Shown one piece after another: positions 1 to 64,000 of a stretch of 64,000 nt of DNA. The notes below the pieces were generated by a model. The model did not search any database. It was not told where the DNA came from and saw only the letters and a program-made list of their open reading frames with translations. The position numbers and the translations under genes are program-made. The DNA comes from Paraburkholderia sprentiae WSM5005 (GTDB taxonomy: Bacteria; Pseudomonadota; Gammaproteobacteria; Burkholderiales; Burkholderiaceae), in NCBI RefSeq assembly GCF_001865575.2, contig NZ_CP017562.2, positions 434,001 to 498,000 on the forward strand, in the 5' to 3' direction. Every line of letters starts with the position of its first letter. Within the stretch, counting starts at the first letter, position 1.

Positions 1-200
1 GCGACGATTTCATCGCGGCTATGGCCCGCGTTCACGCACCACAGCCCGGCGCAGCCGTCGAGAATCTCGCGCCCGTCGGTGCTTCGGTAGTACATGCCCT
101 GCGCCGACTCCAGCAGGCGCGGCGCGGCCTTGAACTGGCGGTTGGCGGTGAACGGCATCCAGAAGGACGACAGATCGTCGATGACGGGGCGCGAAGTCAT
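1..200 (-). CDS. Omega-amino acid/beta-alanine-pyruvate aminotransferase (N-terminal part, runs off the window)
   Basis: The first 66 codons of a class III PLP-dependent aminotransferase are visible on the minus strand; the rest lies before base 1. The translation starts MTSRPVIDDLSSFWMPFTAN and continues with FKAAPRLLESAQGMYYRS, DGREILDGCAGLWCVNAGH, which is the N-terminal signature of beta-alanine--pyruvate transaminases (FWMPFTANR and GLWCVNAGH). The start ATG at 198-200 follows a GAGGAG Shine-Dalgarno. Enzymes of this family move an omega-amino group to pyruvate. The gene is divergent from a MocR regulator, a classic arrangement in which the regulator controls the neighbouring amino-acid or vitamin gene. 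Substrate preference cannot be read from the fragment. Confidence 0.85.
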   Translation of the reverse strand, partial: MTSRPVIDDLSSFWMPFTANRQFKAAPRLLESAQGMYYRSTDGREILDGCAGLWCVNAGHSRDEIV

Positions 201-244
201 GGCATCTCCTCGAAGGGGCGCGGTTGGGGCTTTTAGCGTAGCCA

Positions 245-328
245 AACTGTAGCGTCCGCGGTTTAATGGCGGCATAAACAGTTGACGAAGTGTGGTGCCA
301 ACTGTGCTGGCGGATTCGCGCGAACTGT
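245..328. promoter_or_regulatory. Cluster of four AACTGT boxes, probable MocR operator region
   Basis: In the 183-bp divergent spacer the hexamer AACTGT occurs at 245-250, 300-305 and 323-328 on the plus strand and as ACAGTT at 278-283. The last two plus-strand boxes are 23 bp apart, close to two helical turns. MocR-type regulators usually bind direct repeats in the promoter they share with a divergent target, so this is the likely binding region of the adjacent regulator. The assignment is inferred from position and repetition. Confidence 0.5.
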
Positions 329-383
329 CCCGGTGGTCGGGCCGTCCGGAGTCCGCCTTCTTCCCTGATTTTTCGCCCGAAAC

Positions 384-1799
384 ATGATCGAACTCGACCT
401 TCAACGCGACCGGCGCGCGGCGCCGACGCTCGTCGAACAACTCGTGCAAGGCTTCGCGCGCGCGATCGACGCGCACTCGCTGCGCGCGGGCGCGCTGCTG
501 CCATCGGTGCGGCAGCTTGCGCAAAGCCACGCGCTGAGCACCTTCACGGTGACCGAGGCGTACAACCGGCTGGTGTCGATGGGGCTCGTGGTCGCGCGGC
601 GCGGCTCCGGTTATCGGGTGGCGGCGCGCTCGCCGTCCACGCGAGCGCCCGTCGCCGACTGGCAGCCGCCGAGCCTGACCGCGACGTGGCTGCTGTCCGA
701 CGTGTTCGCCGATCATTCGGTGCCGATCAAGGCCGGCTGCGGCTGGCTGCCGAGCGAATGGATCAACGAGAGCGGGCTGCAGCATTCACTGCGGGCACTG
801 AGCCGGGTGCCGGCCGCGCGCCTGGGCGACTACGGCCATCCTTACGGCTTCGCGCCGCTGCGCGAGCACATCGCCGAACAGCTCGACCGGCGCGGGCTGC
901 CCGTCGAGCTCGCGAACGTGCTGCTCACGCAGGGCGCGACGCAGGGTCTCGATCTGATCGTGCGCACGCTGCTGCGCGCGGGCGATGCGGTGATCGTCGA
1001 AGATCCCGGCTACTGCAACCTGCTGCAGATCCTGAAGCTCGCCGGGCTGGTCGTGCATGGGGTGCCGCGCACGCCGGCCGGCGTCGATACGGAGGTGCTC
1101 GCAACGCTGGTCGCGCGGCACAAGCCGAAGGCGATCTTCGTCAACACCACGCTGCAGAATCCGACCGGCGCGAGCTTCGGCATGTCGGCCGCGTTCCGCT
1201 TGCTGCAGATCGCCGAGCGCGAACGCATCTGGGTGATCGAGGACGACGTGAGCCGCGAACTCGCGCCGGCCGGCGCGCCGCTCCTCGCCGCGATGGAGGG
1301 CTTGCAGCGCGTGCTGTACGTCGGCGGCTTCTCGAAGACGGTGACGCCGGCGCTGCGCTGCGGTTACGTGGTCGCCGAGCAGGCGGTGCTGCGCGAACTC
1401 GCGCGCACGAAGATGGCGGTGGGGCTGACGTCGTCGGAAACGATCGAGCGGATCGTCGACAAGGTGCTGGTGGAAGGGCGTTACGCGCGCCACGTCGAGA
1501 CGGTCAACGAGCGGCTCAAGCTCGCGCATGTGGCACTCGAAGAACGGCTCGACGCGCTCGGGCTCGACGTGTTTCACCGGCCGCGCGCGGGGCTCTTTTT
1601 GCTGGCGCGTCTGCCGATCGAAGCGGAGCGCGCCGCCGAGGTCGCGACCGCCGCGCTCGCGCACGGCATCTGGCTCGCGCCGGGCTCCTACTTTCGTCCC
1701 GACGACGCGCCGAGCGCGTGGTTCCGCTTCAACGCGCCGTATTCGACCGACGACGCGTTGTGGCGCTTCATCGAGCGGGTCCGGCAGGGGGCATGGTAG
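384..1799 (+). CDS. MocR-family (GntR/aminotransferase-like) transcriptional regulator
   Basis: This 471-residue protein has the two-part MocR architecture. Residues about 1-80 form a GntR winged helix (LRAGALLPSVRQLAQ, then STFTVTEAYNRL and RRGSGYRV). From about residue 110 there is a fold-type I aminotransferase-like domain with the PLP lysine in VGGFSKTVTPALRCGYV and the preceding DPGY and ENPTG-like (QNPTGASF) segments. Members bind PLP or a PLP adduct as a ligand and do not usually act as enzymes. The gene is divergent from the aminotransferase at the window start and convergent with the LysE exporter, both plausible targets. No strong Shine-Dalgarno precedes the ATG at 384, so the exact start is less certain than the identity. 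Confidence 0.93.
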   Translation: MIELDLQRDRRAAPTLVEQLVQGFARAIDAHSLRAGALLPSVRQLAQSHALSTFTVTEAYNRLVSMGLVVARRGSGYRVAARSPSTRAPVADWQPPSLTATWLLSDVFADHSVPIKAGCGWLPSEWINESGLQHSLRALSRVPAARLGDYGHPYGFAPLREHIAEQLDRRGLPVELANVLLTQGATQGLDLIVRTLLRAGDAVIVEDPGYCNLLQILKLAGLVVHGVPRTPAGVDTEVLATLVARHKPKAIFVNTTLQNPTGASFGMSAAFRLLQIAERERIWVIEDDVSRELAPAGAPLLAAMEGLQRVLYVGGFSKTVTPALRCGYVVAEQAVLRELARTKMAVGLTSSETIERIVDKVLVEGRYARHVETVNERLKLAHVALEERLDALGLDVFHRPRAGLFLLARLPIEAERAAEVATAALAHGIWLAPGSYFRPDDAPSAWFRFNAPYSTDDALWRFIERVRQGAW

Positions 1800-1822
1800 A
1801 CGCGGCGACGCGCGTCGAAAGC

Positions 1823-2446
1823 TCAGCCGCCGTGCCCAAGCAGCTTCAGCGCGACCGGATACAGCGACGCCACGAGCAGAAGCGCCATCGCGATGTTGAA
1901 GACGCGCAGCCGCTTCGGGTTCGACAGCACCTCGCGCATCGCGGTGCCGAAACCGGCCCACGCGCAGATGCACGGAAACCCGATCACACAGAACACCGCG
2001 GCCATCGCAACGGCGTTCATGCCGAAGCTGTTGCTCAGATGAATCGTCGTCGCGGCGGTCAGCACCATCATCCACGCCTTCGGATTGACCCACTGAAACG
2101 CGATCGCTTCATGAAAGCGCATCGGGCGGCGCTCGCCGCTCCTGAGCTTCAATTCGCCCGAGGTGCCGATTCTCCACGCCAGATACAGCAGATAAGCGAC
2201 GCTGACGACTTCCAGCACCGTATACAGCACGGGGAAATGCACGAACGCCTCGCCGAGGCCGATCCCGACCGACAACATCAACAGCACCACGCCGGCGCTG
2301 ATGCCGGACAGATGCGGCAGCGTGCGGCGAAAGCCGAAGTTGACCCCCGACGCGAGCAGCATCGTGTTGTTCGGACCGGGCGTGATCGAGGTGACGAGCG
2401 CGAATAGAATGCCGGCGGGCAGCGCGCTGAGAGTGACGAAAGACAT
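1823..2446 (-). CDS. LysE/RhtB family amino-acid exporter
   Basis: This 207-residue integral membrane protein has the family hallmark SITPGPNNTMLLASG near the N-terminus and FQWVNPKAWMM in the middle, with about six hydrophobic helices. LysE/RhtB proteins export amino acids such as lysine, threonine or homoserine across the inner membrane. The ATG at 2444-2446 follows a GGAG. The gene ends 23 bp from the convergent MocR regulator and is divergent from an amino-acid-binding protein gene across a spacer with palindromic CTGTAC-type boxes. An exporter next to a MocR gene is a common pairing, so regulation by that MocR is likely. The substrate is not readable. Confidence 0.92.
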   Translation of the reverse strand: MSFVTLSALPAGILFALVTSITPGPNNTMLLASGVNFGFRRTLPHLSGISAGVVLLMLSVGIGLGEAFVHFPVLYTVLEVVSVAYLLYLAWRIGTSGELKLRSGERRPMRFHEAIAFQWVNPKAWMMVLTAATTIHLSNSFGMNAVAMAAVFCVIGFPCICAWAGFGTAMREVLSNPKRLRVFNIAMALLLVASLYPVALKLLGHGG

Positions 2447-2492
2447 GAATGCTCCGGTGTCGCGAACAGAAAACGGTGAAGCTCATTCTAGC

Positions 2493-2518
2493 TACAGGGC
2501 CCTGTACAGTACCTGTAC
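2493..2518. promoter_or_regulatory. Palindrome and CTGTAC direct repeat in the lysE-type promoter
   Basis: The 14-bp perfect palindrome TACAGGGCCCTGTA occupies 2493-2506. CTGTAC occurs at 2502-2507 and again at 2513-2518, an 11-bp period. The block lies 47 bp upstream of the exporter start. Repeated CTGT cores recall the AACTGT boxes before the MocR gene, so the same regulator may act here. This is inferred from the sequence pattern. Confidence 0.45.
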
Positions 2519-2594
2519 GGTTTGAAGAATGGCGTCCGGTACGGATCGATGATGACTGGTCGGCTGCAACGCGGCGCCATGGAGTCGGTAGTTA

Positions 2595-2632
2595 ACATAT
2601 GTTGCAATTATTTTTTTAATGGCAACATATGT
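2595..2632. promoter_or_regulatory. 11-bp perfect inverted repeat built from ACATATGT boxes
   Basis: ACATATGTTGC at 2595-2605 is matched exactly by GCAACATATGT at 2622-2632, separated by 16 AT-rich bases containing a T7 run. Each arm holds its own 8-bp palindrome ACATATGT. It sits 60 bp upstream of the binding-protein start, where it could be a double operator overlapping the promoter. The regulator is unknown. Confidence 0.5.
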
Positions 2633-2692
2633 AGACGACTGGCGCAGCAGTCCGCCATCTATCAGGAACCTGCCGCACGATTGGAGATACCC

Positions 2693-3595
2693 ATGAAAGT
2701 GATGAATTGGTCCACTGTTGCCCTGCTCGTCGCGGCAACGTTGGCAAGTCCGGGCGCGTTCGCGCAGGACGCGACGTCCACGCTTGCCAAGATCCAGCAC
2801 AGCGGTGTGATCGCGATTGGCCATCGCGAGACATCGGTGCCGTTCTCCTACGTCGACGCGAACAACGAGGTGGTCGGCTTTTCGCAGGACCTGTGCAACA
2901 AGGTCATCGATGCGGTCAAGGCGAAAACGAAGCGTCCGGACCTCAAGGTGCGCTTCATCCCGGTCACCTCGCAGAATCGCATTCCGCTCGTGCAGAACGG
3001 CACGGTCGATCTCGAATGTGGCGTGACGACCAATCTCGCCGCGCGCCAAAGCCAGGTGACGTTCGGCGACACGTTCTTCGTCGCGACGACGCGTCTTCTG
3101 ACGCGCAAGGACTCGGGCATCAAGGACTTTCCGGATCTCGCGGGCAAGACGGTCGTGACCAATCAGGGCACGACGTCCGAGCGCATCCTGCGCAAGATGA
3201 ACGAAGACAAGAAGATGAACATGCAGATCATCAGCGCGAAGGATTACGGCGAAGGGCGCCTCACGCTCGAAAGCGGCCGTGCCGTCGCGTACATGATGGA
3301 TGACGTGTTGCTTGCCGGCACGCGCACGCTGACCGCGAAGCCATCGGACTGGATCATCACCGGCACGCCGCAATCGTCGGAAGCGTACGGCTTCATGTTG
3401 CGGCGCGACGATCCCGAGTTCAGAAAGCTGGTCGACGACACGCTCGAACAGGTGATGAAAGGACCGGAAATCCACACGATGTACGACCGATGGTTCATCA
3501 AGCCGGTGCCGCCGAAAAACATCAGCTTCGACTTTCCGATGAGCGATTCGCTGAAGCAGCTTTATGCGACGCCGAACGACAAGGCGCTTGAATAA
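2693..3595 (+). CDS. Periplasmic amino-acid ABC transporter substrate-binding protein, GltI/AatJ type
   Basis: The ATG at 2693 follows GGAGA and gives a 300-residue protein with a clean signal peptide ending about AFA|QDATS. The mature part is a SBP_bac_3 domain of the glutamate/aspartate class: GVIAIGHRETSVPFSYVD, VGFSQDLC, the specificity segment NGTVDLECGVTTN, GKTVVTNQGTTSERILRK, and a C-terminal YDRWF motif. Such proteins capture glutamate or aspartate in the periplasm and deliver it to a membrane permease. No permease or ATPase gene lies nearby, so it is an orphan component or serves a transporter encoded elsewhere. In-frame coding extends upstream to 2522, but that stretch covers the inverted repeat and lacks a ribosome-binding site. 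Confidence 0.9.
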   Translation: MKVMNWSTVALLVAATLASPGAFAQDATSTLAKIQHSGVIAIGHRETSVPFSYVDANNEVVGFSQDLCNKVIDAVKAKTKRPDLKVRFIPVTSQNRIPLVQNGTVDLECGVTTNLAARQSQVTFGDTFFVATTRLLTRKDSGIKDFPDLAGKTVVTNQGTTSERILRKMNEDKKMNMQIISAKDYGEGRLTLESGRAVAYMMDDVLLAGTRTLTAKPSDWIITGTPQSSEAYGFMLRRDDPEFRKLVDDTLEQVMKGPEIHTMYDRWFIKPVPPKNISFDFPMSDSLKQLYATPNDKALE

Positions 3596-3724
3596 CGGTT
3601 TTTGCAGCCATCCCATGTAGGCATTGATATTTGTGTGGCGATCTTTTGCTCTTTCTTCTATACCAGGTACAGGCGGCGCGTTTGGGTTGAGCGCGTCGTC
3701 CGGTAGCGGGAATGGAGGTGCAAA

Positions 3725-4126
3725 GTGTCGAAGCCGATGGAAACTTCGCGATGCGGACGGATTTTTGCCAGTGGAATCCTTCGTGCTGCGCTCGCATTAG
3801 CGGGCGGCGTCTGCATGGTGTCCGCGCACGCCGACGCGCCAATGCGCGCAATCACGATCGTATCGGGCACCTATGGCGAGAATTGCGGCGCGCCGCCCGG
3901 CAATCTGACCCGCGAGCTCGCGCGTCATTGCAACGGACGGGCGACTTGCGACTACCCGCTGCCCGGCCTGCATAAAGGCGGCACGACGATGGCATGCCCA
4001 CGCGACTTTCACGCCGAATGGCATTGCGACCACGCCGACTTTCACCGCGCGGCGTTGAGTCCTGGCGCGAAATCGGGCGATACCCTCGTGCTCGGTTGCA
4101 CGGAGTCGCGTGGCGCGGGCAAGTAG
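3725..4126 (+). CDS. Small secreted cysteine-rich protein with a SUEL-lectin-like pattern
   Basis: This 133-residue protein starts at GTG 3725, six bases after GGAGG. A hydrophobic signal segment ends about SAHA|DAPM. The mature part reads ITIVSGTYGENCG, ARHCNGRATCDYPL, CPRDFHAEWHC and VLGC. Six or more cysteines and the order YG-C, C-G-x2-C, W-x-C resemble the SUEL/rhamnose-binding lectin fold (YGr...C, CxGxxxC, YxC). Function is unknown; carbohydrate binding is only an inference from this pattern. An alternative ATG at 3737 would shorten the signal peptide. A bidirectional terminator follows directly. Confidence 0.7.
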   Translation: MSKPMETSRCGRIFASGILRAALALAGGVCMVSAHADAPMRAITIVSGTYGENCGAPPGNLTRELARHCNGRATCDYPLPGLHKGGTTMACPRDFHAEWHCDHADFHRAALSPGAKSGDTLVLGCTESRGAGK

Positions 4127-4142
4127 CTCAGTGCGCAAATAA

Positions 4143-4174
4143 AAAGGCCGAGTCCCCAACGGGTCTCGGCCTTT
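4143..4174. terminator. Bidirectional intrinsic terminator
   Basis: AAAGGCCGAG at 4143-4152 pairs with CTCGGCCTTT at 4165-4174, with A and T runs on either side. It lies between the convergent lectin-like gene and the ClC gene and can serve both. Confidence 0.85.
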
Positions 4175-4193
4175 GATTTTCCCCGTAGCCTTT

Positions 4194-5993
4194 TTAGCCG
4201 GCTTTACGAACCGGCGCGAAACGCCGCTTGCCCAGCGACGGCCCGATACGACGGAAACGCTCCCGCTTGTGTTCTTCTTCGAAGTGGGCAAGCGACGGCT
4301 TGACCAGATCGCTGCGCGACACGATGCCGATCAGACGCATGCTGTTGCTGTCGGCGACCACCGGCAAGCGTTCCAGCCCCAGCACGGCGAGCCGCGTCGC
4401 CACCAGCCGGCAGGTTTCGGATGACAACGCAAACGCGGTGTTGTGCTGCGCGAACACGTCGGCGAGCGTCATTGCGCGCTTGCGCTCCGCGTCCCCGGCG
4501 CAGGAGCGTTCGAGCAACATGCGGTCGACCACGCCGATCACCGCGCCGTTGCGCAGCACCGGATACGCGCGGCGCAGCTGGGTCGCGCCGAACAGCGTCT
4601 GCAGCGTTGCGCCGACCGTCGTGGCGGCATCGACCGATTCGACCGAGGCGGTCATCACTTCGTCGACATAGTGGCGCTCGAGCGGATCGACACCGTACTC
4701 GCGATAGATGTGATAGCCGCGTCGCGCGATTTTCTCGGTCATGATCGAGCGCCGCATCACGACCGTGGAGAAGCCGTGTGCGATTAGCGTTGCCGTCAAC
4801 AGCGGCAGCAGCGCGTTGGCGTCGTGCGTGAGGCCGAACGCGAACACGATGGCCGTCAGCGGCGCGCCGAGCGTGGCGCCAAGCGTCGCGCCCATGCAGA
4901 CGAGCGGCCACAGCGCCGGCCCGCTACCCGGCAGCCAGTGCGCGAGCACCGTGCCGAGTCCGGCGCCGAGCATCAGCAGCGGCGCGAGCACGCCGCCCGA
5001 GGTGCCCGAGCCGAGCGCAATCACCCACATCACCGCCTTCACGGTGAGCAGCAAAAGAGCGACCTGCACCGCGATATGCTGATGCAGCAGATCGCCGATC
5101 ACGTCGTAACCGACGCCGAGCGCACGCGGTTCGAGCCAGCCGCCAATCCCGATGACGATGCCGCCGAGCGCGGGCCACCACATCCAGTGGATCGGCAGCT
5201 TGCCGAACAGGTCTTCCACCTTGTAGAGCGCGGCGGATAGCCCCGAGGCCAGCGCGCCCGACAACACGCCCGCGACCGCGCATGACAGCAGCGACCAGCC
5301 ATCGGGCGCGGCGGTCTGCAGCGCAAACAGCGGACCGGTACCGAAGAAAATCGCGCGCGCGAAGCCGGCGACCGCGCAGGCCACCGCGACCGGCAGGAAG
5401 CTGCGCGGGCGCCATTCGAACAGCAACAGCTCGACCGCGAGCAGCACGGCCGCGACCGGGGTGCCGAACACCGCGGTCATGCCGGCCGCGGCGCCGGCCA
5501 CCAGCAGCGTCTTGCGTTCCGCCGACGTGACCTTCACACACTGAGCGATCAGCGAGCCGAGCGCGCCGCCGGTCATGATGATCGGGCCTTCGGCGCCGAA
5601 CGGCCCGCCGCTGCCGATCACGATGCCCGACGACAACGGCTTGAGCACCGCCACTTTCGGCGACATCTTGCTCTTGCCGAACAGGATCGCTTCGATCGCC
5701 TCGGGAATGCCGTGGCCGCGAATCTTTTCGGAGCCGAAGCGCGCCATCAGGCCGACGATCAAACCGCCGATTACCGGCACGCCGATCACCCAGAGGCCCA
5801 GCGTGTTGGTGGCGGGCGAGCGGTCGACGAACGACAGCGTGCCGAAGAAAAACAGATTGGTGAACAGGCGAATCAGGTTCAGCAAAACAAAAGCGGCAAT
5901 CGTGCTGACGAAGCCAATGCACGCGGCGAGCGCGAAAATGCCGGGCAGCCGGGCATTCGCCGCGAAGTCGCGTTTGTGGTAATCCATGCTCAT
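4194..5993 (-). CDS. ClC-type chloride channel/transporter with C-terminal CBS pair (paralogue 1)
   Basis: This 599-residue protein is a voltage-gated ClC family membrane protein. It has the filter motif GHGIPEAIEAI at residues 93-103, the gating-glutamate motif GPFGAEGPIIM at about 130-140 (Glu135) and GTSGGVLAPLLMLG. The last ~160 residues form two CBS domains (DEVMTASVESVD and LERLPVVADSNSMRLIGIVS). ClC proteins move chloride or related anions, often as Cl-/H+ antiporters, and CBS pairs sense nucleotides. The serine of the usual GSGIP filter is replaced by histidine. The start ATG at 5993 lies two bases after the MarR gene stop, so the two are co-transcribed. A closely similar paralogue lies 2.8 kb away on the other strand. 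Confidence 0.93.
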   Translation of the reverse strand: MSMDYHKRDFAANARLPGIFALAACIGFVSTIAAFVLLNLIRLFTNLFFFGTLSFVDRSPATNTLGLWVIGVPVIGGLIVGLMARFGSEKIRGHGIPEAIEAILFGKSKMSPKVAVLKPLSSGIVIGSGGPFGAEGPIIMTGGALGSLIAQCVKVTSAERKTLLVAGAAAGMTAVFGTPVAAVLLAVELLLFEWRPRSFLPVAVACAVAGFARAIFFGTGPLFALQTAAPDGWSLLSCAVAGVLSGALASGLSAALYKVEDLFGKLPIHWMWWPALGGIVIGIGGWLEPRALGVGYDVIGDLLHQHIAVQVALLLLTVKAVMWVIALGSGTSGGVLAPLLMLGAGLGTVLAHWLPGSGPALWPLVCMGATLGATLGAPLTAIVFAFGLTHDANALLPLLTATLIAHGFSTVVMRRSIMTEKIARRGYHIYREYGVDPLERHYVDEVMTASVESVDAATTVGATLQTLFGATQLRRAYPVLRNGAVIGVVDRMLLERSCAGDAERKRAMTLADVFAQHNTAFALSSETCRLVATRLAVLGLERLPVVADSNSMRLIGIVSRSDLVKPSLAHFEEEHKRERFRRIGPSLGKRRFAPVRKAG

Positions 5994-5995
5994 GG

Positions 5996-6412
5996 TTAGT
6001 CGAGGTCGATCTGTGGAATCTGGAAGGAGCCTTCGAGCGATCTCAGTTCGGCGCGATGCAATTCCGCAAGCCGCTCGAGTACCCGTTCTCCCGCTTTTTC
6101 AATGTGTACTTCAACCTGGCGGCGATCGATCTCGCTGACCTGGCGGCGCACCAGATTCAGCGCCTCGCAGCGCGATACCAGTGCGACGACGCCGTGATGC
6201 TGCGCCTGCAGACGCTCCGCGAGTTCGCCGACGGTTGCCCAGTCGCGCTCCGGATAGCCCTTGATATGCAGCAACAACAGGTATTGCAACGGCGTGATGC
6301 CCTCGTTCTGCGCAGCCTGCTCGGAGAAGCGCTCGAAGCGCCGCATCTGGTAGCGAAACTGCGACAGCTGCTCGAAATCCCTCTTGAGGAGCTTGCGAGT
6401 CCGTACTTTCAT
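5996..6412 (-). CDS. MarR-family transcriptional regulator, upstream of the ClC gene
   Basis: This 138-residue protein has the MarR winged-helix layout: an N-terminal helix (FRYQMRRFERFSEQAA), ITPLQYLLLLHIKGYP, recognition-helix segment TVGELAERLQAQHHGVVALVSRCE, and the wing VRRQVSEIDRRQVEVHIEKAG. It is the first gene of a two-gene unit with the ClC paralogue, with two bases between stop and start. MarR proteins usually repress their own operon and respond to small acids or oxidants, so it probably controls ClC expression. The neighbouring upstream sequence (about 6441-6465) is AT-rich with an imperfect dyad, but a defined operator cannot be claimed. Confidence 0.9.
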   Translation of the reverse strand: MKVRTRKLLKRDFEQLSQFRYQMRRFERFSEQAAQNEGITPLQYLLLLHIKGYPERDWATVGELAERLQAQHHGVVALVSRCEALNLVRRQVSEIDRRQVEVHIEKAGERVLERLAELHRAELRSLEGSFQIPQIDLD

Positions 6413-6530
6413 GGCAGATCCGCCGATGTGAAGAAAAACCGAAAATATATCACGTCATGATGTACTGGTGCGGAGTTTCGGCCGTGGCAACGGCATCGCG
6501 CAGCAGGCCTGTCGGTCTTCTAGCTGAAAA

Positions 6531-7697
6531 TCAGGCCGCCTCGCGAGCCCGGGTGGCGGTTTGTCGATACAGGCCGGAGATCAGATCCACCTGCGTGATC
6601 ATGCCGACCACGCGCCCGGCGCGATCGAGCACCGGTACGTGGTGATGGCCGAAGTTCGCGAACATCGGCACCAGCTCGGTGATCGGCGCGGTTGCGGCGA
6701 CGGTGCACACGTCGGTCGTCATTACGTTGCCGACGTTCGACGTGCGAAGCGCATCGCCGCGCAGCCAGCCGTCGAAGTAGTTCAGGATCGGACCCAATGC
6801 GCCGAAGCTTCTTCTGTCGACGAAATCGGCGCGCGTGACGATGCCGAGCAGCTTGCGCGTCGCGTCGACCACCGGCAGCGCCTTCACGTTGTGGCGCTTG
6901 AACAACTCCCATGCGGCGGCGGCGCGCGTCCCCGGCGAGACCGACACCACGTGGCGCGACATCACGTCTTCACAGCGCAGTTCGTTGAAGCTGCGCGAGA
7001 AAGCCTGAAGCTGCGTTTCGCGCAGCAGCGAATAGAGGTCGTCAGTGTCGATGTCGAGCATTTCGTCACGGCGTCCGAGCACGGCTTTGACGTCGTCGCG
7101 CGTGAAGCCGATGCGCGCGGCTTCGTCGGCGGCCTGGCTCGGCGTCGCGCGGTCCTGGCGACCCGCATGCGGGTAGCGGTGGCCAGTCGCCGCGTGATAC
7201 ACGAGCGCGGCGAGCAGCAGCGCGGCCGACTGAATCGCGATCGGTTCGAGCACGAAGCGGTAGCCGAGCGCATGAATGACCGGGCCGCCCAGCACTGCGG
7301 TCAACGCGACCGCGCCCGACGGCGGGTGCACGCAGCGCAGCGCGAACATGCCGCTGATCGACAATGACACCGCGAGGGCGGCCGCCAGCGTCGGATCGCC
7401 GATCAGCATCGCACAGCTCACGCCGATCGTCGCCGACACGAGGTTGCCGCCGATGATCGACCACGGCTGCGCGAGCGGGCTCGCGGGCACCGCGAACAAC
7501 AGCACCGCGGAGGCGCCCATCGGCGCGACGAGCAGTGGAATATTCGCGGCCGGGCCGAGCAGCAGGTGCATCAGACCGCCAGTAAATGCGATGCCGAGCA
7601 GCGCGCCGAGGCAGGAACGTGCGCGCTCGTGCCATTTCACGGTGACCGGTGCGGGGAGAAAGCTGGCAAGCCAGCCACGAGCAGGGGAGCGGGACAA
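6531..7697 (-). CDS. HPP-family membrane protein with C-terminal CBS domains
   Basis: This 388-residue protein has an N-terminal HPP domain of about four to five membrane helices (residues ~25-170) with the naming motif RCVHPPSGAVALTAVLGG. A CBS pair follows (CEDVMSRHVVSVSP, VKALPVVDATRKLLGIVTRADF, then VGNVMTTDVCTVAA, HHHVPVLDRAGRVVGMITQVDL). HPP proteins are linked to nitrite or other anion transport in some bacteria, but the substrate here is not known. The longest reading frame starts at TTG 7697 without a good Shine-Dalgarno; the GTG beginning the segment VKWHERARSC is a possible shorter start. It lies upstream of the MarR-ClC unit on the same strand, 118 bp away, and shares the CBS theme with both ClC proteins. 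Confidence 0.88.
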   Translation of the reverse strand: MSRSPARGWLASFLPAPVTVKWHERARSCLGALLGIAFTGGLMHLLLGPAANIPLLVAPMGASAVLLFAVPASPLAQPWSIIGGNLVSATIGVSCAMLIGDPTLAAALAVSLSISGMFALRCVHPPSGAVALTAVLGGPVIHALGYRFVLEPIAIQSAALLLAALVYHAATGHRYPHAGRQDRATPSQAADEAARIGFTRDDVKAVLGRRDEMLDIDTDDLYSLLRETQLQAFSRSFNELRCEDVMSRHVVSVSPGTRAAAAWELFKRHNVKALPVVDATRKLLGIVTRADFVDRRSFGALGPILNYFDGWLRGDALRTSNVGNVMTTDVCTVAATAPITELVPMFANFGHHHVPVLDRAGRVVGMITQVDLISGLYRQTATRAREAA

Positions 7698-7971
7698 GAT
7701 AGAAGCGGAAAGTAGTCGATGAAGCGGGGCCCGACATTACCGGGGAAACCCTGGCAACGCGAATACAGTCTGGTCATAATTATATTTCAATATGATATAA
7801 AAAGCGGTCCGACCATTCCGAATGCAGCATAAACCGTGGCGTTTCGCAGACGGTCGAGCGCGCGACCGAGACTCTCCTGCATGATCTTGAGCGCCGTGTA
7901 TGCGTTCTTTTTTATCATGCTGTGAGATAAAATGATGGTAAGCGGATCGCGGGGATCGAAAAGGAGCCATC

Positions 7972-8289
7972 ATGATGATTACATTTCAATCGACGGCGGC
8001 GCCGGATGTCGTCATGCTCAGGGATCTCGCGCAATATCTACTCGGTCTGATCGGCAAGCGGCTTGGCGAGCGCGGTGTCATCAGCCATGACGAGCTGCCC
8101 CATGCGATCGATCGGCTCGAAGCCGCCATCACCGAAGACGCGGCCGCGGAAACGACGCTCGAAGCATTGCACCGTTCAACGAGCAATCAACGCGAGTCGC
8201 GCAACCGATTGTCGCAGCGTGCGTGGCCGTTTCTCGACATGATGCGCGCGGCGCGCGAGTCGGATGCGGACATCATCTGGGGCCTGTAG
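7972..8289 (+). CDS. DUF1840 family protein
   Basis: This 105-residue cytoplasmic protein matches the DUF1840 layout: MMITFQSTAAPDVVML at the start, then IGKRLGERGVISHDELPHAI, and a C-terminal LSQRAWPFLDMMRAA...DIIWGL. The family is restricted mainly to beta- and gammaproteobacteria and has no established function. AAGGAG at 7961-7966 precedes the ATG at 7972 by five bases; an ATG at 7975 is also possible. The upstream 274-bp spacer is AT-rich with short dyads (TTTTATC at 7910-7916, GATAAAA at 7926-7932) and divides it from the HPP gene. Confidence 0.88.
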   Translation: MMITFQSTAAPDVVMLRDLAQYLLGLIGKRLGERGVISHDELPHAIDRLEAAITEDAAAETTLEALHRSTSNQRESRNRLSQRAWPFLDMMRAARESDADIIWGL

Positions 8290-8307
8290 CTCGTCGAAGG
8301 AGTCGCG

Positions 8308-8649
8308 ATGAAAGCCCGTGCGTCGCGTCGACGTTTGGCAATCCTGCTTATTTCAGTTTGCGCGGTTCCGCTTGCCTATGCGTTCTCACCTGTGCCGCAG
8401 ATCGGCCGATACCCGCAGCCGATGCGCGGCCCATGCGCCGCGTCGGGCGAGACCGGGGTGCGAAGCAGGGTGATCGGCGTGTATGGCGGCACCGTCGTCG
8501 ATCAGTTGTCCAATGGAGCGGTGGTGCTCGTGAAATGGCCGAATGGTTCGCCGCACGAGGCATGGACCGCTCGGCGGCATAGCGATAGTTTGCCCGTGGT
8601 TCCAGCGGCAAACGCTGCTCACGTTTTCTTTATGTGGCCGCAGGCGTAG
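8308..8649 (+). CDS. Small secreted protein of unknown function
   Basis: The 113-residue product begins MKARASRRRLAILLISVCAV and has a signal peptide ending about AYA|FSPVP. The mature ~87 residues contain VIGVYGGTVVDQLSNGAVVLVKWPNG, which could be a small beta-rich domain. I do not recognise a family. A GAAGGAG sits just before the ATG, 18 bp after the DUF1840 stop, so the two are probably co-transcribed. Confidence 0.7.
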   Translation: MKARASRRRLAILLISVCAVPLAYAFSPVPQIGRYPQPMRGPCAASGETGVRSRVIGVYGGTVVDQLSNGAVVLVKWPNGSPHEAWTARRHSDSLPVVPAANAAHVFFMWPQA

Positions 8650-8769
8650 CGCGGCGTCCCCGAGCGTCGCGCCGCGCAACTGCGTGCGTTCAGGTACGGC
8701 TAATGCGTACTCGACGCTGCTGCGACGGCGCACGAATTCCCCATCTTTATCCGACCACGAGGAGCGGCA

Positions 8770-10575
8770 GTGCAGACCAACGCGTCAAAAGGCGACTTCG
8801 CCACCGATACCCGGCTTCTGCGAATCACGGTGATTGCCGCCGTGGTTGGCATGTTCAGCACGTTCGCCGCGGACTTCCTGCTGCACCTGATCCGCTTTTT
8901 CACTAATCTGTTTTTCTTTCAGACGCTGTCGGTCGCGGGCCGCTCGCCCGCCGGCCACGCGTTGGGACTGTGGGTGATCGTGGTGCCGGTCGTCGGCGGT
9001 CTGATCGTCGGGCTCATGGCGCGCTTCGGTTCGGAGCAGATTCGCGGGCACGGCATTCCCGAAGCGATCGAGGCGATCCTGTTCGGCAAGAGCGCCATGT
9101 CGCCGAAGGTGGCTGTGCTGAAGCCGTTGGCGTCGGCGATCGCGATCGGCAGCGGCGGACCGTTCGGCGCCGAAGGGCCGATCATCATGACCGGCGGCGC
9201 GCTCGGTTCGTTGATCGCGCAGTTTTTCCATCTGTCGAGCGGCGAGCGCAAGACGCTGCTGGTGGCGGGCGCGGTCGCCGGCATGACCGCGGTGTTCGGC
9301 ACGCCCGTCGCCGCCGTGTTGCTCGCGGTCGAACTGTTGCTGTTTGAATTGCGGCCACGCAGTCTGCTGCCAGTTGCGGTTTCGTGCGCGGTGGCGGGCT
9401 TTTCGCGACCGCTATTGCTGGGCAGCGGCCCGCTGTTCCCATTGCAGACCTTGCCGCTCGGCGCGCTCGGGCTCGCGTCGTGCGCGCTCGCGGGGCTGAT
9501 CGCCGGCGCGCTGTCGTGGGGATTGTCGACGTGGCTCTACAAGGTCGAGGATGCTTTCGCGCGGCTGCCGATTCACTGGATGTGGTGGCCCGCGCTCGGC
9601 GGTGTCGCCGTGGGCATCGGCGGCTATTTCCAGCCGCGCGCGCTAGGCGTCGGCTATGACGTGATCGGCGATCTGCTGATGCATCACCTTGCCGTGCGCG
9701 TCGTGCTGGCGATCGTGCTGGTCAAGGCGGTGATCTGGGTGATCGCGTTGGCTTCGGGCACCTCCGGCGGCGTGCTCGCGCCATTGCTGATGATGGGCGC
9801 GGGCGTCGGTGCGGTGCTCGGTCCGGCGATGCCGGGCGGCGACCCCGCCATCTGGCCGCTGGTGTTCATGGCGGCGGCGCTCGGCGGCATGATGCGCGCG
9901 CCGATCATGGCCGTCGTGTTCGCGTTCGAACTGACGCACGACGCGAATGCGTTGCTGCCGCTGCTGACCGCCGCCGCGGTGTCGTATGGCTTCACCGTGC
10001 TGTTCATGCGCCGATCGATTCTGACGGAAAAGATCGCGCGCCGCGGATATCACATCTATCGCGAGTACGGCATCGATCCGCTCGAACGTCATCACGTGGA
10101 CGAAGTGATGACGCGCGCGGTGCAGACGATCGATGCGAGCCTCAGCGTCGCCGACGCGCTCGCGCAGTACTTCGGCGCGACGCAGCTTCATCGCGCGTAC
10201 CCGGTGGTGCAGGCGGGGCGGCTCGTCGGCATGGCGGATCGGCGGATGCTGAGCGCCGCGCTCGACGAGGGCCGCGCGAGCGCGACGGTCGGCGATCTGT
10301 GCACGAGCGACGCGAACCTCGCGAACGAACGGCTCGACATCGCGTTGCCGGAAGAGACCTGCCGCCATGTCGCCGCGCGGCTGGCCGCGCGTTCGCTCGA
10401 TCGCGTGCCGGTCGTCGCCGATGTATCCAGCTATCGGCTGATCGGCATCGTGTCGCGACACGATCTCGTCAAACCCTCGCTGTCGATCTTCAACGAGGAA
10501 CGCGAGCGGGAACGATTCCGGCGCATTTCGCTATTTCAAGGCAGGGAATCGGTGGCAGCCGAACCGCGTGAATAG
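8770..10575 (+). CDS. ClC-type chloride channel/transporter with C-terminal CBS pair (paralogue 2)
   Basis: This 601-residue protein starts at GTG 8770 behind GAGGAG. It is collinear with the ClC protein at 4194-5993 and nearly identical over the pore motifs: QIRGHGIPEAIEAILFG, GPFGAEGPIIMTGGALG and GTSGGVLAPLLMMG. Two CBS domains lie at the C-terminus (HVDEVMTRAVQTID; LDRVPVVADVSSYRLIGIVS). It keeps the gating glutamate and also shows histidine where most ClC proteins have the GSGIP serine. The two genes are in opposite orientation and diverged, so they represent an older duplication or two acquired copies. A universal stress protein gene follows on the same strand. Confidence 0.93.
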   Translation: MQTNASKGDFATDTRLLRITVIAAVVGMFSTFAADFLLHLIRFFTNLFFFQTLSVAGRSPAGHALGLWVIVVPVVGGLIVGLMARFGSEQIRGHGIPEAIEAILFGKSAMSPKVAVLKPLASAIAIGSGGPFGAEGPIIMTGGALGSLIAQFFHLSSGERKTLLVAGAVAGMTAVFGTPVAAVLLAVELLLFELRPRSLLPVAVSCAVAGFSRPLLLGSGPLFPLQTLPLGALGLASCALAGLIAGALSWGLSTWLYKVEDAFARLPIHWMWWPALGGVAVGIGGYFQPRALGVGYDVIGDLLMHHLAVRVVLAIVLVKAVIWVIALASGTSGGVLAPLLMMGAGVGAVLGPAMPGGDPAIWPLVFMAAALGGMMRAPIMAVVFAFELTHDANALLPLLTAAAVSYGFTVLFMRRSILTEKIARRGYHIYREYGIDPLERHHVDEVMTRAVQTIDASLSVADALAQYFGATQLHRAYPVVQAGRLVGMADRRMLSAALDEGRASATVGDLCTSDANLANERLDIALPEETCRHVAARLAARSLDRVPVVADVSSYRLIGIVSRHDLVKPSLSIFNEERERERFRRISLFQGRESVAAEPRE

Positions 10576-10626
10576 TGCTTTTTTCAGGGCGCTTCTGTAG
10601 GTATTTGCATGAATGAGTGGCGCGCG

Positions 10627-10651
10627 GTATATGTCACGAATTGACATATAC
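10627..10651. promoter_or_regulatory. Perfect 9-bp inverted repeat upstream of the universal stress gene
   Basis: GTATATGTC at 10627-10635 is mirrored by GACATATAC at 10643-10651 around a seven-base spacer. It ends 42 bp before the ATG at 10694, where a repressor or activator would be expected to bind. Its regulator is not known. Confidence 0.55.
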
Positions 10652-10693
10652 TTGATTGATCATGTGCCGCGCACGCTGCGCACGGAGGTTCTC

Positions 10694-11191
10694 ATGTCGG
10701 GCTTCAAGCGCATTCTTCTCTGTTACGACGGAACCCGCGAAGGACAACACGCGTTGAAGGACGGTGCGGCGCTCGCGCAAGACCTGAAGGCGGAAGTGCA
10801 CCTGCTTTCCGTGCTCAACAATACGGCGTGGATGCAGGGCGCTGACATCACGTCCGCAGTGCCGGTGGATTTCATCAACGAATCCGCCAAAGCGCTGCTC
10901 GACGAGGGCTTGCAGAAACTCGCCGCACGCGGAATTCGCGCGACAGGTCATCTCGCGATCGGCGAACCGCTCGATGAGATCCCGTTTTTTGCCAACGATC
11001 TGAAGGCCGATCTGGTCGTGGTTGGCCATCGTCGCAGTCACGGACTTGCGCGCTGGTGGGGCGGCCGCCACGACGGACTGCTGCTCGATCGCGTGACGTG
11101 CAGCGTGCTGGTGACGATGGGCGCGGCAGCCGATGCACCCGCCGCAGTCGCGGGCACAGGCGAGACCGCGCGGTCCGCCGAACATTCATGA
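10694..11191 (+). CDS. Universal stress protein (UspA family)
   Basis: This 165-residue protein starts at ATG 10694 after GGAGG and begins MSGFKRILLCYDGTREGQHA, the first strand and turn of the Usp fold. Later segments ALAQDLKAEVHLLSVL, GEPLDEIPFFANDLKADLVVVGHRRS and LLDRVTCSVLVTMG follow the family order. The ATP-binding loop G-x2-G-x9-G-S/T is not clearly conserved (GHRRSHGLARWWGG), so nucleotide binding is doubtful. A ~20-residue low-complexity tail follows the domain. It lies downstream of ClC paralogue 2 with its own operator-like repeat. Confidence 0.9.
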   Translation: MSGFKRILLCYDGTREGQHALKDGAALAQDLKAEVHLLSVLNNTAWMQGADITSAVPVDFINESAKALLDEGLQKLAARGIRATGHLAIGEPLDEIPFFANDLKADLVVVGHRRSHGLARWWGGRHDGLLLDRVTCSVLVTMGAAADAPAAVAGTGETARSAEHS

Positions 11192-11236
11192 GCGTTGTGT
11201 TGTGTGTGTTGAGCTGCGTTGGCACGGAGGCACACC

Positions 11237-11374
11237 ATGAAAGACGTCGACGAACAGTTCAATCATCCGCAGCCCGTCAAGCACAGCGATAACGAAAACA
11301 GCAAGCTGCCGCAGCGCGACGACGATCAGCAGCGGCTGAAGAAAAAACCCGAAGGCGAGCCGCCGGTCGAGTGA
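11237..11374 (+). CDS. 45-residue highly charged hypothetical protein
   Basis: A short frame with ATG at 11237, GGAGG seven bases before it, and stop TGA at 11372-11374. The product is hydrophilic and rich in Asp, Glu, Gln and Lys (starts MKDVDEQFNHPQPVKHSDN, ends EGEPPVE), suggesting a disordered peptide. It follows the universal stress gene by 45 bp and could be co-transcribed. I recognise no family. Confidence 0.5.
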   Translation: MKDVDEQFNHPQPVKHSDNENSKLPQRDDDQQRLKKKPEGEPPVE

Positions 11375-11401
11375 CGCGAGGCGGCGTCCGCCGTTCAGCG
11401 A

Positions 11402-13615
11402 TCAGAAGTCGGTGCTGACCGACAACAGGAACGTACGCGGCGCACCCTGGGTCAGGTACGTCGTCGCCCCGTAGGCCGACACGGCCGACCAGTAAGCCTT
11501 GTTCGTCACGTTTTGCACGGTGGCGCGCAAGGTCGTCTTCTTGCCGTAGATGGACGTCTCGTAACGCGCCCCCAGGTCGAAGCGGTTCCATGACGGGATC
11601 GACAGCGTGTTCGCGTCGTTCGCTTGCTGCGCGCCGGTATGGATCCAGCGCGCGTTGACCGCGAGCCCCGGCACCAGCGGAATGTCGTAATCGGCGCCCA
11701 GGTTGAACAGGAAGTTCGGGACGCCAACCGGACGGTTGCCGTCGTAGGTTCCGCCTTGGGTGTTCTCGAGCGTCGCGTTCATCAGCGAAGCGCCGGCCAG
11801 CAGACGCAGACCCTTGAGCGGCTCGCCGTGCACTTCGGCTTCGAGGCCGCGATGGCGTTCGTTGCCGTTCAGGCCATAGATATGCGTGACCGGGTCGGTG
11901 TATGCCGACGGCTGTTCGATCTGAAAAGCCGCAAACGACGCGCCGAGTCTTTGCGTGTCGTACTTGACACCCACTTCCCACTGCTTCGTGCGGACCGGCG
12001 CCAGTTGCTGACCGTAGTTGAGCGTGCCGGCCGGCGCGATGCTGCCCGCGGCCAGCGCTTCGCTGCGGTTCGCGAAGATCGAGATGTTGCGCGTCGGCCG
12101 CAGAACGAGGCCGAACAGCGGCGTCGTGATGCCGTCGCTGTAGTTGCCGCTGCCGATGCCCGTGTTGTCGTAGTTGGCCGTCGCGATTTGCTGGCGGCGT
12201 GCGCCGAGCGTGAACAGCACCCGGTCATGCAGGAAGCCGAGCGTGTCGGATGCGGACACGCTGCGGATCACCGTGGTGGCCGTCATGCCCGGATCGGCCA
12301 GATTGCCGCCTGACAGCGTCGTGGGCGGGTAGGGCGTCTGCACCGTGTTGTAGAGCGAGACCGGGCCCATGTAGGCGTAGGTCCAGGCCGAGTTGGTGTC
12401 CTCGCTCGTGATGGCGCCGCCGAGCGCGACCCTGTGCGACACCGGGCCGGTGTCGAAGCGGCCGCGCACACCGACTTCGGCGGACGTCGAGTTCTGGTTA
12501 TACGGCACGCCCAGACGCGCACCGGTGACGCCGCTCGACGAATAGGTCGGCGAATAGTATTCGCCCTGCTCGACCGTGCGACGCACACCGCCGGTAGCGT
12601 AAGCGGTCCAGCCGGGCAGGAAATCGTATTCGGCCTTCAGGATGCCGACTGTGTCTTCGAGGTTCGTGTACGACCAGTTCTGCGCGTAGTTGTACGTCGC
12701 CGACGGCACGGCCGGAATCGCGTCGGTGAAATAGACGACCGGGCGGCCGTCGCTGACGTGTTCGCGCTGATACAGGAAGTCGCCGGACAGACGCAGCTTC
12801 TCGCCGCGCCAGTCGAGCGCGACCGCGGTGGTGTTGTCGCGGCGGTGTTCGCCGTCGATGCTGGTTTCGCCGTCGCGATTCGCCTGGTTCACGCGAATCC
12901 CGAATTGGCCTTCGCTGCCGAAACGCCGGCCCACGTCGACGTGCGCGCCGAACTCGCCGGAGCCGCTGGTTTCGAGCGTCACGTTGGTCGTGGGCGTGTC
13001 CTCGGCCCGCTTCAACTGCACGTTCACGCCGCCACCGATCGCCGAGCCGGTCGGCGATGCACCGTTCAGGAACGCGTTCGCGCCCTTGAACACATCGACC
13101 CGCTCGAGCGCCGCGGTCGAGACCAGCTGGCGCGGCGTCACACCGTACAGACCGTTGATCGAGATGTCGTCCGCGTTGAGCTGGAAGCCGCGAATCACGA
13201 AGACTTCCGAGAAATTGCCGTAGCCGTATGCGGTCCGCACCGATGGGTCGTTCTCGACCACGTCCGCGAGCGTGCGCGCCTGTTGATCCTTGATCAGCCT
13301 GGCCGTGTAGGTGGTCATGCTGAACGGCATGTCGATGTTGCGCTGCTTGCCGAGTACGCCGTAGTCGGCGCCGCGTGCGACCTGGCCGCCCGCGTAAGTC
13401 GGCGACAGATCGCCGGGCAGCTCTTCGACGGCGGGCGCCTGAACCTTGATGGCAGGTAGCGTGCCGTCGGCGGCGGAGGAGGCGGTGTCGGTGGATTGGG
13501 CGAACGCGCTGGCCGGAACACTGAAAGCGACGGCGATGGCGGCGAGGATGGTGGCGCGATGCAGAGTGGCTTGGGCAGGCGTGGCCTGCGGGCGATTCCA
13601 GCGTGAAACGGACAT
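11402..13615 (-). CDS. TonB-dependent siderophore receptor
   Basis: This 737-residue outer-membrane protein has a signal peptide ending about AFA|QSTDT, a plug domain (MTTYTARLIKDQQARTLADV, FVIRGFQLNADDISING, ERVDVFKGANAFLNG) and a 22-strand-type barrel finishing in ...LLSVSTDF with the terminal aromatic. The family takes up ferric siderophores using TonB energy. A near-perfect Fur palindrome lies 150 bp upstream of the start, so expression is iron-repressed. No siderophore synthesis, transport or TonB genes are in the window, so the ligand is probably a xenosiderophore or the other genes are elsewhere. ATG at 13615 lacks a strong Shine-Dalgarno. Confidence 0.93.
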   Translation of the reverse strand: MSVSRWNRPQATPAQATLHRATILAAIAVAFSVPASAFAQSTDTASSAADGTLPAIKVQAPAVEELPGDLSPTYAGGQVARGADYGVLGKQRNIDMPFSMTTYTARLIKDQQARTLADVVENDPSVRTAYGYGNFSEVFVIRGFQLNADDISINGLYGVTPRQLVSTAALERVDVFKGANAFLNGASPTGSAIGGGVNVQLKRAEDTPTTNVTLETSGSGEFGAHVDVGRRFGSEGQFGIRVNQANRDGETSIDGEHRRDNTTAVALDWRGEKLRLSGDFLYQREHVSDGRPVVYFTDAIPAVPSATYNYAQNWSYTNLEDTVGILKAEYDFLPGWTAYATGGVRRTVEQGEYYSPTYSSSGVTGARLGVPYNQNSTSAEVGVRGRFDTGPVSHRVALGGAITSEDTNSAWTYAYMGPVSLYNTVQTPYPPTTLSGGNLADPGMTATTVIRSVSASDTLGFLHDRVLFTLGARRQQIATANYDNTGIGSGNYSDGITTPLFGLVLRPTRNISIFANRSEALAAGSIAPAGTLNYGQQLAPVRTKQWEVGVKYDTQRLGASFAAFQIEQPSAYTDPVTHIYGLNGNERHRGLEAEVHGEPLKGLRLLAGASLMNATLENTQGGTYDGNRPVGVPNFLFNLGADYDIPLVPGLAVNARWIHTGAQQANDANTLSIPSWNRFDLGARYETSIYGKKTTLRATVQNVTNKAYWSAVSAYGATTYLTQGAPRTFLLSVSTDF

Positions 13616-13764
13616 GGATGGGAAAGTAGGCGTGGTCGTCGATCTTCCGTCCCGGGGCGCTGATTGAAATCCGGGCGGCCTTTATCCTGGTTGCACGCGC
13701 GGACGATGCTCTCCTATGTAAGCGGTCCGAGCGCAGAACGAAGGTTCGACCGAATTATAGTGCA

Positions 13765-13783
13765 AATAGGAATCATTCCTATT
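13765..13783. promoter_or_regulatory. Fur box
   Basis: AATAGGAATCATTCCTATT is a perfect 19-bp palindrome (9-1-9), extended by GCA and TGC on the flanks. It matches the Fur-type dyad (NAT triplets around a central C). It lies in the upstream region of the TonB siderophore receptor, which is the expected target. Confidence 0.85.
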
Positions 13784-13879
13784 GCGCAGACGCAACGATT
13801 TGCAGAAGGCACGGCACAAACGGGTGTTTTTGATGGCGTCGAGCCGTTCGGACCTCGCAAAAATGCGGGACGCGACCGC

Positions 13880-14671
13880 TCAGCTCTTCGGCGCGGCCTG
13901 CAGCCAGCCGGCTTCGACGCCGAACTGCGCGATCTGTTTCACGACCGCGTCGGCGAGGCGCTTCGCGTCGTCGGACACGCCTGCGCGCTTCGTTTCGGTC
14001 ACGCCATGCAGGCCCGCGCCGGCCGCGGCTGCGGTCGCGACGGTGCCGGCCGCCGCGCCGACTCCGGCGGTTTCGACCATGCCAGGCATCTTGCCGCTGT
14101 CCGCGTTGGCGGTGAAGCTCTGCACCACACGCGGCGCGCCGACTGCCGGCTGGTATACGATCCGCACCGTGCTGCTCACGTCGCTCTTGCCCGCGCCCAA
14201 GCCGATCAGCGTGCGACGGCGGCGATTGCCGGCGTCGATCGTCTCGAAGCTGCCTTGGACGAGCAGCACGTTCTGGCCGGCGGGCACCGGCGCGTCGGTG
14301 CGTACCGCGTGCAGACCCATAGCTTGCAATCGCTGGACGATTTCGTCTGCGACCTGCTCGCGCACCTGAGCGGCATCGGCAACCTGTTTCTGTGCATCCG
14401 ACGAAGCCGACATCTGCGCCTTCAGTTTCTGCAGCATGCCGCCATGGTCGAGCTTCACCTGCTGCGGATCGGCATCGAATGTATAGACATAGATCGTGTC
14501 CGGATGCATCGTCGACTGCGTGCCTGCGTCGGCCGGCGCGGAGGTGCTCGTCGCGCTCAGATTCGTGACGCTGGCGCCGGCGCAACCGCTCAGTAGCGCG
14601 CTACCGCAGACGAGTGCGATGCAGGTGAAACGGGCGGCGTTCGTTTTGATGAAGTTCATTGAAGTCAACAT
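13880..14671 (-). CDS. DUF4410 family lipoprotein
   Basis: Starting at ATG 14671 after AGGA, the product is 263 residues with a lipoprotein signal (lipobox LLSGC). The mature protein has IYVYTFDADPQQVKLDHGG, an alpha-helical VADEIVQRLQAMGLHAVR, NVLLVQGSFETIDAGNRRRR and VRIVYQPA, followed by a glycine/alanine-rich segment (TAGVGAAAGTVATAAAAG) and a C-terminal ADAVVKQIAQFGVEAGW. This order is that of DUF4410, a periplasmic family of unknown function related in layout to FlgP/LPP20-like surface lipoproteins. ATG 14659 is an alternative start. It is monocistronic as far as the sequence shows. Confidence 0.8.
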   Translation of the reverse strand: MLTSMNFIKTNAARFTCIALVCGSALLSGCAGASVTNLSATSTSAPADAGTQSTMHPDTIYVYTFDADPQQVKLDHGGMLQKLKAQMSASSDAQKQVADAAQVREQVADEIVQRLQAMGLHAVRTDAPVPAGQNVLLVQGSFETIDAGNRRRRTLIGLGAGKSDVSSTVRIVYQPAVGAPRVVQSFTANADSGKMPGMVETAGVGAAAGTVATAAAAGAGLHGVTETKRAGVSDDAKRLADAVVKQIAQFGVEAGWLQAAPKS

Positions 14672-14994
14672 GATGATCCTGTGGTCGGCACGCGGTGCCA
14701 GTCGGTTCGAGTCCATCGCCGATGATCGGGCAACCGTGGGATCGTCGATCATCGGCGAGGGGAGTCGCACATGAAGCCTTTCGATCTCATGCGTCTGTGA
14801 TTCGTCACGCACCGGCAGCGAACGAAGTATGGGTGAGTGCTCCGCCGAACTCTATTCAACAATTATTTCGAGTGATGTCACGGCGACATGAGGGCGCGAA
14901 GTGCGGATGTGCGCGGCGTCATGCGTGGGCGAAAGGCGACGCGAAACGGCAGGGGAGCGAGACGAGGGAGAGGCTGTGGACGTCGAACTGCCGA
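14672..14994. other. Intergenic region, no gene seen
   Basis: This 323-bp stretch holds the promoter region of the DUF4410 gene on the minus side. No convincing frame, repeat or terminator was found. Confidence 0.6.
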
Positions 14995-15078
14995 TCAGTT
15001 CAAAGCGAGTTTGACGATGCAGCACAGCACGAACACGAGCAGGGCGGCGGCAATGGCCATGTCCAGCGGATAGCGCAT
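14995..15078 (-). CDS. Putative 27-residue single-span membrane peptide
   Basis: A short frame from ATG 15078 to TGA 14995 encodes a peptide beginning MRYPLDMAIAAALLVFVLCC and ending IVKLALN. It is one hydrophobic helix with short charged ends, typical of bacterial small membrane proteins. Upstream the minus strand reads AAGGACAGGGTGACGGA before the ATG, a moderate ribosome-binding site. No family is recognised and the gene is a prediction from composition and position. Confidence 0.4.
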   Translation of the reverse strand: MRYPLDMAIAAALLVFVLCCIVKLALN

Positions 15079-15383
15079 TCCGTCACCCTGTCCTTGCGTT
15101 GTGAAGCCCCTATCGTAATCACCTGACCGAAGATGGAAAGCGCCAGTGAAGCGCCAATGTGGGACAGCCCACGCAGTCCCGCACGGCCGCATGGAGCGGC
15201 TGAAGGCGAGAGCCCGCTGGCGCAACGCAGCCGGATAGCGCATGATTGCTGCGATGTGCCGTGCGACCCCAAGAGCACCTCGCCGTGGCGGCACGCGCGG
15301 CACACGCCGCCGCCCGCATCGGCGTCGCGCCCGGTACTGGCGGCGCAGAGGCGATGAGTCTTCAACCGCAAGGAGGATTTCGC
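15079..15383. other. Phasin upstream region, no gene seen
   Basis: This ~305-bp spacer precedes the phasin gene and should contain its promoter. No inverted repeat or frame with coding character was found. Confidence 0.55.
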
Positions 15384-15809
15384 ATGGACCGACCCGATGC
15401 AGCCAATCCGTTTGGCGACTTCACCAAAATGCTGGAGCAGTTCAAGCTCCCCGGCTTCGACGTGCCCGCCATCATGGAAGCGCGCCGCAAGGACATGGAA
15501 GCGCTGGTTCAGGCGAATCAGACAGCATTCCAGGGGATGCAGTCGCTCGCGCAGAAACAGGCCGACATGCTGCGCACCACGCTGGGTGAACTACAGTCGC
15601 TGACGACGCAACTCACGGCGACCGGCACCGCGCCGTCGAGCAAAACCGCGGAGCTGATCCAGCAGAGCCTACACAAGGCGCTGGCCGACATGCAGCAGCT
15701 CGCGCAAGCCGCGTATCAGACGCAGGCGGAGTCGTATGCGGTGATCGCGAAACGCGTCGAGGAAAACGTGCAGGAGCTGAAGTCGTTGCTTCAGCAGCAG
15801 AAGAAGTAG
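15384..15809 (+). CDS. Phasin family protein (polyhydroxyalkanoate granule-associated)
   Basis: This 141-residue helical protein matches phasin_2 proteins: NPFGDFTKMLEQFKLPGFD, MEARRKDMEALVQANQTA, MQSLAQKQADMLRTTLGEL and a helical C-terminus with ESYAVIAKRVEENVQELK and LLQQQKK. Phasins coat polyhydroxybutyrate granules and control their size and number. ATG 15384 is chosen because AAGGAGGA ends seven bases upstream; an in-frame ATG lies 30 bp earlier but overlaps that ribosome-binding site. A strong terminator follows, so it is monocistronic. Confidence 0.92.
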   Translation: MDRPDAANPFGDFTKMLEQFKLPGFDVPAIMEARRKDMEALVQANQTAFQGMQSLAQKQADMLRTTLGELQSLTTQLTATGTAPSSKTAELIQQSLHKALADMQQLAQAAYQTQAESYAVIAKRVEENVQELKSLLQQQKK

Positions 15810-15838
15810 CGCGCGCCGCCATTGACGAACGACTCGAA

Positions 15839-15875
15839 ACCGCGGAGGGCCGCCAAGCCCTCCGCGGTTTTTATT
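15839..15875 (+). terminator. Intrinsic terminator after the phasin gene
   Basis: CCGCGGAGGGC and GCCCTCCGCGG form an 11-bp GC stem with a CGCCAA-type loop, followed by a TTTTTAT run. Confidence 0.92.
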
Positions 15876-16323
15876 TACCGTCGCGATTTGCGTCGCAAGC
15901 CGCACCTGGTCAGAGGAATGCGCACGCGCGCTCGTTTTTTCGGCAGACGCTTACATGCGCGAAAAGACGCCGCTCCTATTCGCAGCTTTAACGCGCAGCG
16001 GCCGCGATTTCCACAGGCTGCCGGTTATAACGTCATACGGAAACGAAAACGGCGCCAAGGCATTGTCTCTACGAGGCTTTGTCCGCACTGTTCCAATCGG
16101 AGCTGAACCGCGGCCGAACCCGCAAAGGTTTAATTCGCGCCGCAAACGATTGGCGCGCGCCATCGCGCTGACTAAAGTTTCGGCCCGCTTGTCCGTAGAC
16201 GCATTCACGCAGCCCAACCGGCGTGAAGGCAACCCGGCTTAGCCGGTCAGGTGTGCGCCCCTAGTTTCGCGTTTGCGATCGGCTCAGTCCAGGTCGCGGG
16301 CGTTTCACCTCGAAGGAAATCTC
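15876..16323. other. Intergenic region, no gene seen
   Basis: About 450 bp between the phasin terminator and the DUF2844 gene. Open frames on both strands here overlap each other symmetrically and lack ribosome-binding sites and family similarity. It should include the promoter of the DUF2844/DUF3443 unit. Confidence 0.55.
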
Positions 16324-16782
16324 TTGAAACCGATGCTTCTCACCCGCATTGCCTGCGCAATGCTCGGGGCATGTTGCGCGTTGCCATTCGCCGCGCACGC
16401 GACGCTCGGCCAGAACGCCACCACCGTCGACAGCGATCAGACGCGCCTGCACGCGGTCGCTCGCGCGGCTAGCGCACGTGGCGCGTATTCGGTGCATGCG
16501 CTCACGCTGCCGTCCGGCACCCAGGTGCGCGAGTACGTGGCGGCCAATGGCATCGTGTTCGGGGTCGCTTGGGATGGCCCGACGCTGCCCGATCTGAAGG
16601 CGATGCTCGGCACGTCATTCGACGCCTACGTCGCCGCCAGCGCGACGCGGCGCGGCGTGCCGCTCGCGGTCTCGAACAGCGATCTCGTGGTGTTCTCGAG
16701 CGGACATCTGCGCGCGTTCACCGGGTACGCCTATCTGCCACAGGCGGTGCCTGCGGGTGTCGACGTCAGCGTCATCCAGTAA
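16324..16782 (+). CDS. DUF2844 family secreted protein
   Basis: This 152-residue protein has a signal peptide (MLLTRIACAMLGACCALPFA... ending AAHA|TLGQN) and DUF2844 features: LPSGTQVREYVAANGIVFGV, DLKAMLGTSFDAY and HLRAFTGYAYLPQAVP. The family is found in Burkholderiales next to DUF3443, and the two probably act together in the periplasm or envelope; the function is unknown. TTG 16324 follows AAGGAA by five bases and is preferred to ATG 16333. The next gene starts 12 bp after the stop, so they form an operon. Confidence 0.85.
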   Translation: MKPMLLTRIACAMLGACCALPFAAHATLGQNATTVDSDQTRLHAVARAASARGAYSVHALTLPSGTQVREYVAANGIVFGVAWDGPTLPDLKAMLGTSFDAYVAASATRRGVPLAVSNSDLVVFSSGHLRAFTGYAYLPQAVPAGVDVSVIQ

Positions 16783-16793
16783 CGGAGCGAATC

Positions 16794-18086
16794 ATGCGAT
16801 CCAGGTCTTCGTGGATGACCGTGCTGGGCGCGGCGCCCATCGTGGTTTTGAGTCTGCTGCTGGGCGCGTGTGGCGGCGGGGGCGGCGGTAGCGGTGGTGC
16901 GAGCACCACGGCCAATTCGAGCACGCCCAGCAGCGCGACAAGCTCGTCGGGTTCGACCGTGACCAACACGTCGCCATCGCCGCAGGTGCTGGCCGCGAAC
17001 GCGGTGCGCGTGACGGTCGACGCGGGCGTGAGCAACGTGCCGAACATGCCGTTCGTCAGCATCACGATTTGCGCACCCGGCACCAGCAACTGCCAGACGA
17101 TCGATCACGTGCTCGTCGATACCGGCTCGTGGGGCGTGCGCGTGTTCGCGTCGCAGCTGCCCGGGTCGATGAACCTGCCGCAGCAGAAGGACGGCTCAGG
17201 CAACCTCGTCGCCGAATGCATGCAGTTCTTCGACGGCTACACGTGGGGCGCGGTGAAGCTCGCCGATGTGCAACTCGCCGGCGAGAAAGCCGCGTCGCTG
17301 CCGATCCAGGTGATCGACCCGAACTACGCGTCGCTGCCGGGCGATTGCGCGGCCGTCGGCGCGGCGCGCAACACCCCGGCCGCCTTGCAGGCGAACGGCA
17401 TTCTAGGCATCGGCGTGTTCAAGCACGACTGCGGCGCGAGCTGCGTGCAGCAGGCGATCCCCGCGACCTACTACGGTTGCAGCGGCACCAGCTGCACGTC
17501 GATTCCGCTCGCGCAGACCTATCAGGTCGCCAATCCGGTGCCGTACTTCGCGACCGACAACAACGGCTCCATGCTCAGTCTGCCGACTGTGTCGGGCGGC
17601 GCGCCAGCGGTGTCGGGGCAGCTCGTGTTCGGCATCGGCACGCAGAGCAACAATGCGCTCGGCGGGGCGCAGGTGATCGGCGTGAGTCCGTCGAACGGCA
17701 CGTTTACGACGGTGCAGAACGGCACCACGTATACGCGCAGTATTCTCGACAGCGGCTCGACCGGACTTTTCTTCCAGACCACCTTGATGCCGGCTTGCGC
17801 GAGCCCGAACAGCGCGTATTACTGCCCGAACTCGACGCAACAGTTGAGCGCGATGATCGAGGGCGTGAATGGCACGACAAGCGCGGTGACGTTCGACGTC
17901 GGCAATGCGACGTCGATCGCGCAGACCTATAGCGGCGACTCGGCGTTGCCGTTACTCGCGGGGCCGGCATTCGTCACGTCGGCGGTGTTCGACTGGGGGC
18001 TGCCGTTCTTCTACGGCCGCAACGTGTACGCGGCGATCGAGCAGCAGTCGACGCCGGGTGGGAAGGGGCCCTATGTGGCGTACTGA
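16794..18086 (+). CDS. DUF3443 family lipoprotein with pepsin-like aspartic protease motifs
   Basis: This 430-residue protein has a lipobox (LLLGACG) followed by a Gly/Ser/Thr-rich linker. The main domain contains two aspartic-protease-type triads: HVLVDTGSWGVRVF at about residue 108 and RSILDSGSTGLFF at about residue 319, with NGILGIGVF between and a C-terminal VFDWGLPFFYGRNVYAAIE. The spacing and hydrophobic surroundings match a two-lobed pepsin/retropepsin-like fold, so a surface or periplasmic aspartic peptidase is plausible, though DUF3443 has no proven activity known to me. It is translated directly after DUF2844. The start ATG follows ACGGAG. Confidence 0.87.
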   Translation: MRSRSSWMTVLGAAPIVVLSLLLGACGGGGGGSGGASTTANSSTPSSATSSSGSTVTNTSPSPQVLAANAVRVTVDAGVSNVPNMPFVSITICAPGTSNCQTIDHVLVDTGSWGVRVFASQLPGSMNLPQQKDGSGNLVAECMQFFDGYTWGAVKLADVQLAGEKAASLPIQVIDPNYASLPGDCAAVGAARNTPAALQANGILGIGVFKHDCGASCVQQAIPATYYGCSGTSCTSIPLAQTYQVANPVPYFATDNNGSMLSLPTVSGGAPAVSGQLVFGIGTQSNNALGGAQVIGVSPSNGTFTTVQNGTTYTRSILDSGSTGLFFQTTLMPACASPNSAYYCPNSTQQLSAMIEGVNGTTSAVTFDVGNATSIAQTYSGDSALPLLAGPAFVTSAVFDWGLPFFYGRNVYAAIEQQSTPGGKGPYVAY

Positions 18087-18147
18087 AGCGGCGCGGTGAA
18101 CCCGCGTACCAAGCACGCGTAGCCGGTTGCTCCGGCGGCAGGCTTTT

Positions 18148-19239
18148 TTATGCGCTGATGCACCCGCGATCGCCACGCGTGCCACCCGCCGCCGTGACCA
18201 CGCGATGCACGAAGCGCAGCTTGTCGACCACCGGCGCGGCGAGCGTGAACGGATAGCCGTCGGGCAGGCCGAGACTGCGGTTCAGGCTGTTCAGCGCATA
18301 GGTGAGCGGAAACCAGCGCTTCATCAGATTGCCGAAGCTCGCATCCTCGACCGGCGTGCGGTCGGTCAGCGTCGGCTCGCTCGGATCGTCGGGCAGCAGC
18401 GCAAGTCCGTACGACGTCGACGTATCGAGCACATCGACGATCAACAGATAGTGCGCCCATGTTTCCGCCCAGTCTTCCCACGGATGCATCGTCGCGTAGG
18501 CGCTGATGTACGACGCCTGCCAGTCGGCCGGCGCGCCGTCGCGATAGTACGCGTTCAGCGCCTGGCCGTAGTCGGCCCGCTCGTTGCCGAACAGCTTGCG
18601 AAACGGTTCGAGCCAGCGCGGTTCGTTGTCGATCAGCCGGCTGAAGAAGTAGTGGCCGGTCTCGTGACGGAAGTGACCGAGCAGCGTACGGTACGGTTCG
18701 CCCATCGCGGTGCGCACTTTCTCGCGATGCGCGTCGTCCGCCTCGGCGATGTTCAGCGTAATCAGCCCGTCGTCGTGACCGGTCATCACAGGGTCGCCGT
18801 CGCCGCCGTCGGCGAGGAATTCGAACGCGAGGCCGTGCTCGGGGTCCGCGTCGCGCGTTTGCACCTCGAGGCCAAGCTCGCCCAGCGTGTACAGCAGACG
18901 CCGCTTCGCGACTTCGAGCCGGTACCAGTAGAGCCGGTTGTCCGGTTCGCTCAGGTTCGGAATCGTGCGGGTCAACTCGCACGCGCGGCACAGCGTGTCG
19001 GGCGAATCGGCGGGGATCATCCAGTTGCAGACGTTTTCGACCGCGTAGTTGTGGCATTGCCGGAACAGCGCGCCTTTCGCACCCGGGTGCAAGCTGCGCC
19101 AGCGGCCGTCGCCGGCGTCTTCGAACGCGCTGATTTCTCGCAGTTCATGCAGATAACCGAGCAGCGACTCGCAGCGCTCGCAGCGGACGTTCTCGTAGAA
19201 CACGAGTTGCGCGCAGCGATTGCAGTGGAAGGTTTTCAT
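18148..19239 (-). CDS. Putative zinc-binding metallopeptidase with N-terminal zinc ribbon
   Basis: The 363-residue product from ATG 19239 (GAGG eight bases upstream) opens with two CxxC pairs, FHCNRCAQLV and VRCERCESLL, forming a zinc ribbon. The central motif LLGHFRHETGHYFF contains HExxH and is followed by WEDWAETWAHYLLIVDVLDT, where the third zinc ligand is expected. This is the family annotated as putative zinc-binding metallopeptidase (Peptidase_Mx-like). It is cytoplasmic by lack of a signal peptide. It is divergent, across 275 bp, from the transglutaminase cluster A and could share its regulation or substrates; that link is inferred. Confidence 0.85.
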   Translation of the reverse strand: MKTFHCNRCAQLVFYENVRCERCESLLGYLHELREISAFEDAGDGRWRSLHPGAKGALFRQCHNYAVENVCNWMIPADSPDTLCRACELTRTIPNLSEPDNRLYWYRLEVAKRRLLYTLGELGLEVQTRDADPEHGLAFEFLADGGDGDPVMTGHDDGLITLNIAEADDAHREKVRTAMGEPYRTLLGHFRHETGHYFFSRLIDNEPRWLEPFRKLFGNERADYGQALNAYYRDGAPADWQASYISAYATMHPWEDWAETWAHYLLIVDVLDTSTSYGLALLPDDPSEPTLTDRTPVEDASFGNLMKRWFPLTYALNSLNRSLGLPDGYPFTLAAPVVDKLRFVHRVVTAAGGTRGDRGCISA

Positions 19240-19514
19240 CGGGCGAGCCTCGTGATGCGTGCGGTGAACGAAAGCCGGTCGCAATCTTCATGCCGTGATT
19301 GCCAGACGTCACCGCTTTAACGCACAGTATGGACATGATCGTGCATCGGTGCTGCGCCGCTTTGGTGCACGGTTCGGCGCGGGCCCGCGGCAACGGGCGA
19401 GGTACGCAAACCACACGTAGTTCAGCCAGCATTAAACGATTCACGCGGGGTTGTCCAGCGACGGCATAAAGCTTGCTTTTTTGGCGGGTTGCCCTTTTCG
19501 TCGAGGAGTCCGGA

Positions 19515-22500
19515 GTGTCCATACGCGTCGCGTTGCATCACGTTACTCATTACCGCTACGACAGGCTGGTGACGCTGTCGCCCCAGGTCGTGCGGCTACG
19601 GCCCGCGCCGCATTGTCGGACGCCGATCCTGTCTTACTCGATGCGCGTGGAGCCCGCGAGGCACTTCATCAACTGGCAGCAGGACGCGTTCGCCAACTAT
19701 CAGGCGCGGCTCGTGTTTCCCGAGCAGACGCGCGAGTTCAAGGTCAGCGTCGATCTGATCGCCGAAATGGCCGTCTACAACCCGTTTGACTTTTTTCTGG
19801 AACCCTGCGCCGAGCAGTATCCGTTCGACTACGCGCCGGAGCTCGCGGCCGAGCTCGCGCCGTATTGCGTAAAGCGGCCGATGACGCCGCGCTTCGCCGA
19901 GTTCGTCGCGAGCATCGACCGCACGCCCGCCGGCACCGCGAACTTCCTCGTCGCGCTGAACCAGCGGGTGCAACACGAGATCCGCTACCTGATCCGGATG
20001 GAGCCCGGCGTGCAGACGCCCGAGCAAACGCTGACCAACGCGTCCGGCTCGTGCCGCGATTCCGGCTGGCTGCTCGTCGAGACGCTGCGGCAGCTCGGCT
20101 TCGCGGCGCGCTTCGTGTCGGGCTATCTACTGCAGCTCGCAGCCGACGTCAGGTCGATCGACGGCCCGAGCGGCACCGAAGTCGACTTCACCGACCTGCA
20201 CGCATGGTGCGAGGTCTATCTGCCCGGCGCGGGCTGGATCGGGCTCGACCCGACCTCGGGGCTGCTCGCGGGCGAAGGGCATATACCGGTCGCGTGCACA
20301 CCCGAGCCGGGCAGCGCGGCGCCGATCGCGGGCGCGGTCGACGAATCCGAGGTGGAGTTCGGACACACGATGTCCATCGAACGCGTGCTGGAGTCGCCGC
20401 GCGTCACCAAGCCTTACAGCGAAGCCGCGTGGCACGACGTGCTGAAGATGGGCGCGCGGGTCGACGATGAGCTCGCCGACATGGATGTGCGGCTGACCAT
20501 GGGCGGCGAGCCGACCTTCGTGTCGGTGCGGGATCGCGACGCCCCTGAATGGAACACCGATGCGCTCGGACCCACCAAGCGCAGCTACGCGGTCGCGCTG
20601 ATTGACCGGCTGCGCGAACGCTACGGCGCGAACGGTTTCCTGCATATCGGCCAGGGCAAGTGGTATCCGGGCGAGCAACTGCCACGCTGGGCGATGTCGT
20701 TGTACTGGCGTGCCGACGGCGAGCCGTGCTGGCACAACCCCGCGCTGTTCGCCGACGAACGCGAACCGGGTCGCTACACGGCCGCCGACGCGCAACGCTT
20801 CATCGCGCATCTGGCCGGGAAGCTGTCGCTCGACGCGGACTGCATTCAGCCCGGCTACGAGGACACCTGGTACTACCTGTGGCGCGAGCGTCGCTTACCG
20901 GTCAACGTCGATCCGTTCGACGCGCGCCTCGACGACGAGCTCGAACGCACGCGGCTGCGTCGCGTGTTCGACGCGGGGCTCGCGAGCCCGTCCGGCTACG
21001 TGCTGCCGATCGGCCGCGAGCGCGCCGCGCCGGGCCTCGCGCCGACGTGGATCACGGGACCCTGGTTCTTCCGCGACGGGCGCATGTACCTGATTCCGGG
21101 CGATTCGCCGATGGGCTATCGGCTGCCGCTCGATTCGCTGCCCTGGGTGTCGAAGACCGACTATCCCTATCAGCACGCGCACGATCCATTCGCGCCGCCG
21201 CAGCCATTGCGCACGGCCGCGCAGTTGCGTGTGCAATATGAAGATGGCCTCGACAGCGGGCAGATCGCCGATGAAGCGAACAGCGCGCGGCGGGCGGCCG
21301 CGCTGTCGCTGTCGGCGGCGGATGTGCTGAGCGGCATGCCGCACGGCGGCATGCTCGCGTATGCGCCGCCGCGCGGTGACGAATCGCCGCCGGCGCGAGG
21401 CGAATCGTCGAAGGACACGCTCCGTACCGCGGTGTGCGTCGAGGCGCGCGATCCGAAGCGCGCGGCGGGCCCGACAGCCGAAGCCGATTCGTTCGGCAGC
21501 GGCCGCACGCTGCTTCACGTATTCATGCCGCCGCTGACCGATCTCGACGACTACCTCGACCTGCTCGCCGCGGTCGAAGCGACGGCCGGCGAGCTGAAGA
21601 TGCAGATCGTGCTCGAAGGCTATCCGCCGCCGCGCGACCCGCGTCTGAAAGTGCTGCAGCTCACGCCGGACCCGGGCGTGATCGAAGTCAACATTCACCC
21701 GGCCGCGAACTGGAACGAACTCGTCGATCACACCGAGTACCTGTATCAGTCGGCCGCGCACAGCTATCTGAGCAGCGAGAAGTTCATGCTCGACGGGCGC
21801 CATACCGGCACCGGCGGTGGCAATCACCTGGTGCTCGGCGGCGCGACGCCGGCCGACAGCCCGTTCCTGCGCCGGCCCGATCTGCTTGCGAGCCTAATCG
21901 CGTACTGGCACAACCATCCGTCGCTGTCGTATTTGTTCTCGGGGCTCTTCATCGGACCGACGAGCCAGGCGCCGCGCATCGACGAAGCGCGCAATGATCA
22001 GGTCTATGAACTTGAAATCGCGTTCGCCGAATTGCAACGACAGGTCGATCTGCTCGGTGGCGACGACAGCGGCAAACTGCCGCCGTGGTTGATCGACCGC
22101 GCGCTGCGCAACATCCTGATCGACGTCACCGGCAACACCCATCGCGCCGAGTTCTGCATCGACAAGCTCTACTCACCCGACGGGCCGACCGGCCGTCTCG
22201 GCCTGCTGGAGCTGCGCGGCTTCGAGATGCCGCCGCACGCGCGCATGAGTCTCGTGCAGCAACTGCTGCTGCGCGCGCTGGTCGCGCGATTCTGGCGCAC
22301 GCCCTACACGCAGCGCCTGACGCGCTGGGGCACCGAACTGCACGACCGCTTCCTGCTCGGCACCTTCGTGAAGATGGATTTCGACGACGTGCTCGCCGAG
22401 CTCGGCGAAGCCGGCTTCGCATTCGATAGCGCGTGGTTCGCGCCGCACTTCGAATTCCGTTTTCCGCTCGTCGGCGAGATGACGCTGAGCGGCATCGACC

Positions 22501-23000
22501 TGACGATCCGCAATGCGCTCGAACCATGGCACGTGACGGGCGAGGAGGGCGCCAGCGGCGGCACGGTGCGCTACGTCGATTCGTCGGTCGAGCGGCTCGA
22601 GGTGCGCGTGCTGGGCTTGAACGGCAATCGTCACGTGCTGAGCGTCAACGGCGTGCCGGTGCCGCTGCAGCCGACCGGCCGTGTCGGCGAGTACGTGGCT
22701 GGCGTGCGTTTTCGCGCGTGGTCGCAATCGTCGGCGCTGCATCCGACGATCGGCGTCCACGCGCCGCTGACGTTCGACCTTGTCGACACCTGGAGCGGCC
22801 GCTCGCTCGGCGGATGCCAGTATCATGTCGCTCATCCGGGCGGGCGCACCTATCAGACTTTCCCGGTCAACGCCTACGAGGCGGAAAGCCGGCGCCGCTC
22901 GCGCTTCTTTGCGTCGGGTCATACGCCCGGGCCGCTCGCCGTGGGCGGAGCGCAGCGCAGCCTCGAGTTTCCGTTCACGCTCGACCTGCGCCACAGTTGA
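19515..23000 (+). CDS. Transglutaminase-like/DUF2126 two-domain protein (cluster A)
   Basis: This 1161-residue protein starts at GTG 19515 after GAGGAG. Residues ~1-290 are a bacterial transglutaminase-like domain (COG1305): VALHHVTHYRYDRLVTLSPQ, the catalytic Cys in NASGSCRDSGWLLVETLR (~180), then His in FTDLHAWCEVYLPGAGWIGL (~230) and DPTSG. The remaining ~850 residues are DUF2126, beginning DVRLTMGGEPTFVSV with FLHIGQGKWYPGEQLPRWA, HTGTGGGNHLVLGG and a long C-terminal beta-rich part. The transglutaminase fold here most likely cleaves or forms amide/isopeptide bonds. It opens a three-gene operon with a permuted ATP-grasp/alpha-E fusion and a second transglutaminase. No signal peptide is present, so it acts in the cytoplasm. 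Confidence 0.92.
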   Translation: MSIRVALHHVTHYRYDRLVTLSPQVVRLRPAPHCRTPILSYSMRVEPARHFINWQQDAFANYQARLVFPEQTREFKVSVDLIAEMAVYNPFDFFLEPCAEQYPFDYAPELAAELAPYCVKRPMTPRFAEFVASIDRTPAGTANFLVALNQRVQHEIRYLIRMEPGVQTPEQTLTNASGSCRDSGWLLVETLRQLGFAARFVSGYLLQLAADVRSIDGPSGTEVDFTDLHAWCEVYLPGAGWIGLDPTSGLLAGEGHIPVACTPEPGSAAPIAGAVDESEVEFGHTMSIERVLESPRVTKPYSEAAWHDVLKMGARVDDELADMDVRLTMGGEPTFVSVRDRDAPEWNTDALGPTKRSYAVALIDRLRERYGANGFLHIGQGKWYPGEQLPRWAMSLYWRADGEPCWHNPALFADEREPGRYTAADAQRFIAHLAGKLSLDADCIQPGYEDTWYYLWRERRLPVNVDPFDARLDDELERTRLRRVFDAGLASPSGYVLPIGRERAAPGLAPTWITGPWFFRDGRMYLIPGDSPMGYRLPLDSLPWVSKTDYPYQHAHDPFAPPQPLRTAAQLRVQYEDGLDSGQIADEANSARRAAALSLSAADVLSGMPHGGMLAYAPPRGDESPPARGESSKDTLRTAVCVEARDPKRAAGPTAEADSFGSGRTLLHVFMPPLTDLDDYLDLLAAVEATAGELKMQIVLEGYPPPRDPRLKVLQLTPDPGVIEVNIHPAANWNELVDHTEYLYQSAAHSYLSSEKFMLDGRHTGTGGGNHLVLGGATPADSPFLRRPDLLASLIAYWHNHPSLSYLFSGLFIGPTSQAPRIDEARNDQVYELEIAFAELQRQVDLLGGDDSGKLPPWLIDRALRNILIDVTGNTHRAEFCIDKLYSPDGPTGRLGLLELRGFEMPPHARMSLVQQLLLRALVARFWRTPYTQRLTRWGTELHDRFLLGTFVKMDFDDVLAELGEAGFAFDSAWFAPHFEFRFPLVGEMTLSGIDLTIRNALEPWHVTGEEGASGGTVRYVDSSVERLEVRVLGLNGNRHVLSVNGVPVPLQPTGRVGEYVAGVRFRAWSQSSALHPTIGVHAPLTFDLVDTWSGRSLGGCQYHVAHPGGRTYQTFPVNAYEAESRRRSRFFASGHTPGPLAVGGAQRSLEFPFTLDLRHS

Positions 23001-23029
23001 AAAACATGCATCACTGACACCACACGACC

Positions 23030-25660
23030 TTGGCCTTTCAATCGACTTTGCCCTTCGAAGCGTCCGCGATGCCTGCGGACGCTTCGTCCCTGTTGCGGTT
23101 GCTGCCGGGTCATGACGGACATTGGGACGAGCTGCGCGATACGTCGGGCGCGCTGCGCGAGCCGTGGCGGCAGTTCTTCGCGCTGCTCGACGAAGGCGGC
23201 GTGGCCCGGCTCGCGGACCATCATGCGTCGATCGCGCGGCAGATCCGCGACAACGACATCAGCTACAACGTCTACGCGGACAACGGCAAGGCGCGGCCGT
23301 GGGCGCTCGACCTGCTGCCGTTCCTGATCAGCGAAGCCGAGTGGGCGCACATCGAGCGCGGCGTCGCGCAGCGCGCGCATCTGCTCAACGCGATCGTCGC
23401 CGATATCTACGGGCCGCAGACGCTGCTCGAACATGGGCAACTGCCGCCCGCGCTGGTGTTCGGCCATCCGGGCTATCTGCGCTCGGTGAAGGGCTTCACG
23501 CCGCCCGGCGGTCAATATCTGCAGGTCGTCGCGCTCGATCTCGCGCGCACACCGGGCGGCGAGTGGAACGTGATCGCACACCGCACGGAGGCGCCGTCGG
23601 GTCTCGGCTACGCGCTCGAGAACCGCCTGATCGTGTCGACGCTGCTCGCCGAGCCGTTCCGCTCGCTGCGCGTGCGCAGGCTCGCGCCGCTCTATTCGCA
23701 ACTCATCGCGACGCTCGTGCGGGCCGCGCAAGCGACGATGCGCACCGAGCAGCGCGCTGACGCGTCGCCGCATATCGCACTGCTCACGCCGGGGCCGTAC
23801 AGCGAAACCTATTTCGAGCACGTGTTTCTCGCACGCTATCTCGGCGTCACGCTGGTCGAAGGCAAGGACCTGACCGTGCGCGGCGATCGGCTCTATCTGA
23901 AGACATTGGCCGGGCTCGAACGCGTGCACGTCGTGCTGCGCCGTCTCGACGACGCGTTCTGCGACCCGGTCGAGTTGCGCGCCGATTCGACGATCGGTGT
24001 GCCGGGGCTGTTGCAGGTGATGCGCGCGGGCAACGTGATCGTGTCGAACGTGCCGGGTTCGGGGTTCGCCGAGTCGCCGCCGTTGCACGGTTTCATGCCG
24101 GGTATTGCCGAAGCGTTGCTCGGCGAAGAGCTGGTGCTGCCCGGCGTGCCGACCTGGTGGTGTGGCGAACAGGCCGCGCGCGAGCATGCGTTCGCGCATC
24201 TCGACGACGCCTTCATCGTGCCGACATGGCCGCTCGCGGGACGCGACGCGCCGCCCGGCATCGAGGGGGGCAGGCAGCCGCTCGCGGCATGGCGCGAGCG
24301 CATCGACGCGTCGCCCGACGCGTTCACGATCCAGCAGGAGCAGCGCTTTTCCTGCACGCCGCGCTACGAGGCGGGTACGATCGGCGGGCGGCCCTCGGTG
24401 CTGCGCGTGTATGCGATCGCCGACGTCAACGGCGGCTGGCACGTGATGCCGGGCGGTTTCACGCGCATGGCCGCCGAGCGGCAGACCACGGTATCGATGC
24501 AGCACGGCGGCAGCAGCGTCGATGCGTGGGTGCTGTCGAGCCAGCCAAGCTCGACGTTCACGCTGTTGCCTTCGCCGATGCAGCCCGCCGACCTTACGCG
24601 CAAGCATCGCACCGTATCGAGCCGCGCCGCGGAGAACCTGTTCTGGGCGGGCCGCTATGGCGAGCGCGCGGAAAACAACGTGCGGCTGCTGCGGCTGATT
24701 CTCGGCTCGCTCGAAGGCAACGACGCCGACGCGATGTTCGCGACGCTGGTCGAACTCGCGACATGGTGCGGCCTCGTGCAGCCGGGCGATATCACGTCGC
24801 CGCACGGGCCGGCATCGCCGCGGACCTTCGAGCGCGCGCTCGTCGCGAATCTCGGCGACAGCGCGGGCAGTGTCAGTATCAGCCAGAACCTCAATTGCCA
24901 GGCGCGCGCGAACGGCGAAGTGCGCGGGCGTTTGTCGAACGATCATTGGCGCATGATTCTCGCGGCGCGCAACGACTTTCAGGACGCGTTGCAGGTCTTG
25001 CTGCCAGCCGTGGGCGTGGGCAACGGCGGCGCGGGTGCCCCGAGCGGCGGCGGTGCGTTCGATCGCTACGACCGCGTGACGCTTGCGAATGCGCTCGAGC
25101 ATCTGTCGGTGCAGCTATCGGCGATCAGCGGCGCGCAGGGCGACCGCATGACGCGCGATGAAGCGTGGCGGCTGCTGTTCGTCGGGCGTCATATCGAACG
25201 CGTCGCGACGATGGCCGCGTTCATGCGCGGCGTCGCCGCGAACGGGCAGCTTGCGACACCGGCAGGCTTCGATCTGCTGCTGCAAATGTTCGACAGTACG
25301 CTCACGTATCGTTCGCTGTATCCCGGGCGTTTCGAAGTGCCCGCGCTGCTCGACCTGCTCGTGATCGAGCCGCACAATCCGCGCGGCATTTATGGCGTGT
25401 ACGAGCGGCTGCGCAACAAGCTGGACGAAATCGCCATCGCGGCGGGCAGCCTGCGGCATCGGCCGTTCGCGGAGCTGCTGCCGGGCGTCGACTTGTTGCC
25501 GTCGCTCGAATCGCTGTGCGAGGTCGACGAACACGGATCGTATGCCAGGCTGATTGCGCTATGCGATCAGATCGGCGGTTTCGCCAACGCGGCCGCGCAT
25601 GAGATCAGCGCGCGCTATTTCAGTCACGCGACCACGGCCGCCTCCCAGGTGTGGGTATGA
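23030..25660 (+). CDS. Circularly permuted ATP-grasp (type 2) fused to an alpha-E domain (cluster A)
   Basis: This 876-residue protein joins a circularly permuted ATP-grasp domain (residues ~30-530, COG2308) to an alpha-E domain (~540-870, COG2307). ATP-grasp segments include IRDNDISYNVYADNG, LLTPGPYSETYFEHVFLARY, GVTLVEGKDLTVR, DSTIGVPGLLQVMRAGN and the glutamate/Asn-rich end near VSMQHGGSS. The alpha-E part has ENLFWAGRYGERAENNVRLL. The same two domains are separate genes at 44388 and 45977. ATP-grasp enzymes ligate carboxylates to amines; here a peptide-type ligation is predicted. The start codon is doubtful: TTG 23030 gives the full frame without a good Shine-Dalgarno, and ATG 23069 is an alternative. 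It overlaps the next gene by four bases. Confidence 0.9.
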   Translation: MAFQSTLPFEASAMPADASSLLRLLPGHDGHWDELRDTSGALREPWRQFFALLDEGGVARLADHHASIARQIRDNDISYNVYADNGKARPWALDLLPFLISEAEWAHIERGVAQRAHLLNAIVADIYGPQTLLEHGQLPPALVFGHPGYLRSVKGFTPPGGQYLQVVALDLARTPGGEWNVIAHRTEAPSGLGYALENRLIVSTLLAEPFRSLRVRRLAPLYSQLIATLVRAAQATMRTEQRADASPHIALLTPGPYSETYFEHVFLARYLGVTLVEGKDLTVRGDRLYLKTLAGLERVHVVLRRLDDAFCDPVELRADSTIGVPGLLQVMRAGNVIVSNVPGSGFAESPPLHGFMPGIAEALLGEELVLPGVPTWWCGEQAAREHAFAHLDDAFIVPTWPLAGRDAPPGIEGGRQPLAAWRERIDASPDAFTIQQEQRFSCTPRYEAGTIGGRPSVLRVYAIADVNGGWHVMPGGFTRMAAERQTTVSMQHGGSSVDAWVLSSQPSSTFTLLPSPMQPADLTRKHRTVSSRAAENLFWAGRYGERAENNVRLLRLILGSLEGNDADAMFATLVELATWCGLVQPGDITSPHGPASPRTFERALVANLGDSAGSVSISQNLNCQARANGEVRGRLSNDHWRMILAARNDFQDALQVLLPAVGVGNGGAGAPSGGGAFDRYDRVTLANALEHLSVQLSAISGAQGDRMTRDEAWRLLFVGRHIERVATMAAFMRGVAANGQLATPAGFDLLLQMFDSTLTYRSLYPGRFEVPALLDLLVIEPHNPRGIYGVYERLRNKLDEIAIAAGSLRHRPFAELLPGVDLLPSLESLCEVDEHGSYARLIALCDQIGGFANAAAHEISARYFSHATTAASQVWV

Positions 25661-26547
25661 AGAACGCGCCGACGGTGCTGTCCGTTTCGCATCGCACTAC
25701 CTACCATTATTCGACGTATGTCGAAACCGCGCAGCATCTGGCGACCATCCGGCCGCTCGCGTGTCCGTGGCAGCGTGTGATCTCGCGAAGCGAACGGATC
25801 GAGCCGGAGCCGTCGTACCGGCACAGCCGCATCGACGCATTCGGCAACGACGTGCTGTACTTCGCGCTCGATGTACCGCACGAGCGTCTGCAGCTCGTCA
25901 GCGAAACCTCGGTCGCGCTGACGCCGCGCTGGACCGAGTTCGACGCCGAGGGCACTCCGGCCTGGGAGACGGTGGCCGAGACGCTGCGGTTTCGCGTGGG
26001 CGGCGCGTTCCGTGCCGAGGCGGAGTATTGCTTCGCTTCGCCGAACATTGCGCTGCGGCCGTCGCTGCGCGCGTACGCGTTGCCGAGCTTCACGCCCGGT
26101 CGGCCGCTCGTCGCCGGCGCGATCGATCTGATGCATCGCATTCACGAGGACTTCACGTACAAGCCGTCGGCGACGCTGTTCGATACGCCGGCCGAACGCG
26201 CGTTTGAACTGAAGAGCGGCGTGTGTCAGGACTTTGCGCAGGTGATGATCGGCTGCTTGCGCTCGCTTGGTTTGCCCGCGCGCTACGTCAGCGGCTATCT
26301 GCGCAACGATCCGCCGCCAGGCCAGCCGCGCCTGATCGGCGCGGATGCATCGCATGCGTGGGTGTCGGTGCATTGTCCGGCGAGTGGCTGGATCGATCTC
26401 GATCCGACCAATGACGTGCTTGCCGATCTCGATCACGTGACGCTCGCGATTGGGCGCGATTACAGCGATGTATCGTTGCTGCGTGGGACGATTCTCGGCG
26501 GCGGCGCGCATCGGATGGAAGTGGCGGTGACGGTGCTGGAATTGTGA
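25657..26547 (+). CDS. Transglutaminase-like cysteine peptidase (cluster A)
   Basis: The 296-residue product starts at ATG 25657, overlapping the previous stop as ATGA, so translation is coupled. It has the bacterial transglutaminase N-terminal region (VSHRTTYHYSTYVETAQHLA) and core domain with catalytic Cys in ELKSGVCQDFAQVMIGC, then LPARYVSGYLRND, His in ADASHAWVSVHCPASGWIDL and DPTND. It has no signal peptide. Together with the preceding two genes it makes a complete set parallel to cluster B. It probably processes the amide product made by the ATP-grasp partner; the natural substrate is unknown. Confidence 0.93.
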   Translation: MKNAPTVLSVSHRTTYHYSTYVETAQHLATIRPLACPWQRVISRSERIEPEPSYRHSRIDAFGNDVLYFALDVPHERLQLVSETSVALTPRWTEFDAEGTPAWETVAETLRFRVGGAFRAEAEYCFASPNIALRPSLRAYALPSFTPGRPLVAGAIDLMHRIHEDFTYKPSATLFDTPAERAFELKSGVCQDFAQVMIGCLRSLGLPARYVSGYLRNDPPPGQPRLIGADASHAWVSVHCPASGWIDLDPTNDVLADLDHVTLAIGRDYSDVSLLRGTILGGGAHRMEVAVTVLEL

Positions 26548-26772
26548 TAGCGGGCGCGGTTCGTTGCCGGTGTTCGAGTGGTCATCGTGCGCGCCCGCGC
26601 GCCTTGCAAGCGAGTGTCGGGCGATTCACGACAAAAACCGGGACTCGCGAAGAACGCGTATCCAAGGCCAGATGACCTCTAACGCAGCTATCGAAGTTCA
26701 GACAGAAGCGCGCATACAGGCCGTTTTTACTTCTCACTGACAACAGGCAGCAACCTGTCGCAACACCCGGAA

Positions 26773-26801
26773 AGGCGCGAATTCTCGCGCTTTTTTGTTT
26801 T
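26773..26801 (+). terminator. Intrinsic terminator that is also the intron insertion site
   Basis: GCGCGA at 26775-26780 and TCGCGC at 26785-26790 close an ATTC loop, followed by TTTTTTGTTTT. The group II intron remnant begins at the very next base. Confidence 0.8.
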
Positions 26802-26937
26802 GTGCGCCCAGAATGGGCGCGCTCCTGCGGTGCAAGTCCCGCCATAAGCTGGTCACAGCGAATGAAGTGAAGCGCAACTGTACGAGGCGACCCAGTATGG
26901 GGAGGAAGCGCGGAGCGCAAATCGTGAGCCGATGAAC
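26802..26937 (+). mobile_element. 5' remnant of a group II intron (domain I only)
   Basis: The sequence starts GTGCGCCCAG, the conserved group II intron 5' end, and immediately folds as GCGCCCA-GAA-TGGGCGC. It continues with elements usual in bacterial intron domain I (GGTGCAAGTCCCGCC, GAATGAAGTGAAGCGCAACTG, GGGGAGGAAGCGCGGAGCGC, GTGAGCCGATGAAC). After about 26937 the similarity to intron sequence stops; no reverse-transcriptase gene, domain V hairpin or 3' end is found downstream. The position directly after a terminator hairpin and T-run is the insertion preference known for group IIC introns. The element is therefore a truncated, immobile relic. The exact 3' breakpoint is approximate. Confidence 0.7.
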
Positions 26938-27132
26938 TCTCTTTGCGGATATGTTCGAGGGATCGGATAACCGGGAATGTCTTGATTGTCGTGTCACGTT
27001 CAAGATATACAAGGAGTGGCCTGATATGCCTCAGGCGATGATCTTCGCGAGAAATAAGCCTCATCAGGCGATTAGCAACGCAGACAGCATTGCTGGGTAT
27101 ATAGCGACATTCGATGGAGTAAATATCGCACC

Positions 27133-27627
27133 GTGAATAGACAACTGATTTTCCGCGGTGGCTGTCTCGCGGCATTGCTTGCCGTGTGGTTTTGCTTGGG
27201 ACGCCCTGTTAATGCTTGTACTATCGGGGAGGTAGCGGCTATTGAGTTGCCATTCAACACAGTTGAACTTTCGAAGGAAAATCGGCGCTCAATCGCAGAG
27301 GCCGAGGAAGAGGCAAAGAAGTGGCCTGACGTGCAGATTCAGGCAATTGTGATGGCCGGTGCATATATTGGCGAGCACGATCTCGACGTTTTGCAAGAGC
27401 GCCGCGGGGAAAACGTGCAAGCGTATCTGAGGAAGCTCGGTATCAGGAGTGAGAACATCTATATCGTGCCGAAAACGCTGACGGATGGGTTCGTGGTGAA
27501 GCGGGCTGACGGTGAACTTGCTGTCCGCCAGATCGAAGTTGAGTTGCATCCGATCCGTACAGCTACCTGCGCATGCATGTGCAACGATCCAAGAGTGACC
27601 CCACGCACCAAGGTTATCAACCCGTAA
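27133..27627 (+). CDS. Secreted protein with an OmpA/MotB-like C-terminal domain, atypical composition
   Basis: This 164-residue protein (GTG start; a weak GGAG lies about 13 bases upstream) has a signal peptide ending near VNA|CTIGE. The region IELPFNTVELSKENRRSIAE, then VQIQAIVMAGAYIGEHDLDV, LQERRGENVQAYLRKLGI and ENIYIVPKTL follows the order of an OmpA-like peptidoglycan-binding fold (beta strand with initial acidic/aromatic residues, G-x-A, RR/RA-x-x-V-xx-YL). Key peptidoglycan-contacting residues are only partly recognisable. Codon use and GC content are clearly lower than in neighbours, suggesting horizontal origin; it sits directly after the intron remnant. The C-terminal CACMC is unusual. 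Confidence 0.65.
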   Translation: MNRQLIFRGGCLAALLAVWFCLGRPVNACTIGEVAAIELPFNTVELSKENRRSIAEAEEEAKKWPDVQIQAIVMAGAYIGEHDLDVLQERRGENVQAYLRKLGIRSENIYIVPKTLTDGFVVKRADGELAVRQIEVELHPIRTATCACMCNDPRVTPRTKVINP

Positions 27628-27638
27628 GCACACGAATA

Positions 27639-27664
27639 GGGTCTGGCTTCGGCGGGGCCTTTTC
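27639..27664 (+). terminator. Possible intrinsic terminator
   Basis: GGTCTGGC-TTCG-GCGGGGCC can form an imperfect stem using G-U pairs, followed by TTTTC. It lies just after the OmpA-like gene. Confidence 0.35.
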
Positions 27665-27803
27665 ATTCCACCTCGTCGGCGGCGGCGCGTATCGGATCGC
27701 ACTCAAGGTAACGGCGTCGAATTTGCGATGGAGTTCAGTTCATTTCCGGTATTCAAGTCAGTTCAGCCATAATGTAGAAAACCCCGCCGGAGTTCACCCG
27801 CCC

Positions 27804-28046
27804 ATGAAGCCCCGTTGCTTGGCAGCAGTTCTCGTCGTTCTCGCTACCGGCTGCACAACGACTCCGGCCAACCATCAGACCGCGGGCGATACGAACGCCT
27901 ACATTCTGCACGCTCCAGACAGCGCACCGCCCGCTGATTCCACGTCAAGACCACCGAGACTCACGGTCGGCACCAGCTATTCCGACACGCAACTTATCCT
28001 GCCTTGGTTTCTCAACGACATCATCAACTTCGTCAACTATCGCTAG
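27804..28046 (+). CDS. Small lipoprotein of unknown function
   Basis: ATG 27804 gives an 80-residue product with a lipoprotein signal (MKPRCLAAVLVVLATGC, lipobox LATGC). The mature part is short, Pro/Ser/Thr-rich, and ends WFLNDIINFVNYR. GGAG lies 11 bases upstream. It overlaps the tail of the convergent LysR gene by 14 bp. I recognise no domain. The lipobox makes a real gene more likely than chance. Confidence 0.5.
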   Translation: MKPRCLAAVLVVLATGCTTTPANHQTAGDTNAYILHAPDSAPPADSTSRPPRLTVGTSYSDTQLILPWFLNDIINFVNYR

Positions 28047-28965
28047 CCAACGGGCGCGCCGTGCGGCTCTTCACATGATCGATGAACGCACGCAGCTTCG
28101 GCAGAACCTGCCGGCGGCTCGGATAGTAGAGAAACACGCCCGGGATCACCGGTGCATACGCATCCAGAACGCGCAGCAGCTTGCCTGTTCGCAACCCCTC
28201 GTCGGCCATCGGCTCGGGTAGCTGGGCAAGCCCGATGCCTTCGATCGCCGCGCCCAGCATGCCCGGAAAATCGCTTGCGATGAAAGGACCGGAGACGGCG
28301 ATCTCGATCGACTGGCCGTTGTCGTTGAACGACCACAACGCGAGCGCGCCGCTGGTGCGCCGCCAGCGCAGGCATGCATGCGCGCGCAGATCGTCCAGAT
28401 CCTCGGGGCGGCCGCGCGCCGCGAAATAGGCAGGACTCCCCACCACGACAAAGCGCAGTGGCGGCGTCAATGGCACCGCGATCATGTCGGCGGCAATGAA
28501 TTGACCCAGCCGGATGCCGGCGTCGAAGCCTTCCGCCGCCAGATCGATCAGTTCTTTGCCGGCCGCGACTTCCACCTCGACTTCTGGATTGGCCTTGCAG
28601 AACGACGCGATCAGCGGCTCGAGCAGGATCGGCACGACCGCGCGCGGCACGGAAAGTCGTAACAGGCCGGACGGGCGCTGCCCGAGCCCACGCGCCACCT
28701 CGCTGGCAGCGACGAGTTCCTCAAAAGCGGGCTTGGCGCGAGCCAGAAAGCGCTCACCGGCTTCGGTCAAGCCGACGCTGCGCGTGGTGCGGGTAAAGAG
28801 CGCCGCGCCGATGCGGGCTTCGAGCACACGCACCGCCTGACTGACGGCCGACGGCGTCACGCCGAGTTCCGCGGCGGCCCCGCGAAAACTGCGATGCTCG
28901 GCCACGCGGAGGAAGACCTCGATGCCGTCGAGTGCGCCCTGCCTGACCGTGAAGTTCTGCTTCAT
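28033..28965 (-). CDS. LysR-family transcriptional regulator
   Basis: This 310-residue protein has the LysR N-terminal helix-turn-helix (EVFLRVAEHRSFRGAAAELG, VTPSAVSQAVRVLEARIGAA, LFTRTTRSVGLTEAGERFL) and a substrate-binding domain with LLRLSVPRAVVPILL, GFDAGIRLG and a C-terminal VFLYYPSRRQVLPKLRAF. The subgroup resembles LTTRs that control short-chain dehydrogenase or drug-response genes. It is divergent from a small membrane protein gene at 29053, the most likely target. An effector cannot be inferred. Confidence 0.93.
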   Translation of the reverse strand: MKQNFTVRQGALDGIEVFLRVAEHRSFRGAAAELGVTPSAVSQAVRVLEARIGAALFTRTTRSVGLTEAGERFLARAKPAFEELVAASEVARGLGQRPSGLLRLSVPRAVVPILLEPLIASFCKANPEVEVEVAAGKELIDLAAEGFDAGIRLGQFIAADMIAVPLTPPLRFVVVGSPAYFAARGRPEDLDDLRAHACLRWRRTSGALALWSFNDNGQSIEIAVSGPFIASDFPGMLGAAIEGIGLAQLPEPMADEGLRTGKLLRVLDAYAPVIPGVFLYYPSRRQVLPKLRAFIDHVKSRTARPLASDS

Positions 28966-29052
28966 AGCCTGTCAACATTGTGAGGAATAGTCGCTCGCGC
29001 GAGACGATGGTACACCTAACACCTGCGCATCCAACATTCGACAGGAGGCACC

Positions 29053-29586
29053 ATGTCACCGCAGCTTCTCTTCCAGTTGCATCTCGTTCTCGGCTACGTC
29101 GCCTGGCTGTTGTGCTTTGGCACCTACGTGTGGCCGAAGCTCAGATCGATGGCCCCGTTCGACGCGCAACGCGCGATCGCCACCTTGCACAGCTTCCGCT
29201 TCTTCGGGCTCGCGTTCCTGCTGCCTGGCGTCGTCGGTGCGCAGTTGCCCGCGAGCTTCGCCGCGTTCGCTGCTTATGGGGATTTCGCCACCGGCCTGCT
29301 GGCGATGCTGGCGTTGCTGACGGCGCGGATACGTCCGCTTTTCTGGTCGCTCGTGGTCGCTTTCAATGTGATCGGCATGGTCGATCTGCTCCTCGACTAC
29401 TACCACGCGACAGCGGTCGACCTGCCCGCACATTCGGGCGAACTGGGCGCGCTGTACGCGATCCCGATCATCTATGTGCCGGTGCTGGCGATCACGCATG
29501 TTGCCGCTTTCTATCTGATGCTGCGTCCCCGGTTCAAGCGGCTTCGCGTCGTTGCGGCCGTGAGCCAGGACATTTCCAACGTGTAG
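29053..29586 (+). CDS. Four-helix integral membrane protein of unknown function
   Basis: This 177-residue protein has hydrophobic segments at about residues 8-25, 48-75, 78-110 and 135-158, with FQLHLVLGYVAWLLCFGTYV at the start and IPIIYVPVLAITHVAAFYLM near the end. AGGAGG precedes the ATG. I do not recognise a named family. Its position divergent from a LysR regulator suggests it is that regulator's target. Confidence 0.75.
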   Translation: MSPQLLFQLHLVLGYVAWLLCFGTYVWPKLRSMAPFDAQRAIATLHSFRFFGLAFLLPGVVGAQLPASFAAFAAYGDFATGLLAMLALLTARIRPLFWSLVVAFNVIGMVDLLLDYYHATAVDLPAHSGELGALYAIPIIYVPVLAITHVAAFYLMLRPRFKRLRVVAAVSQDISNV

Positions 29587-29799
29587 CCTGGTTCACCATC
29601 CACCTGCGTTATCCTGTCGGTCGTCGAGTCGATGCTCGCGGCCTGGACGAAGCAGGTGCGCAAACCCGGCGCAGTGCGGCCGGGTGGTGCCTTTCACTGG
29701 CTCTTCCGGCTTTCGCGCATGCGACTGATTCTCGCGTCCCCTTGCCTGGCGGCGCGAACCAACGCCCGGAACAACCACTGAACTCACCGAGGTGCCGAC

Positions 29800-30612
29800 G
29801 TGAAATACCGCATGCTGTTGTTGCCGCTCGTTCTCGCCGCTTGCGCACAGACTCCCGAAGTGACCGCGCCGGCGCCCTCGGCGACCACGGCCGCCGCGAA
29901 CCCGGCGTCGTCGACCGGCACCGAGCTACTCACCCGGTACCACTGGCAACTGAGCAACGCGATCGACAGCAATGGCAACCATATCGACGCGCTGTTCGCG
30001 CGCCCGGACAAGCCGGTGCAACTGGACTTCAGTCCGTACCGGATAACTGTCGTCAATAGCTGCAACAGCATGGGCGCGGGTTACACGGTGAGGAAAGGGC
30101 ATCTGCAGATCGGCCCGATGGTCAGCACGATGATGGCCTGCCACGATGCCGCCCTTGCCGCACTCGACGATGCGATCTCGCAGCGCGTGCGCGGCAGCGT
30201 CGACGTCAACCTGCTTGCGCGCGACAATGCGCCGAGCCTGCAACTGGTCACGGATAACGGCGATACGCTGAGCTTCACCGGCGTGCCCACGGCCGAGACC
30301 CGTTATGGCGGCCCCGGTCAAATAGCGTTCCTTGAAGTGGCGCCGCAGTCGGTGCCGTGCAACCATCCGTTGACGCCGGACGCGCAATGTCTACTCGTGC
30401 GCGAACGCTTCTTCGACGAGCAGGGCCTGGCGAGCGGCACGCCCGGTCCCTGGCAGCCGTTGAATCAGAATATCGAAGGCTATACGCATACACCGGGCAT
30501 CCGTAACGTGGTTCGTGTCAAGCGCTTCACGATCAAGAACCCGCCTGCCGATGGGCCCTCGGTCACTTATGTGTTGGACCTGGTCGTCGAATCGGAGAAG
30601 GTAGGGCAGTGA
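29800..30612 (+). CDS. META and DUF4377 domain lipoprotein
   Basis: This 270-residue lipoprotein starts at GTG 29800 after GAGGTG. Its signal ends in the lipobox LAAC. Residues ~45-165 are a META/HslJ-like domain (TRYHWQLSNAIDSNG, VVNSCNSMGAGYTVRKG, GPMVSTMMACHD). Residues ~175-270 match DUF4377 (VAPQSVPCNHPLTPDAQCLL, VRERFFDEQG, FTIKNPPADGPSVTYVLDLV). META proteins such as HslJ are linked to heat and novobiocin stress, and DUF4377 often follows them in outer-membrane lipoproteins. The combined role is not known. Confidence 0.85.
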   Translation: MKYRMLLLPLVLAACAQTPEVTAPAPSATTAAANPASSTGTELLTRYHWQLSNAIDSNGNHIDALFARPDKPVQLDFSPYRITVVNSCNSMGAGYTVRKGHLQIGPMVSTMMACHDAALAALDDAISQRVRGSVDVNLLARDNAPSLQLVTDNGDTLSFTGVPTAETRYGGPGQIAFLEVAPQSVPCNHPLTPDAQCLLVRERFFDEQGLASGTPGPWQPLNQNIEGYTHTPGIRNVVRVKRFTIKNPPADGPSVTYVLDLVVESEKVGQ

Positions 30613-30623
30613 TGCTTTTCAAA

Positions 30624-30651
30624 CGTGCCGCCGGCCAGTGGCGGCGGCACG
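30624..30651. terminator. GC hairpin between convergent genes
   Basis: CGTGCCGCC (30624-30632) pairs with GGCGGCACG (30643-30651). There is no T-run on the plus side; on the minus side it is followed by TTTGAAAA, so it may end the YCII-like transcript. Confidence 0.4.
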
Positions 30652-30670
30652 GCTCACCGAGCCAGCAACA

Positions 30671-30961
30671 TCATCCCTTCTGAATCAGCCGCGCCAGCGG
30701 CGCGAGCGGCCCCACCGGCAGGTATTCATATTTGATCAGTCCGTCGGCTACGAGCGGCAATCCGTCGAGAATCGCCTTGGCCTCGTCGACCGATCCGACA
30801 TTCATCAGGAAGATGGGTCCGGCCTTGTCGCGGAACCAGAACTGCTCGACCTTACCGTCGAGATAAAGCTGGAGCGTCGCCGGCACCTCGTGGGGCATGT
30901 GCTGCTGGAGCTTGTCAGGGGTGAGGGTCGCTTGCGCGGACGCGATGGCGAAAACTTTCAT
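30671..30961 (-). CDS. YCII/muconolactone-isomerase-like small protein
   Basis: This 96-residue protein (ATG 30961, AAGGAGG upstream) has the ferredoxin-like dimeric alpha/beta-barrel pattern: KVFAIASAQATLTPDKLQQH, EVPATLQLYLDGKVEQFWF, GPIFLMNVGSVDEAKAIL and LIKYEYLPVGPLAPLARL. This resembles YCII-related and muconolactone delta-isomerase-like proteins, which often act as small enzymes or ligand binders. It is divergent from the GlxA-type regulator and shares its spacer with a strong inverted repeat, so it is the probable target of that regulator. Confidence 0.8.
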   Translation of the reverse strand: MKVFAIASAQATLTPDKLQQHMPHEVPATLQLYLDGKVEQFWFRDKAGPIFLMNVGSVDEAKAILDGLPLVADGLIKYEYLPVGPLAPLARLIQKG

Positions 30962-31041
30962 GATTGACCTCCTTGGTCGACGCGTTCGTTGCGATATGCA
31001 ACGAGGTCACTGTAGCCCCCGGACGGGAAAAGCTGTATCGT

Positions 31042-31070
31042 CGTAAATGACAACTTTAGGGTCATTTACG
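31042..31070. promoter_or_regulatory. Perfect 10-bp inverted repeat abutting the regulator start codon
   Basis: CGTAAATGAC (31042-31051) and GTCATTTACG (31061-31070) are exact inverse complements around nine bases. The second arm ends two bases before ATG 31073, and no Shine-Dalgarno is visible. The repeat may be an operator, or a hairpin governing leaderless or attenuated translation. Confidence 0.7.
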
Positions 31071-31072
31071 CC

Positions 31073-32038
31073 ATGCGCATCGCCGTGCTCGCCCTGCAGG
31101 GACTGTTCGACACCGGTCTCACCGTCATGCTCGACGCATTCTCGCTCGCCAACCGGTTCGCCGCCGCGAAGATGGGCGGGCGGCCGCACTTCGAATTGTC
31201 GATCGTCGGCGTGCGCAAGAAGGTCCGCTCGGGGCAGGGGCTGGCCATACCCGTGCAAGCGATTACCGCGGACCTGAAGCCGGACTGGGTAATCATTCCC
31301 GCGCTCGGGACCGGTATGCCGGAGCAACTGGTGACGGCGCTCGAACGGCCGGACGTGCGCGACGCCGCAGCGCAACTGCTGGCATGGCACGCCCAAGGTG
31401 CGCTGCTTGCCGCGTCGTGCATCGGCACGTTCCTCGTCGCGGAAACCGGACTCCTCGATCATCGCGAAGCGACGACGACCTGGTGGCTGGGTCCATTGTT
31501 CCGGCAACGGTATCCGGCGGTGTCGCTCGACGAGTCGCGCATGCTGGTGCCATCGGATGTCGGGGTGACGGCGGGCGCAGCGATGGGGCACCTCGATCTC
31601 GCGCTGTGGCTGATCCGCCGCGCGAGCCCCGAGCTGGCCGCGCTCGTGTCGCGCTACCTGCTTGCCGACCTGCGCTCATCGCAGGCGCCATACATCATCC
31701 CTAATCATCTCGCTCAGGCTGATCCGCTGATTCAGCGTTTCGAGCGATGGGCGCGCGATCATCTGAAGCAAGGGTTCTCGCTACAGCGCGCGGCGGCCGC
31801 GCTGGCGACGAGCGCGCGCACGCTGCAACGCCGTTGCCAGGAGGTGCTCGGCAAGTCGCCGTTGGCTTACTTTCAGGACCTGCGTGTCGAGCACGCGCAA
31901 GTACTGCTGCACAGCAGCGGCCTCGATGTCGACGCGATCGCGGCCGAGGTGGGTTATGTCGACGGTGCCACGTTGCGAACACTGTTGCGCCAAAGGCTTG
32001 GCAAGGGCGTGCGCGATCTGCGTGCGGATCTGCGTTGA
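31073..32038 (+). CDS. GlxA-type AraC-family regulator (DJ-1/PfpI domain plus HTH)
   Basis: This 321-residue protein has an N-terminal DJ-1/PfpI-like domain (IAVLALQGLFDTGLTVML, PDWVIIPALG, ASCIGTFLVAETGLLD with the conserved cysteine in AASCIGTF) and a C-terminal AraC helix-turn-helix pair (FSLQRAAAALATSARTLQRR, LGKSPLAYFQDLRVEHAQVL, VGYVDGATLRTLL). GlxA-type regulators sense small metabolites through the DJ-1-like domain. The likely target is the divergent YCII-like gene. The translation start is adjacent to a perfect inverted repeat and has no obvious ribosome-binding site. Confidence 0.92.
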   Translation: MRIAVLALQGLFDTGLTVMLDAFSLANRFAAAKMGGRPHFELSIVGVRKKVRSGQGLAIPVQAITADLKPDWVIIPALGTGMPEQLVTALERPDVRDAAAQLLAWHAQGALLAASCIGTFLVAETGLLDHREATTTWWLGPLFRQRYPAVSLDESRMLVPSDVGVTAGAAMGHLDLALWLIRRASPELAALVSRYLLADLRSSQAPYIIPNHLAQADPLIQRFERWARDHLKQGFSLQRAAAALATSARTLQRRCQEVLGKSPLAYFQDLRVEHAQVLLHSSGLDVDAIAAEVGYVDGATLRTLLRQRLGKGVRDLRADLR

Positions 32039-32409
32039 AGGCTGGCAGCGCGTGCGGCGACTTTCACGCGGACGCTGCCACTGATACGACAATCACGTCG
32101 TCGAGCCTAAATAACGCCGATGCAAAGTCGACTCTTTCTTCCTTACTTCCTTGCCGGATATTTTTTGCCAGGCGGCCGCGGGATTCGGTAGCCCGTCGCG
32201 ATGCGTTATGCGCATTGTCAACGGGAGAGCTACTTGCGCAGCGACGCGCCATCCATGCCACGGCCCGCCACCTGGTCGCGGCATGAGGCTTGCTACGCAG
32301 CGCATTGCTGTACACCTTCGCGCCTCACATTCCCCAAGCGCAGACTCGGCGCGCGAGACGAAGCCGGCTCGTGCAACCGCGTCTCCAAAAAACCAAGATG
32401 GAGACAGTC
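32039..32409. other. Intergenic region before the tannase gene, no gene seen
   Basis: About 370 bp with several overlapping open frames and no ribosome-binding site or domain. It probably carries the promoter of the tannase-family gene. Confidence 0.55.
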
Positions 32410-34155
32410 ATGCCCATGCAGCGCGCCATTCCGTCCGCCGTTTCGTCATTCTTTTCCTTGGCTCCCGTCATTTCCATCGCCCCATTGCTCGCGGCCCTGT
32501 CGTTGAGCGGCTGCGGCAGCGACGATGACAATCTTCAGTCGACCGCCGCCGCGCCACTCGGCTGTACGCAGCTTGCCGGCAAGACAGTGCCGTCGTCGGC
32601 GATCGGTTTGCCGACCACCGGCGCGACCGTCACCGCGGCGACCGTGATGCCCGCGTCCGGCTCGGGCGCGCAGGCGACCGGCGAATATTGCCTCGTGAGC
32701 GGCGCGATCAGTCCCGTCGATCCCGCGGCGCCGCAGATCAAATTCCAGATCGCGATGCCGACCAACTGGAACAGCAAGATCATGATGTTCGGCGGCGGCG
32801 GCTACGACGGCACGATTCCCGCGCCGACCGGCAACGTGCCGGCCGGCCCGAGCGCGCAGCTGACGCCGCTCGGCCGGGGCTACGCGGTGTTCGCGAGCGA
32901 CTCGGGACACCAGGCCAACGCGCTTGGCAGCGAGGACGCGTCGTTCGGCGTGAACGACGAGGCGATGCAGAATTTCAACGGCGACGCGCTGAAGAAAACG
33001 CGCGACGCGGCCGTCTATCTGATCGACGAGCGCTATGCGGTGAAAGCGCCCAAACGCGCCTATTTCGCGGGGGGATCGTCGGGCGGACGCGAGGCGCTCG
33101 CGGTTGTGCAACGCTGGCCGCAGGATTGGGACGGCTCGATCGTGCTGTATCCGGCATGGGCGGCCGCGAGCCTCGACCTGCAGTTAGGGCGCATTACGCG
33201 CGCACTGGCGGCGCCCGGCGCCTATCTCGACCAGGCCAAGCGCAAGGTGCTGCTCGATACGGTGCTCGCGAGTTGCGACGCGCTCGACGGCGTCGCCGAC
33301 GGTCTGATCAGCAATGTCGCCGCGTGCAACGCGAGCTTCGATCCCGCGACGGCGACGCTGAACGGCACGCCGCTGCGCTGCGCGGGCGGCGCGGATACCG
33401 GCGACACGTGTCTGTCCGACGCACAGATCGCGGCGCTGAACGTGTACAACACGCCGATCACGTTCAGCTACACGCTCGCGAGCGGCGAGACACAGTATCC
33501 GGGCTTCAACGTGTACGGCGCCGATCTCGGTATCGCGAATCCTTCCGCGTTGCAGCCGACTGTGACGACGCTGGCGCTCGGCAAGTCGCAACCCGCCTCG
33601 CCGATGCCGGCGACCGCGCCGTATCTGAGCGTGTTCTGGGATCAGTGGATCCGCTACTTCGTTACGCGCGACCCGAACTACAACTCGCTGTCCGTCGATC
33701 CGCAGAATCCGGGCAGTCTGCAGGCGCGCATCAGTCAACTGACCGGTCTGCAGGACGTCAACAAGACGGATCTCGCGGCATTCAACGCGAAGGGCGGCAA
33801 GATCCTGATGGCGCACGGCATGGCCGACGCGCTCGTCAGCACGCGCTCGACCGAGCAGTACTATCAGCGTCTGCAAGCGACGATGGGCGCGTCCGCCGTG
33901 GCGAACTTCGTGCGCTTCTACGAGATTCCCGGCTATGGCCATGCGGTCAGCACCGTGTTCAACGCCTCGTGGGATTCGCTGACGACGCTCGAAAACTGGG
34001 TGGAAAAGGGCGTGGCGCCGCCGGCGCAGATCGTCGCCGATACGGCGGGCGTGCCCGGACGTACGCGGCCGCTGTGTCAGTATCCGACGTTTCCGCGCTA
34101 TAACGGCTCGGGCGATGTGAACGTCGCGGCGAACTTCACCTGCGCAAGCCAGTAA
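32410..34155 (+). CDS. Tannase/feruloyl esterase family lipoprotein
   Basis: This 581-residue protein starts at ATG 32410 after GGAGA (ATG 32398 is 12 bases upstream). It has a lipoprotein-type signal (LLAALSLSGC). The alpha/beta-hydrolase core of the tannase family shows FQIAMPTNWNSKIMMFGGGG, the nucleophile in YFAGGSSGGREALAVVQRWP, a lid region with CDALDGVADGLISN (Cys-linked calcium-binding site type), the acid in MAHGMADALVSTRSTEQYYQ and His in YEIPGYGHAV. Such enzymes split ester bonds in plant phenolics such as gallotannins or feruloylated sugars. An environmental, plant-associated lifestyle fits. It is preceded by a 370-bp spacer and followed by a hairpin terminator. Confidence 0.9.
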   Translation: MPMQRAIPSAVSSFFSLAPVISIAPLLAALSLSGCGSDDDNLQSTAAAPLGCTQLAGKTVPSSAIGLPTTGATVTAATVMPASGSGAQATGEYCLVSGAISPVDPAAPQIKFQIAMPTNWNSKIMMFGGGGYDGTIPAPTGNVPAGPSAQLTPLGRGYAVFASDSGHQANALGSEDASFGVNDEAMQNFNGDALKKTRDAAVYLIDERYAVKAPKRAYFAGGSSGGREALAVVQRWPQDWDGSIVLYPAWAAASLDLQLGRITRALAAPGAYLDQAKRKVLLDTVLASCDALDGVADGLISNVAACNASFDPATATLNGTPLRCAGGADTGDTCLSDAQIAALNVYNTPITFSYTLASGETQYPGFNVYGADLGIANPSALQPTVTTLALGKSQPASPMPATAPYLSVFWDQWIRYFVTRDPNYNSLSVDPQNPGSLQARISQLTGLQDVNKTDLAAFNAKGGKILMAHGMADALVSTRSTEQYYQRLQATMGASAVANFVRFYEIPGYGHAVSTVFNASWDSLTTLENWVEKGVAPPAQIVADTAGVPGRTRPLCQYPTFPRYNGSGDVNVAANFTCASQ

Positions 34156-34179
34156 GCGCTGCTCAACTGACGTTGAAAT

Positions 34180-34203
34180 GCACGCGGACGTCCCGCGTGC
34201 TTT
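34180..34203 (+). terminator. Probable terminator after the tannase gene
   Basis: GCACGCGG (34180-34187) and CCGCGTGC (34193-34200) form an 8-bp stem followed by TTTC. The T-run is short. Confidence 0.45.
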
Positions 34204-34271
34204 CGATACGCCCGCTCGATGATGATGGTTAACGCGAGCACGCCGAGCACGCTGAGCGGATACATGACCAT
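34185..34271 (-). pseudogene. Remnant resembling the start of an ExbB/TolQ/MotA proton-channel protein
   Basis: The minus strand reads MVMYPLSVLGVLALTIIIER then AYRKHAG, which is the first transmembrane helix and IIxER motif of ExbB/TolQ/MotA proteins. The rest of the domain is missing; the plus-strand terminator of the tannase gene runs through its end. It lies downstream, and in another frame, of a TonB-receptor fragment, as expected for a deleted transport module. Confidence 0.45.
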
Positions 34272-34315
34272 CCGCCGGTGCGCATCGCCGCGATCAAGCT
34301 TGTCCTTTTTGCCGA

Positions 34316-34456
34316 GCTGGATACGAGTTCGAACGGCGCTGGCGTGAAGTAGCACGCAAAGCCGGCGTGCAGCGTCGTCGACGGCGTGAGCGTGTAGACG
34401 AGACCGACGCGCGGGCTCAACTGGCTCGGCATCGTGCGTGAATAGCGCGTGAAGAG
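34316..34456 (-). pseudogene. Remnant of a TonB-dependent receptor barrel
   Basis: The minus strand encodes LFTRYSRTMPSQLSPRVGLV, YTLTPSTTLHAGFACYFTPA and PFELVSS with a stop just upstream. The pattern LSPRxGLVYTxTPxTTLHAGxAxYFTPxPFELVS is characteristic of large TonB-dependent receptors, but only ~45 codons remain. It is a decayed fragment, joined to the ExbB-like remnant by an apparent deletion. No ribosome-binding site or full gene is present. Confidence 0.6.
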
Positions 34457-34489
34457 CTACAAAACCGCCCAACCGAAAAACTTGACACC

Positions 34490-34501
34490 GTGCATATGCA
34501 C
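34490..34501. promoter_or_regulatory. MarR-type operator 1
   Basis: GTGCATATGCAC is a perfect 12-bp palindrome. It lies 16 bp upstream of the first MarR start, next to a TTGACA-like sequence. The same sequence recurs before the second MarR gene and, with one change, before the efflux operon. Confidence 0.8.
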
Positions 34502-34517
34502 ACCTAGACTTCGCTCT

Positions 34518-34943
34518 ATGAACCGTCTTCCCCCCTCCTACGACGAATGCAATTGTTTCGCGCTGCGCCAGGCGGCACGGCACGTCACGCAGATCTACGA
34601 ACGCCATCTCAGCAGCGTCGGGCTGACCGCTGCGCAATTCACGATTCTCGCCAAGCTCGCGCGCACGCCGAACCTGCCGATGGCTGAACTCGCGGACGCG
34701 ATGGTCATGGAGCGCACCACGCTGGTCCGCGCGATGAAACCGTTGCAGCGCGACGGCTTGGTGCTGGCTGAAGCGGCGGACCACGACAACCGCACGCTGC
34801 TGTTCAGCCTGACGGACAAGGGCGAGACCACGTTCGATCAGGCCTCCGTCGCATGGCGCGCCGCGCAGGAAGAATTCGAGAAGAAGTTCGGTCGCGCCCG
34901 CGCGAAGACGCTGCGCGCGGAGCTTTTCAGCGTCACGGGCTAG
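34518..34943 (+). CDS. MarR-family regulator 1 of the efflux locus
   Basis: This 141-residue protein (ATG 34518) begins MNRLPPSYDECNCFALRQAA and carries the MarR winged helix: LTAAQFTILAKLARTPNLPM, AELADAMVMERTTLVRAMKP, LQRDGLVLAEAADHDNRTLL. It is the same length as, and clearly paralogous to, the protein at 35023-35448, with shared CxCFALRQAARHVTQIY and MERTTLVR segments. A perfect operator palindrome lies in its promoter, so it is probably self-regulated. The two genes and the pump operon all point the same way, with terminators between the units. Confidence 0.92.
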   Translation: MNRLPPSYDECNCFALRQAARHVTQIYERHLSSVGLTAAQFTILAKLARTPNLPMAELADAMVMERTTLVRAMKPLQRDGLVLAEAADHDNRTLLFSLTDKGETTFDQASVAWRAAQEEFEKKFGRARAKTLRAELFSVTG

Positions 34944-34954
34944 ATCGGCATGGG

Positions 34955-34974
34955 AACCCGCTTCGGCGGGTTTT
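34955..34974 (+). terminator. Intrinsic terminator between the two MarR genes
   Basis: AACCCG-CTTCGG-CGGGTTTT forms a short GC stem followed by TTTTA, just after the first MarR stop. Confidence 0.75.
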
Positions 34975-34988
34975 ATCACGCCGTTCGT

Positions 34989-35000
34989 GTGCATATGCAC
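34989..35000. promoter_or_regulatory. MarR-type operator 2
   Basis: GTGCATATGCAC, identical to operator 1, lies 22 bp upstream of the second MarR start. Confidence 0.8.
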
Positions 35001-35022
35001 GCAAGCAAAGGAAATGCAGCGA

Positions 35023-35448
35023 ATGGAAGCGCTTTTCGACGACGACTGTTTTGCGATCCGCCAGGCGGCGCGTCACGTATCGCAGATCTACGACCGGCAT
35101 TTGTCGAATGTTGGGCTGACCATCACGCAGTTTTCGCTGCTGGGGCGTCTGAATCGCACCGGACCGACGACGATGAAGCAGATTGCCGAAGCGATGCGCA
35201 TGCAGCGCACCACGCTGGTTCGTACGATTCAGCCGTTGCGCCGCGACGGCCTCGTGTCGAGCAAGGCGATGGGCGCGGACGCGCGCACGCTGCTGATTGC
35301 GCTGACCGCGGCGGGCGAACAGCGGCTGGACGCGGGCCGCGCGCACTGGTATGCCGCGCAGGCCGAGTTCGAACACCGCTTCGGCGAGGAGCGCGCGGCC
35401 GCGCTGCGCACCGAGCTATTTGCGATTATCACCAGGGATCCCCTTTGA
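35023..35448 (+). CDS. MarR-family regulator 2 of the efflux locus
   Basis: This 141-residue paralogue starts at ATG 35023, nine bases after AAGGAA (ATG 35014 is too close to that site). It has MEALFDDDCFAIRQAARHVS, LTITQFSLLGRLNRTGPTTM, KQIAEAMRMQRTTLVRTIQP and a wing LVSSKAMGADARTLL. The product is the same length as regulator 1 and the helices align without gaps. The pair could form homo- or heterodimers on the shared operators before the HlyD/MFS/outer-membrane-factor operon. A terminator follows, so its transcript is separate from the pump. Confidence 0.92.
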   Translation: MEALFDDDCFAIRQAARHVSQIYDRHLSNVGLTITQFSLLGRLNRTGPTTMKQIAEAMRMQRTTLVRTIQPLRRDGLVSSKAMGADARTLLIALTAAGEQRLDAGRAHWYAAQAEFEHRFGEERAAALRTELFAIITRDPL

Positions 35449-35473
35449 CATAAACGCTGAAGGTAGCGGAGGC

Positions 35474-35495
35474 CGGCGCACTGCGCCGTTTTTTT
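35474..35495 (+). terminator. Intrinsic terminator after MarR 2
   Basis: CGGCGCA and TGCGCCG form a stem of about 7 bp (effective loop ACT) followed by seven T residues. Confidence 0.85.
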
Positions 35496-35506
35496 CAACC
35501 TGAACA

Positions 35507-35518
35507 GTGCATACGCAC
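35507..35518. promoter_or_regulatory. MarR-type operator 3, at the efflux operon
   Basis: GTGCATACGCAC differs from operators 1 and 2 by one base. It lies 11 bp before the start of the membrane-fusion protein gene, immediately after the terminator of MarR 2, so it probably represses the pump promoter. Confidence 0.75.
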
Positions 35519-35529
35519 ATACCGACATC

Positions 35530-36630
35530 ATGTCCACAACTCCTTCGACCGTCGCGCCCCCGAGCGCCGTGCAACCCGCCAGAGCGGCGCGGCGTATCCC
35601 GTGGATGCTGCTCGCGATCCTCTCCGTTCTCGTCGTGCTGGCGCTGGCCACGTCGTACTGGTTCTTCGTCGGCCGCTTTGTCGAGACGACCGATGATGCC
35701 TACGTCGGCGGCGACGTCACGGTGATGGCGCCGAAGGTCAACGGCTTCGTCACCGACGTGCTGGTCCGCGACAACGAGTTCGTGCATGCCAACCAGGTAC
35801 TCGTGCGTCTCGACGCCCGCGATTACGACGCGTGCCTCGCGCAGGCCAACGCGGAAGTGGAGAGCGCGCAGGCCGCCGTCAGCGAACTCGAAGCGAAGAA
35901 ATCGCTGCAACTCGCGACGATCAACGAGCAGGCCGCCGAGGTCCGCGCGTCGGGCGCCGAGCTGACGCGCAGCGCGGCCGACCAGACCCGCTACCGCGAG
36001 CTCGTGAAAGACGACGCGGTTTCGAACCAGGTCGTCGAGAAAGCCGACGCCGATCTGACCAAAGCGCGCGCCGCGGTCGATCGCAGCAGCGCGGCGCTGC
36101 TCGCGGCGCAACGCCAGATCGCGGTGCTGGACGCGCAGATCGGCAACGCGAAGGCGCGCATCGCGACCGCGCAAGCCGCGCAGCGCGTCGCCGCGTTGAA
36201 CGTCGAATACACCACGATTCGCTCGCCGATCGACGGCTATGTCGGCAATCGCACCGCGCGTGTCGGGCTGCTGGCGAACACCGGCGTGTCGCTGTTGACC
36301 GTCGTGCCCGCGAGCGGTCTGTGGATCGATGCGAATTTCAAGGAAGACCAGTTGCGCAAGATGCGCGCGGGCGACAGCGTGGAGGTTCAGCTCGACGCGT
36401 CGAGCACAACGCTGCACGGCGTGGTCGAAAGCCTTGCGCCGGCGACCGGCGCGACCTTCAGCGTATTACCCGCGGAAAACGCGACCGGCAACTTCACGAA
36501 GATCGTGCAGCGCGTGCCGGTGCGTGTGCGCCTCGACGTGCCCAAGGACATGCAACGCGCGTTGCGTCCTGGCCTGTCCGCGACCGTGAAAGTGCACCTC
36601 GATGCGCGCCATCCGGCCGCGCAGGGATGA
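35530..36630 (+). CDS. HlyD/EmrA-type membrane fusion protein of an efflux pump
   Basis: This 366-residue protein has one N-terminal membrane helix (about residues 22-42), then TTDDAYVGGDVTVMAPKVNG, FVTDVLVRDNEFVHANQVLV (lipoyl/barrel-sandwich half), a coiled-coil hairpin (~residues 105-210) and TTIRSPIDGYVGNRTARVG with the C-terminal beta-barrel LWIDANFKEDQLRKM. EmrA proteins link an inner-membrane drug/H+ antiporter to an outer-membrane channel. Genes for the antiporter and channel follow at 7 and 9 bp spacing. Shine-Dalgarno is weak; operator 3 sits in the leader. Confidence 0.95.
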   Translation: MSTTPSTVAPPSAVQPARAARRIPWMLLAILSVLVVLALATSYWFFVGRFVETTDDAYVGGDVTVMAPKVNGFVTDVLVRDNEFVHANQVLVRLDARDYDACLAQANAEVESAQAAVSELEAKKSLQLATINEQAAEVRASGAELTRSAADQTRYRELVKDDAVSNQVVEKADADLTKARAAVDRSSAALLAAQRQIAVLDAQIGNAKARIATAQAAQRVAALNVEYTTIRSPIDGYVGNRTARVGLLANTGVSLLTVVPASGLWIDANFKEDQLRKMRAGDSVEVQLDASSTTLHGVVESLAPATGATFSVLPAENATGNFTKIVQRVPVRVRLDVPKDMQRALRPGLSATVKVHLDARHPAAQG

Positions 36631-36637
36631 ACCGGTC

Positions 36638-38209
36638 ATGACTGACGTTCTCGACAACCCGGCCGACCAGCCGACCCGCGTCAAGGTCTTCGCATTCGCG
36701 CTGATGTGCGTGGGCTTCTTCATGGCGACGCTCGATATCCAGATCGTCGCGTCTTCACTGCGCGATATCGGCGGCGGGCTGTCCGCGAGCCAGGATGAAC
36801 TCTCGTGGGTGCAGACCTCGTATCTGATCGCGGAGATCATCGTGATTCCGATGTCGGGGTGGCTCACGCGGGTGTTCTCGACGCGGTGGCTCTTCACCTT
36901 CTCCGCGTTCGGCTTCACGGTGACGAGCATGCTGTGCGGGCTCGCATGGGACATCAACTCGATGATCCTGTTTCGCGGTCTGCAGGGCGCGCTCGGTGCC
37001 GCGATGATTCCGACCGTGTTTACGACCGCGTTTGTGCTGTTTCCCGGCAAGCAGCGCTTGATCGCGTCGACGACGATCGGCGCGCTCGCGTCGCTTGCGC
37101 CGACGATCGGCCCGGTGATCGGCGGCTGGATCACGTCGCAATGGTCCTGGCACTGGCTGTTCTATCTGAACCTGGTGCCAGGCGTCGCCGTGACGTTGCT
37201 GGTGCCGAAGTACGTGCATATCGACAAGGTCGATCTGTCGCTGCTGAAAAAGGGCGACTACTTCGGCATCGTGCTGATGTCGGGTTTTCTCGGCTGCCTC
37301 GAATACGTGCTCGAAGAAGGGCCGCGCAAGAACTGGTTCGGCGACGACGTGATCGTACTCTGCGCGTGGATCGCGGCGAGCTGCGGGTTTCTGTTCCTCG
37401 TGCATGCGTTCACCGCGAAGGAACCGATCGTCGACCTGCGCGCGCTGGCGGTGCGCAACTTCGGTATCGGCAGTCTGCTGTCGTTCATCACCGGAATCGG
37501 GATCTTCTGCACCGTGTTTCTGACGCCGGTATTTCTCGCGCGCGTGCGTGGCTTCGATTCGCTGCAGATTGGTCTGGCGTTGCTGTCCGTCGGCTGTTTC
37601 CAGCTGCTCGCGCTCGCCGCGTACTCGGCGCTCGCGCGCTTCGTCGACATGCGCATGCTGATGGTGTTCGGACTCGTGCTGTTTGGCGTCGGCTGCTATC
37701 TGTACGTGCCGTTGACGAACCAATGGGGCTGGCAGCAGTTGCTGATTCCGCAAGCGCTGCGCGGAATTGGACAGCAGTTCTGTATTCCGCCGATCGTCAC
37801 GATGGCGCTCGGCGCGTTGCCGCCGTCGCGGCTGCGCTCCGCGAGCGGGCTGTTCAATCTGATGCGCAATCTCGGCGGCGCGATTGGCATCGCAGTCAGC
37901 AGCACGATGTTGAACGACCGTCTGAATCTGCATTACGAACGGCTCGACGAACATCTGAACGCGGGCCGTCCGGTCGTCGAATCGATCTTGCAGAAGCAGG
38001 CCGAATATCTGTCGGCAATCGGCGGCGATATGTTGAACGCCGCGAATGCGGGCCTCGCCGAATTGCACGCGGCATTGATGCGCGAAGCGCTGGTGCTCGC
38101 GTTTTCCGACGCCTTTCTGGCGGTTTCGCTGTGCTTCGTGGTCGGTCTGCTGAGCGTGCTGTTCTCGCGCCCGTTCGGCAACACCGCTCCCCCGCCAGAC
38201 GCACACTAG
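36638..38209 (+). CDS. DHA2-family MFS drug/H+ antiporter (EmrB type)
   Basis: This 523-residue protein has about 14 transmembrane segments and the DHA2 motifs: FFMATLDIQIVASSLRDI, QTSYLIAEIIVIPMSGWL, FRGLQGALGAAMIPTVFTTA and PTIGPVIGGWITSQWSWHWL. EmrB-type transporters expel hydrophobic drugs or organic acids with proton uptake. It starts 7 bp after the EmrA-type gene and ends 9 bp before the outer-membrane factor. The substrate is not readable from the sequence; the MarR regulators suggest a phenolic or drug-like inducer. Confidence 0.95.
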   Translation: MTDVLDNPADQPTRVKVFAFALMCVGFFMATLDIQIVASSLRDIGGGLSASQDELSWVQTSYLIAEIIVIPMSGWLTRVFSTRWLFTFSAFGFTVTSMLCGLAWDINSMILFRGLQGALGAAMIPTVFTTAFVLFPGKQRLIASTTIGALASLAPTIGPVIGGWITSQWSWHWLFYLNLVPGVAVTLLVPKYVHIDKVDLSLLKKGDYFGIVLMSGFLGCLEYVLEEGPRKNWFGDDVIVLCAWIAASCGFLFLVHAFTAKEPIVDLRALAVRNFGIGSLLSFITGIGIFCTVFLTPVFLARVRGFDSLQIGLALLSVGCFQLLALAAYSALARFVDMRMLMVFGLVLFGVGCYLYVPLTNQWGWQQLLIPQALRGIGQQFCIPPIVTMALGALPPSRLRSASGLFNLMRNLGGAIGIAVSSTMLNDRLNLHYERLDEHLNAGRPVVESILQKQAEYLSAIGGDMLNAANAGLAELHAALMREALVLAFSDAFLAVSLCFVVGLLSVLFSRPFGNTAPPPDAH

Positions 38210-38218
38210 GAGTCCAAC

Positions 38219-39640
38219 ATGAAACGGATGCTGATGAAGTTAACGGCGAGCGCCGCCTTCTTGACGCTCGCGGCCTGCGCGGTGCAACCGGCTATGCATG
38301 GCGACTTGCCGCATACGGTGCAGACGCTCGCGCCGGCCGCGTGGAGCGTCGACGCGCCGCAAGACAACGTGAACACCGACGCATGGTGGGCGCAATTCGG
38401 CGACCCGGTCATGCATCGACTGATCGAAGCGGTGTTGACCGGCAACCTCGACGTGCAGGCCGCGGCCGAGCGCGTCAAGCAGGCCCAGGACCTGGTGACG
38501 CAGAATCGCGCGGCGCTTGCGCCGGAGCTCAATGCGAACGCGGGCGCGTCGGTCGAGCGGCAGAATACGCCGCCGCCGCTCGGCTATGTGCGGCAGGCCG
38601 GCTTCGGCCTGGCCGCGAGCTGGACGCCGGACGTATTCGGCGGCGAACGTCTCGCGGTGCTGGCGTCGCAGGCGCAGGTGTCGGGTAGCGTTGCGGCGCT
38701 CGACGAGTTGCGGCTCGCGCTCGCGGCAAACACGGCGGCCGCGTATATCGATCTGCGCTGGGCGCAGGCACAGTTGCAGATCCTCGACGACAACGAGCGG
38801 ATTCGCCGCCGCGCGCTGAAGCTCACGCAGGAGCGTCTGCATTACGGACTATCGACGCAGCTCGACGTCGCCCGCGCGCAGAACCAGTTGCAGGAGTTGC
38901 AGGCGCAGATTCCGCGCATGCAATCGACGGTGCAGCATCAACTGAGTCTGATCGCCGTGTATTCGGGGCGCACGCCGGAAAGCCTCGATACGTTGCTGCT
39001 TTCCGACGCGCGCGCGATTCCGGTGCCCGCGCAAGGCGCGCCGCAGGTGTTGCCGTCCGACGCGTTGCTGCATCGGCCCGACGTGCGCACCGCTTATGCG
39101 CTCGTCGAACAGCGCGCGGCGCAAGTGGGGGTATCGAAAGCGCAGCGCTATCCTCAGTTCAAGATCAATCTGACCAATGGGCTGCTCGCGTCGTCGTACC
39201 TTGGTTTGCCGACGCTGACCGATAACCTGTTCAGCGCCGCGTTGAATGCGACGAGCCCGATCTTCAACGCCGGGCGCATCACGGCGAACATCGACGCGAG
39301 CGAGAGCCGCATGCGCGAATCGCAACTCGGCTTGCAGCAGACGATGTTGCAGGCGCTCAAGGAAGTCGAGGACAACCGCACCGATCTGGTCAGCGGCGCG
39401 GTGCAGGTGCAGCGTTTGGGTGGTGCGCTCGATGCGTCGAATCATGCGCTGCGTCTGTCGACCGAATTGTACAAGGGCGGTGCGTCGAGCTTCCTCGATG
39501 TGCTCGCCGCGCAGGAAGCGTATCTGCGCGACTCGGAGTCGTTGAATCAGGCGCGGCGCGAGCATGCGCTTTCGGCGATCGCGCTGTATCGGTCGCTGGG
39601 TGGCGGGTGGGAGCAGGGTGAAACGGTGGCGGCGCAGTGA
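38219..39640 (+). CDS. NodT-family outer-membrane efflux lipoprotein
   Basis: This 473-residue protein has a lipoprotein signal (LTLAAC lipobox, CAVQPAMHG) and the two-repeat OEP layout: WWAQFGDPVMHRLIEAVLTG, ERVKQAQDLVTQNRAALAPE, ASWTPDVFGGERLAVLASQA, then the second repeat with RPDVRTAYALVEQRAAQVG, FNAGRITANIDASESRMR and GGASSFLDVLAAQEAYLRD. NodT proteins form trimeric channel-tunnels through the outer membrane that dock onto EmrA-type adaptors. It completes the tripartite operon and follows the antiporter by nine bases. Confidence 0.95.
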   Translation: MKRMLMKLTASAAFLTLAACAVQPAMHGDLPHTVQTLAPAAWSVDAPQDNVNTDAWWAQFGDPVMHRLIEAVLTGNLDVQAAAERVKQAQDLVTQNRAALAPELNANAGASVERQNTPPPLGYVRQAGFGLAASWTPDVFGGERLAVLASQAQVSGSVAALDELRLALAANTAAAYIDLRWAQAQLQILDDNERIRRRALKLTQERLHYGLSTQLDVARAQNQLQELQAQIPRMQSTVQHQLSLIAVYSGRTPESLDTLLLSDARAIPVPAQGAPQVLPSDALLHRPDVRTAYALVEQRAAQVGVSKAQRYPQFKINLTNGLLASSYLGLPTLTDNLFSAALNATSPIFNAGRITANIDASESRMRESQLGLQQTMLQALKEVEDNRTDLVSGAVQVQRLGGALDASNHALRLSTELYKGGASSFLDVLAAQEAYLRDSESLNQARREHALSAIALYRSLGGGWEQGETVAAQ

Positions 39641-39768
39641 AACCTTCCCGGAACCAATCCCCAATCTTTGCTACATTCCTCCACAGGAACCACACACGCG
39701 GCACCATCGCGATGCGTCCACCAGCGACGCGCGTGATCGGCAAATCGAAACCTTCCAAGAGGCTCAAG

Positions 39769-40704
39769 ATGCGAATTCTGGTAGTGGGAGCGGGCGCGGT
39801 AGGCGGCTATTTCGGCGGACGTCTGGCGGCGGCGGGGCAGGACGTGACCTTTCTCGTACGCGCCGGTCGCGCGGCAAAGCTACAGCGCGACGGCCTCGTC
39901 ATCAACAGCTCGCGCGGCAATCTCCAGTTGCGTGACGTGAAGACGATACTCGCCGGTGTCGCCGCCGCGCCGTTCGACCTGGTGCTGCTCAGCTGCAAAG
40001 CCTACAGTCTCGACGACGCGATCGATTCGTTCGCGCCATTCGTCGGCGAAGAGACGCTGATTCTGCCGGTGCTCAACGGCATGCGCCATATCGACGTGCT
40101 GACTGAGCGTTTCGGCAAGGAGCGCGTGCTCGGCGGCCAGTGCGTGATCGCCGCGACGCTCGATGCCGAGCAGCACATCGTGCATCTGAACGACCTGCAT
40201 GCGATCACGTTCGGCGAGTTGGTGGGCGGCACGTCGGAGCGCACCCAGGCAATTGCCGATGCGATGTCCGGCGCGACCTTCGACGTCGCGGTCAGCGACA
40301 ACATCCTGCTGCGCATGTGGGAAAAATGGGTGTTCCTGGCCACATTGGCCGGGAGTACGTGCTTGATGCGCGGTTCGGTCGGCGATATTCTGACTGCGCC
40401 CGACGGCAAGCGCGCTATCGAAAATCTGCTCGGCGAATGCCGCGCGGTGGCCGAGCACAACGGCTTCACGATGGACGTGGACTTCGACGCGCGCGCCACT
40501 CAGGTGCTGCTGACGCCGTCGCCGCTGACCGCGTCGATGCTGCGCGACGTCGAAAACCGCTCGCACACCGAGGCGGATCATATTCTCGGCGACCTGATCA
40601 CGCGCGGCGGCGACGCGCAGAAGGGCGAGCATGGGCTGTCGCTGCTTCGCATCGCCTATAGTCATCTGAAGACGTACGAAGCGCGCCAGACCCGCACTTC
40701 CTGA
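39769..40704 (+). CDS. PanE/ApbA-family ketopantoate reductase-like protein
   Basis: The 311-residue product (ATG 39769, GAGG seven bases before) has a Rossmann start MRILVVGAGAVGGYFGGRLA, DLVLLSCKAYSLDDAIDSFA, LPVLNGMRHIDVL, and the catalytic Lys in DNILLRMWEKWVFLATLAG, with a C-terminal MLRDVENRSHTEADHILGDL. It is a 2-dehydropantoate 2-reductase family member that uses NADPH. Many Burkholderia genomes carry several such paralogues with unknown substrates, so a role in pantothenate synthesis is not certain. It is 128 bp after the efflux operon and probably independent. Confidence 0.88.
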   Translation: MRILVVGAGAVGGYFGGRLAAAGQDVTFLVRAGRAAKLQRDGLVINSSRGNLQLRDVKTILAGVAAAPFDLVLLSCKAYSLDDAIDSFAPFVGEETLILPVLNGMRHIDVLTERFGKERVLGGQCVIAATLDAEQHIVHLNDLHAITFGELVGGTSERTQAIADAMSGATFDVAVSDNILLRMWEKWVFLATLAGSTCLMRGSVGDILTAPDGKRAIENLLGECRAVAEHNGFTMDVDFDARATQVLLTPSPLTASMLRDVENRSHTEADHILGDLITRGGDAQKGEHGLSLLRIAYSHLKTYEARQTRTS

Positions 40705-40780
40705 CGGCTCGCCGCGGCCGGCGCGAACGCGGGTCGGCGCACGGAGCGCCGCCGCAACCTGACGATCGGAGATCTCAAGT

Positions 40781-41080
40781 ATGCCGACTCCCATTGGATC
40801 GGTGCCCGCGCTCAGCGCCGCTTCCGCGACCGTGTTCTCGATCGGCATCGTGTTTCTCGGCTACTGGGGCATGTATGAGCCGACCGCGTGGCACAAGGCC
40901 GACGTCGTGGTCTTCGTGTTCGCGCTGGCCGGCTTCGCGTGCCTCGGACTCGTGCCATGGATGGCGACGAGTCCCGTCGAGCCGGAGAACAACGACTCGC
41001 GCGTGCGCATCGCGCGGCATCTGTTTCTCGCGGGCGTGAGCGCGATCTGGCTCGCGGTAGCGGTTTCCGTGCTCTTCTGA
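40781..41080 (+). CDS. Small integral membrane protein of unknown function
   Basis: This 99-residue protein has three predicted membrane helices (about residues 12-32, 42-62, 80-99) with VFSIGIVFLGYWGMYEP and VVFVFALAGFACLGLVPWM. GGAGAT lies before the ATG. I recognise no family. It is 76 bp after the PanE-like gene and may be in the same transcript. Confidence 0.7.
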   Translation: MPTPIGSVPALSAASATVFSIGIVFLGYWGMYEPTAWHKADVVVFVFALAGFACLGLVPWMATSPVEPENNDSRVRIARHLFLAGVSAIWLAVAVSVLF

Positions 41081-41103
41081 CGCCCGTACAAGCCGCGCGC
41101 CGC

Positions 41104-41541
41104 TTACTCTGGCATCTTCCTGAACGACACCGCAATCCGGTTCCAGCCGTTGATCGCCACGATCAGCAGCGTCAGGTCGCTGATTTCCTGCTCGCTGAAA
41201 TGCGGCTTCACCGCTTCCCATACCGTATCCGGTACGCGTGTTTGCGCCACCAGCGTCACCGCCTCGGTCCATTCCAGTGCCGCGCGTTCGCGCGCAGTGA
41301 AAAACGGCGCTTCGCGCCACGCGGCCACCGTCGCCAGACGCCGGTCGGTTTCACCGTGCTTGCGCGCGTCGCTCACGTGCATGTCGAGGCAGAACGCGCA
41401 GCCGTTCAGTTGCGACGCGCGAATCCGCACCAGTTCTGCGAGCGTCTTGTCGATCGTGCTTTTGCCGATGGTTTCCTCGAGCGCGAGCATCGCGCGGGTG
41501 CCGCTCGGGCAGGCCTTGTAGAAGTCCAGACGTGCTTGCAT
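41104..41541 (-). CDS. AhpD-like carboxymuconolactone decarboxylase family protein
   Basis: This 145-residue protein starts at ATG 41541 behind AGGAGG and shows the AhpD-like fold with the redox motif NGCAFCLDMHVSDAR (CxxC-x3-H), preceded by AELVRIRASQL and followed by LTLLIVAINGWNRIAVSF. Family members are peroxidase partners, or decarboxylases that use the CxxC-H site. It is divergent from a MocR regulator, which likely controls it. In-frame sequence extends much further upstream but would run into the MocR gene and lacks a better start. Confidence 0.9.
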   Translation of the reverse strand: MQARLDFYKACPSGTRAMLALEETIGKSTIDKTLAELVRIRASQLNGCAFCLDMHVSDARKHGETDRRLATVAAWREAPFFTARERAALEWTEAVTLVAQTRVPDTVWEAVKPHFSEQEISDLTLLIVAINGWNRIAVSFRKMPE

Positions 41542-41657
41542 CAGAGTGTCCTCCTGAGTGTCGGGGGAGCCCGGATGGGCGTCCATGGAGGTAAGCTTAC
41601 GTTCGTCATTGGTCGTTCGAAATAACCATTTCGCGTTTATTTGAGGTAGCCACCTGA

Positions 41658-43145
41658 ATGGACATTCACATTGCGGTCGAAGGCCATCACGATCTGTCCG
41701 GACAGATTTATCGGCAATTGCGCGCGGGCATTCTCGAAGGGCGTCTTGCTGGCGGCACGCGTCTGCCGTCCACGCGCGATCTCGCGATGCAGCTCGGCGT
41801 GTCGCGCAAAACCACGCTCGACGTGTTCGAGCGGCTGCTGTCCGAAGGTTATCTGAACGCCCGCGCCGGTTCGGGCACCTTCGTCGCCGACGGGCTCGAA
41901 CGGCTGCCGGCCGAGCGCTCCGCCCACGCGCGCGCGGTGGCTCGTTCGCGCGAGCGGGCCGCCGCGCAAGCGAACGCCGCCGCGCGCGCACAGCCACTGT
42001 GGGAGCGCATGCCCGAGCGTCTGCCGTTGCCGCGGCCGTCGGTGCCGTCACCGCTCGACTTCATCGGCGGCGCGACCGACAAAACGCTGTTTCCGTTCGA
42101 AGTCTGGCGCCGCTGCGTGAATCACGCGCTGCGCGGCCAGGCGCGCAGCCCCGGCACTTATCGCGAGGCCGCAGGCGACCCACAGTTGCGGCTCGCGATC
42201 TCACGCTACCTCGCCTTCAGCCGCGCGGTGGCGAGCAACTGGGAAGACGTGATCGTCACGCAGGGCGCGCAGCACGCGCTCGATCTGATGGCGCGCATCA
42301 CGCTGAGACCCGGCGAAATCGCGGCCATCGAAGACCCGGGCTACCCACCCGCGCATGCATGCTTCACGGTGACGGGCGCGCGCGTGGTGCCGGTGCCGGT
42401 CGATCGCGAAGGGCTGGTCGTCGGCAAGCTGCCGGACAAGGCGCGGCTCGTCTACGTGACGCCTTCGCATCAGTTTCCGCTCGGGATGCCGATGAGCCTG
42501 GAGCGTCGCGTCGAACTGCTCGAATGGGCGCAAAAGCGCGGCGCGGTCATCATCGAGGACGACTATGACTGCGAGTACCGTTTCGAAGGCCGGCCGATGG
42601 AGCCGCTGAAGAGCCTCGATCGGGCCGGCCTCGTCGCATACGTCGGCACCTTTTCGAAGACGATCTTCCCGGAGCTGCGAATCGGCTATCTGGTACCGCC
42701 GGCGTCGTTGCACGGCCCGCTGCTGAAGGCGCGGCAGATCGCCGATTGTCACGGCTGCACGCTGACGCAAACAGCGCTCGCGTCGTTCATGCTCAACGGC
42801 GACTTCGCACGCCATCTGCGGCGCATGCACAAGGCTTACGCGGCGCGCCGCGCGATGCTGCTCGAGCATTTGCAAGGCGATCTCGCGCGCTGGTTCGAAC
42901 CGATCGTGCCGACCGCCGGCATCCATCTGGCGGCGCGATTGAAGGGGCCGTTGGCGGCGCTCGGCGAAGAGGCGCTCGTCGCCGCCGCGCGTGAAGCGTC
43001 GATCGGCCTTTATGGACTCGCGCCATTTCACCATCGCGTCACACCGCAGCCTGGGCTCATCTTCGGCTATGGCAGCATCGCGGCCGAACATATCGACGCG
43101 GCGCTGACGACGCTCGCCGGTATCCTGCCGCGCATCGCGCGCTGA
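41658..43145 (+). CDS. MocR-family (GntR/aminotransferase-like) transcriptional regulator 2
   Basis: The 495-residue product has an N-terminal GntR helix-turn-helix (SGQIYRQLRAGILEGRLAGG, TRLPSTRDLAMQLGVSRKTT, LDVFERLLSEGYLNARAGSG) and an aminotransferase-like domain with VIVTQGAQHALDLMARI, IEDPGYPPAH, VIIEDDYDCEYRF and the PLP lysine in AYVGTFSKTIFPELRIGYLV. This is a PdxR-like MocR. The divergent gene encodes an AhpD-like protein and is the likely target. The spacer of 116 bp contains an imperfect GGT-N-ACC dyad (around 41609-41632), which is weak. Confidence 0.94.
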   Translation: MDIHIAVEGHHDLSGQIYRQLRAGILEGRLAGGTRLPSTRDLAMQLGVSRKTTLDVFERLLSEGYLNARAGSGTFVADGLERLPAERSAHARAVARSRERAAAQANAAARAQPLWERMPERLPLPRPSVPSPLDFIGGATDKTLFPFEVWRRCVNHALRGQARSPGTYREAAGDPQLRLAISRYLAFSRAVASNWEDVIVTQGAQHALDLMARITLRPGEIAAIEDPGYPPAHACFTVTGARVVPVPVDREGLVVGKLPDKARLVYVTPSHQFPLGMPMSLERRVELLEWAQKRGAVIIEDDYDCEYRFEGRPMEPLKSLDRAGLVAYVGTFSKTIFPELRIGYLVPPASLHGPLLKARQIADCHGCTLTQTALASFMLNGDFARHLRRMHKAYAARRAMLLEHLQGDLARWFEPIVPTAGIHLAARLKGPLAALGEEALVAAAREASIGLYGLAPFHHRVTPQPGLIFGYGSIAAEHIDAALTTLAGILPRIAR

Positions 43146-43522
43146 AACGAAGCTCGCCGCAAGCGAGGCGTAGGCGTCGCCAAAAGTTGGAGCGCGCGCG
43201 TTGCTTGACGCGTCAAACGAAGAAAATGCCCTGATTCAAGGGGCGAAAACGTCGGGCCGCCCCGCGGCAACCACCTCGAAACCGCAGCCGAAACGAACCG
43301 TAACGTGCGTTACGCGTCGATATTAAAGACCTTGCCGAGCGCGTTTTAGCCGCTAAAACAGGGACTAAAATGCGTTGGACTGTTGGCGCCGCGCAAAAAA
43401 CTTCATCGCAATACATAAAAGAGTCGCGCAAATCGCTTTAGCGCTTGTAGAATCCGGCGTTGAAGCGTGCGCATACGGTGTGCGCTTCGAGCAATTCACT
43501 GACCACAACAGGTAGGAGAAAC
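43146..43522. promoter_or_regulatory. HU upstream region with three palindromes
   Basis: This 377-bp region holds TTGACGCGTCAA (43205-43216), CGTAACG-TG-CGTTACG (43299-43314) and the 17-bp GTTTTAGC-C-GCTAAAAC (43343-43359, with another ACTAAAA half-site downstream at 43364). The last lies about 165 bp before the HU start. They look like separate operators for unidentified regulators. No gene is seen. Confidence 0.6.
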
Positions 43523-43975
43523 ATGCCGACTTCCGCAAAAAAGGTGGCCAAGAAGGCTGCTGCCCCGGTACCGACCAAGAAGGTTGCTGCAAAGAAAGTT
43601 CCTGCGAAGAAAGCCGTCGCAGCCAAGAAGGTCGCCGTGAAGGCGTCTGGCGCACCGTCGCCGATCAAGGACACCTTCACGAAGGCCTCGTTGGCAGCTC
43701 ACATCGCTGAACGTGCTGCAGTTGAACCGAAGACCGCCAAGGCTGTGCTGGCCGCGCTCGAAGACACGATCCTCGGCACGGTGCATAAGAAGGGCGCTGG
43801 CGAATTCACGCTGTCGGGTCTGCTGAAGATCGTCGTGCAGTCTGTGCCGGCGAAGAAGAAGCGCTTCGGCAAGGACCCGTTCACGGGTGAAGAGCGCTGG
43901 TTCCCGGCCAAGCCGGCAAGCGTGCGCATCAAGGCACGCGCGCTGAAGAAGCTGAAGGATGCAGCCGCTGCCTAA
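43523..43975 (+). CDS. HU-family nucleoid protein with a lysine/alanine-rich N-terminal tail
   Basis: This 150-residue protein begins with a ~45-residue tail of KKVAKKAAAP / KKVAAKKVPAKK repeats resembling histone H1 C-terminal tails, then an HU domain: SPIKDTFTKASLAAHIAERA, LEDTILGTVHKKGAGEFTLS, and a beta arm-like VQSVPAKKKRFGKDPFTGEE plus KPASVRIKARALKKLKDA. Long-tailed HU proteins are known in Burkholderia and Bordetella. They bind DNA without sequence specificity and compact the nucleoid. AGGAGA precedes the ATG and a strong terminator follows, so the gene is monocistronic. The upstream region has three palindromes. Confidence 0.93.
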   Translation: MPTSAKKVAKKAAAPVPTKKVAAKKVPAKKAVAAKKVAVKASGAPSPIKDTFTKASLAAHIAERAAVEPKTAKAVLAALEDTILGTVHKKGAGEFTLSGLLKIVVQSVPAKKKRFGKDPFTGEERWFPAKPASVRIKARALKKLKDAAAA

Positions 43976-44387
43976 GCGCGTTGCTCGCATCGATCAGGCG
44001 TCGCATGGCGCTGTGATGTTTAACCATGCCTGACGTTTGAGTGCTTGAGTTAGCGTCTGTTCGCAGGCCATCGAAGTCCCCGTGGATGAAAATCCACGGG
44101 GACTTTTTTATGCGCACGCTTCGTTAGTGCTCGTCAAATCCATTCGCGCAAACGCCATCGCGCCTCTCATAGTGTGCTCCCTGATGGCGCGCGCGCACCT
44201 GACTGGCGCATCATGATGCACGACAGTACGGTCAAGACACTCGGGCGCGCTTGCGGATGCGCCGTTATCGTGCACGTCCACGCGCTCTGTCACGACCAAT
44301 TCAATGGCATAACGCTTGCTTGATCGAAGGTCGATTACCGAATGCGCAGCGCATTCGCCTTCTATTGACAACAAGACTGGGGCTGAC
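43976..44387. other. Region between HU and the ATP-grasp gene
   Basis: Apart from the HU terminator (44074-44109) this 412-bp region has no convincing gene. A 93-codon frame on the minus strand (44389-44108) has no ribosome-binding site or recognisable domain and overlaps the ATP-grasp start. The promoter of cluster B should lie here. Confidence 0.5.
44074..44109 (+). terminator. Strong intrinsic terminator after HU
   Basis: AGTCCCCGTGGAT-GAAA-ATCCACGGGGACT is a long perfect stem followed by TTTTTTA. Confidence 0.93.
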
Positions 44388-45797
44388 ATGCGATGCTACG
44401 ACGAGATGCGCCATCACGCCGATGGCGTACGGCCGCATTACGCGCACTTTGAGCGCTGGTTGGACCGACAGGGCGATGAAGCGATCGCACGCAAGCGCGC
44501 GGAAGCGGACCTGCTGTTCCGGCGCGTCGGCATCACCTTCGCGGTGAACGGCGACCTGTCCGGCACCGAGCGGCTGATTCCCTTCGATCTGATTCCGCGC
44601 ATCATTCCGCGCGGCGAATGGCAAGCGCTCGAAGCCGGTTTGCGGCAGCGCGTGCAGGCTCTCAACCTGTTCATCCACGACGTCTATCACGATCGCAACA
44701 TCGTGCGCGCGGGCATCGTGCCGGCCGAGCAGGTCTATACCAATGCGCAGTATCGCCCGGAGATGCAGGGCGTCGACGTGCCGCTCGGTGTTTACGCGCA
44801 TATCGCGGGCGTCGACGTGGTGCGCGCCGGCGACGAAGGTGAGTTCTACGTACTCGAAGACAATCTGCGTGTGCCGTCGGGCGTGTCGTACATGCTCGAA
44901 AACCGCAAGATGATGATGCGGCTCTTCCCCGAGCTGTTCGTGCAGAACCGCATCGCGCCGGTCGCGCATTATCCCGATCTGCTGCTCGATACGCTGCGCT
45001 CGGTCGCGCCCGAGGGCGTCGACGATCCGGTCGTGGTGGTGCTGACGCCGGGCATGTACAACTCCGCGTATTTCGAGCATACGTTCCTCGCCCAGCAGAT
45101 GGGCGTCGAACTCGTCGAAGGCAAGGATCTGTTCGTCGACGACAACTACGTGTTCATGCGCACCACGCAGGGACCGAAGCGCGTCGACGTGATCTACCGG
45201 CGCGTCGACGACGACTTTCTCGATCCGCTCGCGTTTCGCCCGGACTCCGCGCTCGGCGTACCGGGTCTGCTCACTGCGTATCGCGCCGGCCGCGTCGCGC
45301 TCGCGAACGCGATGGGCACCGGCATCGCAGACGACAAATCGATCTACCCGTACGTGCCCGAGATGATCGAGTTTTATCTCGGCGAAAAGCCGATTTTGAA
45401 CAACGTGCCGACCTATCAGTGCCGCAAGCCGGAGGATCTCGCGTATACGCTCGCGAATCTGCCGGAGTTGGTGGTCAAGGAAGTGCACGGCGCGGGCGGC
45501 TACGGGATGCTCGTCGGTCCGGCGTCGACGAAGGCGGAAATCGAGGCCTTCCGCGAGCGGCTGATCGCGCGGCCGGCTGGCTATATCGCGCAACCTACGC
45601 TGGCGCTATCCGCGTGTCCGACCTTCGTCGAGTCGGGCATCGCGCCGCGGCATATCGACCTGCGGCCGTTCGTGCTGTCGGGCAAGACCACCACGATGGT
45701 GGCGGGCGGGCTCACGCGCGTCGCGTTGCAGCAGGGCTCGCTCGTCGTCAATTCATCGCAGGGAGGCGGGACCAAGGACACCTGGATGGTCGACTGA
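44388..45797 (+). CDS. Circularly permuted ATP-grasp protein, stand-alone (cluster B)
   Basis: This 469-residue protein is COG2308 with the same segment order as the cluster A fusion: ITFAVNGDLSGTERLIPFDL, VLEDNLRVPSGVSYMLENRK, VVVLTPGMYNSAYFEHTFLA, GVELVEGKDLFVDDNYVFM, DSALGVPGLLTAYRAGRVAL and VVKEVHGAGGYGMLVGP, ending SSQGGGTKDTWMVD. ATG 44388 gives the expected N-terminus (MRCYDEMRHHADGVRPHYAH). The protein ligates a carboxylate to an amine using ATP, probably on a peptide. The next gene is the matching alpha-E protein, 179 bp downstream, then a transglutaminase and the Anbu protease. Confidence 0.93.
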   Translation: MRCYDEMRHHADGVRPHYAHFERWLDRQGDEAIARKRAEADLLFRRVGITFAVNGDLSGTERLIPFDLIPRIIPRGEWQALEAGLRQRVQALNLFIHDVYHDRNIVRAGIVPAEQVYTNAQYRPEMQGVDVPLGVYAHIAGVDVVRAGDEGEFYVLEDNLRVPSGVSYMLENRKMMMRLFPELFVQNRIAPVAHYPDLLLDTLRSVAPEGVDDPVVVVLTPGMYNSAYFEHTFLAQQMGVELVEGKDLFVDDNYVFMRTTQGPKRVDVIYRRVDDDFLDPLAFRPDSALGVPGLLTAYRAGRVALANAMGTGIADDKSIYPYVPEMIEFYLGEKPILNNVPTYQCRKPEDLAYTLANLPELVVKEVHGAGGYGMLVGPASTKAEIEAFRERLIARPAGYIAQPTLALSACPTFVESGIAPRHIDLRPFVLSGKTTTMVAGGLTRVALQQGSLVVNSSQGGGTKDTWMVD

Positions 45798-45976
45798 TGC
45801 GGTTGCCGCCGCTCGTCCCGCTTTGCTCGTCATCGATCAACGCAGGGCGGCGCTCGCAATCTGATGCGCTGCAAGCGGCACGCAATGCGCCGCTGGCGCT
45901 CAACGGATAACCAGCGCGGACTTTCGTCGTCGACGAAGGTCTCGCGCGCTCAGAATCACAGACATGGAACGCCGTC

Positions 45977-46927
45977 ATGCTTAGCCGAACCGCCGATCAC
46001 CTCTTCTGGATGGCCCGCTATATGGAGCGCGCGGAGAACACCGCCCGCATGCTCGACATCAACCTGAAGGCGCAGCTGCTGCCGCAGACGCCCGAACAGG
46101 AGGCGCGCGCGCAGCGCTCGGTGCTGCGCATCTCCGAGCTAGAAAGCGCGTTCGCGCAGCGCTACGACGAACCGACGCACGACCATGTGCTCGACTTCAT
46201 GGTTGCCGACGCGAGCAATCCGTCGAGCATTCATTCGTGCCTGCAGGCCGCGCGTGAAAACGCGCGCGCGGTACGCGGCACGCTGACGACCGAGTGGTGG
46301 GAAACCATCAACGACACGTGGCTCGAATTCAACGAGCGGCTCTCGAGCGGCCAGGCGGCCAGCAATCCGGGCTCGTTGTTCGAGTGGGTCAAGTTCCGCT
46401 CGCACCTGTCGCGCGGCGTGACGATCGGCACCGCGCTGCAGGACGACGCGTTTCTGTTCACGCAGTTGGGTACGTATCTGGAGCGCGCCGACAACACCGC
46501 GCGGATTCTCGATGTGCGTTTCGCGAACGTCGAGCCGAATTCGCGCGACGCCGCGCGGCAGCTCGAAGACTTCTATTACTGGACCTCGATCCTGAGTTCG
46601 GTGTCGGCGCTCGAGATCTATCGCAAGGTGTATCGCGACGTGGTGACGCCCGCGCGCGTCGTCGAGCTGATGATCCTCAATCAGCAGATGCCGCGCTCGC
46701 TGCTCGCGTCGCTCGACGGCGTGTGCACCAATCTCGCGATGCTGCGCACGCCGGGCTCGAACCAGTGCGAGCGCTTCGCCGGCAAGCTGCGCGCCGAACT
46801 GCTGTATGCCGATATCCGGCAGATTTTCGAAGGGGGGTTGCACGCCTATCTGACGCAGTTCCTCGCTCGCGTCTTCGAGCTGGGGAATCTGGTGGCGCGC
46901 ACTTATCTGATGCTGCCCGTGGCCTGA
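45977..46927 (+). CDS. Alpha-E domain protein (cluster B)
   Basis: This 316-residue all-helical protein has the alpha-E N-terminus MLSRTADHLFWMARYMERAE, NTARMLDINLKAQLLPQ and later GVTIGTALQDDAFLFTQLGTY, LERADNTARILDVRF and SRDAARQLEDFYYWTSILSS. The domain has no known catalytic site; it always accompanies permuted ATP-grasp proteins and is thought to act as their partner or acceptor. The ATG follows GGAACGCC, a weak ribosome-binding site, and the stop is 12 bp before the transglutaminase gene. Confidence 0.93.
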   Translation: MLSRTADHLFWMARYMERAENTARMLDINLKAQLLPQTPEQEARAQRSVLRISELESAFAQRYDEPTHDHVLDFMVADASNPSSIHSCLQAARENARAVRGTLTTEWWETINDTWLEFNERLSSGQAASNPGSLFEWVKFRSHLSRGVTIGTALQDDAFLFTQLGTYLERADNTARILDVRFANVEPNSRDAARQLEDFYYWTSILSSVSALEIYRKVYRDVVTPARVVELMILNQQMPRSLLASLDGVCTNLAMLRTPGSNQCERFAGKLRAELLYADIRQIFEGGLHAYLTQFLARVFELGNLVARTYLMLPVA

Positions 46928-46939
46928 CGGAGTTTTCTC

Positions 46940-47740
46940 ATGTATCTGACGATCCGCCACGACACCTCTTATCGCTATGAAGCGACGGTTCACTATTCGA
47001 TCCAGCAGTTGCGCCTGACGCCCGCGAGCGGCGCTGCGCAGACCGTGCGGCGCTGGAACATCGATGCGCCGGGCAAGCTCGATGCCACGCTCGACGCATA
47101 CGGCAACGTGCTGCATACGCTCGTCATCAACAAGCCGCACCGCGAGATTCATCTGCGCGTGTCGGGCGAGGTGGACACGCTGCCGCTCATCGACGGCGTG
47201 CTGCGCGATCCGCCCGGCCCGGTTCCGCTCGAGCATTTCACCTGCGCGACGCGCCTGACCGAAGCCGACGGCGCGATTCGCGAACTGGCCGAGTCGGTGC
47301 CGACTTTGGCGAGTCCGGCATGCCTGATTGCGCTGTCCGAGCAGATCGTGCAGCGCGTGCAATACCGGCCCGGGGTGACCGAAGTCACGAGCACGGCCGC
47401 CGAGGCGCTCGCGCTCGGCAACGGCGTGTGCCAGGACCATGCGCATCTGATGCTCGCATGCTGCCGCGCGCGCGGCGTGCCGGCGCGCTATGTGAGCGGT
47501 TATATCGAACCCGGTGACGTGCCCCATGCGGCGAGTCATGCGTGGGTCGATGTCTGGCTCGAAGACACAGGCTGGATTTCGATCGACGTGACGCACGCCG
47601 GGTTTGCCAGCGAGATCTACTGCCGGCTAGCGGTCGCGCGCGACTATGAGGCGGCGGCGCCGGTGCGCGGACGGCGCATCGGCGGGCTCGAAGAGGAGCT
47701 CGACGTGAAGGTGACGGTCAGCACCCAAATGTCGCAGTAG
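46940..47740 (+). CDS. Transglutaminase-like cysteine peptidase (cluster B)
   Basis: This 266-residue protein has the N-terminal segment MYLTIRHDTSYRYEATVHYS and core motifs LGNGVCQDHAHLMLACCRA (catalytic Cys), VPARYVSGYIEPGD, ASHAWVDVWLEDTGWISIDV (His) and THAG (Asp position shifted). It is an intracellular transglutaminase-fold peptidase. It is closely related to the cluster A gene at 25657. The short 12-bp gap to the alpha-E gene shows co-transcription, and Anbu follows 80 bp later. Confidence 0.93.
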   Translation: MYLTIRHDTSYRYEATVHYSIQQLRLTPASGAAQTVRRWNIDAPGKLDATLDAYGNVLHTLVINKPHREIHLRVSGEVDTLPLIDGVLRDPPGPVPLEHFTCATRLTEADGAIRELAESVPTLASPACLIALSEQIVQRVQYRPGVTEVTSTAAEALALGNGVCQDHAHLMLACCRARGVPARYVSGYIEPGDVPHAASHAWVDVWLEDTGWISIDVTHAGFASEIYCRLAVARDYEAAAPVRGRRIGGLEEELDVKVTVSTQMSQ

Positions 47741-47820
47741 TAGCGTGGCGGACACACGGGTAAAAGGCGCCTCTTCGCCGCATTACAATAGCCCGTACCT
47801 TTGCCTCCCGCGGAATTCTT

Positions 47821-48693
47821 ATGACTTACTGCGTAGCGATGGCCGTCGACGACGGCCTCGTATTTCTGTCCGACACGCGTACCAACGCGGGCGTCGATCA
47901 CATCAGTACCGCGCGCAAGATGTCGGTGTTCGAGCAACCCGGCGAGCGCCTGCTGGTGCTGCTTGCCGCCGGCAATCTGTCGATCACGCAGGCGGTGCTG
48001 CACGAGCTGTCCGAGCCCGCCGATGCCAGCGAGGCCACGCTGTGGAGCGTGCCGACGATGGCCGACGCCGCGCGCGTGGTCGGCAGCGCGGTGCGCCGCG
48101 TGCATGAGCGCGAGGCCGAGACGCTGCAGAAGTTCGGCGTCGACTTCAACTGCAGCTTCATTCTTGGCGGGCAGATCGGCGGCAACCGGATGCGCCTTTT
48201 CATGATCTACGCGGCGGGCAACTTCATCGAGGCGTCGGCCGTGAATCCCTATTTCCAGATCGGCGAGGCGAAGTATGGCAAGCCGATCATCGACCGGGTG
48301 TTGACGCCGTCCACGCCGCTCGACGAAGCCGCAAAGTGCGCGCTGATCTCGATGGACTCGACGCTGCGCTCGAACCTGTCAGTGGGCTTGCCGCTCGATC
48401 TGCTCGTCTACGAGAAGGATGCGCTGCGCGTCACGCGGTTCGTGTCGATCGACCGTGACAATGCGTACTTCGACATGATTCACCGCACGTGGGGCGAGCG
48501 TCTGCGCCAGGTGTTCGGCGAGATTCCCGATCCCGACTGGCAGCCGCCGGCCGATGCGCCGTCGCTGCAGTCGGAACGCGCGCTGGTGCTGCATCGCGCG
48601 CCGGTCGGCGCCGATGGCCACGAGCACGAGCACGACGCGTGGCCCGCGCAGATACTTGCGCAGTCCGACAAGGACAAGGCGCAGCGCCGCTAG
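47821..48693 (+). CDS. Anbu/proteasome-type peptidase (ancestral beta-subunit)
   Basis: This 290-residue protein opens MTYCVAMAVDDGLVFLSDTR, so Thr2 becomes the N-terminal nucleophile after Met removal, with Asp19 and Lys34-like (STARKMSVF) positions matching the beta-subunit active site. It continues with LVLLAAGNLSITQAVL, LGGQIGGNRMRLFMIYAAGN and KYGKPIIDRVL. A C-terminal tail is His/Glu-rich (EHEHD). Anbu forms a self-compartmentalising ring or helix distinct from HslV and the 20S proteasome. Its place at the end of the ATP-grasp/alpha-E/transglutaminase operon is a known genomic association and suggests it degrades or matures the operon's product. Confidence 0.93.
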   Translation: MTYCVAMAVDDGLVFLSDTRTNAGVDHISTARKMSVFEQPGERLLVLLAAGNLSITQAVLHELSEPADASEATLWSVPTMADAARVVGSAVRRVHEREAETLQKFGVDFNCSFILGGQIGGNRMRLFMIYAAGNFIEASAVNPYFQIGEAKYGKPIIDRVLTPSTPLDEAAKCALISMDSTLRSNLSVGLPLDLLVYEKDALRVTRFVSIDRDNAYFDMIHRTWGERLRQVFGEIPDPDWQPPADAPSLQSERALVLHRAPVGADGHEHEHDAWPAQILAQSDKDKAQRR

Positions 48694-48735
48694 CAGCGTT
48701 GGCTCGCCCGGACTCGCACCAAAACCTTCTAGACG

Positions 48736-48775
48736 AAAAAAAACCAGCCATCGGCATCGCCTCTGGCTGGTTTTT
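48736..48775. terminator. Bidirectional intrinsic terminator
   Basis: AAAAACCAGCCA and TGGCTGGTTTTT flank a short loop and serve the convergent Anbu and porin genes. Confidence 0.88.
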
Positions 48776-48822
48776 GGCTACGCAGCTCGTCAGCCGCGTA
48801 GCAGGTTCGACTCGAAGTCCGA

Positions 48823-50007
48823 TTAGAACTTGTGACGGATACCGAGGCTGACCATGACCTGGTTGTTGGTGCTCGCCTGGTTGCCGTACGAACCGATCGA
48901 AGCCGTTGCCGACGGGAGGGCCCCGGTCGACGGATCGCGCTGGTTGCCGCTGGCGTGCTGCCATGCGCCGACTGCATACAGGTCGGTGCGCTTCGACAGC
49001 GAGTAGTCGCCACCCAGCGAAACCTGGTTGTACGTCGCCGATGCGTCGCCCGAGCCGTGCGTGTACGCGTAGCCGACACCGAGCAGCGCTGCCGGCGTGA
49101 GCTGGTAGCCCACGTATGCGCGGCCGACGTTGTACTTCTGCGTCGTCGCGAAGCCCGAGCTCGCGTCCGGCTTGTACTGTGCGTTGCTGTACGACAGGTT
49201 AGCCGTCCACGGGCCCGTCACGTACTGTACCGCTGCCGACGCGATGCCGATGGCCTTCGACGCAGCGTAAGCCGAGTTGATACCGGCGACGGTCGGGAAG
49301 TTCGAATCGAACGTGCCGTCTGCTGTACCTGCCCAGCCGCCAGCAGCCGTACGCGTAGCCGGCGAGCTCGCGTTGCTTGCGTGCAGGTAGCCTGCCGCGA
49401 CGCTGAACGGACCCATTGCGTACGTTGCCGCACCCGACCACGTCTGGCCCGAACCCGTCGCGCCCGCGACGCCGCCCAGAGCGTACATGCCTTCGATCTG
49501 CAAGCCCGACCACACCGGCGACACATACTTGACCGAGTTGTTCACGCGGAAGCTGTTGTCGTTGTTGTCGACGTCACCCGGCGTAGCGAACGTGCTGCCG
49601 AAGTAGTTGTCGCCCGTGAGCGGCTGGATCATGTCGACCAGCGGGTCGTACTGACGGCCAGCCGTCAGCGTGCCCCAGGCATCGCCCGTCAGACCGACGT
49701 AGGCCTGACGACCGAACATCCGGCCGCTCTGACCGAGCTTGCCGCTGTTGATATCAAAGCCGTTTTCCAACTGGAAAATCGCCTTCAGGCCGCCGCCGAG
49801 GTCTTCCGTGCCCTTCAGGCCGAAACGGTTACCTTGCAGGTTGCCGCCAAACAGTTGTACGAGGCTGCCGCCATGGGGCGTAGCGTTGTTCACGTACTGG
49901 ATCGATTCATCGAGCACGCCATACAGGGTCACGCTGCTTTGCGCGTGAGCGATACCGGCGACGCCGAAGAGTGCCAGCGAGAGGGTAGACAGTGTGATTC
50001 GTTTCAT
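48823..50007 (-). CDS. Gram-negative trimeric porin (Burkholderia OmpC type)
   Basis: This 394-residue protein starts at ATG 50007, six bases after GGAGAA, with a signal peptide ending AHA|QSSVT. The mature start SSVTLYGVLDESIQYVNNAT, the internal FQLENGFDINSGKLGQ, GRQAYVGLTGDAWGTLTAGR and the terminal GIRHKF with final Phe are diagnostic for the 16-strand Porin_4 family. It forms a general diffusion channel in the outer membrane. Extended in-frame sequence reaches a GTG at 50019, which lacks a better ribosome-binding site. Confidence 0.95.
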   Translation of the reverse strand: MKRITLSTLSLALFGVAGIAHAQSSVTLYGVLDESIQYVNNATPHGGSLVQLFGGNLQGNRFGLKGTEDLGGGLKAIFQLENGFDINSGKLGQSGRMFGRQAYVGLTGDAWGTLTAGRQYDPLVDMIQPLTGDNYFGSTFATPGDVDNNDNSFRVNNSVKYVSPVWSGLQIEGMYALGGVAGATGSGQTWSGAATYAMGPFSVAAGYLHASNASSPATRTAAGGWAGTADGTFDSNFPTVAGINSAYAASKAIGIASAAVQYVTGPWTANLSYSNAQYKPDASSGFATTQKYNVGRAYVGYQLTPAALLGVGYAYTHGSGDASATYNQVSLGGDYSLSKRTDLYAVGAWQHASGNQRDPSTGALPSATASIGSYGNQASTNNQVMVSLGIRHKF

Positions 50008-50421
50008 CCATTTCTCCACGCAGATGATTGTTCGTTGTTGCGGAAAGCAGAATAGCTCACCGGCTCTACGCGGTAAAAATGAAAAAAAAGAGTGTCGCCA
50101 AAAACTGACAATCGATGCAAACCCTTGTATTTAAAGCCCATCGCGATTATTTCCGTTTGCGCAATATTTATTGGTCTGATCCGCATTATTGTTGATTCGT
50201 TGATACTGGCCCGGTGAATGAACGTGCTATCCGCATCAAATTGGATGCGATATGTCATCTAGTCGTCTACACGTCGACTCGACTTTGCAGCGGGAGCATA
50301 AAAGGGACGACAGACGAAATGACTAGACAGGCTCGACAGAAGCGGCGCGTTGTGTTGTGTCCGGGCGCAACCACGTGCATGGACAGCGCCAGCGACGGCA
50401 GCGCGGTGTGCGGCGCCCGGT
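50008..50421. other. Porin promoter region and spacer before BrkB
   Basis: This 414-bp stretch holds the porin leader and promoter (AT-rich around 50080-50200). Open frames here lack ribosome-binding sites and domains. Nothing further is seen. Confidence 0.5.
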
Positions 50422-51684
50422 TCAGCGCCTGTCGGCGCCACGGCGCGCCATGGCGGCGGCGGTGAGCCCCGCGGCGGCGGCGAGCAGTACCGAGGTCCAC
50501 GGGTTGCGTCGCACGAAGCGGTCGGCGGCCGTCGCGCGGCGGCGCGCTTCGACGAGGGCCGACGCGGCGAGACGGGTGGCTTGCGCTTCGGCGTCGAGCA
50601 CCGTGCGCGTGACGTCCACTGCGGTCTGATGCGCGGAGCGCTTTGGCGCCGCCGCGCGGATTCCCGCCGGCGGCGGCGCCTGGCCGGCAACGCCCGCAGC
50701 CGCAAGCGCAGACGGCGCGGCATGCGCCGCGACGGTCGAGGCCGCCAGTACCGACGCGAGCTTCGCGCGGCTGCCCGGCGGCGCGTCGCTCTGCATGCCC
50801 CAGCTGCCGCGCGGATCGTGCAGCCGGCCGCGCGCCGCCGAGAACTCCGCGCCGAGCAGCAACACCACCGCCGAGAAGTACAGCCACATCAGCAGCACCG
50901 CGAGCGAGCCGGCCGCGCCGAACGAGCTGGCCATTCCCGCATGCGCGAGATAGAGCGCGAACAGCTTCTTGCCGGCCGTAAACAGCACGGCCGCGACGAT
51001 GCCGCCCACCAGCGCATCGCGCCACAGCACCCGCGCATCGGGCAGGAACTTGAGCAGTCCGGCGAACGCGAACATCAGCACGAACAGCCCGACGCCGAGC
51101 TGCAGCAGATTGCCGATCACGACATAGGGCGAGTCGCCCCACAGCCAGTTGCCGACGAAGACGATGACCGTGTCGAGCACCAGCGACACGATCAGCAGGA
51201 ACGCGACGCCGAGCACGAGCCCGAACGAAATCAGCCGCACCCGCACCAGCGCGAGCACGCTGGAGGTACGCGGGCCGCTGTAGGGCCACACTATATTGAG
51301 TGCGCTGTTTAGTGAGGAGAACGTCGCCGACGCGCCGATCGCGAGGAGCGAAAACGAAATGATCGTCGCGATGCCGCCTTTGGCGCCCGCGTGGTGCGCG
51401 TTCTCGACGATCGTCTGCACGCCGGCCGCCGCCTGGTCGCCGATCAGGCCGTTGATGTGGCCGAACAGCTCGCCGCGCGCGGCGGCCGGACCGAAGAACC
51501 AGCCCGCTACCGCGATCACCATCACGAGCGTCGGCGCGAGCGAGAACGCCGCATAAAACGCGATGCTCGCCGCCATGGCCGGACAGCGGTTCTCCGTGAA
51601 CTGCCGCAGTGCGCCCATCGCCCAATTGGCCTGATGTCGCGCGGCCTGCTGGAGGTTCTCGCGGGAAAGGGTGTCGATGTCCAT
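50422..51684 (-). CDS. YihY/BrkB family membrane protein with a C-terminal ElaB/DUF883-like tail
   Basis: This 420-residue protein has the BrkB domain (residues ~15-285, six helices): MAASIAFYAAFSLAPTLVMV, FGHINGLIGDQAAAGVQTIV, IVWPYSGPRTSSVLALVRVR and YSGP/FLPDARVLWRDALVGG, then YLAHAGMASSFGAAGSLAVL. After a ~60-residue Ala/Pro linker it ends with EARRRATAADRFVRRNPWTS and VLLAAAAGLTAAAMARRG, the signature of the ElaB/YqjD/DUF883 C-terminal membrane anchor. Family function is not settled; serum resistance (BrkB) and RNase BN were early names. The fusion suggests an envelope or ribosome-anchoring link. Confidence 0.9.
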   Translation of the reverse strand: MDIDTLSRENLQQAARHQANWAMGALRQFTENRCPAMAASIAFYAAFSLAPTLVMVIAVAGWFFGPAAARGELFGHINGLIGDQAAAGVQTIVENAHHAGAKGGIATIISFSLLAIGASATFSSLNSALNIVWPYSGPRTSSVLALVRVRLISFGLVLGVAFLLIVSLVLDTVIVFVGNWLWGDSPYVVIGNLLQLGVGLFVLMFAFAGLLKFLPDARVLWRDALVGGIVAAVLFTAGKKLFALYLAHAGMASSFGAAGSLAVLLMWLYFSAVVLLLGAEFSAARGRLHDPRGSWGMQSDAPPGSRAKLASVLAASTVAAHAAPSALAAAGVAGQAPPPAGIRAAAPKRSAHQTAVDVTRTVLDAEAQATRLAASALVEARRRATAADRFVRRNPWTSVLLAAAAGLTAAAMARRGADRR

Positions 51685-51839
51685 GATCGTGTCTGACTCG
51701 TGACGGCGCGTTCACGGTGCCTGCGTCGTTGCATTTCGCAAGCCCCGTGCCCGTCACTATACAAGTTACGTGGCGGGTTTCGCGGCCACCCGCGTGTACC
51801 GCTAGAATGCAGCGGGTCATCGTCACCTTTGCCCTCATC

Positions 51840-52379
51840 ATGCATTCGCACGAACTCGTACAGCAACTGGACGTCATCGAGCGCGACCAGTGGAGCGCGC
51901 ATCTGCCCGCGCATGTCGTCGAACAACTGCCGGCGCACGGCATTACCGTGTTCGCCGTCACCGACGACGCCTCCGACACCGCCGCATTCAGTGCGCGCTA
52001 CGGCTTCGGCCTCGAAGACTGCGCGAACACGATCGTGATCCGCTACAAGAAAGAGGGTGGCGAGCACTACGCGGCGCTGGTGTCGCTCGGCTCGCGGCGG
52101 CTCGACATCAACGGCGCGGTGAAGGCCGCGCTCGGCGCACAGCGGCTGTCATTCGCGAAGCGCGAGGCGGCGGTCGAGCATAGCCGGATGGAGTTCGGCG
52201 GCATTACCGCATTCGGTCTGCCGGCCGACTGGCGCATCCTCGTCGATGCCACGGTGATGGAGCGCGCACAGATCGTGATGGGCGCGGGCGTGCGCGCGGC
52301 GAAGCTGCTGCTCGCGCCGGACATACTGCGGCAATGGCCACGCTGCGAAGTGGCGGCGCTGACGCTGCCGGCGGAGTGA
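51840..52379 (+). CDS. YbaK/EbsC-family aminoacyl-tRNA editing domain protein
   Basis: This 179-residue protein shows the YbaK fold: ITVFAVTDDASDTAAF, the conserved NTIVIRYKK strand, KAALGAQRLSFAKREAAVEH and the signature MEFGGITAFGLPADWRILVD, plus IVMGAGVRAAKLLLAPDIL. The family hydrolyses mischarged Cys-tRNA(Pro) or related species. The start is uncertain: ATG 51840 is used, and ATG 51807 would add 11 residues; neither has a strong Shine-Dalgarno. It is divergent from the BrkB gene. Confidence 0.88.
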   Translation: MHSHELVQQLDVIERDQWSAHLPAHVVEQLPAHGITVFAVTDDASDTAAFSARYGFGLEDCANTIVIRYKKEGGEHYAALVSLGSRRLDINGAVKAALGAQRLSFAKREAAVEHSRMEFGGITAFGLPADWRILVDATVMERAQIVMGAGVRAAKLLLAPDILRQWPRCEVAALTLPAE

Positions 52380-52528
52380 AGCCCGTAGTCCTGAAGCCAC
52401 ACTGCAGTTTTCGCCCGTCGCGCCGCCAACGCACAGCGCGGCGCGATGGACGACCGGCGCCGGTTTGCCAGTCATGGCGTACCCGACAGCGCACAATCCC
52501 AATAATCGCGAATGGTCCGGCATCCGTC

Positions 52529-52534
52529 TATAAT
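52529..52534 (+). promoter_or_regulatory. TATAAT -10 element
   Basis: A perfect TATAAT lies just before a run of hairpins in the upstream region of the 133-residue hypothetical gene. No good -35 element is seen at the usual spacing. Confidence 0.45.
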
Positions 52535-52540
52535 CGCAGG

Positions 52541-52690
52541 GCCGTCAAAACAGCGACGGACAGGCTTGGCAGCCTGATTGCTAAACCCGCACGCCTGCCC
52601 AGGCAGGTCGTGCGTCTGTCTCTGCACGTCCGTTTCCAATGGGCGGGCCGTGGCGGGGAGGCCTTCGGGCCTGCCGGTTTGGTTTAGCGC
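52541..52690 (+). ncRNA. Putative structured RNA leader with four hairpins
   Basis: Successive hairpins are CCGTC/GACGG (52542-52559), CAGGCT-TGGC-AGCCTG (52561-52576), a 12-bp stem CGCACGCCTGCC/GGCAGGTCGTGCG (52588-52614) and AGGCC-TTCG-GGCCT (52659-52672). A TATAAT lies seven bases before the first, and the hypothetical gene starts about 80 bp after the last. This is a strong candidate for a regulatory leader, sRNA or riboswitch-like element, or an RNA leader of a mobile-element type. No known family was assigned with confidence. Confidence 0.5.
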
Positions 52691-52769
52691 CGGTCTGCCA
52701 ACCTTGTCATCGTGCCCGCTCACCTACCTCTTTGTGTCCGGGCGATCCTCACGATAATCAGGACCGCGT

Positions 52770-53171
52770 ATGACAACACCCATCAAAAAGCCGCATTCTT
52801 CCGCCCGTCCCCCTGTAGACGCTCTCCAGTATGAACGGCTCGCGCTTGCCGCCTTCCATCTTTGCGACCGGCAGAGCCAGCAACTTCAACATCTGATTAC
52901 ACTTGCGACCTCGATGTTCAGGAGTCCTGCTGTGACAGTCGAGGAAAGACGCGACCAGCGGAACCTGCTGGAACTCATGATTCAGATCGGCGAGGACTAC
53001 CAGCGCATCAATGGCTGCGACCACGAACTGTTCACCGTGCTTGCGCTCGACGCCAAGGGGCTTCCCAATCGCCGACTGACACCTACGGACGCCGCAGCGC
53101 TTCTCGCTGATGCAGCGTGCGGCGCAAACGAGAAACTTGCGGCTGCGAGTGCCGCCGCGACGAAGCACTGA
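52770..53171 (+). CDS. Hypothetical protein downstream of the structured leader
   Basis: This 133-residue helical protein starts at ATG 52770, six bases after AGGA. It begins MTTPIKKPHSSARPPVDALQ and contains LCDRQSQQLQHLITLATSMF, EERRDQRNLLELMIQIGEDY. There is no signal peptide or membrane helix and no recognised domain. Together with the leader it could be a regulated small gene; a hairpin terminator separates it from the convergent YSC84 gene. Confidence 0.65.
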   Translation: MTTPIKKPHSSARPPVDALQYERLALAAFHLCDRQSQQLQHLITLATSMFRSPAVTVEERRDQRNLLELMIQIGEDYQRINGCDHELFTVLALDAKGLPNRRLTPTDAAALLADAACGANEKLAAASAAATKH

Positions 53172-53192
53172 CCGGCGTCGATTTCCTGTGGG

Positions 53193-53217
53193 CAAAGGCG
53201 GTTCAACGCCGCCTTTG
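53193..53217. terminator. Hairpin terminator between convergent genes
   Basis: CAAAGGCGG (53193-53201) and CCGCCTTTG (53209-53217) form a perfect stem with T residues inside the stem. A downstream T-run is lacking. Confidence 0.5.
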
Positions 53218-53247
53218 GGGTCAACCGCGATACAGGAAAAGCACCGC

Positions 53248-53838
53248 TCAAATAATCAACCGCGACACCTTCGTGCCTTGAAGCGACACGCCGGCCATCA
53301 AGCCGCCGTTGGTCAGCACGAACGCCTGCACCGGGCTCGTCGCGGTCGACGAATCGACCACGCCGTTCGCGCCGACCTTCAGCACGGCGACGGTCGCATC
53401 CGCGCCGACCGCCCAGCCCTGACTGTGCACGAATGTGTCGAGCGCTTCCTGGGTCATGAACAGAAACACGAGCGCCTTCGACTGTGCGCCGATCTGCAAT
53501 CCGAACGAGCCCGCGACGGTGCTGTAGTAGCCGACCGTGCGGCCGCCGACGCGCAGGGCCCCTTCGCCATATTGCGCACCGACCCAGAAACCGGCCGAGA
53601 TCACCGACGGAAACACGAGCACGCCGCGCGCATTCGCGACCAGTTCGCGCGAACCGTCGACGTTTTCATAGAGACGCGCGAGCGTCGAGTCGACGCCGGC
53701 GTTGATCGTGTCGCGCTTGCCGGCGTTGGCCGACGGCGATGCGTTCGAGGACGGCGAAGTCGTCGTGCAACCGGTGAGGCTCAGGCCTGCGACGGCCATT
53801 GCAGCGCTGCCGGTCATGATGAATTGTCGTCTGCGCAT
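53248..53838 (-). CDS. YSC84-domain lipoprotein
   Basis: The 196-residue product from ATG 53838 has a lipoprotein signal (GLSLTGC). Its Ysc84 (lipid-binding SYLF) domain includes INAGVDSTLARLYENVDGSR, ARGVLVFPSVISAGFWVGAQ, YGEGALRVGGRTVGYY, GSFGLQIGAQSKALVFLF and MTQEALDTFVHSQGWAVGAD. SYLF domains bind phosphoinositides in eukaryotes; bacterial lipoprotein members are of unknown role in the envelope. A TG-rich leader and AAGGAA upstream of the ATG support this start. Confidence 0.9.
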   Translation of the reverse strand: MRRRQFIMTGSAAMAVAGLSLTGCTTTSPSSNASPSANAGKRDTINAGVDSTLARLYENVDGSRELVANARGVLVFPSVISAGFWVGAQYGEGALRVGGRTVGYYSTVAGSFGLQIGAQSKALVFLFMTQEALDTFVHSQGWAVGADATVAVLKVGANGVVDSSTATSPVQAFVLTNGGLMAGVSLQGTKVSRLII

Positions 53839-54011
53839 GACTGTTTTTTCCTTTGCGTTTCTCACGCGTGTTGTACGTTATGAACGAGTGCGGCGAGTCG
53901 CCCGCCTTACTTTGTTCTGATTTGCACGCGAGAGGTTCCCTGCGCCGGGTATCGCAGCCAGGCAGGTGTCCACCGCCAAGGCTTTGCGGCGCTTTTCGTC
54001 ACACGTCGTCG

Positions 54012-55400
54012 CTACACGGTTGGGCGGATGTTCTGGTTGTGACAGAACAGATTGTGCGGATCGTAGCGGTTCTTCGCGGCGACGAGCCGTTCATAGTTGG
54101 GTCCATAGGCATCCGCGATTCGGCCGCCTTCTTCCTCCGTCATGAAGTTGACGTACACGCTGCCTAGCGCAAAGGGGCGCGACGCGTCGAAAAAGTCGCG
54201 CGCCCATGCGACGCAGCGCGTGTCGTCGCGCGCATCGTCCCAGCGGCCGTGCACGTTCATCGCGTATTGCGTCTCGCGGCTTGGGTAGGCGGTCGCGTCG
54301 ACCGCGACGCGCTGCGTTTGCGCGCCGATCAGCCCGAAGAAAATTTCGCATTGCGCGGACGGCAGCGTGTCGATCGCGCGGATCAGCGCGTCGATCAGAC
54401 CATCGTCGATGGTGGCGAGGTTGTGCGACTTCCAGTAATTGCGCGCGCCCGGCGCGAGCAGCGGATCGAAGGCCTGTTGCCACATTTCATAGGGCATTGG
54501 ACCAAGATGTTCGCCGAGCGGCTGGCCGAAGCCGCGCACGGCTTGCACCGCCGTTGGGCCGTTTTCCACCGGGCCGCTGTAGCACATCGCGAACACGAGC
54601 ACGGGTTTGCCGTGCACGTCGGGCGACAGGAACGGCAGCGGCGGGGCGAGCCGCGCCACGGCCCATACGGCCAGTTCGTCGGGCATTGCGGGCACCGCAT
54701 CGCGGTATTGGATGAGCGCTTCCCTGGCGTCGGCGAGCGGCAGCACGACGAGGCCGCCGTAGACGATCGGGCCGACCGCATGCAGCGCGAACTCGAACAG
54801 CGTGACGACGCCGAAATTGCCGCCGCCGCCGCGAATCGCCCAGAACAGATCGTCGTTTTCGGTGGCGCTCGCGTGGCGCAACGCGCCGTCCGCGGTGACG
54901 ATGTCCGCCGCGACGAGGTTGTCGATCGTCATGCCGTAGCGGCGGCTCAGCCAGCCGAAGCCGCCGCCGAGCGTCAGACCCGCGACGCCGGTCGTCGAGT
55001 TGATGCCGAGCGGCGTCGCAAGTCCGAAGGCCTGCGCTTCGTGATCGAGATCGTGCAGCGTCGCGCCGGGCTCGACGTAGGCGCGCTGCGCGTCGGGATC
55101 GATGCGCACCGATTTCATCGCGGACAGATCGAGCACGAGCCCGTCGTCGCACAGCGCGCTGCCGCCGATGTTGTGGCCGCCGCCACGAACTGCGAGCGGT
55201 AGGCCGTTGTCACGCGCGAAGGCGACGCCGCGGCGCACGTCGGCGACGCCCGCGCAGCGCAGGATCATCGCGGGAGAACGGTCGATCATCGCGTTCCAGA
55301 CGCTGCGTGCCGTATCGAAGCCCGACGTGTCGGGCAGCATAAGCTGGCCGCGCAAGCCGGATCTGAATTCGTCGACCGCGCTGCTGGAGATAGTAACCAT
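54012..55400 (-). CDS. FAD-binding oxidoreductase, berberine-bridge-enzyme type
   Basis: The 462-residue product starts at ATG 55400 after GAGG. It has the FAD_binding_4 domain with PLAVRGGGHNIGGSALCDDG (His for 8-alpha-FAD linkage), LATPLGINSTTGVAGLTLGG (the usual 6-S-cysteinyl Cys position is occupied by Ser/Thr, so FAD is probably singly linked), NDDLFWAIRGGGGNFGVVTL and the C-terminal BBE domain ending YDPHNLFCHNQNIRP. Such enzymes oxidise sugars, alcohols or alkaloid-like substrates with oxygen. The substrate is not readable. It is cytoplasmic and monocistronic. Confidence 0.93.
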   Translation of the reverse strand: MVTISSSAVDEFRSGLRGQLMLPDTSGFDTARSVWNAMIDRSPAMILRCAGVADVRRGVAFARDNGLPLAVRGGGHNIGGSALCDDGLVLDLSAMKSVRIDPDAQRAYVEPGATLHDLDHEAQAFGLATPLGINSTTGVAGLTLGGGFGWLSRRYGMTIDNLVAADIVTADGALRHASATENDDLFWAIRGGGGNFGVVTLFEFALHAVGPIVYGGLVVLPLADAREALIQYRDAVPAMPDELAVWAVARLAPPLPFLSPDVHGKPVLVFAMCYSGPVENGPTAVQAVRGFGQPLGEHLGPMPYEMWQQAFDPLLAPGARNYWKSHNLATIDDGLIDALIRAIDTLPSAQCEIFFGLIGAQTQRVAVDATAYPSRETQYAMNVHGRWDDARDDTRCVAWARDFFDASRPFALGSVYVNFMTEEEGGRIADAYGPNYERLVAAKNRYDPHNLFCHNQNIRPTV

Positions 55401-56402
55401 GATGTACCTCGTGGGAGAGGGGAAGGCGCTCGCAGAACACACCCGGCAGACCAAACTCGATGCGGGCGGTGAATGAAAGCGGATTGAGAGGTTCGGCTGC
55501 GTGCAGTAAACGGGGCGGCGCGTCGAAGTCAAACAGAGGTTTACCCGCGGCTTCGGGCGATCCCGCGCGGTGGCTCGCGCCACAGGCTTTTGCGGGCACG
55601 GCAACGACGATGCGCGGCTGTACCCGCCGACGATGGTGGAAATGCTTCGGAAAAAGCGCGCGCGCTGATGTGTTGGTTATCTGACGCGGTGGTGGTCGTG
55701 CCGCGACACTTTGCACGTGGCATGAGGATCGCGATCGCGTGCGCCCGTGGCGCGCGGTCGACGACTGTGCGAGGTAGCGCACATCGCAACAGCGATTTCC
55801 CGACGCATCGGCGCTGCGCAACGACGCGCAATGTCCCGCGCGCGCATATCGATAATTTTCATCGGATTGTCTATGGGATCGCTCGCATTGGGCTTTTCCA
55901 TTTTCATTTTTATGTGCGAATGGCCACATGAATAAAACTGCCGACCTGTAAATAGTCGGGATTCATCCGATAAAACCACATCTGTTTTCTATTTTTGTCG
56001 ATCAGATTGCATCGAGGGCGATAGTTTTCACCGCTGTCTGAACAATATCTATTAGCGGATTTGGCAGGCGTTCCGCCGATTAGCACTGTCTGGCAGGCCG
56101 TACCGGCAATATCGCATTGCGTGGTCTAACGCACGGTCGCGCGATTGCGCTGCGAATAACTTCAACCTCCATCAAACCTCGCTGTGCCGCTCCGACAATG
56201 ATGTGCGCGCACGGCCAGCCGATTCTCTCGAAGCACGCCAAATCGGACCGGGATTTTCCGCGAGAGAAGTGTTAGTGCGACCGCATTTTAAATTCGCATA
56301 AAGCGGAGCTGCGCGGAGGCTTTGAATTTTCGTTTTCTTGGCGAGTCGAGATTCGCTCGTTAATTGGACCGGTCGTTCTGTGGACGTAATCAGGAGAGTG
56401 AA
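55401..56402. other. 1-kb non-coding region before the repeat protein
   Basis: No frame here has a ribosome-binding site plus recognisable domain. The right half (55840-56400) is markedly AT-rich and should hold the promoter of the repeat protein gene. I see no terminator, IS end or tRNA. Confidence 0.55.
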
Positions 56403-58637
56403 ATGAAAAAGCAAAACGGGGACGCGTGGATATTGGGAACGCGACGGGCGGCTTTAGCGGTTGCGGTCAGTCTTTATGCAGCGATGGCGGGTGCGCAGAC
56501 GAATTCGGCAAGCACCGTCGCGCCGGCAACGAATTCGGGAGTGATGGTGCTCGCCGAGGTGGATGCGCACGGCGAGTGTCCGTGGAGCGGCAGGCCGGGC
56601 TGCACGCCGCAGGTGGGCGGGCTGTTCGGGTCGGGGGGTGGCTTCGGCGTCGCGGCCGCGGCGCTCGGCTCGACGGGGTCCACCGGATCGCCGTCGGGCA
56701 ACGGGACGTCGTCGACCGGCGCGGGCGCGAGCAGCGGTGGCGGAAATAGCTCGGCTAATTCTGGCCCGGGCGGGTTGGGCTCGGGCAATACCGGCGGCAA
56801 CAACGGCAAAGGCGGTTCCGGCGACAACGGTAACGGCGGTGCTGGTAGCGGTGGTGGCGGTGACGGATCGGGGAATGGCGGTACGGGTGGTACGGGTGGT
56901 ACGGGCGGCGGTGACGGCGGCGGTGATAACGGTGGGGACGGTGGTCATGGGCATGGCCACGGCGGCGATGGTGACGGCGATGGCGGTCACGGACATGGCC
57001 ACGGCGGCGATGGCGACGGTGACGGCGGTCATGGACATGGCCACGGTGGCGATGGCGACGGCGATGGCGGTCATGGGCATGGCCACGGCGGCGATGGTGA
57101 CGGCGATGGCGGTCATGGGCATGGCCACGGTGGCGATGGCGATGGCGGTCATGGACACGGCCACGGTGGTGATGGTGACGGCGATGGCGGTCATGGGCAT
57201 GGCCACGGTGGCGATGGTGACGGCGATGGCGGTCATGGACATGGCCACGGTGGCGATGGTGACGGCGATGGCGGTCATGGACATGGTCACAGTGGCGACG
57301 GTGACGGCGACGGCGGTCATGGTCATGGTGACGGCGGTCACGGTGACGGTGGACATGGCGATGGCGGCCACGGTGATGGTGGACATGGCGATGGCGGCCA
57401 CGGTGATGGTGGCCATGGCGATGGCGGCCACGGTGATGGTGGCCATGGCGATGGCGGCCACGGTGATGGTGGCCATGGCGATGGCGGCCACGGTGATGGT
57501 GGCCATGGCGATGGCGGTCATGGTGACGGCGGCCATGGCGATGGCGGGCACGGCGACGGTGGTCATGGCGATGGCGGGCACGGCGACGGTGGTCACGGCG
57601 ACGGCGGCCACGGTGACGGTGGTCATGGCGATGGCGGCCATGGTGACGGTGGTCACGGCGCCAGCGGTCATGGGGATGGCGGGCACGGCGACGGTGGTCA
57701 CGGCGATGGCGGCCACGGCGACGGCGGCCACGGCGACGGCGGCCACGGTGACGGTGGTCATGGCGATGGCGGCCATGGTGACGGTGGTCATGGCGATGGC
57801 GGCCATGGCGATGGCGGCCATGGTGACGGCGGCCATGGCGATGGTGGTCACGGTGACGGTGGCCATGGCGATGGCGGCCATGGTGACGGCGGCCATGGCG
57901 ATGGGGGCCATGGTGACGGTGGTCACGGCGCCAGCGGTCATGGTGATGGCGGTCACGGTGACGGCGGTCATGGCGATGGCGGCCACGGCGACAGTGGTCA
58001 CGGTGATGGCGGCCATGGTGACGGTGGTCATGGCGATGGTGGCCACGGTGACGGTGGTCACGGCGCCAGCGGTCATGGTGATGGCGGTCACGGTGACGGC
58101 GGTCATGGCGATGGCGGCCACGGCGACAGTGGTCACGGTGATGGCGGCCATGGTGACGGTGGTCATGGCGATGGTGGCCACGGTGACGGTGGTCACGGCG
58201 CCAGCGGCCATGGCGATGGCGGCCACGGTGACGGCGGTCATGGCGCCAGCGGCCATGGTGACGGTGGCCACGGTGATGGCGGACATGGCGACGGCGGTCA
58301 TGGTGATGGCGGCCGCGGTGACGGCGGCCACGGCGCCAGCGGCCATGGTGACGGTGGTCACGGTGACGGTGGTCACGGTGATGGCGGACATGGCGATGGC
58401 GGTCATGGAGCCAACGGTCGCGGCGATGGCGGCCATGGCGATGGCGGCCGCGGTGACGGCGGCCAAGGCAACGGCGGCCCGGGCAACGGCGGCCGCGGCG
58501 GCCGCGGCGGCTTCGGCGGCTTCGGTGGTCACGGCGGCTTCGGCGGCTTCGGCGGCCACGGAGGCTTCGGCGGCCATGGCGGCGGCTACGGTGGCGGTGG
58601 CTCCGGCAATGGCGGCCACGGCGGTGGCAACCACTAA
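56403..58637 (+). CDS. Secreted Gly/His/Asp repeat protein of unknown function
   Basis: This 744-residue protein starts at ATG 56403 (AGGAG six bases upstream). A signal peptide ends about AGA|QTNSA. Residues ~35-180 are Gly/Ser/Thr-rich with one CPWSGRPGC. Residues ~180-303 contain nine 14-residue repeats (HGHGHGGDGDGDGG), ~305-685 about 75 HGDGG pentapeptides with HGASG and HGDSG variants, and the tail has FGGFGGHGG and RGG elements. The DNA is a low-complexity tandem array. His and Asp are plausible metal ligands; Gly-rich FGG/RGG segments favour disordered or condensate-forming proteins. I know of no described family with this exact plan. Confidence 0.85.
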   Translation: MKKQNGDAWILGTRRAALAVAVSLYAAMAGAQTNSASTVAPATNSGVMVLAEVDAHGECPWSGRPGCTPQVGGLFGSGGGFGVAAAALGSTGSTGSPSGNGTSSTGAGASSGGGNSSANSGPGGLGSGNTGGNNGKGGSGDNGNGGAGSGGGGDGSGNGGTGGTGGTGGGDGGGDNGGDGGHGHGHGGDGDGDGGHGHGHGGDGDGDGGHGHGHGGDGDGDGGHGHGHGGDGDGDGGHGHGHGGDGDGGHGHGHGGDGDGDGGHGHGHGGDGDGDGGHGHGHGGDGDGDGGHGHGHSGDGDGDGGHGHGDGGHGDGGHGDGGHGDGGHGDGGHGDGGHGDGGHGDGGHGDGGHGDGGHGDGGHGDGGHGDGGHGDGGHGDGGHGDGGHGDGGHGDGGHGDGGHGDGGHGDGGHGDGGHGASGHGDGGHGDGGHGDGGHGDGGHGDGGHGDGGHGDGGHGDGGHGDGGHGDGGHGDGGHGDGGHGDGGHGDGGHGDGGHGDGGHGDGGHGASGHGDGGHGDGGHGDGGHGDSGHGDGGHGDGGHGDGGHGDGGHGASGHGDGGHGDGGHGDGGHGDSGHGDGGHGDGGHGDGGHGDGGHGASGHGDGGHGDGGHGASGHGDGGHGDGGHGDGGHGDGGRGDGGHGASGHGDGGHGDGGHGDGGHGDGGHGANGRGDGGHGDGGRGDGGQGNGGPGNGGRGGRGGFGGFGGHGGFGGFGGHGGFGGHGGGYGGGGSGNGGHGGGNH
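56941..57313 (+). repeat. 42-bp tandem repeat block (nine units)
   Basis: Each unit encodes HGHGHGGDGDGDGG; the fifth unit is six bases shorter and the ninth has HSG. The units differ at synonymous positions. Confidence 0.85.
57321..58460 (+). repeat. 15-bp tandem repeat block (about 75 units)
   Basis: Units encode HGDGG with scattered HGASG, HGDSG, RGDGG and HGANG variants. Codon choice alternates (GGC/GGT, CAC/CAT), so the array has partly diverged. Confidence 0.88.
57921..58190 (+). repeat. Exact 135-bp tandem duplication inside the array
   Basis: Bases 57921-58055 and 58056-58190 are identical, each made of nine pentapeptide units opening with HGASG. A further truncated copy begins at 58191. 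The identity shows a very recent expansion. Confidence 0.9.
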
Positions 58638-58830
58638 CGGGTGGCAGGAGTCCCGCGCGATGCGCGGGGCTCCCTCCGGACGCGGGGGCCGGTATCGCCC
58701 GGCCCCCACACCGAATCTCGTCGAGCGTCGCAGGCGATCAGTAGCAAAAGAAGTGGCACAAGACGCAGCAAAAACAGCCACCAAAAGCACACGCCACCAA
58801 ACGACAAAGCGGACGCCCACTACCGTCCAG

Positions 58831-59493
58831 TCAACTCCTCAACTCGATCACCCTCTCCTGCACCACAAGAAAAACCCGCTCCCCCGGCACGCGCCCCGTC
58901 TCACGCGCGCCTCCGGTAAAACTCCCGAACGCCGGCAGCACGCCTCGATCGATCCCAAAGCGAAAGCACGGCACGCGCACCGAATCGTTGCGCGTCGCGA
59001 TCCGGTAGACCGGATGCACATGCCCCGCGAGCACATACGCGTGATCGACCGCATGCGGGTGATGGCACAGCGCCCACGCCCCGATATGCCACGGCTCGCG
59101 CACTGACTCGATTTCCAACGTAGGCGGCAACGCACCCGCATGCCGATCGTGATTGCCTTCGACGAGCACCACGCTCATCGACGCATGCCGCGCGCGCCAC
59201 GCATGCAACGCATCGAGCGTGAGCGTCGACAGCGACTCGCGCGCGTGCAGCAGATCGCCGAGAAACACTAGCGTCGCCGGCTCGAACTCGCCGATCAAAC
59301 GATCGATCCGCAGCAGATTCTCCGCGGTCGAACCCATCGGTACCGGGATGCCGCGCGCGCGAAACACCGCATCCTTGCCGAAATGCGCATCGGCGATGAA
59401 AAGCGCACGCAACGCCGGATCGAAACACGCGCGCAAACTCGACAGCACGAGCGGTCGTCCGCCCAGGTCGATCGCAAGCGAGGTCGGCTTCAT
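58831..59493 (-). CDS. pdeM: Ligase-associated DNA damage response endonuclease PdeM (metallophosphoesterase)
   Basis: This 220-residue protein is a calcineurin-like metallophosphoesterase with the five metal motifs: [55 protein letters not shown] and [11 protein letters not shown], and the PdeM-specific [20 protein letters not shown]. Its ATG at 59493 overlaps the TGA of the Lhr-type helicase (ATGA), so the two are translated together. In many bacteria the pair lies with an ATP-dependent DNA ligase and exonuclease that are absent here. It acts in the cytoplasm on DNA ends. Confidence 0.93.
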
Positions 59494-62132
59494 CGCTGCG
59501 CCGCCTTTTCGAGCTCGGCGAGCATTCGCTCGACGCGATCCGCGAGCTTCTCGGTGCTGACCTTTTCGCGCAGACGTCCGACGATCAGCGGAAACGCGAA
59601 CGGCGTCGGCTTCTTCGGCCGCGTCAGCACGACGCGGCTCGCGTTCATTCGTTCGAGCGCAATGCAAATGCGCCGTACGTCGAGTTCCTGCAGCAGTACT
59701 TCGGTATCGGCCTGGCCGAGCAGCAGATTGCCGCGATCGTGCTGACGAAAGATCTCGTAGAAAAGCCCGCTCGACGCCTGCAATTGACGCGCGCTTTTCT
59801 GCTGTCCTGGATGCGCCTGGAACACGAGTCCTGACACTCGCGCAATCTCGCGAAAACGTCGCAAAGAGAGCTCGGACGAGTTGAGGCTCGCGAGAATGTC
59901 GTGATCGAGTTCTTCAGGTGAGAGCAGGCCATGCTGCAATTGCGCGTCCCAATCGAATGCCTGCGCGCACAGCAATTCGAAACCGTAGTCGTTCATCGAA
60001 ATCGAAAAGGTGCCGGGCTTGTCGCGCGCCACTCGCCACGCGAGCAACGCGCCGAGTCCGATATGCGCAGTGCGTCCCGCGAACGGATAGCAGAAGAAGT
60101 GGTGACCCTCGCGCGATTTCAGCAGCTCGACGACGAGCACGCCCGGCTCGGGCAGCGCCGACCACTTCTGCTGTAATTCGAGCAGCGGCCGTACCGCGCG
60201 CATTTCGGGTTCGTCGTAGATGCCGTTGGCGGCGCGCGCGAGCATCGTCAGCGTCGCGTCGGCGAGCTCGGACGAGAGCGGCATGCGGCTGCCAGCCCAT
60301 TGCGGCATCGCGCCACGCGACGAGCTCGCACGCCGCACCCACGCCGTCATGTCCTGCACGCGGATCAGTTCGAGCGCGCGGCCGCCGAAAGTAAACACAT
60401 CGCCGGGCTTGAGCCGCGAAATGAATGATTCCTCGATGGCACCAATGCGTCCGCCCGATAGGTACGCGACGTTCAAGGTGCCGTTCGCGACGATCGTGCC
60501 GATGTTGTTGCGATGCCGGCGCGCGAGATCGTTGCGCGGCACGCGGTACAGACCGTCGCTATCGCGCGCGACCCGATGGTAGTCGGGATACGCGCGCAGC
60601 GTTGCGCCGCCGCCTTCGACGAAACCCAGCGCCCAGTCGAACTCCTCCTGCTTCAGATCGCGATATGCATACGTATGCAGCGTTTCATCGTACAGCTCGC
60701 GCGCGTCGAAGCCACCGCCGATTGCAACGGTGACGAGATGCTGCACCAGCACGTCGAAGGGTTTTTGCGGCGTATCGCGACTTTCGATCTGCCGTTTGTC
60801 GACGGCTTCGCGCGCGGCCGCCGCTTCGATCAATTCGAGCGCGTGCGTCGGCACGATCGTCACGCGCGACGGCAAACCGGGCGCATGTCCGGAGCGGCCC
60901 GCGCGCTGCATCAAACGCGCGACGCCTTTCGGCGAGCCGATCTGGAAGACCCGTTCCACCGGCAGAAAATCGACGCCGAGATCCAGACTCGACGTACACA
61001 CGACCACCTTCAACGAGCCGTTCTTCAACCCACGTTCGACCCACTCGCGCACCTGTTGATCGAGCGAGCCGTGATGCAGCGCGATCGCGCCGGCCCATTG
61101 GGGACGCGCGTCGAGCAGCGCCTGATACCAGACCTCGCATTGCGAGCGGGTGTTCGTGAAGACCAGCGACGTGCGTGCTTCGTCGATCGCGCGCGCGACG
61201 GCATCGACCTGACGCATGCCCATATGGCCGCCCCACGGAAAGCGCTCGATCGTGTCGGGAATGATCGTGTCGACGATCAGCGCCTTCGGCAGCGCGCCAT
61301 GCACACTGACGCGCGGTGTCGCGACCGGGGCGAGCAGTACCTCGGTCGCGAACGACAGATTGCCGAGCGTCGCCGACAGCCCCCACACCTGCAAGCCAGG
61401 GCGCCAATGCGTGAGACGCGCGAGCGCGAGTTGTGTCTGCGTGCCGCGTTTATTGCCGAGCAATTCATGCCATTCGTCGACGATCACGAGCCGGACCTGA
61501 GCCAGTACTTCGCGCGCATCGGCGCGTGTCAGAATCAGCGTCAGACTCTCGGGTGTCGTGACGAGCGCGGACGGCATGCGCCGGTTCTGCCGCTCGCGTT
61601 CCGCGGCCGATGTATCGCCGGTCCGCAGACCGACATTCCACGGTACCGCGAGTTCGGCAGCGGAGCTTTGCAACGCGCGCGCGGTGTCGGCCGCAAGCGC
61701 GCGCATCGGCGTGATCCAAAGCACGGTCAGCGGTTCGGGATGCTTGCGCGGCGTCGACGATGCACTCGCGAACGCGGCGAGCGCGCCGAACCACACGGCC
61801 CAGGTTTTGCCGGCCCCGGTGCTTGCGTGCAGCACGCCGCTCGCGCCGGCGGCGATGTGGCGCCACACCTCGCGTTGAAACTCGAACGGTTGCCAACGGC
61901 GCGCGGCGAACCATGCGTCGAGTTTGTCCGCGAACGGGCGGCGCGCGTCATCGGGTGAATAGGAGGGGAACGGTAGCGGCTCGAAAGCGGGTTCGCGCGC
62001 ATCGAGCCGCGCCTGCTGCGCCTGGCTGCGCGTAATCCGACGCGGCCTCGGCGCGCGAACGCGCTCGTCGGCGGACGCCGGCGCGGCGGTGGGCTCGTTG
62101 GCGGGGTCGTCAGAACGGGCCGGCTCGGTCAT
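59490..62132 (-). CDS. Ligase-associated DNA damage response DEXH-box helicase (Lhr type)
   Basis: This 880-residue SF2 helicase starts at ATG 62132 (GGAG nine bases upstream). It shows a Pro/Ala-rich N-terminus, Q-motif region [15 protein letters not shown], Walker [17 protein letters not shown], motif Ia [26 protein letters not shown], Walker [16 protein letters not shown] and, in the second RecA domain, [20 protein letters not shown] and [16 protein letters not shown], then the Lhr core and DUF4910-like C-terminus. It unwinds DNA or RNA-DNA 3' to 5' during repair. It forms a two-gene operon with PdeM. Confidence 0.94.
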
Positions 62133-62329
62133 CGAAAGCGCTCCGGTCAATGGGTGTGGCGGATTCGCGTGCCGGCGACTGACGCCGGATGTTGATGTGG
62201 ACCGCCGTGTCGCGCGGCGGTTCGGCGACGTTCCCGATCGGTCGCAACGACCGGACCGGACGATACCTGGAGCCTCGGCCGACCTCCGATCCGTTACAAT
62301 CAATCGGACCACCTCACTGGAGATTCGCT

Positions 62330-62731
62330 TTGAAATCACTCGTTGCTTTGCTGGCCGCAGCCGTTCTGTCCTCGACCGCAATGGCTGCGGCGCCGACCAC
62401 GGAGAAGCTGCCGTCCGGCGTCATCGTCCAACATCTAACGCAAGGCACGGGCCCGCAACCGTCCGCGACGGACGTGGTAAAGGTCAACTATCGCGGCACG
62501 CTGCCCAACGGCACCGAATTCGATAGCTCGGCCAAGCATGGCGGCCCGGCCTCGTTCCCGCTCAATCGCGTGATTCCGTGCTGGACGCAAGGCGTGCAGA
62601 CCATGAAAGTCGGCGGCAAGGCGCGACTCACGTGCCCGGCGGCGACCGCATACGGCGATCGCGGCGTCGGCCCGATTCCGCCGAATACCGATCTGACCTT
62701 CGAAGTCGAATTGGTCGACATCGTCAAGTAA
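62330..62731 (+). CDS. FKBP-type peptidyl-prolyl cis-trans isomerase, periplasmic
   Basis: This 133-residue protein starts at TTG 62330, six bases after GGAGA, with a signal peptide ending about AMA|AAPTT. The FKBP domain shows [60 protein letters not shown] and [20 protein letters not shown], ending FEVELVDI. It speeds proline isomerisation during folding in the periplasm. Two cysteines (CW and CP) could form a disulfide. It is divergent from the Lhr gene. Confidence 0.95.
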
Positions 62732-62768
62732 AAGCGCACGAGCGGTGCTAAAAATGCACTGAGACCCG

Positions 62769-62802
62769 AACCTCGCCGCGCCGATCGCAGCGAGGTTTTT
62801 TT
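62769..62802 (+). terminator. Intrinsic terminator after the FKBP gene
   Basis: AACCTCGC and GCGAGGTT pair around a GC-rich loop, followed by seven T residues and A. Confidence 0.88.
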
Positions 62803-62835
62803 ATGGGCGCCGCACGGCGCGCAAGGGGATTCACC

Positions 62836-63297
62836 ATGAAACGCGAGAAAAGCGCCGTGCCGGTCGCGAGCATTGGTTTTACCGGCAAGAGCGCCCAGAG
62901 GTTCTTCGGCTTGTTGAAGGACGCCCATGTGCGCACGGTGCTCGACGTTCGCCTCAACAACACGTCGCAACTCGCGGGCTTTGCGAAAAAGCAGGATTTG
63001 CCTTTCTTTCTCGAGCAGTTGTGCAATGCGGCGTACGTGGAAATACCGGAGCTGGCTCCGGAGCCGGAACTGCTCAGACGCTACCAGAGCAAGCAATTGA
63101 ACTGGGAGAACTTTCGCGAGGAATATTTCGACCTCGTCGCGCGCCGCCGCGTGGAAAGCAATCTGGATATCGCGCAATTCGAATCGGCGTGCCTGCTTTG
63201 CAGTGAACATTTACCACATCGTTGTCACCGGACCTTCGCGCTCGAGTATCTCAACCAGCACTGGAATAGCCGTCTGTCCGTGACACATTTGACCTGA
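62836..63297 (+). CDS. DUF488 family protein
   Basis: This 153-residue protein (ATG 62836 after AAGGGGAT) has the DUF488 pattern: VASIGFTGKSAQRFFGLLKD, VRTVLDVRLNNTSQLAGFAK, LPFFLEQL, YVEIPELAPEPELLRRYQ, a Cys-rich CLLCSEHLPHRCHRTFALEY near the C-terminus. The CxxC and CH arrangement of this family probably binds metal or makes a catalytic nucleophile, though function is unknown. It follows the FKBP gene, separated by a terminator. Confidence 0.88.
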   Translation: MKREKSAVPVASIGFTGKSAQRFFGLLKDAHVRTVLDVRLNNTSQLAGFAKKQDLPFFLEQLCNAAYVEIPELAPEPELLRRYQSKQLNWENFREEYFDLVARRRVESNLDIAQFESACLLCSEHLPHRCHRTFALEYLNQHWNSRLSVTHLT

Positions 63298-63571
63298 GCG
63301 GCGCCGGTCAGTCCCGGCTACGTTTTTCCGCGTCATCGCCTGGCGGCTTGCCGTACCGACGGGTAGAACCGGGCCGGCCCCCCTGCGTTTCCTTCAGTAG
63401 CCCGAATAGAAGCGTGGCGCGAACGTCGAAAAACGCGTCCAGGACGCATGTTTTTTTCAAGGCGCGAGAAGCTTGCTCGTCTACCATCTACTTACACGTG
63501 GCTCCTGTATTCGTCTTGCCCTATCGCGGGCCACAAACCGGCCGTGATTACGCGCGCCAGGAGCGCCTGTC
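63298..63571. other. Spacer between DUF488 and DUF6765-like genes
   Basis: About 270 bp. Open frames here lack ribosome-binding sites and domains, and no repeat or terminator was found. Confidence 0.5.
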
Positions 63572-64000
63572 ATGAACATCGACTTCCATTACGGCGTGGT
63601 CTACATCGCCGCGCGTGTCGGCGGCATGACAGCCCGCGATGCGCAAACTGTCGCGCATGCCTGCCAATACGTCGACGACGCTACGACGAGCGGGATACTA
63701 CGGTTCAAAGGCGGCGAGACATTCGAACGATTCGCGACCGCGCACAAGTTATTCGATTACGCCAATGCGGAAAACGACCAGAATCGGCTCGTGTGGACGC
63801 CGTTTCATTTTCTGCCGGCTGGCGTTGGAGTAAGTCTGGAGGAAAAGGCGGTTTGCCGGCCCGATAGTGAAGTCGCGCGTGAAGTCGCTCGGCGTGCGAT
63901 CCGGCAGCGCGATTCGGCAACCGCGTTGCATAGGCTCGGCGTGACGCTTCATACGAATGTCGATACCTGGGCACACCAGGGATTCGCGGGCATCGAAAGC
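63572..64000 (+). CDS. DUF6765-like protein (3' end beyond the window)
   Basis: The first 143 codons are present and the frame is open at the window end. It starts at ATG 63572 after CAGGAGCG and begins MNIDFHYGVVYIAARVGGMT, with QTVAHACQYVDDATTSGILR, FERFATAHKLFDYANAEN, TPFHFLPAG and TNVDTWAHQGFAGIES. Conserved FHYG, AHACQYVDD and DTWAHQGF residues are His/Asp-rich and recall a metal-dependent hydrolase scaffold. The match to the DUF6765 family is from memory and the function is unknown. Confidence 0.65.
   Translation, partial: MNIDFHYGVVYIAARVGGMTARDAQTVAHACQYVDDATTSGILRFKGGETFERFATAHKLFDYANAENDQNRLVWTPFHFLPAGVGVSLEEKAVCRPDSEVAREVARRAIRQRDSATALHRLGVTLHTNVDTWAHQGFAGIES

Follow-up and report, generated by a model that had tools for sequence, protein, structure and literature searches.

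A stretch of the Paraburkholderia sprentiae WSM5005 genome (GCF_001865575.2, NZ_CP017562.2, positions 434,001–498,000, forward strand) carries two gene sets with permuted ATP-grasp, alpha-E and transglutaminase domains. The initial annotation took these clusters, A and B, to be two separate systems, and the question is whether they are, or whether they form one. Both clusters are real: domain searches placed seven genes in the 64,000-nt stretch analyzed (the window, to which coordinates refer), with strong Pfam matches or, for Anbu, PDB matches.

19515–23000, plus strand: A1, Bact_transglu_N, Transglut_core and DUF2126 (glutamine-synthetase/GCS-like amidoligase) domains (Pfam PF08379, PF01841, PF09899; DUF2126 1314 bits)
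23030–25660, plus strand: A2, CP_ATPgrasp_2 (circularly permuted ATP-grasp, active-site residues lost) fused to Alpha-E (Pfam PF14403/PF04174/PF04168; 452 and 171 bits)
25651–26547, plus strand: A3, bacterial transglutaminase-like protein with Bact_transglu_N and Transglut_core (Pfam PF08379, PF01841)
44388–45797, plus strand: B1, CP_ATPgrasp_2 with all conserved active-site residues (Pfam, 560 bits; PDB 3n6x, E 4.9e-220)
45977–46927, plus strand: B2, Alpha-E protein (Pfam PF04168, 315 bits; AlphaFold2 pLDDT 89.8)
46940–47740, plus strand: B3, bacterial transglutaminase-like protein (Pfam)
47821–48693, plus strand: B4, Anbu, an Ntn-hydrolase of the proteasome/HslV superfamily (PDB 5loy, E 2.5e-95; 5nyw, 5nyj and others)

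The coupled starts ascribed to cluster A held for the fusion and transglutaminase genes, which overlap by 10 nt; the DUF2126 and fusion genes are spaced by 29 nt if the fusion starts at TTG 23030. Spacing in cluster B is looser, with ∼180 nt separating the ATP-grasp and alpha-E genes. Across the source genome, alpha-E and CP_ATPgrasp_2 were each matched twice (E ≤ 0.001), always within the two clusters. The initial annotation had considered two substrates or two compartments of one pathway; as to the latter, no obvious export signal was seen by eye at the translated N-termini of the A and B proteins.

Alignment of the corresponding domains of A and B gave 31% identity for ATP-grasp, 24% for alpha-E, and 29 and 25% for the transglutaminases. 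In the tree, the fused and unfused ATP-grasp domains separated with a support of 1.0, also when the active-site columns were masked, and sequences from Acidobacteriota and Actinomycetota followed the same split. A and B therefore share ancestry domain by domain, and the alignments and tree indicate that they are ancient paralogues.

In enzymes of the glutathione synthetase/glutathionylspermidine synthetase fold, the E-x-N and Gly-loop residues have a role. B1 has the E-x-N motif, the Lys and the Gly loop. A2 has A-x-R where E-x-N is expected, and its Lys and Gly-rich loop (VVK..GGYG) are missing. We compared 435 ATP-grasps, assigned as fused (263) or unfused (172) by tail length (>250 aa) without reference to the motif; since 241 of these came from the window and near relatives, counts after thinning at 70% are also given. 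The E-D-N, Lys, GGYG, Asp and Asn residues were invariant in 172/172 unfused domains, and 263/263 fused domains had replacements at three positions: Asn in E-x-N, Asp in DLRP and Asn in VNSS. None of the 263 fused domains had an E-x-N motif with both E and N, and after thinning the split was the same (motif kept in 15/15 unfused and 0/42 fused). The fused family mostly has A/S/G-x-R in place of E-x-N, mostly with Q or E two residues further. This fused set holds one locus each from Actinomycetota and Acidobacteriota; Cyanobacteria lay outside the sequence-level sample.

The model of the fused domain (pLDDT 84.3) retained the ATP-grasp fold, with 3n6x as best match (E 2.8e-32), followed by eukaryotic glutathione synthetases; the fold is thus common to A2 and the glutathione synthetase/glutathionylspermidine synthetase structures (2hgs, 2io7, 3n6x), but A2 is without their E-x-N and Gly-loop residues. 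The domain is under purifying selection (dN/dS 0.12–0.30). With fold kept and selection maintained, the fused ATP-grasp of the A2 family is best read as a conserved pseudoenzyme. Cluster A is not, as judged from its sequence, a duplicate of cluster B chemistry, because its ATP-grasp has lost the active site.

The DUF2126 domain of A1 is complete (1–826 of 826 positions covered, 1314 bits). Eight of nine chosen columns were conserved in 99–101 of 101 sequences, and the ninth, an Ala, varies; the conserved polar residues are those to be expected in a GS/GCS-like ligase and may be catalytic, and DUF2126 is the likely ligase of cluster A. The transglutaminase Cys/His/Asp triad is conserved in A1 and A3 (Cys intact in 102/103 and 143/144).

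Cluster B matches the Anbu operon as described in PMC6376114 and PMC5666114: the content and order of its four genes (ATP-grasp, alpha-E, transglutaminase, Anbu) agree, the ATP-grasp active site is intact, and Anbu carries Thr1, Asp17 and Lys32. No difference was found in the genes themselves; here, a DUF2126-type partner cluster lies 18 kb off. The Pfam Proteasome model scored B4 slightly under its cut-off (21.1 vs. 22.4 bits). Thr1, Asp17 and Lys32 are present in its translation, and Thr1, Asp17 and Lys32/33 in 11/11 aligned Anbu proteins. According to PMC6376114, a Yersinia ATP-grasp relative of B1 released phosphate from ATP, the Yersinia Anbu-operon proteins did not co-purify, and no peptidase activity was measured for Anbu.

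We then surveyed 249 genomes. DUF2126 was found in 71, all with alpha-E, and in none of the 117 genomes without alpha-E; 61 of the 132 alpha-E genomes had no DUF2126 match. The screen for the fusion covered 73 of these 132 (those with at least two matches, besides the window's own, plus G198) and then the remaining 58, with G206 included again. Nine genomes of the second part with long or read-through frames were read directly, as were G206, G143 and G210, the last two also belonging to the 58; in all nine, ATP-grasp, with LEDN intact, and alpha-E are encoded by different genes. Reading of the first-screen rows, with the window's own genome added, gave 72 fusion genomes. None of the 132 had the fusion only. 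Unfused ATP-grasp accompanied the fusion in 71 of 72; in the 72nd (G206) a contig breaks off at a piece of unfused alpha-E, and the corresponding ATP-grasp would fall beyond that break. The fusion and DUF2126 are not strictly tied, because the fusion occurs without detected DUF2126 in 9/72 genomes and four DUF2126 genomes (G094, G122, G134, G268) clearly have no fusion. In four others (G107, G143, G155, G210) a contig end interrupts the DUF2126 neighborhood, and in G143 and G210 a fused-type ATP-grasp fragment adjoins DUF2126 there.

Within the genus, 30 of 35 genomes have both fused and unfused alpha-E, one (G008) as a remnant, and 29 of 35 have a DUF2126 match, one being the remnant. The fusion is also present in P. 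xenovorans LB400. The pairing of A and B as a peculiarity of the source genome is thereby ruled out. Shared ancestry and co-occurrence in relatives, the absence of which the initial annotation had named as counting against its interpretation, were thus both found.

Parts of A and B also occur together in one operon, in 26 of the 104 DUF2126 loci read, although two sets of twenty regions were chosen for gene arrangement and such frequencies do not represent a random sample. The types seen were ATP-grasp–alpha-E–(transglutaminase)–DUF2126–fusion–transglutaminase(–Anbu) and ATP-grasp–alpha-E–Anbu–DUF2126, with labels that rely on the LEDN motif plus score and so are no independent test of that motif. 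A combined operon was also present as an IncFII plasmid cassette. That Anbu belongs only with B, as first proposed, is true of the source genome; elsewhere Anbu directly adjoins DUF2126 (L077–L080, L205) or shares its gene run (L065).

Upstream of the first gene of both clusters lies a predicted −24/−12 promoter with conserved spacing, accompanied by a candidate NtrC site:

19353–19369, plus strand: NtrC-like inverted repeat upstream of A, TGCGC-N7-GTGCA, 9/10 (weak on its own)
19462–19477, plus strand: predicted sigma54 (−24/−12) promoter of A, CGGCATAAAGCTTGCT (motif scan and conservation in relatives)
44194–44210, plus strand: NtrC-like inverted repeat upstream of B, CGCAC-N7-GCGCA, 8/10 (read from upstream sequence)
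44305–44320, plus strand: predicted sigma54 (−24/−12) promoter of B, TGGCATAACGCTTGCT (motif scan and conservation in relatives)

For A1, GTG 19515 was preferred as the start over the upstream TTG 19473, because the latter falls within the predicted −12 element. A sigma54-type site preceded the unfused ATP-grasp gene in 60/78 cases (control, 153/10,000). Excluding L068 and L082, which have no DUF2126, DUF2126 was the first gene at 78 loci and internal, after the ATP-grasp gene, at 26; a site was present at 61/78 of the former and 0/26 of the latter. The 17 first genes without a site include Acidobacteriota and Rhizobiaceae loci, and the promoter conserved at both clusters is mainly a feature of Burkholderiales. 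The motif count alone was rejected as evidence: there was no excess in the 64-kb window (11 sites vs. 14.2 expected), and genome-wide (≤2 mismatches) 34 sites were found vs. 21 for the reversed pattern. The weight of the predicted promoters is in their position and their conservation, mostly in Burkholderiales. Three other near-identical sites in the genome had no evident nitrogen gene nearby in the ORF lists. NtrC-like repeats scoring at least 9/10 were found in 22/55 B and 8/72 A upstream regions and in 49/4000 control windows, the rows being related rather than independent; a score of at least 8 was common in the control (485/4000).

PMC5491218 lists B. cenocepacia I35_5080-5083 (BCAM1233-1236) as NtrC/sigma54-dependent targets. 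This nitrogen-regulated cluster combines DUF404/407 (ATP-grasp), DUF403 (alpha-E), a transglutaminase and a large transglutaminase protein; it is one operon there, whereas two operons with two similar promoters are present here. In another B. cenocepacia strain (L246) the I35_5080-5083 gene order is followed by the fusion and a transglutaminase, from which I35_5083 would be the DUF2126 protein. In P. putida, PMC8050072 reports nitrogen-limited induction of the B-type operon, with PP_2685 and PP_2688 transcripts both up on nitrate; in reporter assays the PP_2688 promoter responded 3.7-fold, but the PP_2685 (Anbu) promoter was nitrogen-agnostic. The P. phymatum rpoN literature, in the parts available, names none of the A or B genes. 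A and B are apparently switched on together under nitrogen shortage.

The mixed operons, the common sigma54-type promoter and the loss of the A2 active site do not fit the view of two separate systems. A and B are therefore best interpreted as two arms of a single NtrC/sigma54-controlled amide-bond system of nitrogen starvation, to which we give a probability of about 0.55. The analysis itself establishes the parts, their ancestry, the loss or retention of active sites, the operon combinations and the promoter conservation; the nitrogen dependence is taken from the published B. cenocepacia and P. putida data. Arm B would pair a working permuted ATP-grasp ligase (acid and ATP to acyl phosphate to amide) with alpha-E and add two further enzymes, a papain-type amidase/transamidase and Anbu, the Ntn-hydrolase. 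In arm A, ligation would fall to another kind of enzyme, the DUF2126 domain of glutamine-synthetase/GCS type, to which a transglutaminase domain is joined; a second transglutaminase and the ATP-grasp/alpha-E fusion would complete this arm. The pseudoenzyme half of that fusion may dock or regulate the ligases and present its alpha-E domain. Under nitrogen scarcity, the system would most likely attach amino acids or short peptides to proteins or carrier molecules and take them off again, with trimming left to the transglutaminases and Anbu. Tentatively, we further propose that (i) the pseudo-ATP-grasp half is ancient and bacteria-wide and has become fixed as a regulatory or docking module, functional only when an active permuted ATP-grasp is present; and (ii) this half and DUF2126 together make up the second arm of one nitrogen-starvation amide-tagging system, with Anbu as the releasing hydrolase.

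A and B could instead be independent pathways with different substrates, DUF2126 making one product and ATP-grasp another, under a common regulator for nitrogen scavenging, with the operon fusions reflecting co-regulation only. ATP-grasp and alpha-E genes stand alone in many genomes (the 61/132 without a DUF2126 match), and A and B, in most cases within the genus, form distinct transcription units under promoters of their own. We consider this unlikely: A-type genes always came with unfused partners (alpha-E in 71/71 DUF2126 genomes, unfused ATP-grasp in 71/72 fusion genomes, with G206 cut by a contig end), and the parts mix in single operons, including Anbu beside DUF2126. A recent duplication within this genome, as the ∼18 kb distance and identical orientation of A and B might suggest, has virtually no probability and is ruled out by the 24–31% identity and by the fully supported split that distant phyla follow.

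Two further alternatives concern cluster A. Cluster A might be a decaying, useless paralogue; indeed, in one relative (L208) most of A was lost by deletion and A is therefore dispensable there. This is very improbable, since the other A active sites are intact, the A genes have dN/dS values of 0.09–0.37, the promoter is conserved and 29/35 genomes of the genus, remnant included, keep a DUF2126 match. Catalysis by the fused ATP-grasp through rewired metal or nucleotide binding, or of a non-ligase reaction, is improbable. The family conserves residues of its own under purifying selection, the Lys is retained in 53/263 domains (18/42 after thinning) and one (L202) retains the first Glu; against this, the three key residues are replaced in every fused domain, and most of these domains also have a deleted or substituted Gly loop.

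The two-arm reading has partial counterparts. Iyer and colleagues in 2009 reportedly predicted a system of permuted ATP-grasp, permuted GS-like ligase (DUF2126), Ntn-hydrolase and alpha-E proteins, and proposed one peptide-tagging or peptide-synthesis system with both ligase types, of which nitrogen control is not known to have been a part. Its domain set is the same as that of A and B together. M. tuberculosis Rv2566, as described in PMC2588565, joins a transglutaminase-like domain to a carboxylate-amine ligase, the architecture of the large A1 protein. The RimK/RimB and RloABC systems (PMC12239564, in part) likewise have an ATP-grasp ligase and a protease in one pathway, RloABC also with a transglutaminase-type protein; they differ in a RimK-related ATP-grasp and a retropepsin in place of Anbu, and the excerpt mentions neither alpha-E nor DUF2126.

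Databases name relatives of A2 'circularly permuted type 2 ATP-grasp protein' despite the lost active site. The reading of A and B as two arms names the likely live ligases (B1 and DUF2126) and the likely pseudoenzyme (A2), and hence predicts ATP turnover for the former but none for the latter. Nitrogen limitation would be the condition of interest, and the genes of A and B would have to be considered jointly.

Pfam domain matches placed the two clusters at the positions, and with the gene content, that the initial annotation had named:

19515-26547, forward strand: cluster A, transglutaminase-DUF2126, ATP-grasp/alpha-E fusion, transglutaminase
44388-48693, forward strand: cluster B, free-standing permuted ATP-grasp, alpha-E, transglutaminase, Anbu

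The fusion and transglutaminase genes that end cluster A overlap by 10 nt. The best protein matches came from Paraburkholderia. Solved Anbu structures were matched by the cluster B Anbu, and PDB 3n6x is a close relative of the B ATP-grasp and a distant relative of the fused A ATP-grasp. Across the five contigs of the host genome (7.84 Mb), A and B held the only alpha-E and CP_ATPgrasp_2 matches at E <= 0.001. A putative zinc metallopeptidase with a zinc ribbon (PF15887, PF10005; 18148-19284, reverse strand) lies directly upstream of A in divergent orientation. Downstream of B there is a C4 antisense RNA (Rfam RF01695, 65.7 bits; 52635-52727, forward strand), a phage/plasmid-type immunity RNA. 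The block at 56001-58000 has a GC skew of 0.267, almost 4 times that of any other 2-kb block in the window.

The domains of A and B in this genome share only 24-31% identity. A tree was built from 59 ATP-grasp domains (the two window proteins and a set thinned at 70% identity); in it, 43 fused domains (joined to alpha-E) and 16 unfused ones separated completely with support 1.0, and the split persisted when the active-site columns were masked. The fused side took in one Acidobacteriota and one Actinomycetota sequence. By this low identity and complete split, A and B are ancient paralogues.

We then aligned 435 ATP-grasp domains, assigned as fused or unfused by C-terminal tail length. The unfused domains were uniform, with LEDN (E, D and N), VVK (Lys), the GGYG loop, DLRP (Asp) and VNSS (Asn) present in all 172; residues of these motifs bind metal and ATP in the ATP-grasp superfamily. 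No fused domain (0/263) had the E-x-N Asn, the DLRP Asp or the VNSS Asn, and 53 retained the Lys. The Glu was replaced by A, S or G in 249/263 and the Asn by R in 247/263; one exception retains Glu and has His in place of Asn (locus L202), and another has Asp in place of Glu (L177). The pattern was unchanged in the thinned set (42 fused, 15 unfused), with Lys present in 18 of the 42 fused sequences. The predicted model of the fused domain (pLDDT 84.3) matched 3n6x best (2.8e-32) and then eukaryotic glutathione synthetases. The dN/dS values were 0.12-0.30 for the fused domain (eight comparisons) vs. 0.04-0.08 for the unfused one (seven). The fused domain is thus (i) an ATP-grasp whose active site is gone; (ii) one that retains the ATP-grasp fold; and (iii) one under purifying selection. 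Elsewhere in A the active sites are preserved. The Cys of A-type transglutaminases was present in 102/103 and 143/144 sequences, and eight of nine chosen DUF2126 columns were conserved in 99-101 of 101. The Anbu Thr, Asp and Lys were present in 11/11, and the B-type transglutaminase was more variable in a small set (Cys 10/11, His 8/11). The simplest reading of these sequences is that in A the DUF2126 protein would be the ligase and the fused ATP-grasp its non-catalytic partner.

The two cluster types co-occur in related genomes. When 58 relatives were taken together with the genome of the window (59 in all), DUF2126 was found in 38 and alpha-E in 43. Within the genus (35 genomes), 29 had a DUF2126 match and 30 had both fused and unfused alpha-E, one of them (G008) as a remnant. 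In 18/35, a fused-type set shared a contig with a free-standing unfused one at a distance of ~65 kb or less; this count takes in G008 and a genome with no DUF2126 match (G028). Of 249 Pseudomonadota genomes, the window's own included, 132 had alpha-E. DUF2126 was found in 71, each of them also an alpha-E genome (Fisher p ~1e-25, kinship ignored). The fusion was present in 72 of the 132 alpha-E genomes, with contig-end fragments in two more, and 71 of these 72 showed an unfused ATP-grasp; in the remaining one (G206) a contig end falls inside the unfused alpha-E. No fusion-only genome was found among the 58 searched that had a single alpha-E match. The fusion occurred without a DUF2126 match in 9/72 genomes, including G206, whose completeness is only 74%. 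In four genomes with DUF2126 the fusion is clearly missing, and another four are interrupted by contig ends. In G008 (locus L208, 5408-7681, reverse strand) cluster A has collapsed, with pieces of transglutaminase, DUF2126, fused ATP-grasp and alpha-E in one 758-aa open frame and an alpha-E remnant adjoining.

Parts of A and B also occur together in fetched regions of relatives. One merged order is ATP-grasp, alpha-E, an optional transglutaminase, DUF2126, fusion and transglutaminase, followed once by Anbu (L065). A second, without the fusion, is ATP-grasp, alpha-E, Anbu and DUF2126 (L077, L078, L080), with Anbu last in L079. Elsewhere, as in L073 and L127 among others, the two sets are neighbours in divergent or convergent orientation. 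In 26 of 104 DUF2126 loci, some of which were picked for their gene arrangement, a same-strand unfused ATP-grasp gene was located no more than 6.5 kb upstream of DUF2126. In L112, L113, L117 and L123 no alpha-E was detected between the upstream ATP-grasp and DUF2126. The proposed restriction of Anbu to B holds in this genome, but the merged operons that contain Anbu make it a trait of this genome and not of the system. An Enterobacter roggenkampii IncFII plasmid (L247) carries a five-gene form (ATP-grasp, alpha-E, DUF2126, fusion, transglutaminase) close to an arsC gene and an IS6 transposase, and the combined set may thus move as a unit.

Both clusters are preceded by a predicted sigma54-type promoter with GG/GC spacing:

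19462-19477, upstream of A: CGGCATAAAGCTTGCT
44305-44320, upstream of B: TGGCATAACGCTTGCT

Sigma54 motifs were not in excess within the window (11 found vs. 14.2 expected), and the case for these predicted promoters rests on conservation, not on motif count. At a score of at least 10 of 11, a site was called ahead of 60/78 unfused ATP-grasp genes (thinned 19/32) and upstream of DUF2126 in 61/78 loci where it is the first gene (thinned 24/40). No site preceded DUF2126 when it lay behind a same-strand unfused ATP-grasp gene (0/26; thinned 0/16). The difference between first and internal DUF2126 genes was significant (Fisher p 1.9e-13 for all, 1.5e-5 thinned), and 153 of 10,000 random 320-nt windows reached the score. 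Since Acidobacteriota and Rhizobiaceae loci are among the 17 first-gene misses, predicted sigma54 control is, as far as tested, chiefly a Burkholderiales feature. The upstream regions of B relatives showed an enrichment of NtrC-like repeats; for A the enrichment was weak.

Published data give independent support for shared regulation of A and B (PMC5491218; PMC8050072). In Burkholderia cenocepacia H111, a cluster of DUF404/DUF407, DUF403, transglutaminase-like and large transglutaminase-like genes is a common NtrC/sigma54 target, with changes of -8.2, -9.4, -9.4 and -6.0 fold, in that order, in the ntrC mutant (PMC5491218). Another B. cenocepacia strain (L246) has the same order, followed by the fusion and a transglutaminase. 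In Pseudomonas putida on nitrate, PP_2685 (Anbu) and PP_2688 (ATP-grasp) transcripts were up; in reporters, nitrogen limitation induced the PP_2688 promoter 3.7-fold, and the PP_2685 promoter was nitrogen-agnostic (PMC8050072). In a Yersinia B-type operon, the ATP-grasp frees phosphate from ATP, the Anbu showed no peptidase activity and the proteins did not co-purify (PMC6376114).

In the part of the literature that the searches covered, which does not include the 2009 work of Iyer et al., neither the consistent loss of active-site residues from fused ATP-grasps nor the promoter logic was found. The 2009 work reportedly predicted the domain set as a peptide-tagging or peptide-synthesis system, so the set itself is already known and is not new with this locus. 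A and B may serve two substrates, as the initial annotation had suggested; sequences inspected by eye lent no support to its other proposal, two compartments. Under nitrogen starvation, the unfused ATP-grasp of B and DUF2126 would make amide bonds, the transglutaminases and Anbu would cleave or transfer these bonds, and the fusion of pseudo-ATP-grasp and alpha-E would organise or regulate the set.
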